DNA of 64,000 nt from Papiliotrema nemorosa (Eukaryota > Basidiomycota > Tremellomycetes > Tremellales > Rhynchogastremaceae), in contig JASKOT010000013.1 in NCBI GenBank assembly GCA_032158125.1, positions 124,001 through 188,000 of the forward strand, read 5' to 3'. Under the pieces are notes generated by a model, which worked only from the letters and a program-made list of their open reading frames with translations, had not been told where the DNA came from and did no database searches. This document shows positions 1-64,000 of this stretch, piece after piece. The stretch's first letter is position 1. The number at the start of each line of letters is the position of its first letter. Position numbers and translations under genes: made by a program.

Positions 1-163
1 GTGACGCTCTGCAAGTCAGTGATCATTACCGAGAAGGCGTGTACAGCGATGGTTGACTCACTTTGAGGATTTTTGGGATTTCCTGTTGTCGCGAAACGGT
101 GACTGTGCAAGTCTTGATCATCTTCCCGATGGACGTCACTATTCCTTCATGTATCGTCGGCAT
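1..163 (-). CDS. Probable mitochondrial ribosomal protein uS17 (partial, 5' end only)
   Basis: Only the first coding exon is in the window; the gene runs off the left edge. The exon begins at the ATG whose complement is 161-163 and reads MPTIHEGIVTSIGKMIKTCT, then VTVSRQQEIPKILK, before a good GTGAGT donor at 61. The pattern G-x-V-x-S-x-G-K-M-x-K-T followed by V-x-V-x-R and P-K-x-x-K is the conserved start of the uS17 family, a small-subunit protein that binds 16S-type rRNA near the 5' domain. The lack of cytosolic N-terminal extensions favours the mitochondrial form (Mrps17-like). A longer in-frame start exists upstream (280) and would add an arginine-rich leader, so the start is not settled. 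Only about 33 residues are visible, so the call is tentative. Confidence 0.55.
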
Positions 164-716
164 GTTGATGTATTCTCGTGGATCCTTTCTTGAGAGTTGC
201 GATATGGTGTTCTGGTGCAGGCCGCGATGAAATCTCGAAAACAGGCTGAAACGTCGAAATGGGAGATTTAAATTTGCCACCCACTTTATTCCACCCCCGG
301 TTATCTCGAGATCCCCCCCACCCCTTATACGTCACGTCGCACAACCCACACACCGCATCCGGGCATATAGCAACAACAGGCATTGTCAACAACAACAATA
401 CAGCCTTTGTATACCAGGTATCAGGTATCAGGCCTTGCTCAGGTCTGATCATCGAGCAGCGTCCATATCTTCGTGCGACTTGTCGGTGTGGGACCACGAG
501 GCAGATCTCGAGGCGGTCGATCAACACCTCGTTAACGCCGTCTTCCGACTCCACACCGCCGACCGCGGTTCGAGGCCCAACAGAGCACCATCTTGTTGCC
601 TCGTGTGACTTTGACCATATCCATTTTCCTCGACACCAACCTCGTCGCGTTCATCTCTACCTTTACACCCTACATGCTCGCTCTGTGACCCATCATACAA
701 GGAAGATCCTTTCAAG

Positions 717-2284
717 ATGACTTTGATCCCGGCCGGTGCGCAACTCGGTGTGTGACCCCCACACACTGACTGGTCGAAACTGACGATGCAGGACCCACCG
801 ACTTGCCTCCCCCTCCACCCGCTTCTGATCCTCGAGAACCCTCACCCACCGCTATTCGAGGTAGAACATCACGCACACCTCAACGAACCCGTTCACCAGC
901 TCCAGGCGGTCACACCTCCCACTCTCGAGGACCATCACCCTCCCGTCCGCCAGTACACCATGCTCCTCACACAGACCCAGCGGTACCTATCGCCTCACCC
1001 ATCCCTCGACAAGCCGGTGCATTGGGTGCGGGTTCGCCCATTCCACCTCCTCTGAACCCATTCCACCATTCAGCTCCACACCTATCAAGACCATCGTCTC
1101 CTTCTTCCATCCATTCTTCCACCTCGGCAATCTTTGAACGGGATATCGAGCTACCAGCTGTCGCGTCATTGTCCATCAACCCGAATCAGCCCACACCGCA
1201 CACTCTTTCGCACAAGGCTTCGAGGCTGTCTCAATTCTCACACGGTTCACCATTGGATCATACCGTCCCGGCCGTGTTGGATGATGCGGTCGAAGCGTTG
1301 GCCGGTGCAGAGGCTACCTCGAGAGGGCTACATGGCTTGGAGATTGAAGCACCAGCACACAGTGGGGGAGTCGGAATGGCTCGGCAGTCGTCGGCGTCTC
1401 TGCACAATATCGCCGGAGCGCAATCGAGAAAGGTGTCTGGGGCAGGAAATATAATTCAACTTGGATCTCGAAGCCCCAGTCCGGTTAGCGTCGCAAGTAG
1501 GACTTCTAGCGGAGTCGTGTCGCCTGCCCAATCTCCACCTATCCTCAGTCAACTGGCCACTCACCAAGCTCAGCAGCAAGCGCAATCAGCGGTTGGACAG
1601 AATGACAAGACCTCCCCGTTGAATTCGACGAGTGGAAACGTGCCGAGACCCGCTATGGCCAGCAGGATCAGCACTGGACCTCAGCTCCCTGGCGGGTGGG
1701 CGTTTTCGTCTGGTTCGGCGGCCGAGAAACCACAGGATGGGGCATCTTTAGAAGGATCGACAGTGACCGAGGAGGTAAGTCGTGGTCAAACTTTACGGGA
1801 TGCTTGATCAAAGCTGATTGCCCAGCCCACATCGGCGTCGAGTCAGACCAACCTTCCCGCCCAGTCACCATCTCCTCCACCGGCCATCCCATCTCATCTC
1901 ACACCATCCAAGGACAAACGTCGAATCTCTTTCATCTCGTACAACGATCTCTTACTTTCTGTGCCTACCACAGTGACACCTCTTGAGGACATTACGTCTG
2001 GCAATCTGTCCCCTGACCATCTACCTGGGACCGTCTCGCCCAATGTACCTACTCGATCGCCCATCGTACCCGGACCAGCAGGACCCGCCGGATTTGCAGG
2101 CAAAGAGATGGAACACAAGTCGAGTTGGGATGCAGGAGCTGGACCTCGACCTGGTGGGCTTGGCTTGGGCGAAGGAGAGTGGCAGCGGGAAGGACTCGGG
2201 AGAGGACTGGAACAGCGATTGGAGGATCTTGCAAGGGAGGACAGCGTACAATCGAACCCTGGCTCCCTGCCGGTGGTGTTGTAA
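717..2284 (+). CDS. Disordered Ser/Pro-rich protein of unknown function
   Basis: Three exons, 717-747, 792-1774 and 1826-2284, join in frame to give 490 residues; both introns (44 and 51 nt) have GT-AG ends and the phases agree. The start MTLIPAGAQLG comes just before the first intron. The protein is low complexity and rich in Ser, Pro, His and Arg, with many SP and RxxS sites that look like kinase targets. No membrane segment or catalytic motif is visible. Two blocks look conserved rather than disordered: RRISFISYNDLLLSVPTTVT (around residue 375) and GEWQREGLGRGLEQRLEDLA near the C-terminus. I recall similar RISFISYxDLL blocks in uncharacterised fungal proteins but cannot name a function. 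The gene is convergent with family member A downstream. Confidence 0.7.
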
Positions 2285-2663
2285 GCGGATTGTTTCGGTG
2301 TATAGGCTTGAGGTAGGTGACTCGGCACGTATGTAAGGGGACATTTGGTTTAATCAGGGTTGAAGAAGTATCAGAAGTAAACATAATGTAACAGTAACAC
2401 GAATCGATTCAGCAACCCACTCCGCGTGTTGACCAGAGCTCATGCTGAATCTCGGTCAAGCAGAACTCGTAGACTCGCAATGATCCCACCACCTCTGACC
2501 ATCAAAGACTCTCACACGCCTGAATTCAATTGTCACTATAATGGTCACTGTGATGATCCTGCTCATTAAGCATCAGGTGCTCATACTGTGGCCCAGCCCA
2601 GCAAACACTCAAACACATCACGGCCACAGGATCCCATTTGGCCATCCCAGCCAACTTCTTCCC
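2285..2663. other. Intergenic, convergent 3' ends
   Basis: Space between the 3' ends of two converging genes. I see no gene, repeat or RNA in it. Confidence 0.6.
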
Positions 2664-3737
2664 TCAAACACATGCGAATTGTTCCCACTTTCTCTTCAGA
2701 CTATTGTCACCTCCCCCGGAAGTCAAACCCGACGATATTATCCCATCTTCCGTCGGGAAAGAATCCCCACTGATATGCATCGTCTTGTGTGTTCGACCTT
2801 TTTGCTTGAAGTAAGGCAGGGTGCTTCCTAGTGCCACATCCAGGTCAGAGTCCCTCACAACGTAGAAGAGTGGTCGAGTTGCAGTATCTAGATACTTTTC
2901 CTCGAGCATCGACCTTGCTTGACTGAAGAGAACCGAGGTCTGTCTCTTCAACGCATCTTGTGTGAACTCCACGAACTGTGGCAATACGTCAGCCCCGGTC
3001 GTGGACCGAAAGAAGGGACAGGGGCCCGTATCAAGAGACTCACCGTCGGATCTGTCCTCGTGGCAGTTTTGATCCATTCAGCGCCTTTCTTGAATGCCTC
3101 GACCAGGTCCTCATCAGTATGGAGAACCGTCTTCTGGTTGACATTCCGACATTCAACGACCTTGTACATCAACTCATGGGTTATTTCTCTCTCCACACTG
3201 CTCTGAATGTTACCCTCCTCACTGCTGTCCCTCTCACTGAGTCGCCTCTTTCGGTTTTTCAGCTCTTCGTCGGAGAACATGCGAAGAGAGGGCGTAAAGA
3301 GGATGACATTCTGGGTCGAGTCATGCAAAAGTCGATAACTTCTTCGAATGGGACGTTCACGGTCACTCTGGTATAGCCTATCCCAGCTGGACGCAAGCTC
3401 GGGGATTCCTGTCTCTGCTCAAACTCTGAAAACTTCGGTGGAACGCCAATGATCAGTCGAGGTGACTTTTCCGTCCTCTAGGAGACTGGCACGAGAAGGG
3501 ATATCGAGCTCGAGCTTCTCTCTGCTGGTCAGTGCCGCTGTTTCAAGGGACTCTGTGAGGGAGACTGGTTTGCTTGTGTATGAACAGTCAGTGGATGCTA
3601 CTAGTCAAAAGCTCCGAGTCTGAAACGATTTGGTGGTAATCACAAGGGACCCACTCTGAGTGCCCCGTCGACCTGAGCAACGGAGGCAAGGCATCATCCG
3701 CCGACAAATTCACAGAAGATTGAACTGGGTCCGACAT
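2664..3737 (-). CDS. Divergent family member A (unknown function)
   Basis: The 3' half is firm. An exon ending at the stop (2664-2975) joins through a 68-nt intron (2976-3043, GTGAGT donor) to an exon covering 3044 to about 3400. The 5' part is less certain: an ATG at 3737 opens MSDPVQSSVNLSADD, and further exons reading SLTESLETAALTSREKLELD and GIPELASSWDRLYQ need weak introns to connect. The protein has two copies of the module seen in its neighbours: NQKTVLHTDEDLVEAF, and a helix (LFSQARSMLEEKYL) followed by RPLFYVVRDSDLDVALG. It has no signal peptide or membrane segment. Function unknown. It belongs with members B-F and J by this module, not by strong pairwise identity. Confidence 0.6.
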
Positions 3738-4812
3738 TACTCGATTCAACTGTTCTCGTAAGTGGAAAATTCAAAGCAGAGCGTATAGCGTCGGCGTAAA
3801 GCAAGGCAGTCTCTCAGGAGCTAGACAATGAAGAAAAGCAGGAAAACCTCGTCGATTGAGCAAGTGATATCTTTGCGTTGTCCGCTTGACTTGGGCGTGC
3901 TTCCCTAAACTTCTTTGACCGAGCGTTTCAGCCAGTAAAAGGGAAAGACCATTACTCGCCTCCGATGGTGTACATCGGACGGTATAAGGCGGCTCTTCAA
4001 TCCCGAGCCAAGCGAAGGTGTGTGGCAGAAGTCGTGTGCGGCGGTTGTGGTCCATGATCTTGGCTCGAGCCGTTGAGGCAGCGATTGTGATGACGTGTTC
4101 CTGGATGGTACGTAGTGGACACAGCACATCGAGAGGCATAGTTTGGGTAGTACCATGTATATACGTTGTTCTTCGATCAAGCAGCCGATTGCAACAATTC
4201 CTCTGCTTCACTGCCACAGGGGATTCACTTGAGCCCTGTCCAGACTATAGGTACTTGACAGAGTGTTCCACCTCCGGAGAGCAACCGAGACAGATCCAGA
4301 GCTTGACGGGTTGCTCGTGGTGCGTTAATCAGGGAGCGATTCACGTTCAGTCACAGTCTGGAAAGGAAGCTAGCTGGGGATACATGACGGTTCAAAAGGG
4401 AGAAAATCACTGACGGTTGAAGGAAAGGCTCATGTGAAAGTTGTGCCACGAGGTACCGCGCTTGGTATACTGAAGATGCGTCCTACTCGTACTGTAGTGT
4501 GGAAACGTTCCTCTGAAGAGCTCGCTTCATAGCGTAGGAAGTGATCACATATCCCCCACGTGCAACAGCTCTCAAGGAGACGCCTCAGGAAGGAAGCATT
4601 GAGCGAACGCGTCTGTCCGCTCCCACGAGTCAAACTCCTACCATGTTCGACACGCAATCATTCGAGGGGTTGAAAGGAAGCTCAAGGCGGAGAGCACCCA
4701 TGAGATTTTCTTATATGTAGTCCTCGGATGGTTTGGGGACAGGCGTGTCCCTTCTCGCCGCAGACTAGAGATACTGTATTGTCTTCAGCCCGTACAATCC
4801 ACGATATTCGAC
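3738..4812. other. Intergenic, divergent promoters of family members A and B
   Basis: About 1.1 kb between two divergently transcribed family genes. Open frames here are short, have no recognisable motifs and overlap on both strands, so I call none of them genes. TACTGTA occurs at 4490-4496 and 4772-4778, the second about 35 nt upstream of the member B start. Confidence 0.5.
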
Positions 4813-6133
4813 ATGTCCACTCAGTCCACTCCCAGTCCAGGTCAATCGTTGGCCTCTACCACAATCATTCTGCCCGGCGCCGAAAATACAAGGCCAACTC
4901 CATTCAATCGAGAATCTATATCTGCTCGTCGTTCTGGAGTGCATGGCAGAACCTCGAAAGCCAATGGTGTCGCTCGCTATCAAAGTGCCGAAGGAGACAG
5001 ATCCTCACACGTCCTGGGACTCAGCATGTCTGTCTCAAACGACCCACTTGGATATGACATGGGGGCTTCTTTCTTCAGGAGCTCCGACACAGAGGGCTTC
5101 CCACTATCTCCTGTGGTCGATCGGGTGGTGTCCAGCTTTCCTACCGGAGAAAGCTGGAGTGACCAATTTATTCGAGAGCGAGCAGAGGCTCGGATGTCCA
5201 CCGACCGTCCCGAAACAGTGGGGGTAATTCAAAAGGTGAAGAGAGCTGCTGCAGTCACAGAGGAAGAGCTCGAGAATTTCCAAAAGACTCTATCCGCCTA
5301 CGCTGCAGGCGTCATGCAAGAACTCGTGGATCAGGTGTATCGACTAGAAATGGCCAGCGAAGAACGGTACTCTCGCCCGCTTGTAAAGCCCATGACTTGC
5401 CTTGTTCTTGAGGCTTCGGCTACCGAACCTGATCGGGTCTTCACGCGGAACGACTTCGAAGATTCCCACAAGATCGAAGGCTCGTATACATTGAGTGCAA
5501 TCGCTATGTAACGATGCCAAGGTCTTGTACGGCTTTTACAAGTGTCCTTCCCTTGTGGTACGCTCGGACAACTGTGGCGAAATCGAGGAGGACAGCGGAA
5601 GACCCGCCTTGTTCGTCCACGAATCCTTCCACCAAGGGCCCTTGGAATTTACAGACCGTCGTCCCGATCACATGATCGAGAATGGTTATATTGGCACCAG
5701 AATCAAACCACAGCCTGTGTTCGGCATCTCCCATTGCTCGAACACTCAAGGCGGCGAGTCGTCGAAGGCAATCAAGTCGATCTTGTCCTCCTTGGAAGAC
5801 AACACCGTTTTCCTGGACAAGGTCATCAAACCTCTCTCACAACGACATGTTTTTGCCAAAGACCTGCACGCACCTTCGCTCTTTTCTCAATTCGTCAACA
5901 ACAATCAGACAGGGGCGTTCGAGGCTCTATGCGCTCGCAAGAGCGAGGAGTTTGCACAGACTCTCCAGCAGTATCTTCAAGAACGTATGGCGAATGAAGA
6001 CGAAAAGTCTGTGCCAATCTGTCTCGCTGTGAGTTATGGGGATTTCGAGCAGAGTACGAAGCAGGGCACATTGGCAACCATCGACACGCAAGAGAAATCG
6101 GTCGTCTTCCGTGATCCCGGCGGTATGCAGTGA
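4813..6133 (+). CDS. Divergent family member B, with an apparent frameshift
   Basis: The reading frame opens at ATG 4813 (MSTQSTPSPGQSLAST) and runs to about 5491. Coding then continues in the +1 frame from about 5495 to the stop at 6133. The two halves align end to end with tandem neighbour C: NGVARYQ/NGVATYQ, SSHVLGL/PTHVLGV, YDMGASFFRS/YEIGASFLRS in the first half, and GPLEF/GCLEF, TRIKPQPVF/TRIKLEPTF in the second. No GT-AG intron of suitable length bridges the shift, so I infer a one-base insertion or a sequence error. The module occurs twice, as a helix ending EERYSRPLVKPMTCLVL and as FAQTLQQYLQERMANEDE followed by VPICLAVSYGDFEQS. About 440 residues if the frames are joined. Function unknown. 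Confidence 0.6.
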
Positions 6134-6495
6134 GATCTCCTATGTATGGTGTGACTATATGGGGCGTAGGGGTAGCAGTTGCATGACCTAGATTAACACG
6201 ATACCGAGGTTTGGAAGAATGCCGTTTCCGTAGTCATCGCATCCCATGACGACTGTGCGTGCCACATATGTACTCGTACTGTATGTAAAGGAGGGATGAT
6301 GGCGTCAATGATGTTGGCTGTTCAAGACTGTCCTTAGTCTGTCCTGCGGTCCTTTATGGGGTGACCCTCCTTTTGAACTGGAACTTCTTCGCCTTTCCCT
6401 CTCCCACCAAGTTTCTAGAAAGAGCCTACGACCATGACCCTCAAATACCGACTCAATCCTCCCAGGATCCCCGCTATCACTCCCGAACCTTCACA
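6134..6495. other. Intergenic between tandem members B and C
   Basis: No gene seen. It contains TACTGTA at 6277-6283 and is probably the terminator of B and promoter of C. Confidence 0.5.
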
Positions 6496-7748
6496 ATGGC
6501 CGACTCTGGTCAGGTATTTTTTATTCCTCGTCGAGATGGGAACGCCAAGGCTGTAGCATACACATCAGAGTCAAAGTCATCTCGTCTGTCGAAACTATTT
6601 GGACAGACCTCCAAAGAGAATGGTGTCGCTACCTATCAGCATGTGGAGGGCGAAACTCCAACACATGTCCTGGGGGTGAACGCTAACATCAATACCCCAG
6701 GCGGATACGAGATCGGGGCGTCATTCCTCCGAAGCCGGGAAAAGAATTGTCCTCAGCTGCCTGCTATGGTCGATCGAATCGTCTCCATATTCCCACGGAA
6801 CGGCGAGTGGAACGAAGACTTGCTGGAACTCGTTGCCGACCGTTCAAAAGCTAACAGCGATCTCGTTGCCAAGTTTAAGGATACCGCTTATCTCTCTGGA
6901 TTGACAATCACTGAGCGCACCGAGCTGTCCACAGCTCTATCGGCAGGCATTGCGATTGAGCTCCAGACTGTCGTCAACGACATCTTCGAGATGGAGCAGG
7001 CATCCAGAGAAGTCTATTCCTGTCCACTTATCTTGCCTATCAGCTACCAACAGCTACAACAGTCGGCCACTGAGCATGAAGAGATCTTTCACCGATCAGA
7101 TTTCGCCCTTGACGTCCAGGAAGGAGGATCGACAGAGCATACACGGAGACTTGCCAGCGATCTTTTCGACTACTACAAGGAGCCCGGTATCGAGATACTT
7201 TCATCCACCGAATTGAAGTCTCTGCGCAACAATCAAGGATCTGCTGTCATACTCAATGCAACTACGAAAAGGGATGTCTGGAGTTTTGGGACGAGCTGGA
7301 CGATCACCTGTATCACAGTGAGCGAAGGGACAGAATTGTCACCCGCATCAAGCTTGAGCCCACCTTCCGCATCTTGCTTGGCAGCAAGCAGAAAGACTCA
7401 CAATTTTCCAAACTTGATACTGTTTTGAATTTCAATTCAGAATTTGTTCACAAAGTCATCAGCTCGCTGGATGAAGAAGAATTGCTCAATGAAGAACTGT
7501 ACAAACCGGACTTCTTCTCGCAACTGGTCTCGGCCGATCCCTCTGACGAGTACCTTACAAAGTGCGCTGACCTGTCACAGCGCTTGCTCAAAAAGACGCA
7601 AGAATATCTTCAGATCAAAGCAGAGGACGAAGGCTTCTCTATGCCCTTGATTCAGGTAGTGACAAAGGCAGAATGGGACACAATTCTTGATCAGGGAAAC
7701 CTCTACGAAGGAAGCGATGCCTCCTCTCCGAACATGGAGACGGAATAG
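6496..7748 (+). CDS. Divergent family member C, tandem paralog of B, with an apparent frameshift
   Basis: The start MADSGQVFFIPRRDG at 6496 is preferred because the upstream in-frame extension is unrelated to B. The first frame codes to about 7260 (..NNQGSAVILNA). The homologous continuation, YEKGCLEFWDELDDHLY to the stop at 7748, lies in another frame beginning near 7263, which implies one missing base. An alternative is a 35-nt intron (7318-7352, GTGAGC donor, AAG acceptor) that would rejoin the frames but discard the GCLEF segment that matches B. Both module copies are present: a helix then VYSCPLILPISYQQLQQ, and LLKKTQEYLQIKAEDEG then MPLIQVVTKAEWDTIL. Soluble, about 417 residues, function unknown. 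Confidence 0.6.
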
Positions 7749-7981
7749 TTGCGCCTGCATTTAGGAATCGCTGCTAGGGCAGATGGGGTGTTATAGCTGC
7801 AGAGACATGCTGAGCGGTCTGAAGACGCTCGGACGGATCATGCACGATGTTGGATGATGATTTTCTCCGCATAATAGGCGACCAGCATGAGGAGGGTGCG
7901 TAACATCATGTCTCAGTTTCATTGATTCATCTCCACAATAGCACACGATAGAGTCTGATCCACGCTCCTGATGAGCCACAG

Positions 7982-9491
7982 CTACCTGCCCAACCTCGAC
8001 CTGAGTGAGCTGAGAAATGGCCACCCAGTTGCACTGTCTGACTTTGGTAAAGTGAAGACGCCGGAAGTCACAGCATCATCGAACTCTGCTTCTTTGAGAA
8101 GGTAGATCTCAGGTACTGCCTTCTCCCTTTCTTTGATTGTCTTGCTCTCCAAGTAAGTTCTCACCGCTGAAGTAATCACCGACTCGATCTGAGTTAGAGG
8201 CAACCGAGAAAGAATCTGCTCATCCGTTTCCTGTGGAATGGCGACTGCAAAATCTCTCACATCGGTGTGTCCCATGCCAGAGGTGGAATCGATCGAGCTG
8301 TCCAGGAGGGGTGTGCTTTCGGTATCAACTCCGGCTCCATCCTCCTCTGAAGGGGTTACTTGAGTCTGTGAAGTGGCAATGTCCTGCGATACCTGGGTGG
8401 CGTCTGCGAGACTCTTGCGCTCGTTCTCCAGCAGCTTTCCAAGATCGGTTCTCCAAGCCTTTTCCAGCTCTTCGTCATATTTGGTGCCTTTTTTGAAGGC
8501 CATTCGATGATTGTGCGATATCGAGTCATAGTGTTCAGTCTCCCAAGGTCGAGCGAGGAGCGAACGAACGGTCACTCCACTCTCGGAGTTCACTGCCACG
8601 GAAATCAGCACCGCAGCGGACTTTCCGGGTTGGGTTGCCGTATCATCACCATGCTCTCGGGTCCTGACGAATACTTCGTACTCACGGACCGAGGACTTCT
8701 GTGGTTCGATACTGCAGCACCCTTGATCATTCAGAGCCAGCATGTCGTCATGATTGATGACTTCGATTGCGAGCTTCACATCGGGAGGAAGATCAGCCTG
8801 GAACTGGGACTTGAGAACCGACATGTAGCGACTCGAGTTCACAGCCACAGAGTCTCTCTGAGAGGTCAGTCTGCCATGTATCTGGGAGGCGTACATAAGA
8901 ATCGTCTGCCAAGTACGACCCGCACGGACTCCAACTCACGCAGTAATTGAGTCTTGATGTCTCCTTGTTGGTCCAGTTCCATGCGTTCAAGGCTGACCCA
9001 TCTAGGGATCCGTGAGAGTCAGCTTGCATAGCTGAATTAGCCGGAGCCGTAACTCCATTCAAGACTTTGTCCACCAAAGACCGCAGTTCCTCAATGGAGG
9101 GCTTATCGTTTCGATCGGCTCGAGCGACAAGGGTAGCAGCATACGGAATGTCAGAACTGTCCTTCGAGATCATACAAGGTGTGATAAATAGAATGTCGGT
9201 TCCGTAGTCGGCCGGCAGCTGCTTTGATGACACGTTGACATGTGAAGTCGATGGCGAATCTGCACCATTGATGACTTTCTGAGGGTGGCCAAAACTCAGT
9301 AATTTGAGACGTCTCGCACTCTTCCCTGATGGTTCGATGATAAGACGAGATGCGATGTCAAAGGGGTGACAGTCAACCAGGTCCACGCTGGGTAGGGTCA
9401 CCGTGGTAGACTCTCTGTGAACGTCGTTCTCAGCTTCTTCGCCCCAGTCTTCAGGGGGAGCTGGACCAATAACGCCGTGCGCGGTTGACAT
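7982..9491 (-). CDS. Divergent family member D (unknown function)
   Basis: Two exons, 9491-8940 and 8857-7982, joined in phase 0 across an 82-nt intron with a GTGAGT donor and CTCAG acceptor, give 475 residues from MSTAHGVIGPAPPEDWGEEA. There is no signal peptide or membrane helix. Module-like segments are VKLAIEVINHDDMLALNDQG in the middle and, near the C-terminus, the helix SAVRTYLESKTIKEREKA followed by VPEIYLLKEAEFDDAV. A Ser/Thr/Glu-rich linker lies between them. The C-terminus is short and basic (SSLRSRLGR). It points toward tandem pair B/C and is transcribed in the opposite direction. Function unknown; the match to the family is by architecture. Confidence 0.65.
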
Positions 9492-10316
9492 GTTCTTCGT
9501 TGAACGGCTTGGTTTTTATAGTGCAACAAAATATGATGGGTAGTGGCAAAGCGGGAGAAAGAGTGGGAAAACGCAAACGGTGCTCGAGGTCTTATAGCAG
9601 CGTAAATTGCATGCTGTGTCAAGGAAGAAGCAGTCAGGAATACATGAAGCGCTTCTGAAGAGACTTCGACGAGGAGAAAGACATCAAAGGAGGTTGACGC
9701 TTGCGCGAGCGACCTCTGAGGGGCAGCTTGAGACTCTTCCTGAACACTGCTCGAGTTCCATGTATTGTAGTACTTATGCAAGACTTCGTTTTACAGATCA
9801 GCTAATGCAGTCTGCCTTCAAGTCGACCTAGCTGTGCTTTTCAATGGGGACCAGCTACCAGGTATCGAGAAAGCGAGCATTGTCACATGGGCTGCTGCGG
9901 CCGCTACGCTTGTTGCAGTCACACCCCGGGACGACAAGGTTGTGATTTCCTCGTCAGCCCGGATTCCAGGGCATTGACAAGCGAGAAGCTCGGAAAGTGT
10001 TTGTCTAAGCAGTAGATAAGCTATCCAGCAAGGCGATAAACAGATTTTGAAGCAGGCATGACGATCGCAAAACATAAAAGTTGATTTCATGATACTCTTC
10101 AGTAGACCTTTACTGCTAATGGCCACGATCGCACCCGCACGCACCCGCTGACAGGCCGCATTGACTGTAAGCGTGATTGCCATACTCTGAGTTCTCTATC
10201 CACCGCAGCTAGCCCCTCGATATGTTCTAATCTCACGTAGTCCCGATGTACACAGCTCGTAGTCCCAATGAGGCATACGGCGCCGGACCCTCCGACACGT
10301 TGGTGGACGACCTGGG
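9492..10316. other. Intergenic between family members E and D
   Basis: About 0.8 kb upstream of D and downstream of E. Short open frames on both strands have no recognisable content. No gene called. Confidence 0.5.
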
Positions 10317-11395
10317 TTAAGAGTCGTCTACCGAGTGAGGGTCTTCAGGACCGACCTGGGACACGGCAGTAACCGTCGCATCACTCGTCGGAACGGGGTC
10401 AGGGACAAAGTACTGGTTGACGCACATGCTCAACCACTCCAAAGCATTCATGTTGCAGACTTTTGGATCGATGTATAGGTCGGGATCCGTCGCCTGCTGT
10501 GCAAACTCAAGGATCTTGGTTCCTATGTCGGTCTCTAGGGCTTCCAGATAGGACTCAGGAGTCAGATGCTGGGAGTTGACGAATCGATCATAGGTTGAAT
10601 CTTCGATGCCTTTGATCGCTTCGGTCAAAGTGCGATTCTCTTCTGTGTCCGGCTCCATGAGACGTCTCACTCCTGGAGAGACGCCACCCAGTGATTCGAT
10701 ATCAAAGGGGAGTGCCAAAAGCGTATCGGTGTGTGCTCTTTTGCTCTCAGCATCGACATTCACATGAAAGACGATTTGACTGGGATTCCTGCCGGTCGAA
10801 GCATCGGCGTATAAAACCCGAGGAAAAGTGCGATGGAGATCTACGTTGTGCAGCTTCAGGTCTTCATGAGGAATCAGTCGTTCGGGGTTAGAGAGTAGGC
10901 AGTCCAAATCCGAAGCTTCAGAGAACACTTTTACATCCCACTTGGGCTCGGAGCCTTCTTGCTTGCTAGTATCGGCCAGGACTTGACCAACGGTGGACGC
11001 ATACAGAGAGGCTTTTAGGTCTGGGTGACGCCGGTAGGTCTGTGGGAAGGATCAGTTTTAGATATCTAATGTGTTCGGCATCTTACCGGCACGTATCCCA
11101 CTGCCTCTGCTTGTTCAACTTCGTCTGCGAGAAGCCAGCTTACAGCTTTCTCCATCTCTCTCCTCCACATGTCATTGAAGATCGGTGCTTCGGTGTTATC
11201 GCCTTCTGCCCTGCAAAGAATTGTTCCATAGTAGAAACCCCCAGAAACAATGGAGAGGATTGGGCAGAGCACAAAAGTCGATTAGCTCAAAGCAGCTGTA
11301 GGCTCAGACCTCCACGCTCCAGACTCGAGAACATCCGGGTCAAGCACTTGACCACTCGCGGCGTCCGCCTCGACAATTCGCTTGATGTGACTCAT
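10317..11395 (-). CDS. Divergent family member E (unknown function)
   Basis: Exons 11395-11310, 11210-11087 and 11039-10317 splice in frame to 310 residues starting MSHIKRIVEADAASGQVLD. The first donor (GTCTGA) is weak, so the first exon is less sure than the rest. The segment HPDLKASLYASTVGQVL resembles SHPDISWRISARTDD in member H and AHPGVSWRISVDTEN in member G, linking the two subgroups. The module motif appears as WDVKVFSEASDLDCLLS. The sequence is acidic, soluble and has no known catalytic motif. It is divergent from the SET/Tad3 gene to its right. Confidence 0.6.
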
Positions 11396-11949
11396 CGAAA
11401 ATTGATGTGTGATATGTTTGGACTTCTGACGAATGTATTGGGAAGATGGTACGGTGAAGAATGGCTCTGGAAGGATAGAGGTAATGGATGGCGAACTGAC
11501 TGCTCAGTATATATATGTGCAACTGACAGACCTAGGAAGCGCCCTGAAGGATTCCAAGAATCCAAGAAGCCAGGAATTCGAGAAACCAAGAATCTGCAAC
11601 TCCCTTCCGAGTGCCCCCTTTTTCTAGACGTCCCAAGGTTCGAAACTCGTCTCGATACAACATCTCTCACTTTGCGCCTCTACCTGAGAGAGAGAGAGAG
11701 AGCCGCGAGAGCTTGCGCATACGCGCTCCCTTTGCATTCGAGCCCCTTTTGATTGCTTCGCCACATTCGCCACGTGGTTGCGGTTTCAGACTGCTGTAGA
11801 TAAAAAGTTGACGGTCGATCACTCCTCACCCCACTTTGCACCTAAACACCGCGTCGACTCAGCGTATACCCGTCTATCGATCATCTAGGATCACTATACT
11901 GAGCCTAGATCTGATTAATCGCCTGTTTCCGCTTTTCTCCATCCAGTAC
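11396..11949. other. Divergent intergenic region
   Basis: Shared upstream region of member E (-) and the SET/Tad3 gene (+). It contains an AT-rich TATATATA stretch near 11507 and a short GA repeat at 11686-11702. Some may be 5' UTR. No gene seen. Confidence 0.5.
11686..11702. repeat. Short (GA)n microsatellite
   Basis: Seventeen bases of alternating GA read directly from the sequence, in the divergent promoter region upstream of the SET/Tad3 gene. Confidence 0.9.
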
Positions 11950-14142
11950 ATGCACCCTGAGCGAAATGGTAGTATTTCTAGCTCTACAGTCGGTCCTATC
12001 AGTATCACCCAAGACTCAAACAACATCCTCGACACTGAACTCGAAAAGGAAAAACGCGGAAAGTCAGACCACACCTACGAGCACACTGCTAAACCTTCTG
12101 GACCGACTGAAACTGCTGCGTTGAGAATGTCACACGACGACATGGTCAAATCGGCTACGGAACCGCTCCCCCACCCGGTCAACCCTTTGGGTCTACACCT
12201 GCTGTCACACCCCTCGAGAGGTCGTGGCGTGTTCACGGACAAGGACATCCCCGCTGGAACTCTGCTAGAGGAATCACCAGTCTTGCTGCTCAGTAAGCAG
12301 GAATGGGAAGGTGGACGGATGAACGATACCATTCTGGGGGAATATGGCTTTTGCTGGCCTAATGGAGGTATGGCCATAGCTTTGGGACTGGGTAAGTCCA
12401 GTTATATCTTCTGGATAACTCCTTACATTCAGCGTCGCTTTTCAACCACTCGTCACAGCCGAATGTCAACTTTATACGGAACACCAAAGACAAGACAATT
12501 GCGTTCCGAACAGTCAAGAGCATCAGAGCAGGGGAGGAGCTGTGTATCTGCTATGCGGCAGACGAATCGAAGCTTTGGTTTGTGGACTCGACAACGTCTT
12601 CAAGAGCCACAGAGTCAAAAATGAATGGGGCGGACGATGAGGACGAGCATGAAACGTTTCCTAATGTTGATCCCGATGATCTCTATGACATTGATGAAGT
12701 GATGGCGAGGAAGGAATCTCGGAGGAGAAAGCTAAAGGAGGATATCAAACTGCGGAACGTGAATGGGCCAGGTCGATCTCCCGACAGGACTGAAAGAAAC
12801 GCGCGGAATCCAGCTGAGCATGCGCAGCCCTCGCAACATGGTGATACCGTTATACTTTCGCCCAAACCCGTCCATTTCTCCTTGCGATCGAGCGATACTA
12901 CTCCACTTCCGGCTGTTGCGCCAATCGGCGACCTACCTCCACCACTGCATTCCACTCCAACTCCTTCGCCCAATACGCCTCCGAATGTGGGACAGGCGCA
13001 GCTCGTTCCAGAGTTACCTTGGGACGAGTCATTCTGGACCTCGAAGGCGGGTCGCAAAGTGAATTTAGACCATCAAGCAGAAGAGGAGTGCTTGCGTGTA
13101 CTCGGACCGGGAGAACGTGAGGAACAAGAGGTGGACCATGGGCTCAGTGAGTTGCTGCGAGTAACGCAGACTGACCTGCAGTGGATGTTTGGGTTGTTGA
13201 CATACCACAACCGCAACTGACTCGGGAAGTTTTGGCGTTCGTGTATTTCCAATATCTACTGAATGATGCTGACTCGAAAGATTCACCAAGGAGCTTGATC
13301 TCCACGAACCCTCTATGAAGCACCTTAAAAGGGTGACACGCAAGCTGAATCCCGAAACGAATATGGAGGAAACTGCCATGGCTCTGTGTACCAGAAGCTT
13401 ATACACTGGCGACGAACTACGCGACCTCATGCGGTCTTTCCATCCTAAACTTGAGACCCTCTCACCTCGGATATTTGCTGTGCCCCGTTCATCGGCTCGC
13501 GGGCAAGAAGAGTCCAAGGAGAAGAACCGCATCTGGCCGGTCAATATCACGCCAATCGTTCAGAAACCATCATCATCGACAGAATGGACGCCAGCGCGTC
13601 GCGAGTGGGTCAAGGCAGGAGTTGAACGGGTTTTAGCTCTCGCGTTGGACGCGAAGAAGAGGGGTGAAGTCCCAGTCGGCGTATATTGCGCGAGCCCCCC
13701 CAGCATGTTCTGGCCGAACAACGATGGTTTCATACCCCCAACTGAGGGCCTGCGAGCTCAATCGACAGACACAAGAGTGTCGGCAAGTCATCCGTTACGA
13801 CACGCTGTGCTCAATTGCGTTCGGTGCGTGGCGCATCTGCGAACTATACCGCCATTCAGCACGGCCATACCGACAAGGAACGGGTCAGACTACCTCTTGA
13901 CATCTTTGACATTGTTCATCACGCATGAGCCTTGTGTCATGTGCAGCATGGCTCTACTACACAGCAGAGTGCGCGAGGTTGTGTATATTTTCCCTGCGAA
14001 GAGGGGAGGAGGGTTTGAAGGGGTGATGGGAATTCATGGTAGGAAAGACCTGAATCACCGATACGAAGTGTGGAAGTACACGGGAAGCGTGGACCAGACG
14101 ACCAGGGAGGCTCTAGTCTTGGATGACGGGATAGCTGTATAA
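11950..14142 (+). CDS. SET domain protein fused to tRNA adenosine deaminase subunit Tad3
   Basis: Exons 11950-12391, 12433-13146, 13182-13242 and 13281-14142 splice in frame to 692 residues. The N-terminal part is a SET methyltransferase-like domain: [17 protein letters not shown], then [13 protein letters not shown] and GEELCICYA, the usual NHS-x-x-PN and GEE-x-x-x-x-Y motifs. After a charged, Pro-rich linker the protein reads [13 protein letters not shown] and [12 protein letters not shown], both typical of Tad3/ADAT3. It ends with a deaminase domain carrying HAV in place of the catalytic HAE, plus [15 protein letters not shown] and LNHRYEVW. Tad3 is the structural partner of Tad2, which makes inosine at tRNA position 34. 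No stop or separate start lies between the halves. The upstream start is uncertain (12127 is an alternative). Confidence 0.75.
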
Positions 14143-14545
14143 TATACTGTCCTCATATTGTACCATCTACACTGCACATATACAGACATGGCAAAGGACA
14201 ATTCTCGCATCAGCATGCGACGAGATATGAGTGTGCCACACAGCCTGCGATCGCAGACGGCGTTTCGGAATTATAATCCTACCAATTTGATGCGAAATCG
14301 CCACCCAATTTCGTTGAATCTGCCCGCGGTGTACGCCGCCTTTGCCCCCTCTGGCTCCCGCGTGAAGTTCGACATTGCTGGATAGCATAGAGCAACTCAC
14401 CTATAGCCTCAACACCCCCATCTTTGTACGTCGTGATCGCGTCAGAACGGGTAGAAAAGAGGACAGCATACTCATATTCAGTTCATTCGACACTCTCGAT
14501 CGTAAATCGACATTGTCGAAATCGAAAACCTCTTAAATCTTCAAA
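14143..14545. other. Intergenic upstream of RPS29
   Basis: Probable promoter and 5' UTR of the ribosomal protein gene. No coding content recognised. Confidence 0.55.
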
Positions 14546-15390
14546 ATGTGAGTAATCGCGGAACGCAGGTCTTGGTAGACTTACGCTGATGAAACAGGGC
14601 TCACTCTAACGTTTGGTTCTCCCGGTAAGCGTTTTTCTACATTCGACTGGATTGCGAGACAAGTGTGGGCTTTCTTTGGGGATGAAGATTCGGGCGTGAA
14701 TTTTCAGGGATGAAAGGGTGGATCTGCAGTGCAGCAAAGTGGACCAGGCAGGATGTCAGACCGTATGGGATAGAAGACAGCGCGGCGATTGCATAGGGAA
14801 CAGCGCACGGCTTCAGTTGAAGAAGGAGCCACGAGTGAAGTGGTGAGGGGGCAAAGATGGCAAAGCGACATTCAGTCGCGCAGAGTCAACATCGCTCAAT
14901 ATCACCTTGTCGCCCAGGCGAGTAAGGCTGGAGGACTGGTGGACGCGGGAATGGAATGGAAGGGGGACGGCATTTCTAGACTCTGCTATTGGGAGCCGGA
15001 AGGATGGTGGCTGATCAGTCTAGACCCCGAAACTACGGAAAGGGTTCTCGACAATGCCGAGTCTGTGCTCACCAGGCCGGTCTCATCCGGTAAGTCTAGT
15101 CGTATTCACTATTATGAGCTTGATGCTGACGTTTGCAGAAAGTGGTACGTGGCGTGCATGGATATTCTTTCGACAAGTGGCTGATTTTTAGGGGTCTTGA
15201 CATGTGCCGACAGTGCTTCCGAGAGAAGGTGAGCTATCTGCACATTGCACCTGAAATGAATGTTCTAATGTTATAGTCTGCTGCCATCGGATTCACCAAG
15301 GTTAGTCGCCTGTTCAATCCGAATCTCCGCCCAAGCTACAGCTGGATCCTTGTTGCATAGTCATCAGCTACTGACGTTTAGAACAACTAG
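14546..15390 (+). CDS. RPS29: 40S ribosomal protein uS14 (Rps29)
   Basis: Seven coding pieces splice to a 56-residue protein: 14546-14547, 14598-14624, 15024-15089, 15139-15144, 15192-15228, 15277-15300 and 15382-15390. The product starts [20 protein letters not shown] and continues [15 protein letters not shown] and [18 protein letters not shown]. It has the family's length and its two CxxC zinc-binding pairs. uS14 sits in the head of the 40S subunit. The start codon itself is split by an intron (AT|G). One internal exon is only 6 nt (15139-15144) and supplies Lys and the first two bases of Trp; skipping it would delete KW from a conserved RKxGL motif. The second intron (14625-15023, 399 nt) is far longer than any other here. 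Confidence 0.9.
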
Positions 15391-16334
15391 AATGTTTTGA
15401 TGGATCTCGAGAGCTGTAGATTGGGTAGCAGGGTCTGTACTTCCAGTGATGATATTCATCAGCATCCACCACCCTGTCACCATGGGTTTTGCGCTTCGAA
15501 GTGACATCTTGAGCATCAGCTAATCTGAATCCCTCAGTCTCTCTTCTACTGGTTGATCCACTTGAGCCCTGATGTATCCTCTGTCTAACCTCAGTGCACT
15601 TCTTCACGGGCTTTGAACCTATTCTGCGCTCACTTGTTGCTGCCATATGCTCGTGGTCACCCTATTGTCCTCGCTGAGCGGGATCAAATTATTTCGTTTC
15701 GTTGCGCGTGCTTTGAATTTCTTATCAGATCTCTCTGCACCCAAACTGCTACCTGCACCAACCCCGAATCCATCACGTAGAGCAAAGGTTCCTTATACTT
15801 CTTTGTTGTATTAAATCGCATCCACACCAAAAAGAGTCGACCAAAATCAGGCTTCAGACTTCACAGTCTCCAACGAACAAAAACCATCCGATTTAGGTGA
15901 GTCGTGAAGGATTCCATAAATTTCCACGTTGCCCTTCGACGCCCTTTTACAAAATTCCTGCTCGAGCCATAGGCTGACCCAGTCTCTCTGCCATCTCCAT
16001 TCGTCCTCGTCAATCTCACAAACACATCACCTTTGTTTCCATTTCGGCTCGCCATACCGTGCTCGACCGTCCTGTCCGTGTTGTACCGGCTCGTTTCGTC
16101 TTTGGTTTGTCGGAAAATCTAGTTTGGACGGTATACGCTCCTTTGATCAAGCATCATCTCGACCAATCTCTCCGACTCGCCTGGGGACTATAAGGTGAGC
16201 TTTCAATCCTCTTCATGGACCGCCGAATCCCACAAACCTGCCTGCCTCCACACGTCCGGGTTCCAAGACATTGGTCCTTAGTAATGTGTGCAGTGAGATT
16301 CTCGCGACGATTCTGGAATCTACCCACCTACACC
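15391..16334. other. Intergenic / 5' UTR of the PUF gene
   Basis: Nearly 1 kb, pyrimidine-rich toward the right, probably promoter and long leader of the PUF gene. A GTGAGC at 16195 could be the donor of a 5' UTR intron. No coding sequence recognised. Confidence 0.5.
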
Positions 16335-19296
16335 ATGACGACCGCTACTTCTCCTCTGCAGTTTACCGGACTCATCTCGACTCACAGTGACCCCGAAGTC
16401 CGAAAGAGCGCTGCGGCTGACAAGGCCAACGGACACGAGGCATTGGATTTGGCCGAAAATCCAGATTCAGCCGCCCAGAACGCCGAGGTACGCTCGAGCC
16501 CATGTCTGAGCCGAGTAATCAAATGGCTGATGATGTAGCGACTCGAGGCTAAACGAGCTGCCAACGAAAGAGCTCGACTCGCCCAGCGTGCTAGATTCGA
16601 GGAACAAATGCGACAGTTGGAGGCAGACCACATGGCCGAAGAAGCTCAGATCGCCAAGTCCAATTCACCAACCCCCGTCAATGGCAACACCACTTCTGCG
16701 CCTACCACCCCACCGGGAGGCGCGAACGGTCATGCTCTCCCCAGTGAGAAACCTGCGCCCATCGGACAAGGAAGGGAATTGGCGAATGGTGCAAAGAGCA
16801 TGCCCGCCAGCCGAAGAACCAGCGGGTATGGAGGAACTTTTGGCATGGAGAAGTTGAGCTTGAGCGTCATGGAGCCTGCTCAGGGCAAGTCCTGGGCCGA
16901 CGACGAGGATGTTGATGCCGAGGGTGCTCAGAGTGAGCTTTATTGAGACAAACTCATGTGAATTGGCTGATTCGTAGATTCGGTCAAATATCTCGCACTC
17001 AACGACGATGATCCGTTCCCGGGAATCCCCAAGACTGAGAGCAAGGTGTGTATAGCACGTCTTCATTCTTGAAGAGAGATTTATTGACAAAACAGCGTCT
17101 ATCAGCCGCTTCTGCCGCTCTTGATCTTGCTCCCCTCTCGCAAACCCCGCCTCGAGCTTTCGGCTCTCGACCCTTTGACACTGGACTGAAGACATCCGAA
17201 TGGCCTCAGTTCGGCGCCAACCCGTTGACTTCGCCACGACCTCAGCAAGAAGACGCCACAGCGACCCGAAAGACCAGTCCTACTGGAATGGCAGACTCCA
17301 TCGCTTCGCTTCCTGCTATTCCAAGCAAGTCAGTCCCGGGAACGCCTTTCGGCCTGAACGGTCCCATGGGCAACGGAACCCGAACGGGTACATCTCCCAA
17401 TGTCACCGATGGGCTCAACCAGGGTCAACGAGGCTACTCGAACCCGGACCTGGCACGAGCATTCGGCAAGCCTCAAGGATACCAAATGGAGCAGCCTCGA
17501 CCATACGGTGGCGATCCATTGTACAGCATGTTCAACCCCGGTTCAGGTCCAATGAACGGTCCAGGCGGTCACTTCAGCCACCAAGCTGCAGCTCCATACG
17601 ACCCGTACGGTTTCGAGGACGATGGATATGGATCCGGTGCTCTTTACCCTGGAGGCGCGATGGGTCTGAAGAACAAGCGGGCTGAGACTGACCGAGAATG
17701 TGAGTCGCAACGATCAATGCGTGCTGATGCTAGTCAACCGTTTCTCGGGTGTTCGAATCGAGGATCTGCAAGGCGAGCTGCTGAACCTCTGCAAGGACCA
17801 ACATGGTTGTCGATACCTGCAGAAGAAGCTGGAAGAAGGCGAGGCTGCTCATCGAGATATGATCTTCCACGAGACGTACGGTCACTTCCCGGAGCTCATG
17901 ATCGATCCATTCGGCAACTACCTCTGTCAAAAGCTTCTCGAGTACTCGACCGAGGAGCAACGATCCGCCATCATCGAATCTGTTGCTGGAGATCTCGTTG
18001 GCATCAGTTTGAACATGCACGGTACTCGAGCTGTTCAAAAGATGGTCGACTTCCTTGCTCAACCTCGACAACAGAAGCAGATCCGAACCTTGATCTACGC
18101 CCTCAGCATGAACGTTGTCGCTTTGATCAAGGATTTGAACGGGAACCATGTTATTCAGAAATGTCTCAACAAGCTCATCCCAGACGACAACCAGTTCATC
18201 TACAACGCCATCGCTGCCAACCTGATCGAAGTTGCCACTCACCGACACGGATGCTGTGTCTTGCAGCGATCTATCGACCATGCCAGCCCTGCTCAACGGG
18301 TTCAGCTTGTCACAGAGATCATCTTCAACTCGCTCTACCTTGTTCAAGACCCCTTTGGCAACTATGTCATCCAGTACATTCTCGACTTGAACGATGCTCG
18401 ATTTTCAGAACCGCTCATCAGGACCTTTATCGGTAATGTCTGCTCGTTGTCCGTGCAAAAGTAAGTGCCTCGTCACATTTCGCTTGTTCGTGTGTTGACA
18501 AGTAGATTCTCGTCCAACGTCGTCGAGAAGTGCATCCGAGTCGCTGACCCGGAAATTCGAAAGGTCCTTGTCGGCGAGGTCCTCAACCGATCTCGACTGG
18601 AGAAGTTGCTCCGAGACAGCTATGGAAATTACGTTATCCAGACTATTCTGGATTACTGTGATGCCAATCAAAGACTGCTCGTGAGCTTAGACTCATATGC
18701 GATTCCGCGCTGGATGCTTACGACTCCAGCTTATAGAGGCGATCCGACCCATCTTGCCTTCGATCCGAAATACCCCGTATGGTAAACGAATTCAGTCGAA
18801 GCTTGCTAGGGAAGATTCGTCATTCTCTTACGGTCCAGGCTTTGGTGGGGATCGAGGTGGGCGAGGCGGCTACCGAGGCGGAGGAGGAATGCAGCGACAC
18901 TTGGGACGACCTCAATTGCAGCACATCAACGCTTTGTCCGAGGTATACGGCTCGCAAGGTCACTACATCCCTCAAGGTAACCACTACATGCCCCACGGCG
19001 GTCACCCTGGTCAGTTCAGAGACATGCCGACTCACACTGGCGTCGCCTACCACGCTCCGGGACCAGATGGTCAGCCTTGGTTGCACCTCCGTGGTCCTGG
19101 TGGAGGACCTGCTCCCAACTGGAATGTGCCCGGTAACGAGGGCATGCCCATGTCAGATGGATCTCTTTCTGCTGAAGCCACTGGACAAGTTCTGCCAGAC
19201 AGCATCCCCGCCAATGGTCAAGTCTGGAACACCGATCCGAACCAGTACTACGCTCAGCAGCCCCCTCACCCTCACCACGCTCACGCGATGATATAG
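16335..19296 (+). CDS. Pumilio-family (PUF) RNA-binding protein, Puf4/Mpt5-like
   Basis: Exons 16335-16487, 16539-16932, 16978-17045, 17096-17699, 17734-18460, 18506-18680 and 18730-19296 join in frame to 895 residues. The N-terminal half is disordered, rich in Pro, Gly and Asn, with a short basic coiled region (RLEAKRAANERARLAQRAR). The Pumilio domain fills the middle: repeats with the RNA-contact triplets are visible as HGCRYLQKKL, FGNYLCQKLL, HGTRAVQKMV, NGNHVIQKCL, HGCCVLQRSI, FGNYVIQYIL, SSNVVEKCI and YGNYVIQTIL, that is, eight repeats. PUF proteins bind 3' UTR elements and control mRNA decay and translation in the cytoplasm. The tail is Gly/His/Pro-rich with an RGG-like stretch (GGRGGYRGGGG). 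Puf4/Mpt5 type is my best guess. Confidence 0.92.
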
Positions 19297-19838
19297 ATTG
19301 GTAAAATCATCACATCGAAATATACCCCACATCTTTGGCTCGCTGTAGATGTTGTGCATAGAAAGGAAAGAAATCAACTGGAATCGCAACGAAGAGGAGG
19401 AAATTTGGGTCGAACACAACACATCTCACATTCTTTAATTTTACGGAAACTCCCATCAAAGTATCGGAAAAAAATTGGAACTTGGAAATCCCTTTGTGGG
19501 GTTGCGGAGGAGAAGAGAAAAGAAACCTGTAGAATGTGTAGCAACATTTGCGTCTGCATATAAAGGGGAAAGTGTAGGCTGGGAAGGAGAAAGGGTTGGA
19601 AAGATTGTTTTGTTTGTGTTTGCTTTGGAGATTGCTCTTCTTTCTTATTGTAAAAAACAAAATTGGGCGGAAGTGGGTAGTTCAGAGGAGTGCGGTGTGT
19701 GTGTGTATATGGAGAGATACAGTGAGATGAAAGATGTTCTTTGTTCCCTCTCTTCACTGTATGCATTTGCGGTCAGCATCCCATTTGTGAATATTCTGCT
19801 CGTCGCTTCTTACTCGACTCTATGGTGGACTCTGATCT
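19297..19838. other. Intergenic, convergent 3' ends of PUF gene and ARG2
   Basis: A/T-richer region holding the 3' UTRs of two converging genes. It contains a short GTGTGTGTGTATAT tract near 19697. No gene supported. Confidence 0.55.
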
Positions 19839-22082
19839 CTACTGCCAAGAACTCTTGATACCCTCCACTACTGGCGCCCAACGCTCTAATCTCCCTCTCT
19901 CCTCCGCTTCCACCATGCGTAACAAGCTTCCACCGCCAAACTCTCTCCCTTCTTCCCTCGCTTTAGCGCGAATACGTTCTTCCGCATCGCACCAAAACAT
20001 CTTCCACCCTTTCTTCCTGTCTACCGCTGGCTCATCTCCAGGCTGCAAAGCACCTTCCTGCGTCGTGACGAGCGGCAAAGTAGGCGGTAACCAGACGAAA
20101 CCATTGCTTCGCTCAAAGTACCACTTGTTGACTGGATTATCTGCCCGACTCCTCCATACCAGATCTTTACCTCTTCCTATACCTGATAAGCTTCCCTCTG
20201 AAGGATTCGCAGCATCCAGTAGACCCAAACCATACGTTTCATCACGTAGTGCGACCCACAGGAAATCGACAGTTCCATCACCTTGATTACTGGGTAGCAC
20301 CGCGAATTTGTCCAGATAACATATGCCTTCGGGATGCGAGGATGAGCGGCCTTCTTTGGTGCATACCGCTGCACCCGCATAGTCGCCTATGACAATGACA
20401 AAGTCGAGGTCTGCCTCCAATCGACGCCAGAAACGCGGCGCATCGAGAGTGCGGCGAAAACTCGTTTCAAGGAGACTTTGGAGTTTCGTCTTGTCCACTT
20501 CGGATAGCGACCGGTAGATCTTGACGGGTTGTCCGCGTCGAATCAGAGTAGGCGTGTCCCTCGTGATACCATTCTCGGATTGCGTAAGAAGGGAGTGAGG
20601 TAGAGATGCCGAATGAGCGGGTTTGTTGGTGATTAGGTTGGCAATGAGGGCCGCAGGGGATCGGTGTGAGACGATCAGTGCACTAGCTTCTTTCGGCATG
20701 TGTCGAAGGCAGTTGTTGGCGACTGATAGATTGGATAAAGCGGTGGGGTGAGTGTGATACCATGATGGGAGAAAAGTATCGCGAATAAAGGAGAACTCCG
20801 AGGCGAGATTGATCGATAGATGAGGCATTCCCGAACGAGCGTAAGAAGGGATCCCGCCTTCTCGGTTGATGATCAGCAACCGCATGGGTGTCAGGTCGAG
20901 CCCTCGGACCGTGGGTGTCGATGGTGTAGAAATGCTCGACATGGCTCGGGCGAGGGAGTGAAGAACAGGATTCGCTCCTACCCGCCGCGCACGACAATTG
21001 GCGTCCAAGGCGACTGGGAGTAAAACTGGTATCTCCCCTTCTTCCACTGCACGGCGTACATGATCCAATCCTTCTTCTTCGACAAAGACTCCCTGTCCAT
21101 TCGCTATCTCGTCCTCAGAGACCTCTGCGACTCGCGCCACCGTAGCTAAGACTGGTCGGGCAGGTGCTCGATGACGATTGAGGAAAGAAACCATTCGCTC
21201 AACATCACGAAGCATCAGAGTTCGCTGGCGTTGGGCTGCAACATGATCATGAGGTTCGATAGCGGGAATGTCATCCCTGTCCACCACGATGACGGAAACC
21301 AGACCCAGTCTCTGTAGTTGTGCCATGCCTCGCGCAACGGAGTTGAGCTGGATATCCGTGAAGGGCCCTTGAATCTTGACTAATGCTGTTCGTCGAACCC
21401 GCGGGTTGAGCAATGAAGTGACGAGGGAATTAGGTGCAGCTTTGGCAGGCCGAGGAGTTGTCGGAGGAGCGATAGGTTCCGGAAGGACAGTGAATACGGG
21501 GAGAGCGGCTGTCTCGTGAGGGATGTCGGATGCTGGCGTAGGGGCAGGATCAGGAGCGAAGGACGACAAGTAGGATTTCGAGTCCCGCATAGAGGGTGAC
21601 GCTTGCAAGATGGAAAGGATAAAGTCCTGTACGTTGTCAGCTATGTAGGCTACTAAGTGCGACGGAGTGATATTACATTATTCTCCTCATTGTCCAGAGC
21701 CGTGGGATCATCAGGCAGATCATGGTATGGGCGGAACTAGGATATCAGCACGGTGCGAGATGATAAGCACTAGAATGTACCTGGACGAAGGGGCGGGTGA
21801 GCCGCCTGGATGATACTAGTGGTATTGGAGGCTTCCATGGTCCTCCAAGAGCCCTCATTGTATCGGGTGCAGACGCTGACCCTTGACTCGAAGCAATGGA
21901 TGGTTTGAAGGGTCGAGTGTAACTAGCTCGTCGCGAGTCGACTTCGCTTTGGTCAACCTCCACCTCCTGTCAAGGCCTCTCTGTCTATGAGGTGAGATCA
22001 CACTCTGCTCAACAGTTTCGCCGACTACTTCCGCGACCGTAGCTATGTAGATCGGATGATTCCATGAGTCCCGAGGTTTCAT
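19839..22082 (-). CDS. ARG2: Mitochondrial N-acetylglutamate synthase (amino-acid N-acetyltransferase)
   Basis: Exons 22082-22029, 21966-21781, 21736-21677 and 21626-19839 splice in frame to about 695 residues. The enzyme makes N-acetylglutamate from acetyl-CoA and glutamate, the first step of arginine synthesis, in the mitochondrial matrix. Family hallmarks are [20 protein letters not shown] near the start, an amino-acid-kinase-like middle domain ([20 protein letters not shown]), and a C-terminal GNAT domain with [20 protein letters not shown] and [19 protein letters not shown]. The first exon ([18 protein letters not shown]) is chosen because its phase fits; it is the weakest part. ARG4 and ARG3 lie 11 and 16 kb away on the same strand. 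Confidence 0.88.
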
Positions 22083-22231
22083 TTAGTGATGATCGATGCA
22101 TGAGAGTCATGGGTATACATAGAGAATCGTGATTGCTATCCCTCATCCGCTCCACACTTTCCAACTTTGTAATGCAGCCCGTCCCATATGCGCCCTACAT
22201 AGGTCGACGCGTAGCGATCGACCAGGGGCCA

Positions 22232-22712
22232 TTATATCCTGGCTGAGCCTCCTCGAAGAGCGAGGACAAGATGGATCGCTGCTCCTGCTTGAATCTTGTA
22301 GTCTTGGATAGTCTTGTCATCCGCCCTGTTCGTCAGCGTCGAGAAACTTCGCAGACAGGAGCGGGCAGTAACCCGTCTCTCAAAGCTGGGACAGAGAACA
22401 GGATGGACTGGACGGGCGGACGTACATGGCTTTACCACCGTAAATCAATCTCTGTTGGACAGGGGGAATACCCGCCTTCTCCTCAACTCTCTCTTTGACT
22501 TTTGAGATCTAGAAGCGTCAGATTTGTTGCCTCCATGAGCTCTCGATAGCTCACAGCCCATTCTGGTTGGACGTCGATCTCGACCTAGACCATCAGCGAT
22601 AGGCCGAGGGATGGAGTGTATGATCGGACCTCTTTCCCTGTTAATGTCTGGAGGATCAGCTCATCGATCGCCAAGTAGCAAGGGCTCAGCGCACCTTGAC
22701 TTTAACCAACAT
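22232..22712 (-). CDS. RUB1: NEDD8 / Rub1 ubiquitin-like modifier
   Basis: Five small exons (22712-22695, 22647-22630, 22584-22555, 22508-22426 and 22325-22232) splice to 80 residues. The product reads [20 protein letters not shown], then [28 protein letters not shown] and [13 protein letters not shown], and ends [10 protein letters not shown]. It is colinear with NEDD8 over all 76 residues. The four residues after the Gly-Gly must be removed by a hydrolase (Yuh1 type) before the protein can be attached to cullins. Exons of 18, 18 and 30 nt are unusually small. It is divergent from the long unknown gene on its right with 227 nt between the start codons. Confidence 0.92.
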
Positions 22713-22939
22713 CTTGCCGACTTGTGAGCTACTCTAATCTTCTATGTCGGTGAGAGAGTTTGAGTGAACGAGAGACACATGAGTGATACAGTCAGCCTTG
22801 GGAGGTGGAATCGCGGAGATTAAGGGCATCTCCGGGAGAGGCGAGGGACCGCTTTGATCACCTTCCTTGTGTCTCTGTGAGTCCCCTACATACCTCATGT
22901 ATTGACAAAATCGCCAAAACCTTTCATCGAACACGCACA

Positions 22940-25900
22940 ATGCTTATTGAAGGTCCTCCTAGCCAGAAAGTCAGGGCAAGCGAACCCGGAAGAAGGAAGC
23001 CGGCGGTAAAACGAGTTGTGAGTACCATTCCTCTCCGCACTCCTTCTCTCCCTTCCTCCAGCGATTGGCTTCGCATGGACGCAAGACCTCCTCCTTCGCT
23101 CTTTGGTGAAACAATTGAACATCGAACGCTGATAGGCATCAGAATGGTCCATCTAGCAGACTTTCCACAACTGCGAAAGGTCCCACAGGCATTCAAGCCG
23201 AAGGAAGAGCGAATCTTTCATTCATGCGTTCAGCCGTTACTTACGCCTCAAGCTCACCCCCTTCTTCTCACCTCAACACCTTACCTATCTCTTACCAGAC
23301 ACCAGCCCGTCATGCAAGCACCGTCCGCCGGACCACACCCTCACGTGTGCTGGTCGAAGCCACTCAAATCTCCACTACTCAACAGTCCGAATCGGATGTG
23401 CTGTCCCCGTCAGCTTCCAAAAGCCTTCCTCCTAGCCTGAAATCCATTCCAAGACGTACTTCCATTCCCATCAAACGTACGCTCAGTTCTCACAAACTCG
23501 ATGATACTCCGGAAGAGGTAGAGTCTAGTAAGAAGAGACGCAAGAAGAACGGTGAAACGTCTTCCCAACCACAGCGACCTATACGTATGGAGCAGGCCGA
23601 GGATGGAAAGTGGGTCAATGGCAACTGGATCTCTTCCCAAGCACCGGAAAAAGTAGCCATCAAGGCTGGGCAACTCGTCATTGAAGCGGAGGTAAGGTTC
23701 AAAGGCTGAAGATTACTGATCGAAAGGGTCAGGAGACTCGTGCCATGGAGTGTGTCAAACTCATGGAGACTGCAAGGGAGTCGTCTCCAAGTCGTGCTAC
23801 AGGTGCCAAAGGTCCTGTGGACCCTGTCGGGGTCTGGGCTCCTGGTCTTGAAGAACAATTCTGGGCAAAACAACATGCAGCCTACGAACAACACGGAAGA
23901 AGCACTTCAGCACCGAATCGACAAGTGCATCATACAGAATCATCTCTCCATCGTTCACCGTATTCCTCTCGAGCACCTCATGATCATCGATTCGATCTGT
24001 TCACGACACCGACGTCTCACAGATCCCAACCGAGTGTTCTTCGTACGCGTCAAGAGCCGCTCTTTCTGTCTGGCAGCGACGAGGAAGAGGAAGAACCGGT
24101 AGAGTATAGGGTGGAGTCTCCTTGTACTCGACCTCCGACTCGTCGAGGAGACGATAACGAAAGACGCGAGGAAGCCTTCCAAAATATACCCCATGGTACA
24201 CCACCCGAGCCGCCCTCTGCGCAGAGACTCCCTCGTGCTCATACAACACATGATGGACTACCGCAAAATCATGATCCCTTTCCTTACATGCATCGGGGGA
24301 TCTACGACGGCGTGGTCACGGCACCCGTGACTAAACACTCGACCACTAGAGACTATGATCTATCTGACACGGAGGATGATGAACCGCCTCTTCCTACCGT
24401 CAAATTGCCTCCTGCCCGGCCCAGACAGCATCCCAAGCCATCGAATGGCCTGCGCAAGGTGCAGACGTTCTCCAAGAAGCAACCGAATACATACGCTCAC
24501 TCGCGAAATCAGGCTCCATCACCTTTGAACGATGGCATTTCATATGCGTATCCTCAACCACGGGTCCCTCATCGACTGCCACGAAGACCGATGGAAATGG
24601 TGACTCCACATTCGAACGGGAACTTTCAAAGTGCCCATCGACAGGAGCATGATGAATATGAGACCGACGATGATTCCATGCTCTTTCCGAGTGCTCTGCA
24701 GCGTAGCTTGCAAAACACTACCGCAAACCCAGATTACGGTGGCACGCAAGAGTCTGAGTGGATGCGAACGAGGCATTACAGATCGTCTCCGACCCCTCAT
24801 ACGTATCGGCAACCCATCACTCGAAGACATCACGACATTTTGTACGACAGGGATTTCCCGCCTCTCGAGCCCTCCTATCACATTCCAGGCCGAGGTGTTC
24901 GAGGTGTACCACGCCTGCGTCGGCGTCGACTTGTCCGAAATGTCAATGTATATGAAGGAGGCTCAAGGCCCAGACTGCAGATGACAAGACGAGCAGATGC
25001 TGGGGATGACATCGACGAGTGAGATACTTCATGGCCTCTCCTGACAGTAGATATGTCGGAGCCGCTACGAGACCTATCGCCGAAAGAGAAGCACGCCGGG
25101 CTCAAGCTGCAAAAGGCAATCTGCTCATGAACGAGAACGCGTCGAAGAAGAGGCGGCCCGGTGCGCTCGTCGCTCTCGAGAGCATTCCCGAGGGAATGAT
25201 TAAGCCCATCGATACGGTGAAGTTTGGGGAAGCGCAAGAAATGCTCAAAGAGCGATGTCAGCGGGAAGACATGACGATAAACTCGGGTTTAATCAGAGCT
25301 AGCGAGAAAAGCATGCGTCAAGCTGTTCTTAATCAGGTTGCGCGTCGGCGAGCCCCAGCGAAGTCAAAACTGACGCGACCTCAAGTGACCCGTATAGACG
25401 ATCCTCCATCCCAAGATATCTCTCAATTCACTGCCTCGGCGGAACACAGGCCTGCGATCGCTGTGAAGCCGATACATCGTCGAGTGGGTCAATTGCGCTT
25501 CACAACAAGAACGCCGCCGCCGACCTTACCTCGCCAGCCACAAGTTCGCCGTGCGGGTATGGGATCGGCGACTTATGTCGAGCGCAGTCAAAGAGCAAGG
25601 CCATCAGCATCAACCTCGAGCCCGAGCCCTTCTCCAAACCCAAGTACTCAAGGTGAGAATGTGCAGCCGACACATGAGACGGAGAGACTCGGTCCGAATC
25701 TCGTCAAGCATCGAGCTGAACGGATGAAACAGCAGCTTCAGGATGGATCGAGCGAGCAAAGGCCAGTGCAAATCCATGCAGCGAAACAGAACATGAGCCC
25801 CAGTCACCAGGATCAAGATGTACATCAAGAGCTACAGGTGACCAAAAGCCAGGAGCAGCCTGTGCCGAGTCTCGAAATGGCGGATGATACTCGGGTGCAA

Positions 25901-27323
25901 ATGGAAGCGATACATGATCAGATCCCGACGGCATCGCAGGCGCATCGCAATGAGGATGTTGAAGGTATACTCAACCGGATGGAAGATGACCTTGGTAGCA
26001 GTAGTCAACGGCAAAGCAGCTTGGAACGGGACCTATCCAACATCACGGCCTCTCAAGCACAGCGATTTGTGGAGGACGAATTGGGTGCCGACGGAGACTG
26101 GGCCGGCCTCATGACCGCTCAGGATGCTCATCATACAGAAGCTTCGGCGGGAGACAATGGTGCCTCTGTAGTTGCTCATACCACTGTGGGGACTCATGGA
26201 CCCGCAAAACGCCAGAGTGCTGCGGAGCCTATTCACAACTCCGTGCCCGACATTCTCGAGCCACAGCCCGGTCCTCAACGCCAAGAACCATTACCACACC
26301 AGCGCCCGCCGCTGGCGAATTTGCCCCTACAAGGCGGAATGTCAGGTGTCGATTTGACAGACTATCTGGTCAAAATGCTACAAGCACCAGTCCAGGCTCA
26401 AGAGACCACAAGGCAGGTGAAGAACCGACGCCGAGCATTGCGTATCGAGCAGAAGAAAGATATCGATGATGCTGGGCAGGCGGGCCATGCTCCCCGAGTC
26501 AACCGGTGGCCACTTGCGGCTCCGTCGACACAGTCCAGCGCCAATGCACACAACAATCAAACCTCTCCAGCCTCCTCACCGCCCAAATTCGCCTCCAGCA
26601 AACAAGTGGGATCGGCTGCAAGCAGGCTCCTCATGTCTTCTCACCCTGTAGAATCTCCATCTAAGCGTCCCCAGGCAAGCTCCAATTCGTTGCCAAAATC
26701 GAGGTCGACATCAAAGTTATCGAATACGTCCATCTCAGAAGCCTCTCCGGTAAACTCAGATGACGAGCTCGAGCAACTTCTACAGCAGCCTTCGCGTAGA
26801 CTTTCCCCCACACAGATCAACACTCCAGATCCGTCATATCAGGATGGAATTCGACCTCTTTGGAGTCGGAAAGCTATTGCACCTCAAGCCTCATCAAGAA
26901 CACCCAAATCTCCCGGGTGGAGAGATGTTGAACAATCTCGACAAGTCCTAAGTCAACGTGAGCATTGTCACTGGTTTCACTGATTGCCTAGCGTTTCGTC
27001 ACCCTAGCCGCCCCAACACCGCTATTTCTCAAAAAGTCAAGGAATATCCTCCTGCTCAGACTGTACAAATTACCCCATCTGGTCGATCTGCCCAAATCCC
27101 CCAAAGCGCAGGATCATCTAATCCCAAATCGGCTGCTGCCGCAGTACCTGGTCTCAGTCAAGATGGTAGTATCTTGTATGATCAAAACGAGGACGACGAT
27201 ACCGATGGTATTTTTACGGGTTATAATGTTTCTCAAGGTGGGCCGTTCGAACTGCCTCGACCGAATCTGGCAAGATCACAATCCTTCAAGCCCCCATTGC
27301 GCGTTCCGACCGTCGTTCGATGA
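22940..27323 (+). CDS. Long disordered protein of unknown function
   Basis: Five exons (22940-23017, 23143-23691, 23733-25018, 25048 or 25051-26957, 26992-27323) join in frame to about 1,384 residues beginning MLIEGPPSQKVRASEPGRRK. The fourth intron is only 29 nt (or 32 nt with the next AG). If it is not removed, a stop at 25020 would truncate the protein. The protein is mostly low complexity: Ser/Pro/Gln/His-rich, with acidic patches (GSDEEEEEPVEY), a basic block (RLRRRRLVRNV) and a Lys/Arg cluster (SSKKRRKKNGE) that looks like a nuclear localisation signal. Segments that look ordered are EDGKWVNGNWISSQAPEKVA and AQEMLKERCQREDMTINSGL. I recognise no family. A nuclear scaffold or regulator is possible but unsupported. 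Confidence 0.7.
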
Positions 27324-27673
27324 GTTGTACCGTCCGGATGTGAAAATGAGCTCGACCATGAATCGGACGCTTCAATATTATGCCTCACTGTAGGGCATCG
27401 CTTCGTCTACTCGTGGTAGGAACGACAATGGAAGGACCACATTGCATGTACGACCTCAAAGACCTCAAGCTTCGCACTGTCACCGGATTGACCTGGATGT
27501 CTCACACGACATGACATGGATCGTATCCATCTCTGCGATCGAACTCCGATGCATTGTCCATATATCCATGCACAATCTCCTGATGAATTGCTATACTCAT
27601 GCGTATGTATCGATGATGATGTTCTGAATGATGACCTTCATCTTTCCAAGCTCACGCCGACGATTCCGACTTG
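27324..27673. other. Intergenic, convergent 3' ends
   Basis: Space between the 3' end of the long unknown gene and that of PRMT5. No gene seen. Confidence 0.55.
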
Positions 27674-30564
27674 TCACAATCCCACCCAAGAATGCGCTCC
27701 ACCAGCATTGTGCAAAGTCGTCTGTCCAATTTTGATTCTCGCTCCCACATCATTATTGGGCCACGAGGCCGTCGGGAACCCAGGCGAGAATGGCGCATCC
27801 ATCATTGGACTAGCGGGGATTCCTCCTGGACCTGTTGAAGTCCTGATGGGTCCAGGGGTGAGATTCGCCGCACCAGCCGTCCCACTTGGATTCGAGGGGG
27901 GAGGTGGGGTTGAAGTAGGTAAAAAGGCCTCTGCCGTCCATTCGTACCATATTTTTCGTTTACTTCCGTCCCATAATCTCCACACATTCACATCGAGCTC
28001 GGATCCACTGGGGAGGTACAGTGGTTCTTTGAACGGGAAGAAGAGGGGGAACCAGGAAAACATATCGGGCGAAACGCGGTGTGCCGTTTCCGGATGTATC
28101 GATAGGCCAATGTTGGAGTAGAGGTGAGCTTCAAAGTACCCCGCGAGACCGTGCAGAGGTCCAGCGTGGGGTATGTGAAACGTAAGATTGGTCGAGCGCG
28201 TATTGTGAGAGTTTGTCAGTGGCACGCCTAGAACGTTAGCCCTCCGCTTGTAAAGGGCAATGCTCCCGAAGGCGAAGACAGGGGAGCAGTGTGGGATGAA
28301 ACACACCTTGGGAGTCGAGCACAAGGTCGCGACGTGGATGTTCAAATTGCCAGCATTGCTGTATCCTCTCTCCACATCGTCCTGCAACTCCACCCCCGTC
28401 GCCCGAGATGATGTTCACTGCAGACATCATGACGACATAAGGTGTCTGAGCGGCCGAAGCAGATTTGGCCGGCGCCGTCACGTCTGTGTACAGCTTTGTC
28501 GATGAGATGGGGGCAAGATGAGCAGTGTAAGAGATAGGTATAGATACACCTTCGGCTGAATGTCAACTCGGATTCCCAAAGATGCCCGGATGGAACACTG
28601 ACGCTTCAAGAATCGCATAGCACCATCGAGGCATTCCGGACTCAGCTCATTGTCCCCAAATGAACCAAGCAATTCCGAGACCATTATATCCGCCTGTTCG
28701 GGAACATTGATTGTCCTCATGTCGCCGTAAATGATATCGACTGCGTCACCCCATTCAATCGCTTTTCGCTCTTGTAACCTGCTCGTCAGCTTGTGACTCG
28801 GGGAACGAAGTGCAACTGACGTCGTGAAAGCGCGGATGTTCTTGTCCACGGCGTACACTTTTGCTTGTCTTCCCGATTTCTGCAATGCACTCAGTGCGCA
28901 AGCGACCAGAGGACCGCGTCCGGCTCCAACGACCAAAATCACACTGTCGATCAGCGATACCTTGATGTTGGATGCTCACTGTTTCTTTTCCTGAGGTAGA
29001 TCCGACAAGGCCAAGAACATGGCCTCTTCGTACTGCCTGTACTTGACGGGATCCCTCTCAAACACGTCATAAGTCGCACTGCCAAGATCGTCCATGAGAG
29101 GCTGCAGTGGCGCCTGTAAAAAGTCGGCATAACCCAACGTGAAATCTGCAGCACCATTCGCGGGCAGTTGAGCGTTTGCGAGACCCATGGAAGAGCCGGA
29201 CGTCACTGGACCCGGGGTCGAAGTGATGTGTCTGACGTATTGAAGGTACGCGCTGGGTCCACCAGAGGAATGTCGAGATGGCGAGGTTCCGGAGAGAATG
29301 ATGGCGGGATATTGCTGATCGTCAGCTGTGGATAGAGGTCGTTGAAAGTAGTTCACCTTGGACATGCCACGGAGGAACGCTTGACAGGCTTTGCTCAGCA
29401 CGGGATATCCTTTGGCATTGCCAATGAAGCTGGATGTTGGCAGCCAGATGTTCTTCACTGGCTCCGAAGTCCACCTCGACAGGGCACCAACTGATGGTGG
29501 AAGCGGATGCGTCAAGTCCAGAGCTGTCCATCAGCCTTGCCTGAGAGGGAGAAGGATCTTTGCTTGACGTACTGACGGAAAGCCTAGGATGGTAGTTGCA
29601 GATCCTCCTGATGGTATCCCACATCTCCCATGTTGAGCTAGGATCTCCTCGAGCGAAAGCCGGAGGAGCAGCCGACCTAGCACTCATCACGCTACTAGTG
29701 GCACTAGCAGCCGAAGCGATCCTCATTCCTGCCGGCAACACTGGCAAGGTATTTGAAGCCGAACCCTGATGTATCGAGGTAGGTCGAGTGGACATGCTCG
29801 ACATTCGCTTGTGTCGCTTTTCCTCAATGGTACTCATTCTTTCTGATCCATTTGTATTATTGCTTCCATTTGCGTTGGGACCTGAGCCATTGGGCTGCGG
29901 AGCGCTGGGTCCGGCTGGACCTTGGTGGATGAGCTCGGCAGGGTCAGAGATGGGAATGCGTATAGAGATCTGGGTGAAAGCGGTAGCACCGCCCATTTGG
30001 AGTAGGTTGGCAATGGCTCGAGCGTATGAAGATAAATGAGCTCGGTTTGCAAGTAGTGGTGCCGGAACGACGAGGACCGGGATAGCGAGGTATAGCGCAT
30101 GTGCCATTTCAGCTCGCAAAGCCTGACTATGAGCTAGGAAAGATCAAAGAGGGACAGCTCACAAGCTCCGAGTCGAATCTGATACCCTCGTCTGGACTGT
30201 CCAGCTCGAGCCATTCCGCCGCTGTGGCGATCATGGTTTGAGTCTCCTCCAAACGGCTCACGACCAGCTCATTCCTGTGCAGTCCACCCTCCCTCCTCCA
30301 AATATCGGCCTCGATATCCACCTTTTCCCTCGCTCCCGCTTCTTCAGGTGTGGTATCATCATCATCGATTGGCCTCAAGCAGAGTCTCTCCCATCTTTCA
30401 TGCCAGTTGGAATTGGTCAATGGGACACAGACAGCGTCATAGTCGGTGTTCTCGGTAGTTGTATTAATGAGCTGCTGTAAGGGTGACGGGGCTGGCGCAG
30501 GCGTTGTCGGGAGTGGAGGCAGCGGCTGCGGAAGAGCCAGAGCAATCACCTGAGGCCTGGGCAT
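27674..30564 (-). CDS. Protein arginine methyltransferase 5 (Skb1/Hsl7 type)
   Basis: Eight exons (30564-30163, 30122-29573, 29523-29357, 29314-28980, 28943-28821, 28778-28603, 28555-28307, 28227-27674) splice in frame to 851 residues. It is a type II enzyme making symmetric dimethylarginine on Sm proteins, histones and cell-cycle regulators. Signatures in order: an N-terminal TIM-barrel-like part with [19 protein letters not shown] and [16 protein letters not shown], the AdoMet motif [12 protein letters not shown], the double-E loop [19 protein letters not shown], then [19 protein letters not shown] and the C-terminal barrel with [19 protein letters not shown] Ser/Asn/Gly-rich insert of about 90 residues sits in the N-terminal domain. 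It is divergent from the zinc transporter. Confidence 0.95.
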
Positions 30565-31128
30565 CCTGAATGAGTGGTCGATGCAGAAGGTCGTGTGAGT
30601 GTGGATGGTCTACCTATGCACTGCCCATTTGAAGACCTCCGCACCCAAAATCAAAAGGGCAACCCAAACGCGCCCCCCTGACGCGTATTAAATCCGGCGT
30701 GCCTATCTGATAGCCGCCTGGGTGCATCACGTGGCTCGCCACGCTCCCACAATAGGCATGCAAAGATCTTGACGGTTTTGGGATGGCGTCAGCTGAGATC
30801 TTTCCGAGGTGCTTTTCTCGTCTTGTCCAGAATTTGTAGCTAGGCAGAGGTATCAATCAGGTGTCGGTCTCGACATCTCAGTATCGATCCAAGCTTCAAG
30901 CGATAGTTCTCGACGTTAGAAGACTCGACTCCCCGCCACGGTCACAAATCTCCTTTCAGCTGTACTGTCAAGTCCGCTTTCGTTGCCACAGCAGACTCAG
31001 CTCGCCCTCGGCCGATCACATATAACCCCATATATCACCAGCACGACACCTTTTAGCTAGCCCCATAAACTCATAGGTCGATCCGCATACCACTACTAGC
31101 CCTCCCAATCGTTGATTTTCTGAGCAAG
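30565..31128. promoter_or_regulatory. Divergent promoter region of PRMT5 and the zinc transporter
   Basis: 564 bp between two start codons facing away from each other. It has an AT-rich ACATATAACCCCATATAT stretch near 31018-31035, about 95-110 nt upstream of the transporter ATG, which could serve as a TATA-like element. No gene seen. Confidence 0.4.
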
Positions 31129-33002
31129 ATGGGCCTGTCACGTTCGACGAGGATCAAGATCCTCTTAGTCATCGATACTGTCTTCCTTCTTTTGGTACGT
31201 TCTACCTGATCGCCCGCCGCATCCCACTGGCTCACACTGTCAGGAACTGGTCTCTGGATACATCATCGGGTCTTTGGCTCTCATTGCCGATTCATTCCAT
31301 ATGCTCAAGTCAGTTTCTCTTCCTAAACCTATTTTCGGCTTTGTCCGTGAAGCGATAAGAACCGGCGACTGACCGTCAGTGATGTTCTCTCGCTCGTCGT
31401 TGCGCTGTACACAATCAAACTCGCTACTTCACCATCGTCCTCTGCCAACTCGTACGGATGGCAAAGGGCTGAGATCCTCGGAGCTCTGATCAATGGAGTG
31501 TTCTTGCTCGCCTTGTGTGTTTCTATTGCCTTGGAAGCGCTAGGACGGTTCATTGCTCCTCCGGAAATCAGCAACCCCAAGATCATCGTCATCGTTGGCT
31601 CATTGGGACTGCTCAGTAACATTGTTGGACTGTTCCTCTTCCATGGCAAGTGTTTAGCATGCGAAACATGAACATGAGCTCACCCTGCAGAACATGGACA
31701 CTCCCATGGACACTCTCACGGACCGGTCGCTCTTCCTGAAGACGATGCAGAGGAGACTGTCGATGGTGCCGAACCACGAAGGGAGCGGGCCGACTCCATG
31801 TCATCCTTGTACCAGCATCCCGCACAGACTCGAGCTCAAGTCATCGAAACTGCCCAAGAGTTCGGGTATGGCCGAGATGGAGAGACGGGCTTCATGGGCG
31901 CCATGTCCCCTCCTTCAACGCATCACCGAGCCGGCAGTCACTCCAAACGCCACTCCATCGCTCGACCTAGAACCGCCCGTCATGGCAGTGGACCGAATGC
32001 TGCTTCAATATCTCAAATAGCAGATGCCAGTTCGAGCGCTAGCGCCACCACTGCCGTCGCGGATGCTCACGACCACGATGGTCACAAGCACGTCCATGCC
32101 AAGGATGTCAATGCTGCCGAGGAAGGTCATGCTCCTCACGATCATGGTCATGAGCATGGGGAGAACGGTCATTCGCACGGCGAGGAAGGTGGTGCCTCGC
32201 ACGGTCACTCGCATGGCGGACACGGCCACTCTCATGGATCGATGAACATGCAGGGTGTCTTTTTGCATGTCTTGGGTGATGCGTAAGTCAATGACCCTCC
32301 ACAAGGCTGTCGAGCTTATCTTACAGCCTCGGAAACATCGGTGTCATCGCTACTGGTCTAGTCATTTGGTTGTTCGTATTGATAATCTTCATCTGTCAAA
32401 ATACTGATCGTTAGCTGCGAGGGTCGATGGACCTTCTACTTTGACCCTGGAGTCTCCCTCTTCATCACCTGCATTATCTTTTCCTCCGCTCTTCCTCTCG
32501 GTAAGCTGCAAAGCATCCAGCCTTGGCATGAAACACTGACACTCAGTCAAATCCGCCTCGTATATCCTCATGCAAGCGGTCCCATCGCATGTCTCGCTGG
32601 ATGGCGTCCGCAACTCCATTCGATCAGTACCAGGCGTTGTCTCCGTACACGAGCTGCATGTCTGGCAGCTATCCGAGTCGACAGTGGTTGCCTCCGTCCA
32701 TGTGCTCATCAGCCCCGGTGTGGACTACATGGAGGTCGCAAGCGGTATCCGGGAGTGTATGCACAGCCATGGTATTCACAGTGTAACCATTCAACCCGAG
32801 TTTACCGACGCGGGCAGTGATCATCAGAGTGTAAGCTTTGCATCTGAGACGTGATGGCCAGCTGATCGACAAGGAAACGGATTGCTTGATTCGATGTCCT
32901 CCGGAGCAATGTGGACCCTCCAATTGTTGTCCGCCCGCGGTCAAGAATGGCAAATTGATCGATGTCGAGGAGGCCGATGAGCACGCTGGGCACAGTCACT
33001 AG
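31129..33002 (+). CDS. Zinc transporter, cation diffusion facilitator family (Zrc1/Cot1-like)
   Basis: Eight exons (31129-31194, 31244-31308, 31380-31645, 31691-32282, 32327-32371, 32415-32500, 32547-32830, 32874-33002) give 510 residues. CDF proteins exchange Zn2+ (or Co2+) for protons, here most likely into the vacuole. Membrane segments are visible from ILLVIDTVFLLL onward, with the metal-site motif GSLALIADSFHMLND in TM2 and HVLGDALGNIGVIATG in TM5. Between TM4 and TM5 lies a loop of about 200 residues ending in a strongly His-rich part (HGHSHGHSHG, HDHGHEHGENGHSHGEE). The C-terminal domain has VHELHVWQLSESTVVASVHV, and the tail has Cys clusters (CCPPAVKNG) and HAGHSH. The third intron has a GC-AG boundary. 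Confidence 0.95.
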
Positions 33003-33310
33003 TCGCGCTCGAAACACGACTAGTCATAATGCCTGCATCGCTTGGCATCTCTAGACCCAGCATTTCGAGTCTGATCTTTCGGTCTTGCTCTATCACTTCA
33101 GCTTCCAGGAGAACAAGTTGGACGAGGGGTGGTCCAGAGTTGACAGACCCTCATGGGGTTCAGTTCAGTTCAGCATGGAGAATGCGGTATACCTTAGATA
33201 GTTCTAGTCTATATGTATTTCTAACCCAACACCATCAGAGATGCCGGGGAGCACTGATCATATCTTTTGCATTGTGTGCTCATGGAGAGTCAAGAAATCC
33301 CAGATCTGCT
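33003..33310. other. Intergenic, convergent 3' ends
   Basis: About 0.3 kb between the zinc transporter stop and the ARG4 stop. No feature seen. Confidence 0.55.
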
Positions 33311-33907
33311 CTATTCCTTCCCCTCAATCCTCGATCGAGCGACATCGACTTGTCGCTGGATGATCTTCCTGGCGGGTCCCCCGATGGCGTTCCTCTTCTC
33401 TACACTGTTCTCAAAGTCGAAGACATCCTTGACGTCTTCTGTGAAATGCTCAGACAAGTCTTTCCATTGTTCCAGAGTCAAATCTGAGATTTGGATTTTG
33501 TTTTGTTCGGCAAGAGCGACGGCTCGACCTGAGATATGGTGAGTCTCTCGGAATGGGACCTGGTTTGTCAGCTGTGAATGTAGACGAGATAGTCAGCTTA
33601 CACCCTTTCGGACAAGGTAGTCTGCAATGTCGGTCGCCAGCATATCCATCGTTAATGCCTTTGCCATGTTGGCAGGGTGGATCTGCCCATCAGCACGGTG
33701 GTCCGGGAGCGAGCTATGATGCGTACGTTGAGGGTAGCAATGACACCTTCGGCGATTCGGAGAGCCGCAGAGACCGTATCGACACAGTCAAACAGAGGCT
33801 CCTTGTCCTCTTGAAGATCCTTGTTATAGGTTGAAGGAACCCCTTTGAGGGTCATCATGAATCCTGCCATCTGACCGAAGACTCGTCCAGATTTTCCTCG
33901 GAGCAGC

Positions 33908-33945
<38 letters not shown>

Positions 33946-35080
33946 AGATCCAGTGCTGCATGTCAGCTGAGACTTTGAAACACTTGCTGATAGCTGACCT
34001 GTAAGCGTCGCTGAGAGTGACGAAACCGAATTCGGCACTGGAGTAGATGATGAGGTCCTCTGCCATTCGACTCATGTGGACCATGGTCAAACTGGCCCAT
34101 TGTAGCCATTCAACAATGAAGTCTCGATCGGCGACCGCGTGCATCGAGTTTTCACCAATGGATTGGAATCCTAGTTTTTCTCGAAGCAGCTCTCGATCTA
34201 AACTGTATGGGTTTCCAGCGAGAGCGGCGGAACCTAGGGGCAAGACTGAGATTCGGGGGACAAGTTGTCTGAGACGAGCAAGGTCTGACAAGAAGGATTG
34301 TGCGTGGGAGAGGAGGAGGTGAGACCATCGAACAGGTTGGGCTCGCTGAACGTGAGCTTGATGATCAGCAGTCTGAGGGTGGAGCTCACTTGGAGATGGG
34401 TGTATCCTGGCATGACGGCGTCGACCTCTTTCTCTGCTCGGGATACCATGACATTCAGCAGGTCCTTCAGGTACGCCTCGACTTGGGTAGTCTCCTCCAT
34501 CTAACAAGAGTAAGCGGACAAGGCTTCATGGATGATTTCACGCACGAGCCAAATTCGCATGTCCGTAGCGACCTGATCATTCCTGGATCGTCCGGTATGC
34601 AACTTTCCTCCAATATCCTTTCCAATGATCTCTGACAATCTTCGCTCGTTGGCGGTGTGGATATCCTCATCGTCCGCCTGGATCACAAACTATTCGTCAA
34701 TCGCTGTGTTTCCTGCAGTTCCTAAGGTCTCACCTTGTTCTCGGCCCATTCGCTCTCGACAACCTTGAGACCTCGCTCAATCTCCTTTTGCTCGGACTCA
34801 TTCAGGATCCCAGCTTTCAACAAAGCTTTGGAGAAGGCAATGGAACCCTTGACATCCGCTGCGTACATTCGTTTGTCATATTTGAGAGACTGATTGAACT
34901 CGTGCATACTGTAACTCAGCACCATTCGCGTTGAACATGGGTCTCTCTGCTGAACTTACAGAGGGTCCGTGGAACCGGTGAATCGTCCACTATACATTAG
35001 CTCCATCACTCTACAAAACGAGCGCGGACTCACCCCCAGAGCTTTCGCTTGGTGAAATCTTGTTCCGAAGCAGCAGTCAT
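33311..35080 (-). CDS. ARG4: Argininosuccinate lyase
   Basis: Nine exons (35080-35034, 34989-34960, 34908-34734, 34689-34546, 34500-34390, 34345-33999, 33955-33727, 33682-33602, 33559-33311) splice in frame to 470 residues, the usual family length. The enzyme splits argininosuccinate into arginine and fumarate in the cytosol, the last step of arginine synthesis. Visible hallmarks are [90 protein letters not shown] and the catalytic-loop signature [20 protein letters not shown]. The junction IWL|MEET was chosen because removing 45 nt restores exact colinearity with the family; retaining it would add an in-frame stop. Confidence 0.96.
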
Positions 35081-35323
35081 TTTCGTCTAGAGCTACGCAG
35101 GCGAGATGTGTGTGTATAACTTGATCAAAGCGAGGTGTTCGAGTCGACCGTCTCTGAAAAAAGGTAAAGGGCGCTCCGAGATAAGGGGGAGGGTGCTTCC
35201 GACGGAGAGACCCCAATACCTGAATTTTGAAACCCTTCTGGAAAGCAGTCACGACCACTCATCACGTATTCACGTTTGACATTTCTGTCTCGACGATCCT
35301 CGGCCCGTACCCGATAGGCTAAG

Positions 35324-36061
35324 ATGGTCAGATTCAAGAACAGGCATATCCTGGTCGAATTTCTCCAACCGGGTCAATTATCGCCCTCATTCACTTCGAA
35401 CCCCTCGATACCCCCCTTCAACACTTTCGAGCATGACGAGCTAGACGACGAAGACGAGGATGACGTGCTACCTGTCATACCTGAGATTCCGTTTCTGCTT
35501 CCCCTCCCGTCGCTCGATGGATCTTCCACGCCTCTAGGGATGGGCGATGAAGGTGGACAAGCTGTCTACAAAGCTGTAAGAGGGGTCGTACAAGAGGTGT
35601 ACGGAGATGAAGGATGGGGTAGGATTGCAAGTTCATTCAAGGGTGAGCCCTTTTCTAATCCAAACTTTAGTGGTAGAGTCTGTGTGGTTCTGACTTATAG
35701 TCATCTACCATTCACCGCTTACGACTTTGACAATCTTTCGAATAGCTCGATCGCACTACCGGCTAGTCTGGTCCGCCCTAACGCTTCTTACGTCAATCAA
35801 CAATCGACAGATTATCCCTCGAGTGGTAGCTATCAGCGGGACTATCAAGAAGCTTCAAAATGCAGCGATAGTCTATCATCGAAGTATCACGGCGCGGATG
35901 CTTGCCGTTGCGTTGGATCAGAAGTGTGAGTGGTTCGATACTGAACCAGCATAAAGGGGGTTGATCTCATAGCGTCCAAGATAGAAAGGCAAGAAGAGAT
36001 GGAAAAGCTTGGAAAGCCATGGGAGAAGGAGATCAAGCAAATTGAGGATTTGCAGGATTGA
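35324..36061 (+). CDS. POP5: RNase P/MRP protein subunit Pop5
   Basis: Exons 35324-35642, 35701-35925 and 35973-36061 splice to 210 residues. The start MVRFKNRHILVEFLQPGQLS and the later IFRIARSHYRLVWSALTLL and RVVAISGTIKKLQNAAIVYH are diagnostic for Pop5, a core protein of RNase P and RNase MRP that helps mature tRNA 5' ends and pre-rRNA. A Pro/Asp/Glu-rich insert of about 45 residues follows the first block, which makes the protein longer than the human form (about 163 residues). The C-terminus is a charged helix (RQEEMEKLGKPWEKEIKQIE). It is divergent from ARG4 with 243 nt between starts. Confidence 0.93.
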
Positions 36062-36495
36062 TCGATGGATAAACTCGTACGGTCCTCTTATATCCGAGGG
36101 CTCTTTTTCCCGCTACATCCTTCGTCATGAGCCCGAGGGATACACGTTTACTCCGCCTTCGACGAGGATTATTGAGCTGCCAGAGTACATTGGTCTCCTC
36201 AACGTGACATCTGGGGCTCAGAGCGACAAGATACCAACTAGCGTCGCGGAGTTGACACATAGTAGCAGTGGAGGGACTGCGGGTCATACGCACCGGAGTA
36301 TAGGCACCTGAGATCGATAGGTTCAGCGTGCTTGGAGGATCCTATCAGAACAGCGCATGCATTTCAATACCCGGCGAAAGTCAGATCCCATATCGCATCA
36401 CCTTTTGACGTTCCTTCATATGTCTGACTCCTCACATGCACATAAACTCTCACCGCCAGACCTCCTTCGCGTCTCTGTGACAAAGTCACTGGGAA
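36062..36495. other. Intergenic, convergent 3' ends of POP5 and member F
   Basis: No gene seen. A short plus-strand open frame at 36009-36311 overlaps the POP5 end in another frame and shows no recognisable motif. Confidence 0.5.
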
Positions 36496-38166
36496 CTACG
36501 CGAAGCAAGACCATCTTGATTTCTTTGATCCTCTCCTCGGGGCGTCCTCCTCATCACTGTCGGCGGGTAGTCTGACGATTGTGCCCGGTACTGCAGCAGT
36601 CTCGGTGGTCTGCGGCCGGTTACCTGTCTTGTCTGCCGCACCTGGTGGATGCACCTGGCTGTTTGTCATGGTCTGCTCTATGGCGAGGTCGTCGACTTGA
36701 GCTGATGAGCTCCCTCCGGGGGTAGTTGTCGGCAAATCAGTGAGCGTCTCGTAGGCTGGAGGGGCATCTGGGTGTGTGTTGTTCGCCGACGTTGAGCTCT
36801 CGCCAACTTCGTAGCCTGCCGTCGTGGGTAATCGTTTCTCAATCTCGGAAATCAGTCGACCTGCATTTTTGGGGACACCGTAGAGTGTATCAGTTTCCAC
36901 TTGACATGTCGACATGGCGTTATTCATATCGGCGGTCGAGATGGCGAGGACGTTTGGTGGATCACCGGCAGATTTGGACTGCTTGTGAGCGGTATCGATA
37001 TATCTCTGGATGTACGACACAGCCATATCGCTGGCTATCCCGCCACAGTTCAGCTCTTGATTTCGCCCAGTGTATTTGGTCACGAGGTCTTGTGGTTTGT
37101 AGGCATCACCGTCAAAGGAAGCGTACGCAGTCTCGATGTCATCAACGATTCTGTCGAGACTGTCTTTCGCGCTCTTATCAGTGGGATCAAACATCTTCCA
37201 CAGGTACGAAGGCACATTCTTGATATCTTCGATTTCGGAAGGGATGACGAGTTTTGGTCGGATCGACATTTGACCTGTACGGGACAGCTGAGTGTTCACA
37301 ATGACATTTGCCACTTTGTGCGTGTCTCGGCCCGGTCTGTGGTCGCCCCAAGAACGAACCGAGAGGATGAGGTCCATGTCCTCGGCAGGATTGTGTGAAG
37401 GATCGAAACTGACCTTGGTAGGGTTTCGAAGCAGGTCAGACAACTCGTCCTCTGAGACAACCACAAAAGCAGCAGATGTACCACGCTTCGTAAATTCGGC
37501 TGGGTTGCCTCTTCCATGACGACTTGACAGGAATCGAACCATCGTAGAGCCGAATTGGCTCGCAGTCTGATTCGGATTTTGCAGCGGGTCCTGAGACGTG
37601 TCAAAATCTCTCTGCTACGGGTGCTATATTTCAATCGATGGTTACTCACTAATCCTCTCGACTTCTGATAAGCCGAAAACCACTCGGCGGCACTTCGCAC
37701 CGTCTGATGCCATTCTTTCCAGTCGTAATATATCAAGGGTTTTCCATCATTCTCTGCACATGGTTTGATCATTCTCTTGTAGGTGAGTCTCCCGTCCGTT
37801 GTCACCGCAGGTAAGATAAGGTAATGATCTGTGCGAGTTTGCCCCCGGCTGTCCGCAAGGCTCCATTTGAGATATTCGAAAACCTCATTCGAGATCGAAA
37901 TGAAAGGTGAGACTGTTGCTGCATCAAGTCCATCCTGTATCTCGGCGCTTGACGCGTCTCTACAATACCCTTGGCAGCGTGTCCAGATTGTTCTGTTCGT
38001 AGGATCTCCGATTATAAGCTTTCCAGAAGTCTGAAGTGGGAAGATCTTTCTGTAACTGAGCCTCGGTCTACATTTCGCACTCTTACTGATGAGGCACTTA
38101 CCTCTCGGTCTGAGGAGGAGCCATCGATTTGCTGGTGCCCGATGATAGGCTAGTTCCCCCTTGCAT
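36496..38166 (-). CDS. Divergent family member F (unknown function)
   Basis: Exons 38166-38102, 38049-37650 and 37590-36496 splice in frame to 519 residues from MQGGTSLSSGTSKSMAPPQT. It is the clearest full-length member. Module copies are SAAFVVVSEDELSDLLRNPT and, after the helix MAVSYIQRYIDTAHKQS, PNVLAISTADMNNAMS. An N-terminal part (EVFEYLKWSLADSRGQTRTD, DWKEWHQTVRSAAEWFSAYQ) resembles the Trp-containing helices of other members. The C-terminal 110 residues are disordered, contain a PPAY motif (a possible WW-domain or Rsp5 ligand), and end in a basic stretch with one Cys (RRGSKKSRWSCFA). No signal peptide or membrane helix. It sits between POP5 and ARG3. Function unknown. Confidence 0.72.
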
Positions 38167-38555
38167 GGTGCTGAGATTGAGGCCTGTTCAGGGGTGGCGT
38201 GATGCGGTATGCCGTGAGTTGTATGTACCAAAAAGTCGGGCGGCGATGAGGGGAAAGTGGAAATCTTAGAGGATGTGTACAGTAGCAAGCAGGCCACAGG
38301 CAGAATATTTATATACAGCGTGAGCAACGAGACTTGTGAGAGCCGGGAGTCATCCCTCTCATTGAAAGGATCGGCTTTGTCGATGCTTCGGCCGAAAAGC
38401 TGTTCGGATGGCAAGCAACACGCAGGGAGTTTCAGCACGGCAAAGGATGTCGAAACTCTACGACACTCTGCGATCTCATACATTGGCATGATACATAGGA
38501 TGTCGTGGATCGTAGGGAAGTTTCCTTTTGATTCTAGTCGCAATCATCAGTCAGC
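38167..38555. other. Intergenic upstream of member F and downstream of ARG3
   Basis: 389 bp between two minus-strand genes. The long open frame here is an in-frame upstream extension of member F and shows no family-like content. No gene called. Confidence 0.5.
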
Positions 38556-40019
38556 TCAATATGATCGAGACGGTGCCGCTCGACCGGTTTGTGCCCATCG
38601 AGCAATGTAATGGCTATACGCTCAGCGAATGCGCCTCGACTGCTCATTCAGTAACTCACTCGAAAACAGCCATTATCGTCCATTTCCTGTTCTCCGCCTC
38701 GGGGAATACCAGACTTCGCGGGCCATAGAACACTTCATCGTTGACCTCCTCCTTGTGTCGAGGCAGACAATGTAAAAAGACCCAATCCTTCTTTGCTCCT
38801 GCTGAATCTACCATCTCGTTGGTTATTTGATACCCGTCGAAAGCTTTCAATCGGGCTGCACTCTCCTCTTCTTGACCCATTGAGATCCAAGTATCCGTAA
38901 CAACGACATCTGCGTCTTTCAATGCCTCGGCAGGTGATGTTGTCAGTGTGACTAATGACTCTGTCTTGGCCTCCTCACTTATTCATCAGCGCCGTTTTGG
39001 TCTCTGACTCACACTCGAGCCCAGACTCGCGGATCGACCTTGTTGTATCCCTCGGGACTGGCGATAGCAAAGTGCATACCGAATCGAGGCAGCGTGACCA
39101 ACAGTTCATTACTGACATTGTTGGTATCTCCAATCCATGCGACTTTTTTGCCTTTGAAGGCGGACGCCATATTGACATTCTGGTCCAAGAAGCGGGAGAT
39201 GTTAAGGGCGATACGGTGATCCTGAGGTTGTTGTCCGACAGAATCTGGGATGGGGTTTGGCACATAGTGCTCGAAGAGAGCCAAAAGGTCGGCCAGAATC
39301 TGTGTAGGGTGATACAGATCGCAAAGAGCGTTGATGACTGGTACTGGGGAGTGTTTGGCAAGTTCCTGTCTCGTCAGCCAGGCCCTGTGCCAAAAGGTAG
39401 ACGAGCTGACCTCAATGTCCTCATGTCGGGCGACACGGGCCATGAATCCGTCTGTCATACTTCCGACTACCTTTGCAGTATCCTCCATCGTCTCATTGAC
39501 GCCAAGCTGAATATCGTCCTTGCCCAGGAATAAGGCCTGTCCACCGAGACCATGAGCCGCAGTCTCTGAAGCCACACGGGTTCGGGTGGACCGTTTGTTG
39601 AAGATTAAAGCGACAGTCTGAGATTGTAGACTCTTCGGTATGGCTGCAGTGCTAACTTGTTTTGACAGATATTTGTAAGCCAAAGATTCTCTAAGAAGGT
39701 TGGTGATCTCATCAGTGGACAAGTCGGCGAGGGTTTTCAGATGCGGTGGTGGATTTTGCGACAATCGCCGATCCATTACTTCTCGCTGAACAGACGTGGG
39801 CGTCCATCGCGGTGGTCGAGGCTGATAACTATCAGAAGATGTTTTGTTGCTCTGATAGCTGGATTGGCTGTTTGACGCGTAGTTGGATTGACGGGGAGTT
39901 CGCTGGTCGTTCGAGTAGGAAGATCGTGGCTGGCTAGGAGCGAAGTTCAACCGGACGGGCGTACAAGTACTAAAGGTACGGGCCTGTATGGCCGCTGAGC
40001 GGGACGAGCGAGAGAGCAT
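38556..40019 (-). CDS. ARG3: Ornithine carbamoyltransferase, mitochondrial
   Basis: Exons 40019-39411, 39365-39013, 38977-38660 and 38613-38556 splice in frame to 445 residues. The enzyme joins ornithine and carbamoyl phosphate to make citrulline. The N-terminus [20 protein letters not shown] is Ser/Arg-rich and fits a mitochondrial presequence; a low-complexity Ser/Gln/Pro stretch of about 50 residues follows. Signatures: [20 protein letters not shown], the carbamoyl-phosphate motif [53 protein letters not shown], the ornithine-side [11 protein letters not shown] and the catalytic [15 protein letters not shown]. The last exon gives the expected VFDHYIARW ending. The intron before EEAKTESLV uses a weak AAG acceptor. 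Confidence 0.94.
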
Positions 40020-40231
40020 GTTCAGCGCGACGCAAGGTAGGTCGTCGGGATGGTGAGTTCACTGAAATCTCTATCAACCAGGTCGAGTCGAAGATAGGGC
40101 GTGTGGAGGGTTGAAACACGCCACGTCATTCTTAAAAGATAGGCTTATCACTCGATCTCAACCTTTACTGCGACACTTTGAACCATTTCCACTCGACACC
40201 TATACGACCTATATACACCCCTCTCCACACA

Positions 40232-40738
40232 ATGTTCGCGTCCAGTTCTCGATCAGCAGGACACAAAGTCGTTCGACATCTGATGCCACCGCGTCCACGA
40301 AGTTCCGAACCGCTCACCACCCCCGATGTCCGAGTCACGCCAACTCATCGACCATGGCACCCTACTTCCGCTTTCCCCGCCTACCCATCCCCTCAAGCCC
40401 CTTTCGAACATGGTGAACATACACACTGGCTCGTACAACAAACACGTAGCGCTATTGGTCTGCCAGCAGACAGGCAGAAAACGTTAAACGCATTGGGTCT
40501 ATTCCGAAGGCATCGTTACTCGTTGAAAAAGTTCCATCCGGGAACAGCGGGACAAATATTGGCGGTCAAAGAGCTGGTCTCTGTCAAGACATGTACGAAA
40601 GAGTATGGAGAATTTTGGATGAAGAGGATACAAAGTCGGGGAGAGGGCTCGGGTTTGGAGACTTCAGGGAGATTGTATGGAGGTCAAGGTGGAAAGATGA
40701 GCACACAGTGGGTTGATTGCGTCTGTCCACCGGTGTGA
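40232..40738 (+). CDS. Mitochondrial ribosomal protein uL30 (Mrpl33-like)
   Basis: A single open frame of 168 residues from MFASSSRSAGHKVVRHLMPP. The core THWLVQQTRSAIGLPADRQK, TLNALGLFRRHRYSLKKFHP and GTAGQILAVKELVSVKT is the uL30 fold, with the conserved SAIG-x-P and TL-x-ALGL. The basic, Ser-rich N-terminus fits mitochondrial import. The last 15 residues are uncertain: a GTGGGT donor near 40707 and a CAG at 40753 would replace them with a shorter end. An in-frame ATG at 40178 is possible but would precede the presequence-like start. It is divergent from ARG3 with 212 nt between the starts, so the two mitochondrial proteins may share a promoter. Confidence 0.88.
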   Translation: MFASSSRSAGHKVVRHLMPPRPRSSEPLTTPDVRVTPTHRPWHPTSAFPAYPSPQAPFEHGEHTHWLVQQTRSAIGLPADRQKTLNALGLFRRHRYSLKKFHPGTAGQILAVKELVSVKTCTKEYGEFWMKRIQSRGEGSGLETSGRLYGGQGGKMSTQWVDCVCPPV

Positions 40739-42281
40739 AGCTAACTGTCCAGCATATAGCAGACATCATGCGCATAAGAGACACTGCGTCCTCGACTTAT
40801 GCATTGCTGTTCCCTCGTCTTCTCCTAGCACAGCCGATTCCAGGATGCAGTCTGCCTCACTCATTGCGATCTTTGATCATTGCCAGCTTTCGAGTTGACT
40901 TCGCTCATCACTGGTCGCGTTTTCTGGGTTGCTAATGCATGATTTTCAGCCCAATTGAGTGTAAACTGAACTCGTCTCCAGCTATCGCTAACAATCAGCG
41001 GTAATGACCAATATCCGTATGGCTGACATACTCTCTTCCTGCGTTCTCTGCTACTGAAGAACCACGACTCTCGATCAAGGATTTCAGCTCTTCCGCAGGC
41101 GACGGTTCGTCGGACCAGTACACACTGAAGCGTGGCTCAGCAGCAGATCAGGAGCGTTTTCTTACCTGGCTCGTGATACTCCATCTGTCGACGCCTTTGT
41201 TGTTGATCCGTCATTCATGCTGGGTGGAGAAGAGGAAATTCCGTACGTTCGATATTTACATCACGTCCTTCAATCTCTTTCGGTGAGAGGCGTCGCCACT
41301 GTCGTGGGCAGTGTGTCAGAGCAGACTTCGAACTAGAAAGGATGTTGCATTCCTGCGCATTTCAAACGTGTAAGAGTGCTCTTGGGCACTCTCGCGTATA
41401 CTTCTACGTGCTTCGAAGCACGAAGGGCTACTCGTTTCGCATGGTCCCACTCGGTGGAGAGGACTCATCACGTGATGTTGACAATTGCCTTCAGGCGGTC
41501 AACGCCGAGTCCCATTCGTAGCGCTGACACCAAGCTGAGACCCTCGGATCCTGCCATTCGTCAACTGCCGCCTAGGACAGATGTAGAATCCTGAAGCTTG
41601 ATTACATGTTGTCCCACTCGTGCGGCAATGGCACCACGTCTTTACCCCGAGGGGGTTTTGTTAGACCAGGGAATGACCCAGGGACTTATCTCGCTTGTTG
41701 AACATGAAGGATGGAGTTTGACGCAGTCTTTCGTTCGGCCGTGCGTCACAAAGCTCCCTCTTTTCACTTTGTTCTTCTTGCTTATGGACTGCTGCGGGGG
41801 AAATGCGTGTGTAGTCTATATGCGTTCATACCAGTCTGCAAACGATCGATCTCCTCTCTGACCTGCCTTTTTCCTGCTGTATGTAAACCTCCCCTCCACC
41901 TTGCATCGCTCCTGAAGCGTGGAGCATACGTGGGAAGCAGAGGGGCATGGTAGAAGTTGGGAATTTTTTGAATGCGATTGGGAAGGGGTGGTGTTGGGTA
42001 GGCGTCATCGGGCCGGATGGCGGACCGCCAGAGGGGGTCGAGTGGCAATCGGCGCCGGAAAACTACCCTCTTTTATAGAGTCAAACCCGGGGTCCATCTC
42101 TTTCCATCGTCGACTCATCCATCCAAGAGGGCTCACTGGCAGCTATACATATAGCCCCCACAGATCTACCTTTGATATCTGTGTGCATTCCGGATCGCAA
42201 AAATCTCACCCCTGAGGCAGAAGTCTACCTTAGAGCAGCAGCTCCCTACACTCCCACTCCCCACTTGTCACCCCGCGCATC
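40739..42281. other. Gene-poor intergenic region
   Basis: The longest stretch without a convincing gene (about 1.5 kb), upstream of the glycerol-3-phosphate dehydrogenase gene. Open frames are short and unconvincing. It contains two adjacent inverted repeats (41374-41422), listed separately, and may hold a non-coding RNA or a long promoter. Confidence 0.45.
41374..41422. repeat. Two adjacent inverted repeats (hairpin plus 16-bp palindrome)
   Basis: GAGTGC at 41374-41379 pairs with GCACTC at 41386-41391 across a six-base loop. Sixteen bases further on, CGTGCTTCGAAGCACG at 41407-41422 is a perfect 16-bp palindrome. Read directly from the sequence. They lie in a non-coding region. Confidence 0.75.
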
Positions 42282-44888
42282 ATGTTCCGAGCGATTCCTA
42301 GACCATCCTCAAGGTCACTATGGATCGGATCGTCAGCATTGGCCTTGACGACCACCGCGTACTACCTTTCTTCCTCCCCAGCTCACCTCGATTCCTCTGT
42401 GCCCGTTACAAAACGTCGTCCAGGTCCACTATGGTCCCCTCCCTCTCGATCGCAGATGCTCGAGCATCTGAGGACATCAGGGACTTATATACATCGAACG
42501 GCTGAAGGAGGACCAGAGCCAGGACCCGTCCTGCGCAAAGAGGAGAATGATGATGACGGAGATGATGTGTTTGACCTGCTCATTGTCGGCGGTGGAGCGA
42601 CTGGAGCGGGAACCGCACTGGACGCGGCCAGTAGGGGGTTGAAGGTGGCTTGTGTCGAGCGAGACGATTTCTCGAGCGGAACAAGTAGTAAGAGTACAAA
42701 GTTGGTTCATGGAGGTGTTCGATACCTTCAAAAGGCTGTGTTCGAGCTGGATTACGGTGAGTTCGCTGAGGTCAACGTGCGTGAATTCAAGTGCTGACCA
42801 TCAACAGAGCAGTACAAGCTTGTCAAAGAAGCTCTGAGAGAGCGAAAGATCTTCCTGGAGACCGCTCCTCACCTTTCACACATGCTTCCGTGAGTTGACC
42901 GGTTCGATCCTCCTAGCTAGATGGTGCTAATTTATAGTATCCTACTCCCCATCTACACCTGGTGGCAGCTGCCATACTACTACGCCGGTTGCAAGATGTA
43001 CGATCTCTTGGCCGGAAAAGAGAATATGGAGTCGGCATACTGGATGGGCAAGGGCAAGGCTTTGGAGGCTTTCCCCATGTTGAAGGGTGACGGTCTCGTC
43101 GGTGGTGTGGTCTACTATGATGGTGGGTTAATAGCCATGTGAGCCCGACTGACGTGCAGGACAACACAACGACACGCGAATGAATATCTCCTTGGTCTTG
43201 ACTGCTGTCCAACACGGTGCCGTCATGGCCAACCACGTTGAGGTAACCAAAATTCATAAGAAGTTCGACCAGGTCAAGGGCACCGACAGGATATGCGGTG
43301 CTCGAGTCAAAGACAGGATGACCGGCGATGAGTGGGATGTCAGGTGTAGAGTACGTGTGAAATCTCGTTGTCGTAGTCATCACTGACTTACAGGGTATCA
43401 TCAACGCTACCGGACCATTCTCCGACGGTGTCCGACAACTGGACGAGCCATCCACCCAGAAGATCGTCGCTCCTTCTTCCGGTGTCCACATTACTCTCCC
43501 CAACTACTACGGACCCAAGACCATGGGTCTTCTCGATCCAGCAACTTCGGATGGTCGAGTCATTTTCTTCCTGCCATGGCAAGGAAACGTTATTGCTGGG
43601 ACCACAGATTCGCCAACCGATGTCGAGCAGAACCCCATCCCATCAGAGAAGGAGATTCAATGGATTCTCGACGAGGTCCGAAACTACTTGTCCCCCGACG
43701 TCAAGGTTCGGCGAGGAGATGTCCTTTCCGCTTGGTCGGGTATTCGACCTTTGGTCAAGGACCCCGATGCGAAGGACACACAGAGTTTGGTGCGGAACCA
43801 CATGATCAACACCAGTCAAAGTGGTCTTCTCACGATTGCTGGTGGAAAATGGACCACATAGTACGTCGTTCGTTCGCAGCCTGTGTCAGTGCTGATATGA
43901 TAGCCGAGCTATGGCCGAGGAGACTGTCGATGCTGCCATCAAGGAGTTTGGTTTGAAACCTACTGGAGAATCGCAGACTGCCCATATCAAACTCATGGGT
44001 GGTCACGCATGGAGCAAGACCATGTACATCAAACTCATTCAACAATTCGGTCTCGAGACTGATGTCGCCAAGCATCTGGCAGAGTCGTACGGAGACCGAG
44101 CCTGGACTGTCGCTGCCATGTCCGAGCCAACGGGCAAGGCTTGGCCCTTGCACGGTACCCGACTGACAGAGCTATACCCTTATATCGAAGCCGAGGTGAA
44201 ATACGCTTGTCGATGCGAATACGCCATGAACGCCGTCGACTTTGTCGCCCGGCGATCTCGATTGTCTTTCCTCAATGTCCAGGCAACCCTGGAAGTTCTT
44301 CCCCGAGTCATCGAGATCATGGGCCAGGAACTTGGTTGGGACGCCACACGAAAAGATTACGAGTTTGACAATGCTCAGGACTTCCTGCGATCGATGGGAT
44401 TGCCTGAACAAACCAAGCTCAAGCTTCTCGACGTTGCTGCTAAACCCGAATCCATTGGTCCTCTCTCTGTTGCTCAACGAAAAGACGCCGAGCTGTTTGC
44501 GCGAGCGCAATTCACCCCGGAGGAGGTTGCAAACTTGCGAAAACAATTCGAACACTTTGACTTTGACCACGACTCGAAGATTACCCGAGATGATCTTATC
44601 CACGCAATGACCAACATGGGTTACGAGGCTTCGGTCGAGACTGCCGACTCGGCATTGCGAGAAGTGGACTTTGGTCGAAAGGGAGCCATCGAGTTCCAAG
44701 AGTACCTTGATATTGCTGCTGGATTGAAGGAGTTGAAGCTGGAGAATGCTTTTACGCATTTGGCTCAAATGGACAGCAGTCGAGATTTGGCCGAAGGTGA
44801 TGCGGTTGGTAAGCATGCCAAGGAGGACAGCAGTAGTAGGGCAGCTACGAGGAAGATTCCCGTGGAGCGATCGGGCGGAGGAACATAA
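42282..44888 (+). CDS. GUT2: FAD-dependent glycerol-3-phosphate dehydrogenase, mitochondrial, with EF-hand tail
   Basis: Exons 42282-42756, 42808-42889, 42938-43122, 43160-43350, 43394-43860 and 43904-44888 splice in frame to 794 residues. It oxidises glycerol 3-phosphate to dihydroxyacetone phosphate and passes electrons to ubiquinone on the outer face of the inner mitochondrial membrane. It has an Arg/Ser-rich presequence followed by one hydrophobic segment ([16 protein letters not shown]), the FAD motif [37 protein letters not shown], and [20 protein letters not shown]. The C-terminal extension contains an EF-hand pair, [18 protein letters not shown] and [15 protein letters not shown]. The first loop ([12 protein letters not shown]) has good calcium ligands; the second ([12 protein letters not shown]) is degenerate. 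Baker's yeast Gut2 lacks this tail, whereas animal GPD2 has one. Confidence 0.95.
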
Positions 44889-45373
44889 GCTTTGTTGAAG
44901 AAGGGTCGATAATCATCTGTCATGTTTAGATAGATCATGTTTACGTTTCATCTTTTGGACATGTCACGTATGCGCTACAATCGCATTTGCTTCTCTTGTT
45001 TATCCAGTCGGAAGCGAGACCACTTCCTCTGCTCATTTAGCTGATGTGTTCTCGCTAAGAGCGAAGCATGAGCAATCAGAGGTGTGCTCAAACCTTTTTC
45101 GTGTCAAAGCCCTTCAGTAGCTCATCCTCCTTTATCGTAGTCATCCTTGATCGATCGAACCAACCCTTGAAAGCTGTACGCAGCGACACACTGAGGTGAC
45201 CCTCCTGGTACTTCTAGAACCCCACGCATATATGTAGCGCACCGCAAGACGTTCCAACTCTGTTCAGCCCCCATTCACTCACATATTCTCGCAGTAGACG
45301 GTACTGTACTTCACTCTACTCTATCTCATTCTCGACAGCGGCATTCCGCGAGCGAGTGCTTACAAGCCTTACG
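44889..45373. other. Intergenic between GUT2 and member G
   Basis: No gene seen. It contains GTACTGTAC at 45301-45309, about 65 nt upstream of the member G start. Confidence 0.5.
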
Positions 45374-46274
45374 ATGCCAGCAAGTACAGCCAAGTCAGAA
45401 GGCAATCTGAGCAAAGTCGAAACCTTTCTCCAGCCCGACTCCTCCGAGAGAATTACCTCGACAGATCGTGCAGATGATAGCGAGAGCGCTTCCGGTGAAG
45501 AAGAAGGCCCGGTACAGAGAGCTCCTACGTCGACGCACAAAGCAAAGGTCGCAGCTGATACTGATACAGACCCCGAGCAATACGACCAAGAGCCTCCCTC
45601 GGCGACTGAATCTCGCTCAGGTTCTGCGTACGTCAAAGCTTCCGCTGATCACTCATGGTAGGCCAGAAACGCCCGCAGAGGTGTACTTTGTGGAGAGCAT
45701 GACAAAGTACAAGGGACAGCCTTACTGGTCACCAAAAGCGGAGAAACAAGACACTCAGGACACAAGCGACAGCGATGACGAAGATCGAAGTCCCAGCAAA
45801 GAGCCAGCGGCCACTTTTGTCCATTTACGATGTCTCTCAAGAGCTCATCCTGGTGTCAGCTGGAGAATCAGCGTCGACACGGAAAACATCGATTCTCAGG
45901 TCCTTCCTTCCGCTATGACCATCACTGCAATCCACAAGCTTCATTCTGATAGTTACAATCACGGACACCGAACCACATGGAGCACTATGCGTTCATCCAT
46001 GTCTGACAATATGGTCAAGGGCGACCTTGGTCAGTCTGAGCGCATTTTCCGCTCGCACGTTACAGGAATTCAAGATTACATCTTGCATTGGGCAGACCAT
46101 GCTGATGATCGAGTCAGATCCCGAAGATCGCTCAAGGCACATGAGAAAACCGCCGTCCTTACTGAGGAGATACGACGTGGGTTTGACCCTACGGAAGGTT
46201 TCATCCCAGACTGGGATACGGTCTGTCAGGCTGTCAAAGCCGAGGCACAGCGACTTGCATCTGTTGGAGAGTGA
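45374..46274 (+). CDS. Divergent family member G (short subtype), tandem paralog of H
   Basis: Exons 45374-45627 and 45662-46274, with a 34-nt intron, join in frame to 288 residues. The first exon is disordered and rich in Ser, Glu and Asp. The second contains PAEVYFVESMTKYKGQPYW, then VHLRCLSRAHPGVSWRISVD, ending with FIPDWDTVCQAVKAEAQRL. These three blocks align in order with member H (SELYCVENLSKSSRRAYW, IHIRCASRSHPDISWRISAR, FTPHWDTVLHAFKAEKLRR). No catalytic motif, membrane helix or signal peptide. It looks like a smaller relative of members A-F and J, linked through the HPD/HPG strand block shared with E. Function unknown. Confidence 0.68.
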
Positions 46275-46967
46275 TAATCGTCTGCACAGTCTATCGTCCA
46301 GTAGAGTCCTATGGGATAGTGCCGAAGTAAAGAGAGGTCAGGATTATGTAGATATTTGGCGAAGCGTTGAACAGATAGTGTCATGCAAAACTTGAAAAGT
46401 CTTATTCCGGATCTTTGCATCATTCGTGCGCGTGCGTGTTGATGTAGTATACTACCCCTGTAAGCTACTGTACAGCACGACAAGGTTGTGTAAGAGTCGA
46501 ACTCGGCTCTGCTCGCGAAGAGGAATAATGGGTGCTTGGCTATGTATTGAGAGCCAATAACAGGGACGAAGAATGTATGTCGTTGTCAGCGAATAAACTG
46601 CATTGCTCCACTGCTTGATTATCTCAAGCAAAGATCTTTGACTCTAGTGTACCGAGACTGTGGGTCTCTGACAGATAGAAGCGCAGAAGTGCAGGCGCGC
46701 AAAGATGTCACACCCAAAGCTTCTCTTCTCCTTCAAACGCTTGGCTGATGTGTCAATGGCACTTCCTTTGTGTGATACTCTGCAACACATGCCGTACGTC
46801 TACCCATCGTACTACATATAGACCGTCGACAGCGAGACCTACTTGCCCCTCGATCGTCTGCAGCTTTGCCACTCGACTAGGCATCACCATTTGGATCCTT
46901 GATCCGATCTCTTCAACGCTTCATCACCGACGAAATCGTAAATCTCGTGGCATAAACAAACATCAGG
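46275..46967. other. Intergenic between members G and H
   Basis: About 0.7 kb; no coding sequence recognised. TACTGTA occurs at 46466-46472. Confidence 0.5.
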
Positions 46968-47702
46968 ATGAATACAGTGAGCCAGTTCATTCCCTCACAT
47001 GCGGCCGCATTTATGCGTGCTCTATCTTTGCACACCTCGAATGCCGCCTCGAGACAGTCGCCCACGGCATGTTCCGAACTGTACTGCGTGGAAAATCTCT
47101 CCAAGAGCAGTAGAAGAGCATACTGGGCACCGCCCAAGTTCAGCTTGCTTGACGTCACGGATGAGAATAGTGATATTGATGATGGACTTGCATATTATTT
47201 CGAGCGTGCAGACCGAGTCAAGGATGATTATATCCACATTCGATGTGCATCGCGGTCGCACCCAGACATCTCTTGGCGGATCAGCGCCAGAACGGATGAT
47301 ATCAACTCGCAAGGCATACCGTCAAATGTTACAATTGCAGCTTTATACGATCAGGTCTATCAAAATTCCAAACAGCAACATATTATATGGACAAGCTGTC
47401 GGATTTCAGAACCCGACAGCTCGGGTGAGCGACGTTCATCCCGGGCGGAAATTCTGCTTGTGGAAAGCAAAATCAAAGCGAAAATGAAACAAGTAAAATC
47501 CTGCATTCTGAGCAAGGATGATACTACTACGACTCTCTTTTGGGAAGACCGACCATTGAGAGATGATCAGATTTCGCTCACGACCGTCCAGCGCGAGGGA
47601 TTCGACCAAGAGATGGGATTTACCCCTCACTGGGATACTGTATTGCACGCTTTCAAAGCTGAGAAGCTGAGAAGGAATTATGGGCTATCCGTAGCGAGAT
47701 GA
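46968..47702 (+). CDS. Divergent family member H (short subtype)
   Basis: An open frame of 244 residues from MNTVSQFIPSHAAAFMRALS to the stop at 47702. It is a clear paralog of G, with the same three conserved blocks in the same order and spacing. A GTGAGC directly after the third codon and a CAG before SPTACSELYCVEN could be an intron, placed as in G, so the true N-terminus may be shorter. The middle is charged (SKIKAKMKQVKS). No membrane segment or known motif. Tandem with G and I, same strand. Confidence 0.65.
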   Translation: MNTVSQFIPSHAAAFMRALSLHTSNAASRQSPTACSELYCVENLSKSSRRAYWAPPKFSLLDVTDENSDIDDGLAYYFERADRVKDDYIHIRCASRSHPDISWRISARTDDINSQGIPSNVTIAALYDQVYQNSKQQHIIWTSCRISEPDSSGERRSSRAEILLVESKIKAKMKQVKSCILSKDDTTTTLFWEDRPLRDDQISLTTVQREGFDQEMGFTPHWDTVLHAFKAEKLRRNYGLSVAR

Positions 47703-48331
47703 TTGGCCCGTGCGGCGGAGAGATGTATACACTTTGGACTGTCCCGAAGCGTCATTGTTGAGCGGAGCAATCGGCCCTTGGTGGCTTTGGGAGAGGTGCT
47801 GTATCGCACATGTTGAGAATGCTCCGGTGTTGAGACTGCATATCATAATGAGGCACAGATGATCAAGATCAGTGCAGCTTCAAACCAATAATGGGAGAGT
47901 CTCGATACATACATACAGTACAGTATCAACAGTACAGTGCAGCGGTGAAGCGAACCGAGGAGAGACTCGCTGCCACTGTACATGTACCCAGTAAATTAAC
48001 CCCTTGTGCTGTAGGCCATACTGCAGATGCCCGTTGCCTGTCTGCCCGCTATAGCGGAGTGAGACCCACTGCGCGTCATTCCTTTGCAATCTGTCCCCTT
48101 GAACCGAAAATGAGCGATCAGCTTCAAGACTCCATAACGAGGCGATCTCCTTGACGAACCTTTGATGCTAACCTCGCATTGTTGTCTCGTCTGTCGGAGA
48201 TTGTCACACTTTCTCACTCTCACCCCAAGTTTCGGCGAGTCGTATATCCCTTCACTTACAGCACGATATAGTGAGACCATTTCCACGTCCCCCTTACCTC
48301 TGATTCTGGATACACTGCAATTGCGCTTATC
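47703..48331. other. Intergenic between members H and I
   Basis: About 0.6 kb without a recognisable gene. At 47907-47940 it carries a cluster of overlapping TACAGTA/GTACAGT repeats next to a short (ATAC)n run. Confidence 0.5.
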
Positions 48332-49279
48332 ATGAACTCGGAGTTTGTCCGCTCAAACATCCAAAGTGTCCTCGCGCGGGCTCAAGCCTTGAAACAATGT
48401 GAACTCACACAGAGGACAGAGAGTATTCAACATGACCAGGCTTCTTGGGTCTATTCATGCGGAACGGCAGTGGTGGCACCCATACCTGAAAACTTCGGTG
48501 GGCAAAACCAAGAGCTCTTCAGCCAGGCTGCAGAGCCCTGGACCGCCTCTCCGGGGTTCAGTGGCGAGGGCGTCGAAAGTGACAGAGGGGAGAGAACGAT
48601 CATCAGTGTGCTCGTGGCTGCGGATACTTGTCCAGACCTACTTTGGCTCTTTTCTGCGTCCCTAGATCAATTCCAGCAATCTGAAAATCAAGTACCACCA
48701 AGAACCCATCCCGCACAGATCAGTGTTCAGCTCTTACATAGATCTCGGTTCGCGCCAAAGGGTATCACGGCGACTTGCACTTACGCCGACTTTTCAGAGG
48801 CGAATCCAGATTCGGACGAAGCAGATATTTGGTTTCTCGTCAATGGGGACAATTTGAAACTCAGCGATCATTCCACCCAGGCGGATACTCCGGTCCTTGG
48901 TCTCCTCTCAGCTGCAGTCGGCGACACTACCACAGTCCAACGACAGATTTCAAGGCCTTTGGATACCGCCACTGTCGGATCACAGTGGGTTGCAGGTTCT
49001 GAGGAATGGATGAACCGTCAGCTTTGGTTGATCAAGAGCAACACAGTCTTTGCATCTGATGTCTTGCTCAAAAGGCGCAACAGAGGTGGGAAATTAACGG
49101 AAGGACAGACTGTCCGGCTTCTCACGGATGATCAGAGAGCTTTGCTGGCAGACGACTCTGAGGCCAAACTCACGCCTTCTCTAGAGACGATTCTAGCGCT
49201 CATGAGCGAGGAGTATCAGAAAGTCAGGGCATCTCAAATCGGCCAGGCAGATCAAGGTGTGGCGCCGTCCAAGGAATAG
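48332..49279 (+). CDS. Divergent family member I (short subtype)
   Basis: An uninterrupted frame of 315 residues starting MNSEFVRSNIQSVLARAQAL. It matches G and H more weakly but in the same order: ISVLVAADTCPDLLWLFSAS corresponds to the HPD/HPG-WRIS block, and TPSLETILALMSEEYQKVR to the C-terminal WDTVxxAxKAE helix. It lacks the acidic first exon of G. Soluble, slightly acidic, no known motif. It completes a three-gene same-strand array and is followed closely by the 3' end of NIC96 on the other strand. Function unknown. Confidence 0.62.
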   Translation: MNSEFVRSNIQSVLARAQALKQCELTQRTESIQHDQASWVYSCGTAVVAPIPENFGGQNQELFSQAAEPWTASPGFSGEGVESDRGERTIISVLVAADTCPDLLWLFSASLDQFQQSENQVPPRTHPAQISVQLLHRSRFAPKGITATCTYADFSEANPDSDEADIWFLVNGDNLKLSDHSTQADTPVLGLLSAAVGDTTTVQRQISRPLDTATVGSQWVAGSEEWMNRQLWLIKSNTVFASDVLLKRRNRGGKLTEGQTVRLLTDDQRALLADDSEAKLTPSLETILALMSEEYQKVRASQIGQADQGVAPSKE

Positions 49280-49413
49280 CTGTTGACGAGGCCCGTATGA
49301 GTAGACATGTATATTGTTGAGATGAAGAGCAGAGGTGGAAGGGATAAGTCGAGTGCAGTAAATGCCAGTCGGCCTGGTGCGGAGTTTCATGTGGATAATG
49401 CATCGCTCGAGGG

Positions 49414-52400
49414 CTAGAAGAATGCACTCATGCTGCTCAACTGCCTATACACATCCGCCCCTAATCGCAATCTCAATCCACTCGCAAACTGGACAACCAA
49501 TCTCGCCATCGATTTCAACGATTCCAGCTGTGCCATTCGCCCTTGATCGCCATATGGACTATTCTTGAGGTTTTGTGACAAGGTGTACAGACACTTCATG
49601 GCTGTAATGACGATTTCGTCGAGGGAAGTAATGGCTGGATTGTCGAGAAGCGCCTTGAATGCGACAGATGATCGGGTCAGAGAGGAGCCATCGTAGTCCA
49701 AGGGAAGAAGACCGGTAGATCGGAATGTCTGTCCATGTCAGTCAAGGTGAATCCAGTGATGGCGCATCGGTACTTGCCTCGAGCGCGAGATCCGGTCGAT
49801 CATTGGCGAATTGCTCCAACGCTCGCTTGAGTTTGAGCAACAACCCCAAAGTCTCCCATGAACCCTTGGCCACCTTGTTCCGAGTTGAAAAGTCTCGCTC
49901 GTAGACCGCATGGACTCGTTGAGCCAAGCTGTACAGATCACCCGCGCCTCCGAAAGCCCCTGAGATGCCCAACCCGTTTGATTGGTGGACTGGCGGTGCA
50001 CCATTTGGAAGGGACAAGGATGAGCCTAGTGCCCGATTGACAGTCTCAATCACCTTGTCGGGTGCACCAGCGAGGTGATACAACTCGATCGAATCGACAA
50101 GGTTGGAGTCGAGAGACGACTGCTCCGCGGCGCTAACTACAATATGCTTGAAGTATTCCTCTTGAGCGCTGACACCGAGTAATGCCAAGTCTCGCTCGAT
50201 AAGCCCGGGCTAGTCCATCAGCATTTGCCACAGCAGCCATATGTTTTCCTCACCTGCTTCGTCCCGTCTGTCCTTACACTCCCGAGTAATCGTCCCCAAG
50301 CTCTGCTGGAAAGGACCACATCACGGACTAGCTCCAGGCACAGAGCCTTTTGCGCTTCGGCCACATCTCTAGGTGCATCGGCTGTGATGGCGACGAGGTA
50401 GGCGTATTGCAGAGCCGATTGAGGGTCCAATCGAGCAATAGGCGAGATATACGTCTTGATGACCCGGGCAAAGTTGAATTGCGCACTGTCATCTGCCGAC
50501 TCCACCACTAGCTTTTAGCTTCAGGACCGGCTGGATACCATAATGCTCACATGTTGGGTCTTCTGGGTGAGACAGTCGAAGGAGCCCGTAATATTGGAGC
50601 GCAATAGCAAAGTGCACAGCGTCTGTTCGAAGCTGAGGCTTGCTGTAAAGGTAACCCAGAGCCTGATGATCAACGCTCGATCACCCCGATAGTCATAAAA
50701 CGTACTCTTTCGAATTGACCAGCGAAAAGAAGGAGGTTGAACCAGACCAGGGGTTTTTGTCCACCGTTGTCGAATCGTTCCGCTTTATAGTCCAGGACTT
50801 GTCTACCGAAGTCTTCCAGATCAAACTTGTCCAACGAGGCGTCCTCCTTGGACTCCCTGACCATCGTCAAGTTGAGCCAGATCCAGTCTTCCGTCGTCTT
50901 TGCAACCTTCATGGTCCGCCTGTTGAGTTCGAAACGACCGATAATCTTGTATAGGGCAAATTTGTAAGGATCGGCATTTGGGTTGGTTTTGGTATGTCCG
51001 TTGAAGTCGTTAAGCAGCTGATCTCGCTGAGTTTTCGGTACACGCCGTTCCGCTGAGGTGAGGTACGACTTGAATGCGCCTGGAAGGGTCAGGTCGTCTC
51101 GTTTGAGACCGCCTTGATGATCGGTCAAAAGTTGGAGTGCTGCATCCGAGTGGCCACTCCGCAAAAGGAAGTATACCTGTGCCCAGAGGTGTATACCGTC
51201 GACAGTCTTCAATCAGCCAAGGCGTCTGAGCAGCGCTGAAGGAATTCACCTCCAGCGTCTTCTTGGCCTCATCCCTGTACTGCGTGTCCACATATGCTCT
51301 GACCTTGTTTTCGATACCTGGGATACCACCTAGCGCAGCTTCCTTGGGGCTCTTGGCGATGCTTTCGTCCATGTGAGTCTCAAAGCTGTTGGTCAGTCGA
51401 GCTCATTGTCTTACGCAGGGCAACTGACTCTTTCTCCAGGAATCTCCGTCCGCCGGTCACCAGTCTATTCCTCAAGAAATGCCCTCGTGTTTGATATTCC
51501 TCCAAGTATGCCTTGGCGTACTGCCTTTCTTGCACGGGTGGAGCATCCGGGAGATCCGACAGCGATGGCTCATTGACAATGTAGGCGAGAAGCTGATATG
51601 AGGTAGGGAGAGAGGGGTATTTCTGCTTGTCAGCTTTCCGGAGACCCCCCATTGATACACGCACAGAGTCGCCCCGGGATGTGCTACCTAAAGCTTGACA
51701 CAGCTCAAATGGCTCCTTCCGCAGTCGACGAGCATTCAGGTCCTGGTTGTCAGTCCTGACTATGATGTAGAGCAATCCAACGTACCGATACGACAGTGCC
51801 GTATTTCGTCATTTTCGTATGCATTACAACTTCCGTTTCCTTTGTGAATGTCGAAGCAGACTGCGCTCCGGGGAACTGCTCCTCAGTATGGCCAACAATG
51901 AAAGATCGTTCCAGGCTAACCTTTCTGGTGCTCGCACCGAGGGTGGTTTTACCAAGTGTCGACGATCCCAAACCACTCGACGAAGCGTTGCCTGCCAGTC
52001 GAGCAATATCGTCGTCTGTTACTCCCAGCTCATCCTGCAATATCCTAGCCTTGTCCTGCTCCCAATTGCTCAGCAGTCGCGCCTGAAACTGTTTCTCGAA
52101 CGCCTCAACAGTCTACAATGTCAGCGGACAGCCATTGACACTTGTCTCAGGCTCACTCTTTCCCGTTGTCGCTCGATACCGCTCAAGATGATCATTTCGT
52201 GCCAATTCCTCGCCCACGCCCCCACATCCCCTTCCCCACCGGCAAAGCTCGGTCCAGCTTCTAAAGAAGGATCAAGTTTGACAGGTCTAGCCCTTCTCCT
52301 CTTGGGTCGGCCGGGTTGGTCTCCCGAGAGGTGCGAGATGGAATGAGCCAGTTGAGAGGTGTTTACACCGAGATTCGACAACAGAGCTTGTCTACTGATC

Positions 52401-52656
52401 AGCATGGCCATGATGGGTCTCCTCACCCCTCTGCTGCATTCTTAGCCCTCTTGGATCGAGCGCTCAGCCCCCCGCTGAGTCGCTCAATCTCGTCTATCCC
52501 GAACCTGATCTGAGGTAGGTCGGACTCCATATTTTGGTTCAACGAATTGGCTTGTACCAGCAACGACGATAGGTTTGTCGCTGAGCCATTATGCCGAGCA
52601 CCCGAGGTGGATGCTCCGAGGCCGTTCGATGACCCCGCGAGGTTGTTGAATGCCAT
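49414..52656 (-). CDS. NIC96: Nucleoporin Nic96 (Nup93 family)
   Basis: Eleven exons (52656-52427, 52391-52157, 52112-51786, 51742-51665, 51622-51429, 51385-51250, 51206-50706, 50662-50551, 50507-50254, 50209-49778, 49728-49414) splice in frame to about 937 residues. It is a linker scaffold protein of the nuclear pore inner ring. The N-terminal block SSLLVQANSLNQNMESDLPQ and IRFGIDEIERLS is the family hallmark. The rest is an all-helical solenoid with PSLPTSYQLLAYIVNEPSLS, VDGIHLWAQVYFLLRSGHSD, QLRTDAVHFAIALQYYGLLR and ARLDPQSALQYAYLVAITAD. The last intron is GC-AG (GCAAGT donor at 49777). Intron 51623-51664 is a multiple of three without stops, so it could be mistaken for coding. Confidence 0.94.
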
Positions 52657-52968
52657 GTTGGGCTGTGATGCGCGGTGAGGTTGGGATTGTACGGGCAGAA
52701 TGATGAAAGATCAAGCACGGTGAGAGGTGAATTGCAAGTGCCACATTGAGCATATTCCCGCTTGCCACGCGCGTGGAAGCGTGGGCTGGGTGGCAAAAAA
52801 ATGGGACCCATTTTCAACCGAGGTGGGGGAACGCGACAGGGAGAGAGAGGGCAGCTGATACGCATTTGGGAAGAGAGTGGAGATGAGCTCATTCCCATAG
52901 ACATCCATCCCTTCATCCCACCACATTCCTCGACATCCTCGACTCTACTCCTCACCGCACCACCCACA
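52657..52968. promoter_or_regulatory. Divergent promoter region of NIC96 and SEC4
   Basis: 312 bp between the two start codons. Pyrimidine-rich leaders flank each start. No specific element can be named. Confidence 0.4.
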
Positions 52969-54004
<1,036 letters not shown>

Positions 54005-54471
54005 TTTCATTGGGATTCATATCGATCCGATGTTGGCCGTCTCAGTATGGAAGGAGCAGTTTGTATACACGCGAGAGGAGGTAGACGACACCGGACATCC
54101 ACCACATATACCCCTGATCTCCGGGGGCAGATTACGACCGACGGCAACGCGATTCCACATCTCACCGTAGTTTATCGACAATCACTTGAACCTTTTCCTC
54201 TTACAATATGTCTCGGCTTCTCTTCACTCACATCTTTTACATTTCGTTTTCCTTCCTTCTCTTCTGGATGTACATTGTATACAGCGCGACCTGTCGTGCC
54301 GCACTCCTTGATGAGCTTTCAATCCTGCATTATAGGTTAAAATTGGGGGAGTGATACAAATATGATCTAATTCGACAAGATTGGTCAAAGACAGCGACAA
54401 CAATACCCACCCTGCAGCATTCACCACGGCGTCTCTAGTCTGCAACGCCGCACTCCTCAGTCCAAATCCTT
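54005..54471. other. Intergenic, convergent 3' ends of SEC4 and SEC2
   Basis: 467 bp holding the two 3' UTRs. No gene seen. Confidence 0.55.
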
Positions 54472-57271
54472 TTACAGAACAGGCAAGGCCGTTTCGGAAG
54501 ATGGGCGCTCCCGCAACTTGTCTTCTCCTGGCAGGGTCCCCGGTACATTCGCCGATGAGTCCGCGCCAAACGGTGAGGGGTTAGCCCAAGGATTAGGATC
54601 AAGAGGCGCGATGACTGAAGACCGTTTCGGAGGCGAGTTTTCTCCCGAAGTTACCTCTTCATCCTCTTCTACCGTCTCGGGCACTCCCAATTCCTCTGTG
54701 GTCCTCGATAGCGAGCTGAACGGGTGCGAGGCTCCGTCTGCAACATGATGAATCGACTTTCTGAGCGCTTCGTAGTGCTTGTCCAAGTCGCGGGGCATAA
54801 ACTCCTCGGGTAAATCTTCTCCAGGGGATAGAGTGATTTCCGGAGGTGTCGTCTCCTCTTTCTCGGTCACTTGTCCACCGAGAACCTTGATAGTTTGACG
54901 TAATGCCTCTCGTTCCTCCTTGACCTCTTTGAGCGATTCCTCCACTTCGGCCCGTTTCTTCCTCTCGTCCGCTACCATCTTGTTGGCTTCCTCAAATAGA
55001 GCCTGTGAGAGGTTTTCCAGTTCCTGTTCCATCTCTACCTTGCCCTTCTTCAACTCGGCCAGCTCTTTGGTCATGCTTTCGATACGGGTTTCGGCGTTCT
55101 TGTACTGCTTCTTCAGACTCTCCAGCTCGACATTGGACACAGGAGCGATAGGTGCGACCTGTTCCGTCCTCGTCGGGGGAGAGGTGGGTAGTCCAGTGTA
55201 GCTGGCAGAGCGCTGCAGCCCTATAGACTCGTTCGATAGACTGGTCACTCGTTTGATTTCTGGTGACTTGATTGACGAGGAGGCGGATGTGCCGAAATCG
55301 TAAGTCCTATCGTCAAGCGAGGGTGTAGGGAGAGCGTTCATGATTTGAGAAGGACTTGGAAGGGTGAAACCGCCAGGCATCTTCCTCTTCGACTCATTTT
55401 TCCAGAAACCCCAACCAGACTTTTCGCTCGGTACGCTGGACGGCCCAACGGTGCTCTGAGGGATGTGCAAGGATACAGGTCGTTGTCGTTCTTCAGAACG
55501 GCGTGCTGGAGCAATCCCCGCACTGGTCGGGATCGGTCGCGCAGCAGTTGACGGAGTGTTAGGCGAGTTGGCGCGTGGTAGAGGCGAAGGAGTGGAGGCA
55601 GCCGCCTGTGCCGCCGCCTGCGCTGCTGCCTGTTTGACCTGAGCTTCCAGCATCTCGGTATTTGCCTCTGCCATGGCGAGATTGGATCGGGCGATCTTCA
55701 ACGATGTGAGTAGGGCTGTCTGCGAGTGAAGGAGCGATTTATGCGAGGCGTTCTGAAGATTAGCTTTGGATCCGGAGCTCGAGGTAGAGAGAGACTGACC
55801 ATCTCGGCCACCTTCCGCAGGACCTCCTTCAGAACCTGCCTCAATTCTTCGGAAGAAACTTCTGGAGGAGGTGTGGATACCCGTGAAAGTTCGTCCGCTT
55901 GCGTCTCGGTAACATCGGTGGCCGTGGCGGCCGGCTCGACCGTTTTCGGTGATTCTTCTTCATTCAAGGTGACTTCTGCCATCGTTTTCGGCTCGTCATG
56001 CACCACATCCTGCTTGTCCTCGTCTTCCGTATCACTCCCACCGGCTTGTAGTCTCGCATAACCGCTACCGCCTCCATTCTCATCATCACTCTCTTCATCT
56101 TCCTTCAGTGCCTCCTCGTCCGGTTTGAAAAAGTTGAAACGTGAAGATGACCTCGAGGAGCTCCGGCCGGGCTGTGCTCGACTGGGACCCGGCGGCGGGT
56201 CAATCTTTGGTATGGCTTTTTCTTCTCGTTTCGGTTTCACCGGGGAAGGCGGGATCACACCGGCCGCCTTGAACCACCTGCGCAAGTCGTCCTCTGCTAC
56301 CACCAGCTTTGCAGCTTCTATGTTTGACGTCTCTCCAGCAGTCACTGAAGCAAGTAGCGATTCCGAGTCGCTGGTCAAGTCTGGCGGTGTGGAAGGTAAC
56401 GAATTCAGCGACCTTCTCGGTGCTGGAGTTGCATATGTCGCAGACGGTGTGCGCAAGCCAGGGGTTGCTTGAGTGGATGCTGAACGCACAAGAGCCGGCT
56501 TAACGCCAGTGGTAGTGTTTGACCTCTTCAACGCGGCAGGTCGAGCAGGAGGTTTGGGGTGCATATGTGATGCAAATAAAGCGGGAGGTAGCGGTTTCTC
56601 GCAAAACGGACACATGACGGGTTCATCTCCCATACCCGGTACCTCGTCCCTGACGACCTTGGACGGTTGTTGTTTGGGCTCGACATATGGCGAGTCGAGC
56701 TCGTTGATAAAGTCTGTCCCCATCTGCGATATCTTCCGTCCAAAATTAGCCAGTCGGGGAGGTAAAGATGGAACGGCAAAGTTGAAATCGTTGTTATTGT
56801 TGTCCAAAGCCTTGGGCGTGCGCTGGGATACAGCATTGGATGGACTCGAGCTGGTTGCCGGAATCGAGCTGGATCCCGGACTCGAAGCAGACCCGCCGCC
56901 CATTAATGCCGCCGCTGTCAACTGGATAGTATGCGGGTTCTGGACGCTTGTCCCGGGTGTCCCCGGTCGAGATGGAGGTCGAGAATGAGCATTGATCAAT
57001 GCGCCCGGGATAGGGGCTCCTGCCATGATAGTCGAGACTCACCAGACCCCACGATGAGGGTCTTGATGACTGCTATGATATCGTCTTTCGAGTGTCTGTC
57101 GAGTAGGGTCGCGATGGGAGGATGAGCATCAATAGGCCCATATGGTGACGTAGGATCAATCAGATTTGATAACAGATCACTCATAATTCTCCGATCAAAT
57201 CCCACGTCATCGCCGCTCTCCCTTTCGGCGATCTCCGCAGATAACCCGAGTTGACCACCTCCACTCTGCAT
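54472..57271 (-). CDS. SEC2: Probable Rab guanine nucleotide exchange factor, Sec2 domain protein
   Basis: Three coding blocks (57271-57043, 57019-55800, 55752-54472) give 909 residues if a 23-nt intron (57020-57042) is spliced; otherwise translation may start at MAGAPIPGALINAHSRP (57026). The C-terminal part has a long coiled coil (SLKKQYKNAETRIESMTKEL) running into ELENLSQALFEEANKMVADE and RKKRAEVEESLKEVKEE, the core of the Sec2/Rabin8 exchange domain that activates Sec4/Rab8. The N-terminal half is disordered and includes a CPFCEKPLPPALFASHMH zinc-ribbon-like motif and a SAM-like opening (IATLLDRHSKDDIIAVIKTL). The C-terminal tail is acidic and Ser/Pro-rich. Its neighbour is SEC4, the expected substrate. 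Confidence 0.82.
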
Positions 57272-57427
57272 GATCACCTCACCCCCGGAGCAATGTTCCG
57301 TGCAAGGCTCGACTTCCTGTGCGACTAGTTCGAGGGGTTTAATACGGTGCGAGCAGGATAGAGAGCCTCGATATCATCAGACTCTTTGGTACAGCTATTC
57401 AACTGAAGCGAGGGCGAAGGAACAAGA

Positions 57428-60400
57428 ATGGGTCCTGGGGAAACAAACAGCGACCAAACAGGTCTAGCACGTATCGCTATCGACCGTGGAGGGACTTTTA
57501 CAGATGCTATATGTTCCCGACCAGGTCACGATGACATTGTCCTGAAGGTGAATACAAGTTCCCTCTCGTATCTTGGGTGAACGCTCATGTTGCAGCTCTT
57601 GTCTGTTGATCCGCAAAACTACAAGGATGCACCGACCGAAGCGTAAGCTGGACCACACAATGCAGAGTCGTGCTCATCTACAGCATACGTCGCATTCTCA
57701 GTCAGCTTGACCCCGATGCTCCACCGATCCCAAAGGATCAACTCTTATCGCTGGACAAGGTAGAATCCATACGTATGGGTACGACGGTTTCTACGAATGC
57801 GCTGTTGGAGAGAAAAGGGGAGAAATGCGCCTTGATAACCAGTAAAGGGTGGGGAGATGTTCTGCTCATTGGGATGCAAGGTGAGTTTCACCTTTTTGAT
57901 GGCTTTGTGGCTCACGAGTAGCTCGGCCCGACATCTTTGATCTCAGTATACGAAAGCTTGCCTTTCTATATGACGAAGTCGTGGAGGTGCGGGCTAGTAG
58001 CAAAACCCGACTGATTTTCAGGTGGACGAGCGTATAACTCAGCTTCAATCGTTAGTATCGCCAAAAGTTGCAGTCGACAAGAGCGATCCGAATATTGTTA
58101 CTGATACTGCTACCGGCGAAGTGGTGAAGATCTTGACTCGTCCCGACCCGCAGACCGTATCGGAGCAGCTTGACGCGTTGAAGGCAAAGGGGATCAATTC
58201 CGTAGCCATTGCTTTCGTGCACAGCTATCTCTGGGGAGAGCACGAACGGCTGGTAGCACAGTTGGCGGAAGAGAAAGGTTTGGCCGTTAGCGTTAGCAGT
58301 CAACTGCAACCAATGGTATGTGAAATGAGGCATTGTGATCTGCCCGAGCTGACGCAGCAGATCAAATTGGTCGCTCGAGCAAACTCCTCTATCGCCGATG
58401 CATACCTCACTCCAGTGACTCGAAGGTATATCGAATCCTTTGGCTCGGGTTTCGAAGGTGGTCTAGAGGCATTCGGCAACAAGCTGCTCTTCATGCAATC
58501 AGACGGAGGTCTATGTTCATGGGACAACTTTTCGGGACTTCGAGCAATTCTTTCTGGACCAGCTGGAGGAGTAGTGGGATACTCCAAGACGTGCTACGAC
58601 GAGGAGTTAGGCAGTCCGTTGATCGCTGTGGATATGGGCGGGACGAGTACCGATGTCTCGAGATATGCCGGAAAGCTAGAGCATGTATTTGAAACGACGA
58701 CAGCGGAGGGTACGATCTCGCCGCAACACCATCATGTTGCAAAGCTGATGGGTAGTGATCATCCAAGCTCCACAGTTGGATATCAACACCGTCGCTGCTG
58801 GTGGAGGTAGTCGGCTATTCTACCGCCACGGAATGTTTGTGGTCGGTCCCGAGGTGAGTCTAGCGGTGTCTTCTAACACCACACTGACATTCTCAGTCCG
58901 CTACAGCGCACCCCGGACCGGCTTGTTATAGAAAAGGTGGTCCGCTCGCAGTCACCGATGCCAACCTGATACTCGGTCGCCTTCTGCCAGAACACTTGTG
59001 CGCTTTGTCTTCTACCCATATACCCGTACTGACAGATAGTCCGAAAATCTTTGGCCCAAACGAAGATGAGGGGCTCGATATAGAAGCTAGCAATACCCTG
59101 TTTGACCAGGTGACCGCCGAAATCAACGGAACCAAGAGCGAGAAGCTCTCGAGGGAGCAGGTCGCTGCTGGTTTCCTGCGGATTGCGAACGAAGCAATGT
59201 GTAGACCTATTCGAACGCAAGTCAATTCGCTCCTACCGGCTAGTTTTGCTGACAAGCAGACTCACCGAAGCGAGAGGATTCGAATGCAACACGCATCATC
59301 TGGTGATGTTTGGTGGTGCTGGTGGTCAACACGCCTGCAGCATCGCGACTACCCTAGGTATCAGGCGAATCATTATTCCTCGATATTCTTCTATTCTCTC
59401 AGCATATGGTATGGCTTTGGCCGATGTTGTTGTTGAAGCAACGGAGCCGGCCGCATTTACCGTCACCGAAAATAGGGATACGTCAGAGATTGCAAAACGG
59501 CAGACTGCATTAGTCAAGAAGACAGAAGACGATTTGCGAGGTCAAGGCTTCCCGGACGATCGAATCAGCTGTGAAACGTTCCTCAACTGCCGATATCAAG
59601 GCACCTCAACCCAACTCATGATCGAGAAACCGGAAGATGGTGATTATGAAAAACGATTCTACGACGAGCATAAACGCGAATTTGGATTCAACCTGGACAA
59701 GAGGGATGTCATCGTGGATGATATACGGGTAAGGGCTGTGGGAAAGAGCCTGGGAGCAGAAACGAGAAGTCCTTATCAAGACTTTGAGAAGGCGAACAAG
59801 AGTCCAGTAGACAACTCGACATTCGAAACGAAAAAGGTGTACTTTGACGGCCCAGGATGGAAAGATACGGTGCTCATCCCGCTCGAAAAGCTGCAGGAGG
59901 GCGCTCAAGTCAAAGTGAGTAAAGGTTCACCATCGAAAGCTGACAACAAGGGGCCTGCAATAATCTACGATGCAACGCAAACAATCTTGGTCGAGCCCAC
60001 GCACCAAGCTACCGCTCTAGCAGAGCACGTCATCATCGATCTAGTGGAGGAGAAGGCTGTGGAGCATAAAGTCGATACAAAGAACTATGATCATGTCGAC
60101 CCAGTACAATTGTCGGTTTACGGCCATCGACTCATGGGAATAGCCGAGCAAATGGGTGATATCTTGCGCAAAATCTCCATCTCTCTCAACATCAAGGAAC
60201 GATTGGACTAGTGCGTGTCTTCGCTGCTCCTCATTCCTTGAGCTGACTTGCAAAGCTCCTGCGCTATCTTCGCCGCGGATGGTGGATTGGTCGCCAATGC
60301 TCCTCACGTGCCTGTGCATCTGGGCGCGATGTCTCATGCTGTGCGATATCAAGCACAGATCCACGGGGATACACTGCAAGAAGGCGATGTCTTGCTATCA

Positions 60401-62222
60401 AATCATCCCGCCGCGGGAGGCTCGCATTTGCCAGATCTGACTGTGATCATGCCGGCTTTCCATGAGGGTAACATTATCTTCTGGACTGCCGCCCGAGCAC
60501 ATCATGCCGACATCGGTGGTGTGAGTCTTATCGTCTATCGAAACGAACAGTCGCTGACAGGCAATAGATCCGAGCTGGCTCCATGCCGCCATTCTCCAAG
60601 GAGCTATGGGAGGAAGGCGCCCAAGTGCGGTCATTCAAGCTGGTCAACAAGGGTCAATTTGATGAAGCTGGAGTAATCAAGATCTTATCCGAGGAGCCTG
60701 CTCAGTATCCTGGATGCAGCGGAACAAGGACACTGTCAGATGTGGGTCCGGAGGACGTGAATGTGAATCTGACTGACAGAACCTTTCCGACCTCCACGCT
60801 CAAGTCGCCGCTTGCCATCGAGGCACCGTGCTCATCCGAGCGCTCGTCGAGGAACAATCGCTGGAAATCGTCGACTTTTACATGCACGCGATCATGAAAA
60901 CGGCAGAGAAGGCTGTGAGGGATTTGCTCCGACATGTACACAAGAACTTTGGTGGTAAACCTCTCGAAGCGGTCGACTGGCTGGATGATGGGACTCAGTT
61001 GGCTCTGAAGATCGAAATAGATGAGAACGACGGTTCAGCCGTTTTCGACTTTACGGGTACCAGTCCTCAAATGTAAGTCCCGTGATCCCTCAAGATGATC
61101 CTGATAAAAGACACGGAAACTTCAACATGCCCACTGCCGTCTGTTACTCCGCCATCATCTACGTCCTGCGATCGCTCATCGTCTCGGACTTGCCCCTCAA
61201 TCAGGGTTGTTTGGCACCTATTAAGCTGATTGTTCCTCCCGAGTCATTGTTAGCTCCCACGGATGAGGTGGCTGTGTGCGCAGGTAACACGGAAGCTTCG
61301 CAGAGGTGTACCGATGTGATATTGAAGGCGTTCCAAGCTTGTGCAGCATCTCAGGGTGGTTGTAACAAGTGGGTATCTAGGCGTGATTTGGAGTCAGCTG
61401 ATAAGCGCAGTCTCACTTTCGGTATCGGTGAGCGGGAAGTTGATGGCAAGACAATCCCAGGTTTCGGATACTACGAAACGATAGGGTGAGTTTATCTCGA
61501 GGAATGGCGAGGGTTCATTCTAATTCTTAGGGGAGGAGCAGGTGCTGGATCGGATTGGAAAGGGCAGAACTGCGTGCATGTTCACATGACCAATGTGAGA
61601 GGGTTGCGGCTCGATTTTGAAGCCGAGCTAACCGAAGACTTCCATCGGCGACGTCGAGCTTACCGAGCGAATCTACCCTGTGATCATCCATCAGTTCTCA
61701 CGAAGACCGCACAGTGCGTGAATCGACTTGTTCGCCTGAAGTCAGCTGATTATTAGCGGGCGGCAACGGACGTAATCGGGGAGGTGATGGATGTATACGT
61801 GATATCGAATTCACAGAGGATCTCGATGTTGCGATTCTCTCGCAGCGTCGAGTGATCCCACCGTACGGAATGGCTGGAGGAGAACCAGGTGCAGTCGGCG
61901 CCAATTACTGGCTAAAGAAGACCAAGAGGAAGAACGAGGACGGGAAGGAGGTGGAGAAGATGACAAAGATCAGTCTGGGTGGATCCAACCAAACGAGGAT
62001 GCACAAAGGGGACCATATTCTTATACGTCAGTGACATTCCATTTTCGCAACAATGGAGCGGAACTGACTTGCTCAGATACGCCTGGAGGAGGAGGTTACG
62101 GTGTGGCTGGCACGGTAGATGATCGGTTGGACGAAGAGGTGTACAAGAGGAGTATAGTAGCGCCCGTCCGCGCGGCGGGAAGCCTGGCGTCGTTTAAAGC
62201 TGCGCAGATGAGTGCAACATAA
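57428..62222 (+). CDS. OXP1: 5-oxoprolinase (ATP-hydrolysing)
   Basis: Roughly 1,290 residues assembled from 19 exons. The enzyme opens 5-oxoproline to glutamate using ATP in the glutathione salvage (gamma-glutamyl) cycle. Domain order: hydantoinase A N-terminal part ([40 protein letters not shown]), hydantoinase A ([60 protein letters not shown]), hydantoinase B ([60 protein letters not shown]) and the C-terminal [12 protein letters not shown]. Intron 59217-59259 is GC-AG. Intron 59915-59950 is 36 nt without stops and interrupts an otherwise conserved VKGPAII. It shares a 156-bp divergent promoter with SEC2. Confidence 0.94.
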
Positions 62223-62281
62223 TCTAGAACCATCAACCTCAATGCATACTGTAACATTCATAAGACTGATTTCCGTACCCG

Positions 62282-63444
62282 TCAATCTTCGCTGTCGACC
62301 ATTTGCTCAGAGGCATCCTCAAATACCGGCAGTGTATCCAGCCAAGGTCTCGCAAAAGCGCCGATTCCAGATTTGCTCCATTCCGTCCAAGCCGACTTAG
62401 TGGAGTAGTCAAGACCAGTCAGCTTCCTTTCCGAAATGAGCCTCGCAAAAGCCTCGCAGAGCTCTGCTTCGGAGATCTTGCCGTCTATTATGCGAATGTC
62501 AGTGTCGAGCAGATCCCACGATTTGCCCTGTTGACGCGCTCCAAGCAAAGTTGCATTATCAGAGTCCACTTGAGAGATCGCAAACCAGACACTAGGATCA
62601 TGCTTGTCGAATAGGGTAGCGACGGAAGCTCCGTGCCTCTCCAAGGATTCCAGAATGTCCTTTGCGGAGACGGGACAAGCTGTGTGGCGGACCCTGTACC
62701 CCGACTCGACTTTCACCGCTTCTTGTAGCTGGTCGGCAAACTCTTCAGGAGAGTTGGCATACGTGTCTTGCGCTACGAGCTGCATGAGTCTACGCGGAGT
62801 ATTCTTGCTGAGAAACTCGCCATTTTCTTGAAAGGCAAACGCCATCTTCTCGCTGATCCAGCTGATAGCTTTGGTCTGATCTTCCTCGGTGGATACTCTC
62901 TTGCATAGATTGCTGAGCATCTCTGTCAAGTGCAGTTGACAATCTCTACCTCTGAGGACTTTTGAAAGGGCTCTGGTCAAGTGTGATCCGGCCCGCTCAT
63001 CCCTTGGTAATAGCATGTCTTCTCCGCCACGTCCATCAGCGCTTTGTCCCACTTTGCTTAGTTGACCCGCGCTGCTGAGATCAGGGGACACCTCAAAAAG
63101 TAGAACGTAGCTGAGGGTCTCTTTGGCTGATCGTCGTTGTAGGTAGGCACGACAGCCAAGATTCGATCTACCAATTCATCCTTGTCCTCCACGACCAGGT
63201 AGACACCCGGTGAGGCGACTGATAGGGTTTTGAGGGTCCCCTCAATGTATTGCGACTCTTGTGAGAGGAAAGAGCTGGGATAAGCCATAAAGTGGTCGCT
63301 GGGACCACGATCGAATCGTTCATTGAGGTATTGATAAAACGAGTGGAACCTCTCGTCGTTTGGCTCATCCTTCTCTCCATAATATACCTTGACCGCGTTC
63401 TCACCCAGAGTGGGCGAACTGTAGACGTAAACCCCGGAGCTCAT
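62282..63444 (-). CDS. Divergent family member J (unknown function)
   Basis: Two exons, 63444-63154 and 63118-62282, joined by a 35-nt intron (GTCGTG donor, GAG acceptor; weak but the only frame-restoring choice I found) give 375 residues from MSSGVYVYSSPTLGENAVKV. The first copy of the module reads SPGVYLVVEDKDELVDRILA, very close in pattern to member F (AAFVVVSEDELSDLLRNP). A strand YVLLFEVSPDLSSA follows the junction. The second copy is SVWFAISQVDSDNATLLGAR. The stretch SERKLTGLDYSTKSAWTEWS near the C-terminus is Trp-containing. Soluble, acidic, no known motif. It ends 59 nt from the 3' end of OXP1. Function unknown. Confidence 0.65.
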
Positions 63445-63876
63445 GTGATGGTGGGAAGCTCGGCGGCCTGGGGGTTAGGAGTGTTGAGGTGGCCAATACA
63501 GTATCGCTTCGTACAGTACGATGGCAAAGGCAGCCATAGCCCCACGTAGAACGCTGGCCATCGATCTACCTTTCATCCCCAACGTCAGAGAAGCTCATCA
63601 ATGGAGAGACAATTATACTACAGCTGTGCTTGCAGGCCGTCCAAGTATCCGATGCATGCATAGGTTACATGCTTGAAAGCTTTGTTGCACTGAACATAAA
63701 GCCATACTGTCCATAGTGGCGAGTCCGACTATACTGTACTCTTCAGCATAAAGTACAGTACTCATAAGCCACGACGACATCAAATACAATCGGACCTTGT
63801 ACTGTGAATTACATGTAAAGTATATGTACACAGAATGCAGTACGCTCACTTCTCCTCGGCCGCTGAGACTTGCGCT
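63445..63876. other. Intergenic upstream of member J
   Basis: No gene recognised. It is rich in TACAGTA/TACTGTA words: 63497-63503, 63512-63518, 63732-63738 and 63754-63760. Confidence 0.5.
63732..63760. repeat. 9-bp inverted repeat built from TACTGTACT
   Basis: TACTGTACT at 63732-63740 is the exact reverse complement of AGTACAGTA at 63752-63760, with an 11-base spacer. Read directly from the sequence. Confidence 0.8.
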
Positions 63877-63999
63877 TTATGAGCCGATATCCATGGCTCT
63901 GCGTAAATTGATATACCTGTTAATCTCCAAGGTCTCATCCCCTGACCAGCTTGATGATAGGCTCCCGAAGGCTTTGAAGCTCTCGTCAAACGCTGGAAT
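63877..63999 (-). CDS. Possible 3' end of a gene running off the right edge
   Basis: On the minus strand an open frame enters from the right edge and reads IPAFDESFKAFGSLSSSW, then GDETLEINRYINLRRAMDIG, ending at a stop complementary to 63877-63879. Its composition is protein-like, but 40 residues without a homolog are weak evidence. It could instead be chance. Confidence 0.3.
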   Translation of the reverse strand: MPAFDESFKAFGSLSSSWSGDETLEINRYINLRRAMDIGS

Positions 64000-64000
64000 G

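Follow-up and report, generated by a model that had tools for sequence, protein, structure and literature searches.

Small tandem groups of diverged, probably lineage-specific orphan genes among conserved genes of the yeast Papiliotrema nemorosa

Small, locally duplicated and fast-diverging orphans are a common kind of gene in fungi. In published accounts, 283 transcribed orphan genes are described from the 5463 genes common to three strains of Phaffia rhodozyma, a member of the Tremellomycetes (PMC5103461), three of 367 knockouts of Neurospora orphan genes have a phenotype in sexual development (PMC10684091), and homology detection failure is held to account for many fungal orphans (Weisman et al. 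2020, PMC7660931). Here, we report twelve genes, A to L, in Papiliotrema nemorosa and compare them with these systems. No paper on these genes was found in the literature, where searches could not name them.

The window, a stretch of 64,000 nucleotides (C13:124001-188000) from a genome of 19.19 Mb in 68 contigs, harbours genes A to J and the 3' end of K. Together with the remainder of K and with L these genes occupy 124-190 kb of a 447-kb contig (446,965 bases), and the orphan region thus lies away from a contig end. A Pfam scan of 20 neighbouring open frames gave matches above the cut-off in 14. Six of the ten frames in a first set matched, namely a SET-domain protein, a deaminase-like protein, Pumilio, PRMT5, a Lyase_1 enzyme and a Sec2-like protein. 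The eight matches among the ten frames of a second set comprised one frame each for ornithine carbamoyltransferase, ribosomal L30 and Nic96, two for an FAD oxidoreductase bearing EF hands and a glycerophosphate-oxidase C-terminal domain, and three for a hydantoinase/oxoprolinase. No HET protein was found among these 20 frames. The observation that tandem groups and singletons sit between conserved genes was borne out by these neighbours.

Gene A (2664..3737, minus strand) consists of fragmentary open frames, and no complete GT-AG model was found by a restrictive enumeration of gene models, which also missed gene E, later modelled by hand. Genes B (4813..6133, plus strand) and C (6496..7748, plus strand) are paralogues, each split by a frame break into two open frames (4813-5508 and 5513-6133 in B, 7269 closing the first frame from 6496 and 7272-7748 forming the second in C). 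Three minus-strand genes without a clear relative read through once introns are removed: D (7982..9491, 483 aa; one intron, 8882-8939), E (10317..11395, 310 aa; introns 11211-11309 and 11040-11086) and F (36496..38166, 519 aa; introns 38050-38101 and 37591-37649). On the plus strand, G (45374..46274, 288 aa), which reads through with a single and very short intron of 34 bases (45628-45661), is the paralogue of H (46968..47702, 244 aa); H is an intronless single open frame, as is I (48332..49279, 315 aa), which has no clear relative. The last group begins with J (62282..63444, minus strand), whose open frames are broken near 63092, and extends beyond the right window edge with its paralogues K (minus strand, 3' end at 63846..64000), an intact gene of 363 aa running to C13:188937, and L (C13:189345-190483), which carries a frame break.

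Open frames are present at all ten places where genes had been claimed. In a codon-usage test trained on 44 predicted non-family genes, in which segments of A to L were scored in six frames, the proposed frame came first in 18 of 19 segments, in some cases by small margins; exon 2 of F was the sole exception, and both segments tested of A scored best in frame. The median codon score was 0.029 for the segments of A to L against 0.043 for the training genes (leave-one-out). All 44 training genes were also best in their own frame, but they had been selected by coding score and were predictions of a custom gene finder that missed many multi-exon genes. Between tandem copies, identical residues were encoded by different codons in 37/61, 17/34, 33/52, 37/55, 25/40 and 24/36 cases, that is, in 50-67% of identical residues across six paralogue comparisons confined to locally similar stretches. 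Silent sites therefore appear saturated although the residues are conserved, which indicates long purifying selection. Codon usage and paralogue conservation support the coding status of the genes, and most of the ten loci look protein-coding. The encoded proteins had been described as acidic, without membrane helices and without signal peptides. Their predicted pI ranges from 4.5 to 6.3, except for H at 7.0, and the maximum hydropathy over any 19-residue window is 1.57, so that no membrane helix is obvious; the statement on signal peptides is covered by this hydropathy measure.

The description of the genes as hitherto undescribed agrees with the family libraries. No match passed the curated cut-off in Pfam for pieces of all ten genes and of K and L, nor in NCBIfam, and none was found in PHROGs (A, K and L were compared with Pfam alone, G with Pfam and NCBIfam). 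Sequence searches of the PDB gave a best E value of 0.057 for the B/C profile and nothing for G/H, the second part of J, F, exon 2 of D, I and the last exon of E. The J-K-L profile retrieved designed TIM barrels only, through one repeated 23-residue stretch, and these matches were rejected as an artefact. AlphaFold models had a mean pLDDT of 39.7 for C1+B1 and 37.0 for H+G and were too poor for a fold search, so that the models weigh neither for nor against a single fold.

A collection of 5.8 billion proteins in which Tremellales are well represented returned, for D and for the J-K-L profile, the genome's own copies only. This search reaches fairly close relatives: candidates, of which about 8000 were scored, had to share exact words of five residues with the query, and relatives of low identity would therefore be missed. 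As a control, the housekeeping NAGS neighbour (window 19842-21605) found 1147 proteins at E<=1e-10 in the same collection. The 120 of these that were listed include relatives at 88%, 78% and 71% identity, with Naematelia encephala at 71% and Saitozyma podzolica at 68% as the best named ones, which fits a Tremellales yeast or one close to it, in the class that the original observation named. No relatives were found in viral contigs searched with J-K-L and B/C, or in one genome per GTDB species searched with J-K-L. The presumed lineage specificity is compatible with these searches, in the protein collection for D and J-K-L, although distant relatives would lie beyond their depth.

Within the genome, nine single-protein queries (D, the first half of C, H, the second part of J, the last exon of F, I, K, the last exon of E and the second half of B) were run at E limits of 0.01-10. 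A and G did not serve as queries; G was recovered by H. Over 19.2 Mb they returned themselves, adjacent copies and a single match of F on contig C42 at E 1.63, which we take as chance. A large family with many dispersed copies, as originally predicted, was thus not seen, although distant genomic copies could be missed since one to four candidates per query came through the first stage. A search of 250 kb gave one weak extra match of G (C13:86392-86583, E 0.0078, 13.5 bits). The same 250 kb as genes A to L holds two further groups that are orphan-like by appearance: a set of short open frames in tandem that share a W-T-x-E block (C13:71080-74344, locus L018) and a tandem pair of open frames with 31% identity over 83 aa (C13:17331-18909, locus L012). 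Two related loci in opposite orientation share three matched open-frame pairs (C13:211171-212475 and 223921-225269, loci L027 and L028).

According to the original prediction the genes share an architecture and form one family. Clear kinship was found in five of the 66 pairs among the 12 genes, all within tandem groups: B-C (36.6% over 191 aa, E 6.6e-37, and 31% over 150 aa, E 1.2e-13), G-H (31% over 211 aa, E 3e-25), K-L, J-K and J-L. Clear relatedness within A to J is thereby confined to B-C and G-H, and pairwise comparison gave no clear kin for A, D, E, F and I. Could all or most of the 12 nevertheless belong to one superfamily eroded below detection, with a helix and P-x-hydrophobic strand block as its relic? 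The orphans sit side by side, and shuffle tests gave p<0.05 for seven of the remaining 61 pairs (E-F, H-I, D-L, D-F, B-E, D-I and A-D; H-I at p 0.015, uncorrected), three among the 11 unexplained pairs within clusters and four among the 50 between clusters; yet this is close to the 12 of 144 family-housekeeping control pairs. In profile-profile comparison of eight groups, none of the 28 pairs exceeded 1.3% probability and the real median (14.7) fell below that of the controls (15.3). Three pairs, all involving D, scored above the maximum of 19.9 among the 56 non-self reversed control pairs (BC-D 22.9, D-JKL 20.6 and A-D 20.4), but groups against their own reversals reached 29.0. We consider these three pairs a weak hint of wider kinship; with the within-cluster pairs at p<0.05 they suggest that some singletons may be unrecognised cousins. 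The repeated blocks that had been claimed have a true core in an internal repeat of the B and C proteins, whose two halves score 23.9 against each other, whereas the highest of 40 column-shuffled controls is 19.7. A motif profile of the four B/C repeats, however, picked up none of the other members in a search of 3862 open frames in 250 kb, and comparing the halves of J-K-L, D, F, E and I with each other, without shuffles, gave no repeat. One eroded superfamily is accordingly unlikely to our minds, if still worth keeping in view, and the family-wide architecture is not upheld. Far less credible is the descent of J, K and L from a caspase-like (Peptidase_C14) protein. J (window 62285-63091) aligns with PF00656 over the final 54 of its 233 profile positions (E 7e-4, 19.7 bits), one of five weak matches to this profile in the genome, but the score lies below the curated cut-off of 21.4, K and L have no match, profile positions 1-173, most of the domain, are left uncovered by a match at 174-227, and J has no relative in the PDB. 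E values of this size arise by chance, as is seen from the Pumilio protein, which hits an unrelated plant family at E 2.6e-4. On C12, two loci (L045 and L046, C12:373545-376450) also match the caspase profile weakly, one of them with two internal stops.

A further reading bears on the frame breaks: several members would be decaying pseudogenes, and part of what looks like rapid evolution would be loss of function. Seven genes have a paralogue, and in four of them (B, C, J and L) the frame shifts while similarity to the paralogue continues. No intron with a GTRNG donor bridges the break in B or J (GT-AG options with weaker donors number 29 and 81), and although C and L do have bridging GTRNG introns, splicing these out would cost residues that align with the paralogue; the incomplete model of A would fit decay as well. 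Against this, codon usage and similarity to the paralogue are both maintained on either side of each break, so the breaks would be recent or else assembly errors, and H, I and K are intact. Short repeats are common places for sequencing slips, and by eye the breaks of C, J and L fall in AAAAGGG, TTTTT and TCTCTCTC, while that of B does not. Decay of several members is doubtful on this balance, about as much so as the eroded superfamily.

Shared words upstream of the genes were also considered. The word TACTGTAC occurs seven times in the window against 0.60 expected, always in gaps adjoining the orphan genes (window 38277, 45302, 46466, 47918, 63511, 63732 and 63753). TACTGTA, the second-best 7-mer, lies within 600 bases upstream of 7/12 family genes and of 3/46 others, whose starts are gene-finder predictions (Fisher p 2.4e-4). 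Among the minimum p values of 200 random relabelings, the tenth smallest was already 1.4e-4, and the enrichment is thus unconvincing once the search over 7-mers is allowed for; TACTGTA is, moreover, in excess over the 250 kb as a whole, with 36 copies where 10 are expected. Upstream 10-mers are shared by at most three of the 12 genes, a figure equalled by 17 of 200 random sets. TACTGTAC and TACTGTA may be regarded as a candidate shared promoter word and a weak lead. It is quite improbable that the genes form a lineage-specific regulon, possibly serving mating or conflict, whose fast-diverging members are under the common control of TACTGTA and derive from a single ancestral repeat protein, now beyond recognition. 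TACTGTA is also found at C13:17881, with the orphan-like pair at C13:17331-18909.

Our preferred reading, to which we give a probability of roughly two in three, is that a Tremellales-type yeast here carries ordinary orphan genes specific to its lineage, comprising the tandem groups B-C, G-H and J-K-L and five loci without clear kin. Local paralogy, coding potential and a lack of described relatives within the depth of the searches are what the sequences show. Tandem duplication would generate the copies, and fast divergence would then leave relatives beyond the nearest species no longer recognisable, with some copies in decay or bearing assembly errors. Of the predicted expansion, what is retained is that the tandem copies were duplicated locally and then diverged strongly. 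By analogy with the Neurospora orphan genes, the likeliest guess as to the gene products is that they are soluble, conditionally used and mostly dispensable; they may be accessory proteins inside the cell, not essential in rich medium and serving particular conditions or life-cycle stages. Many look-alike neighbours of unknown kind need not form one family. With intact, broken and singleton copies so close together, these clusters offer a small, convenient system for studying how tandem duplicates turn into orphans.

The lineage-specific genes of Neurospora resemble those described here in having few or no recognisable domains, in being clustered and in lying, in some cases, beside homologues (NCU00529-00531); they gather near telomeres with HET genes, whereas the present genes are contig-internal and none of the 20 scanned neighbours is HET (PMC10684091). 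The orphans of Phaffia rhodozyma likewise lack relatives in other Tremellomycetes or in nr; their expression has been shown, while the genes here are known from sequence and several are tandem paralogues (PMC5103461). The quantitative test of Weisman and co-workers is built on orthologues from close species; their account explains absent relatives by steady divergence, without novelty, and may apply here too (PMC7660931).
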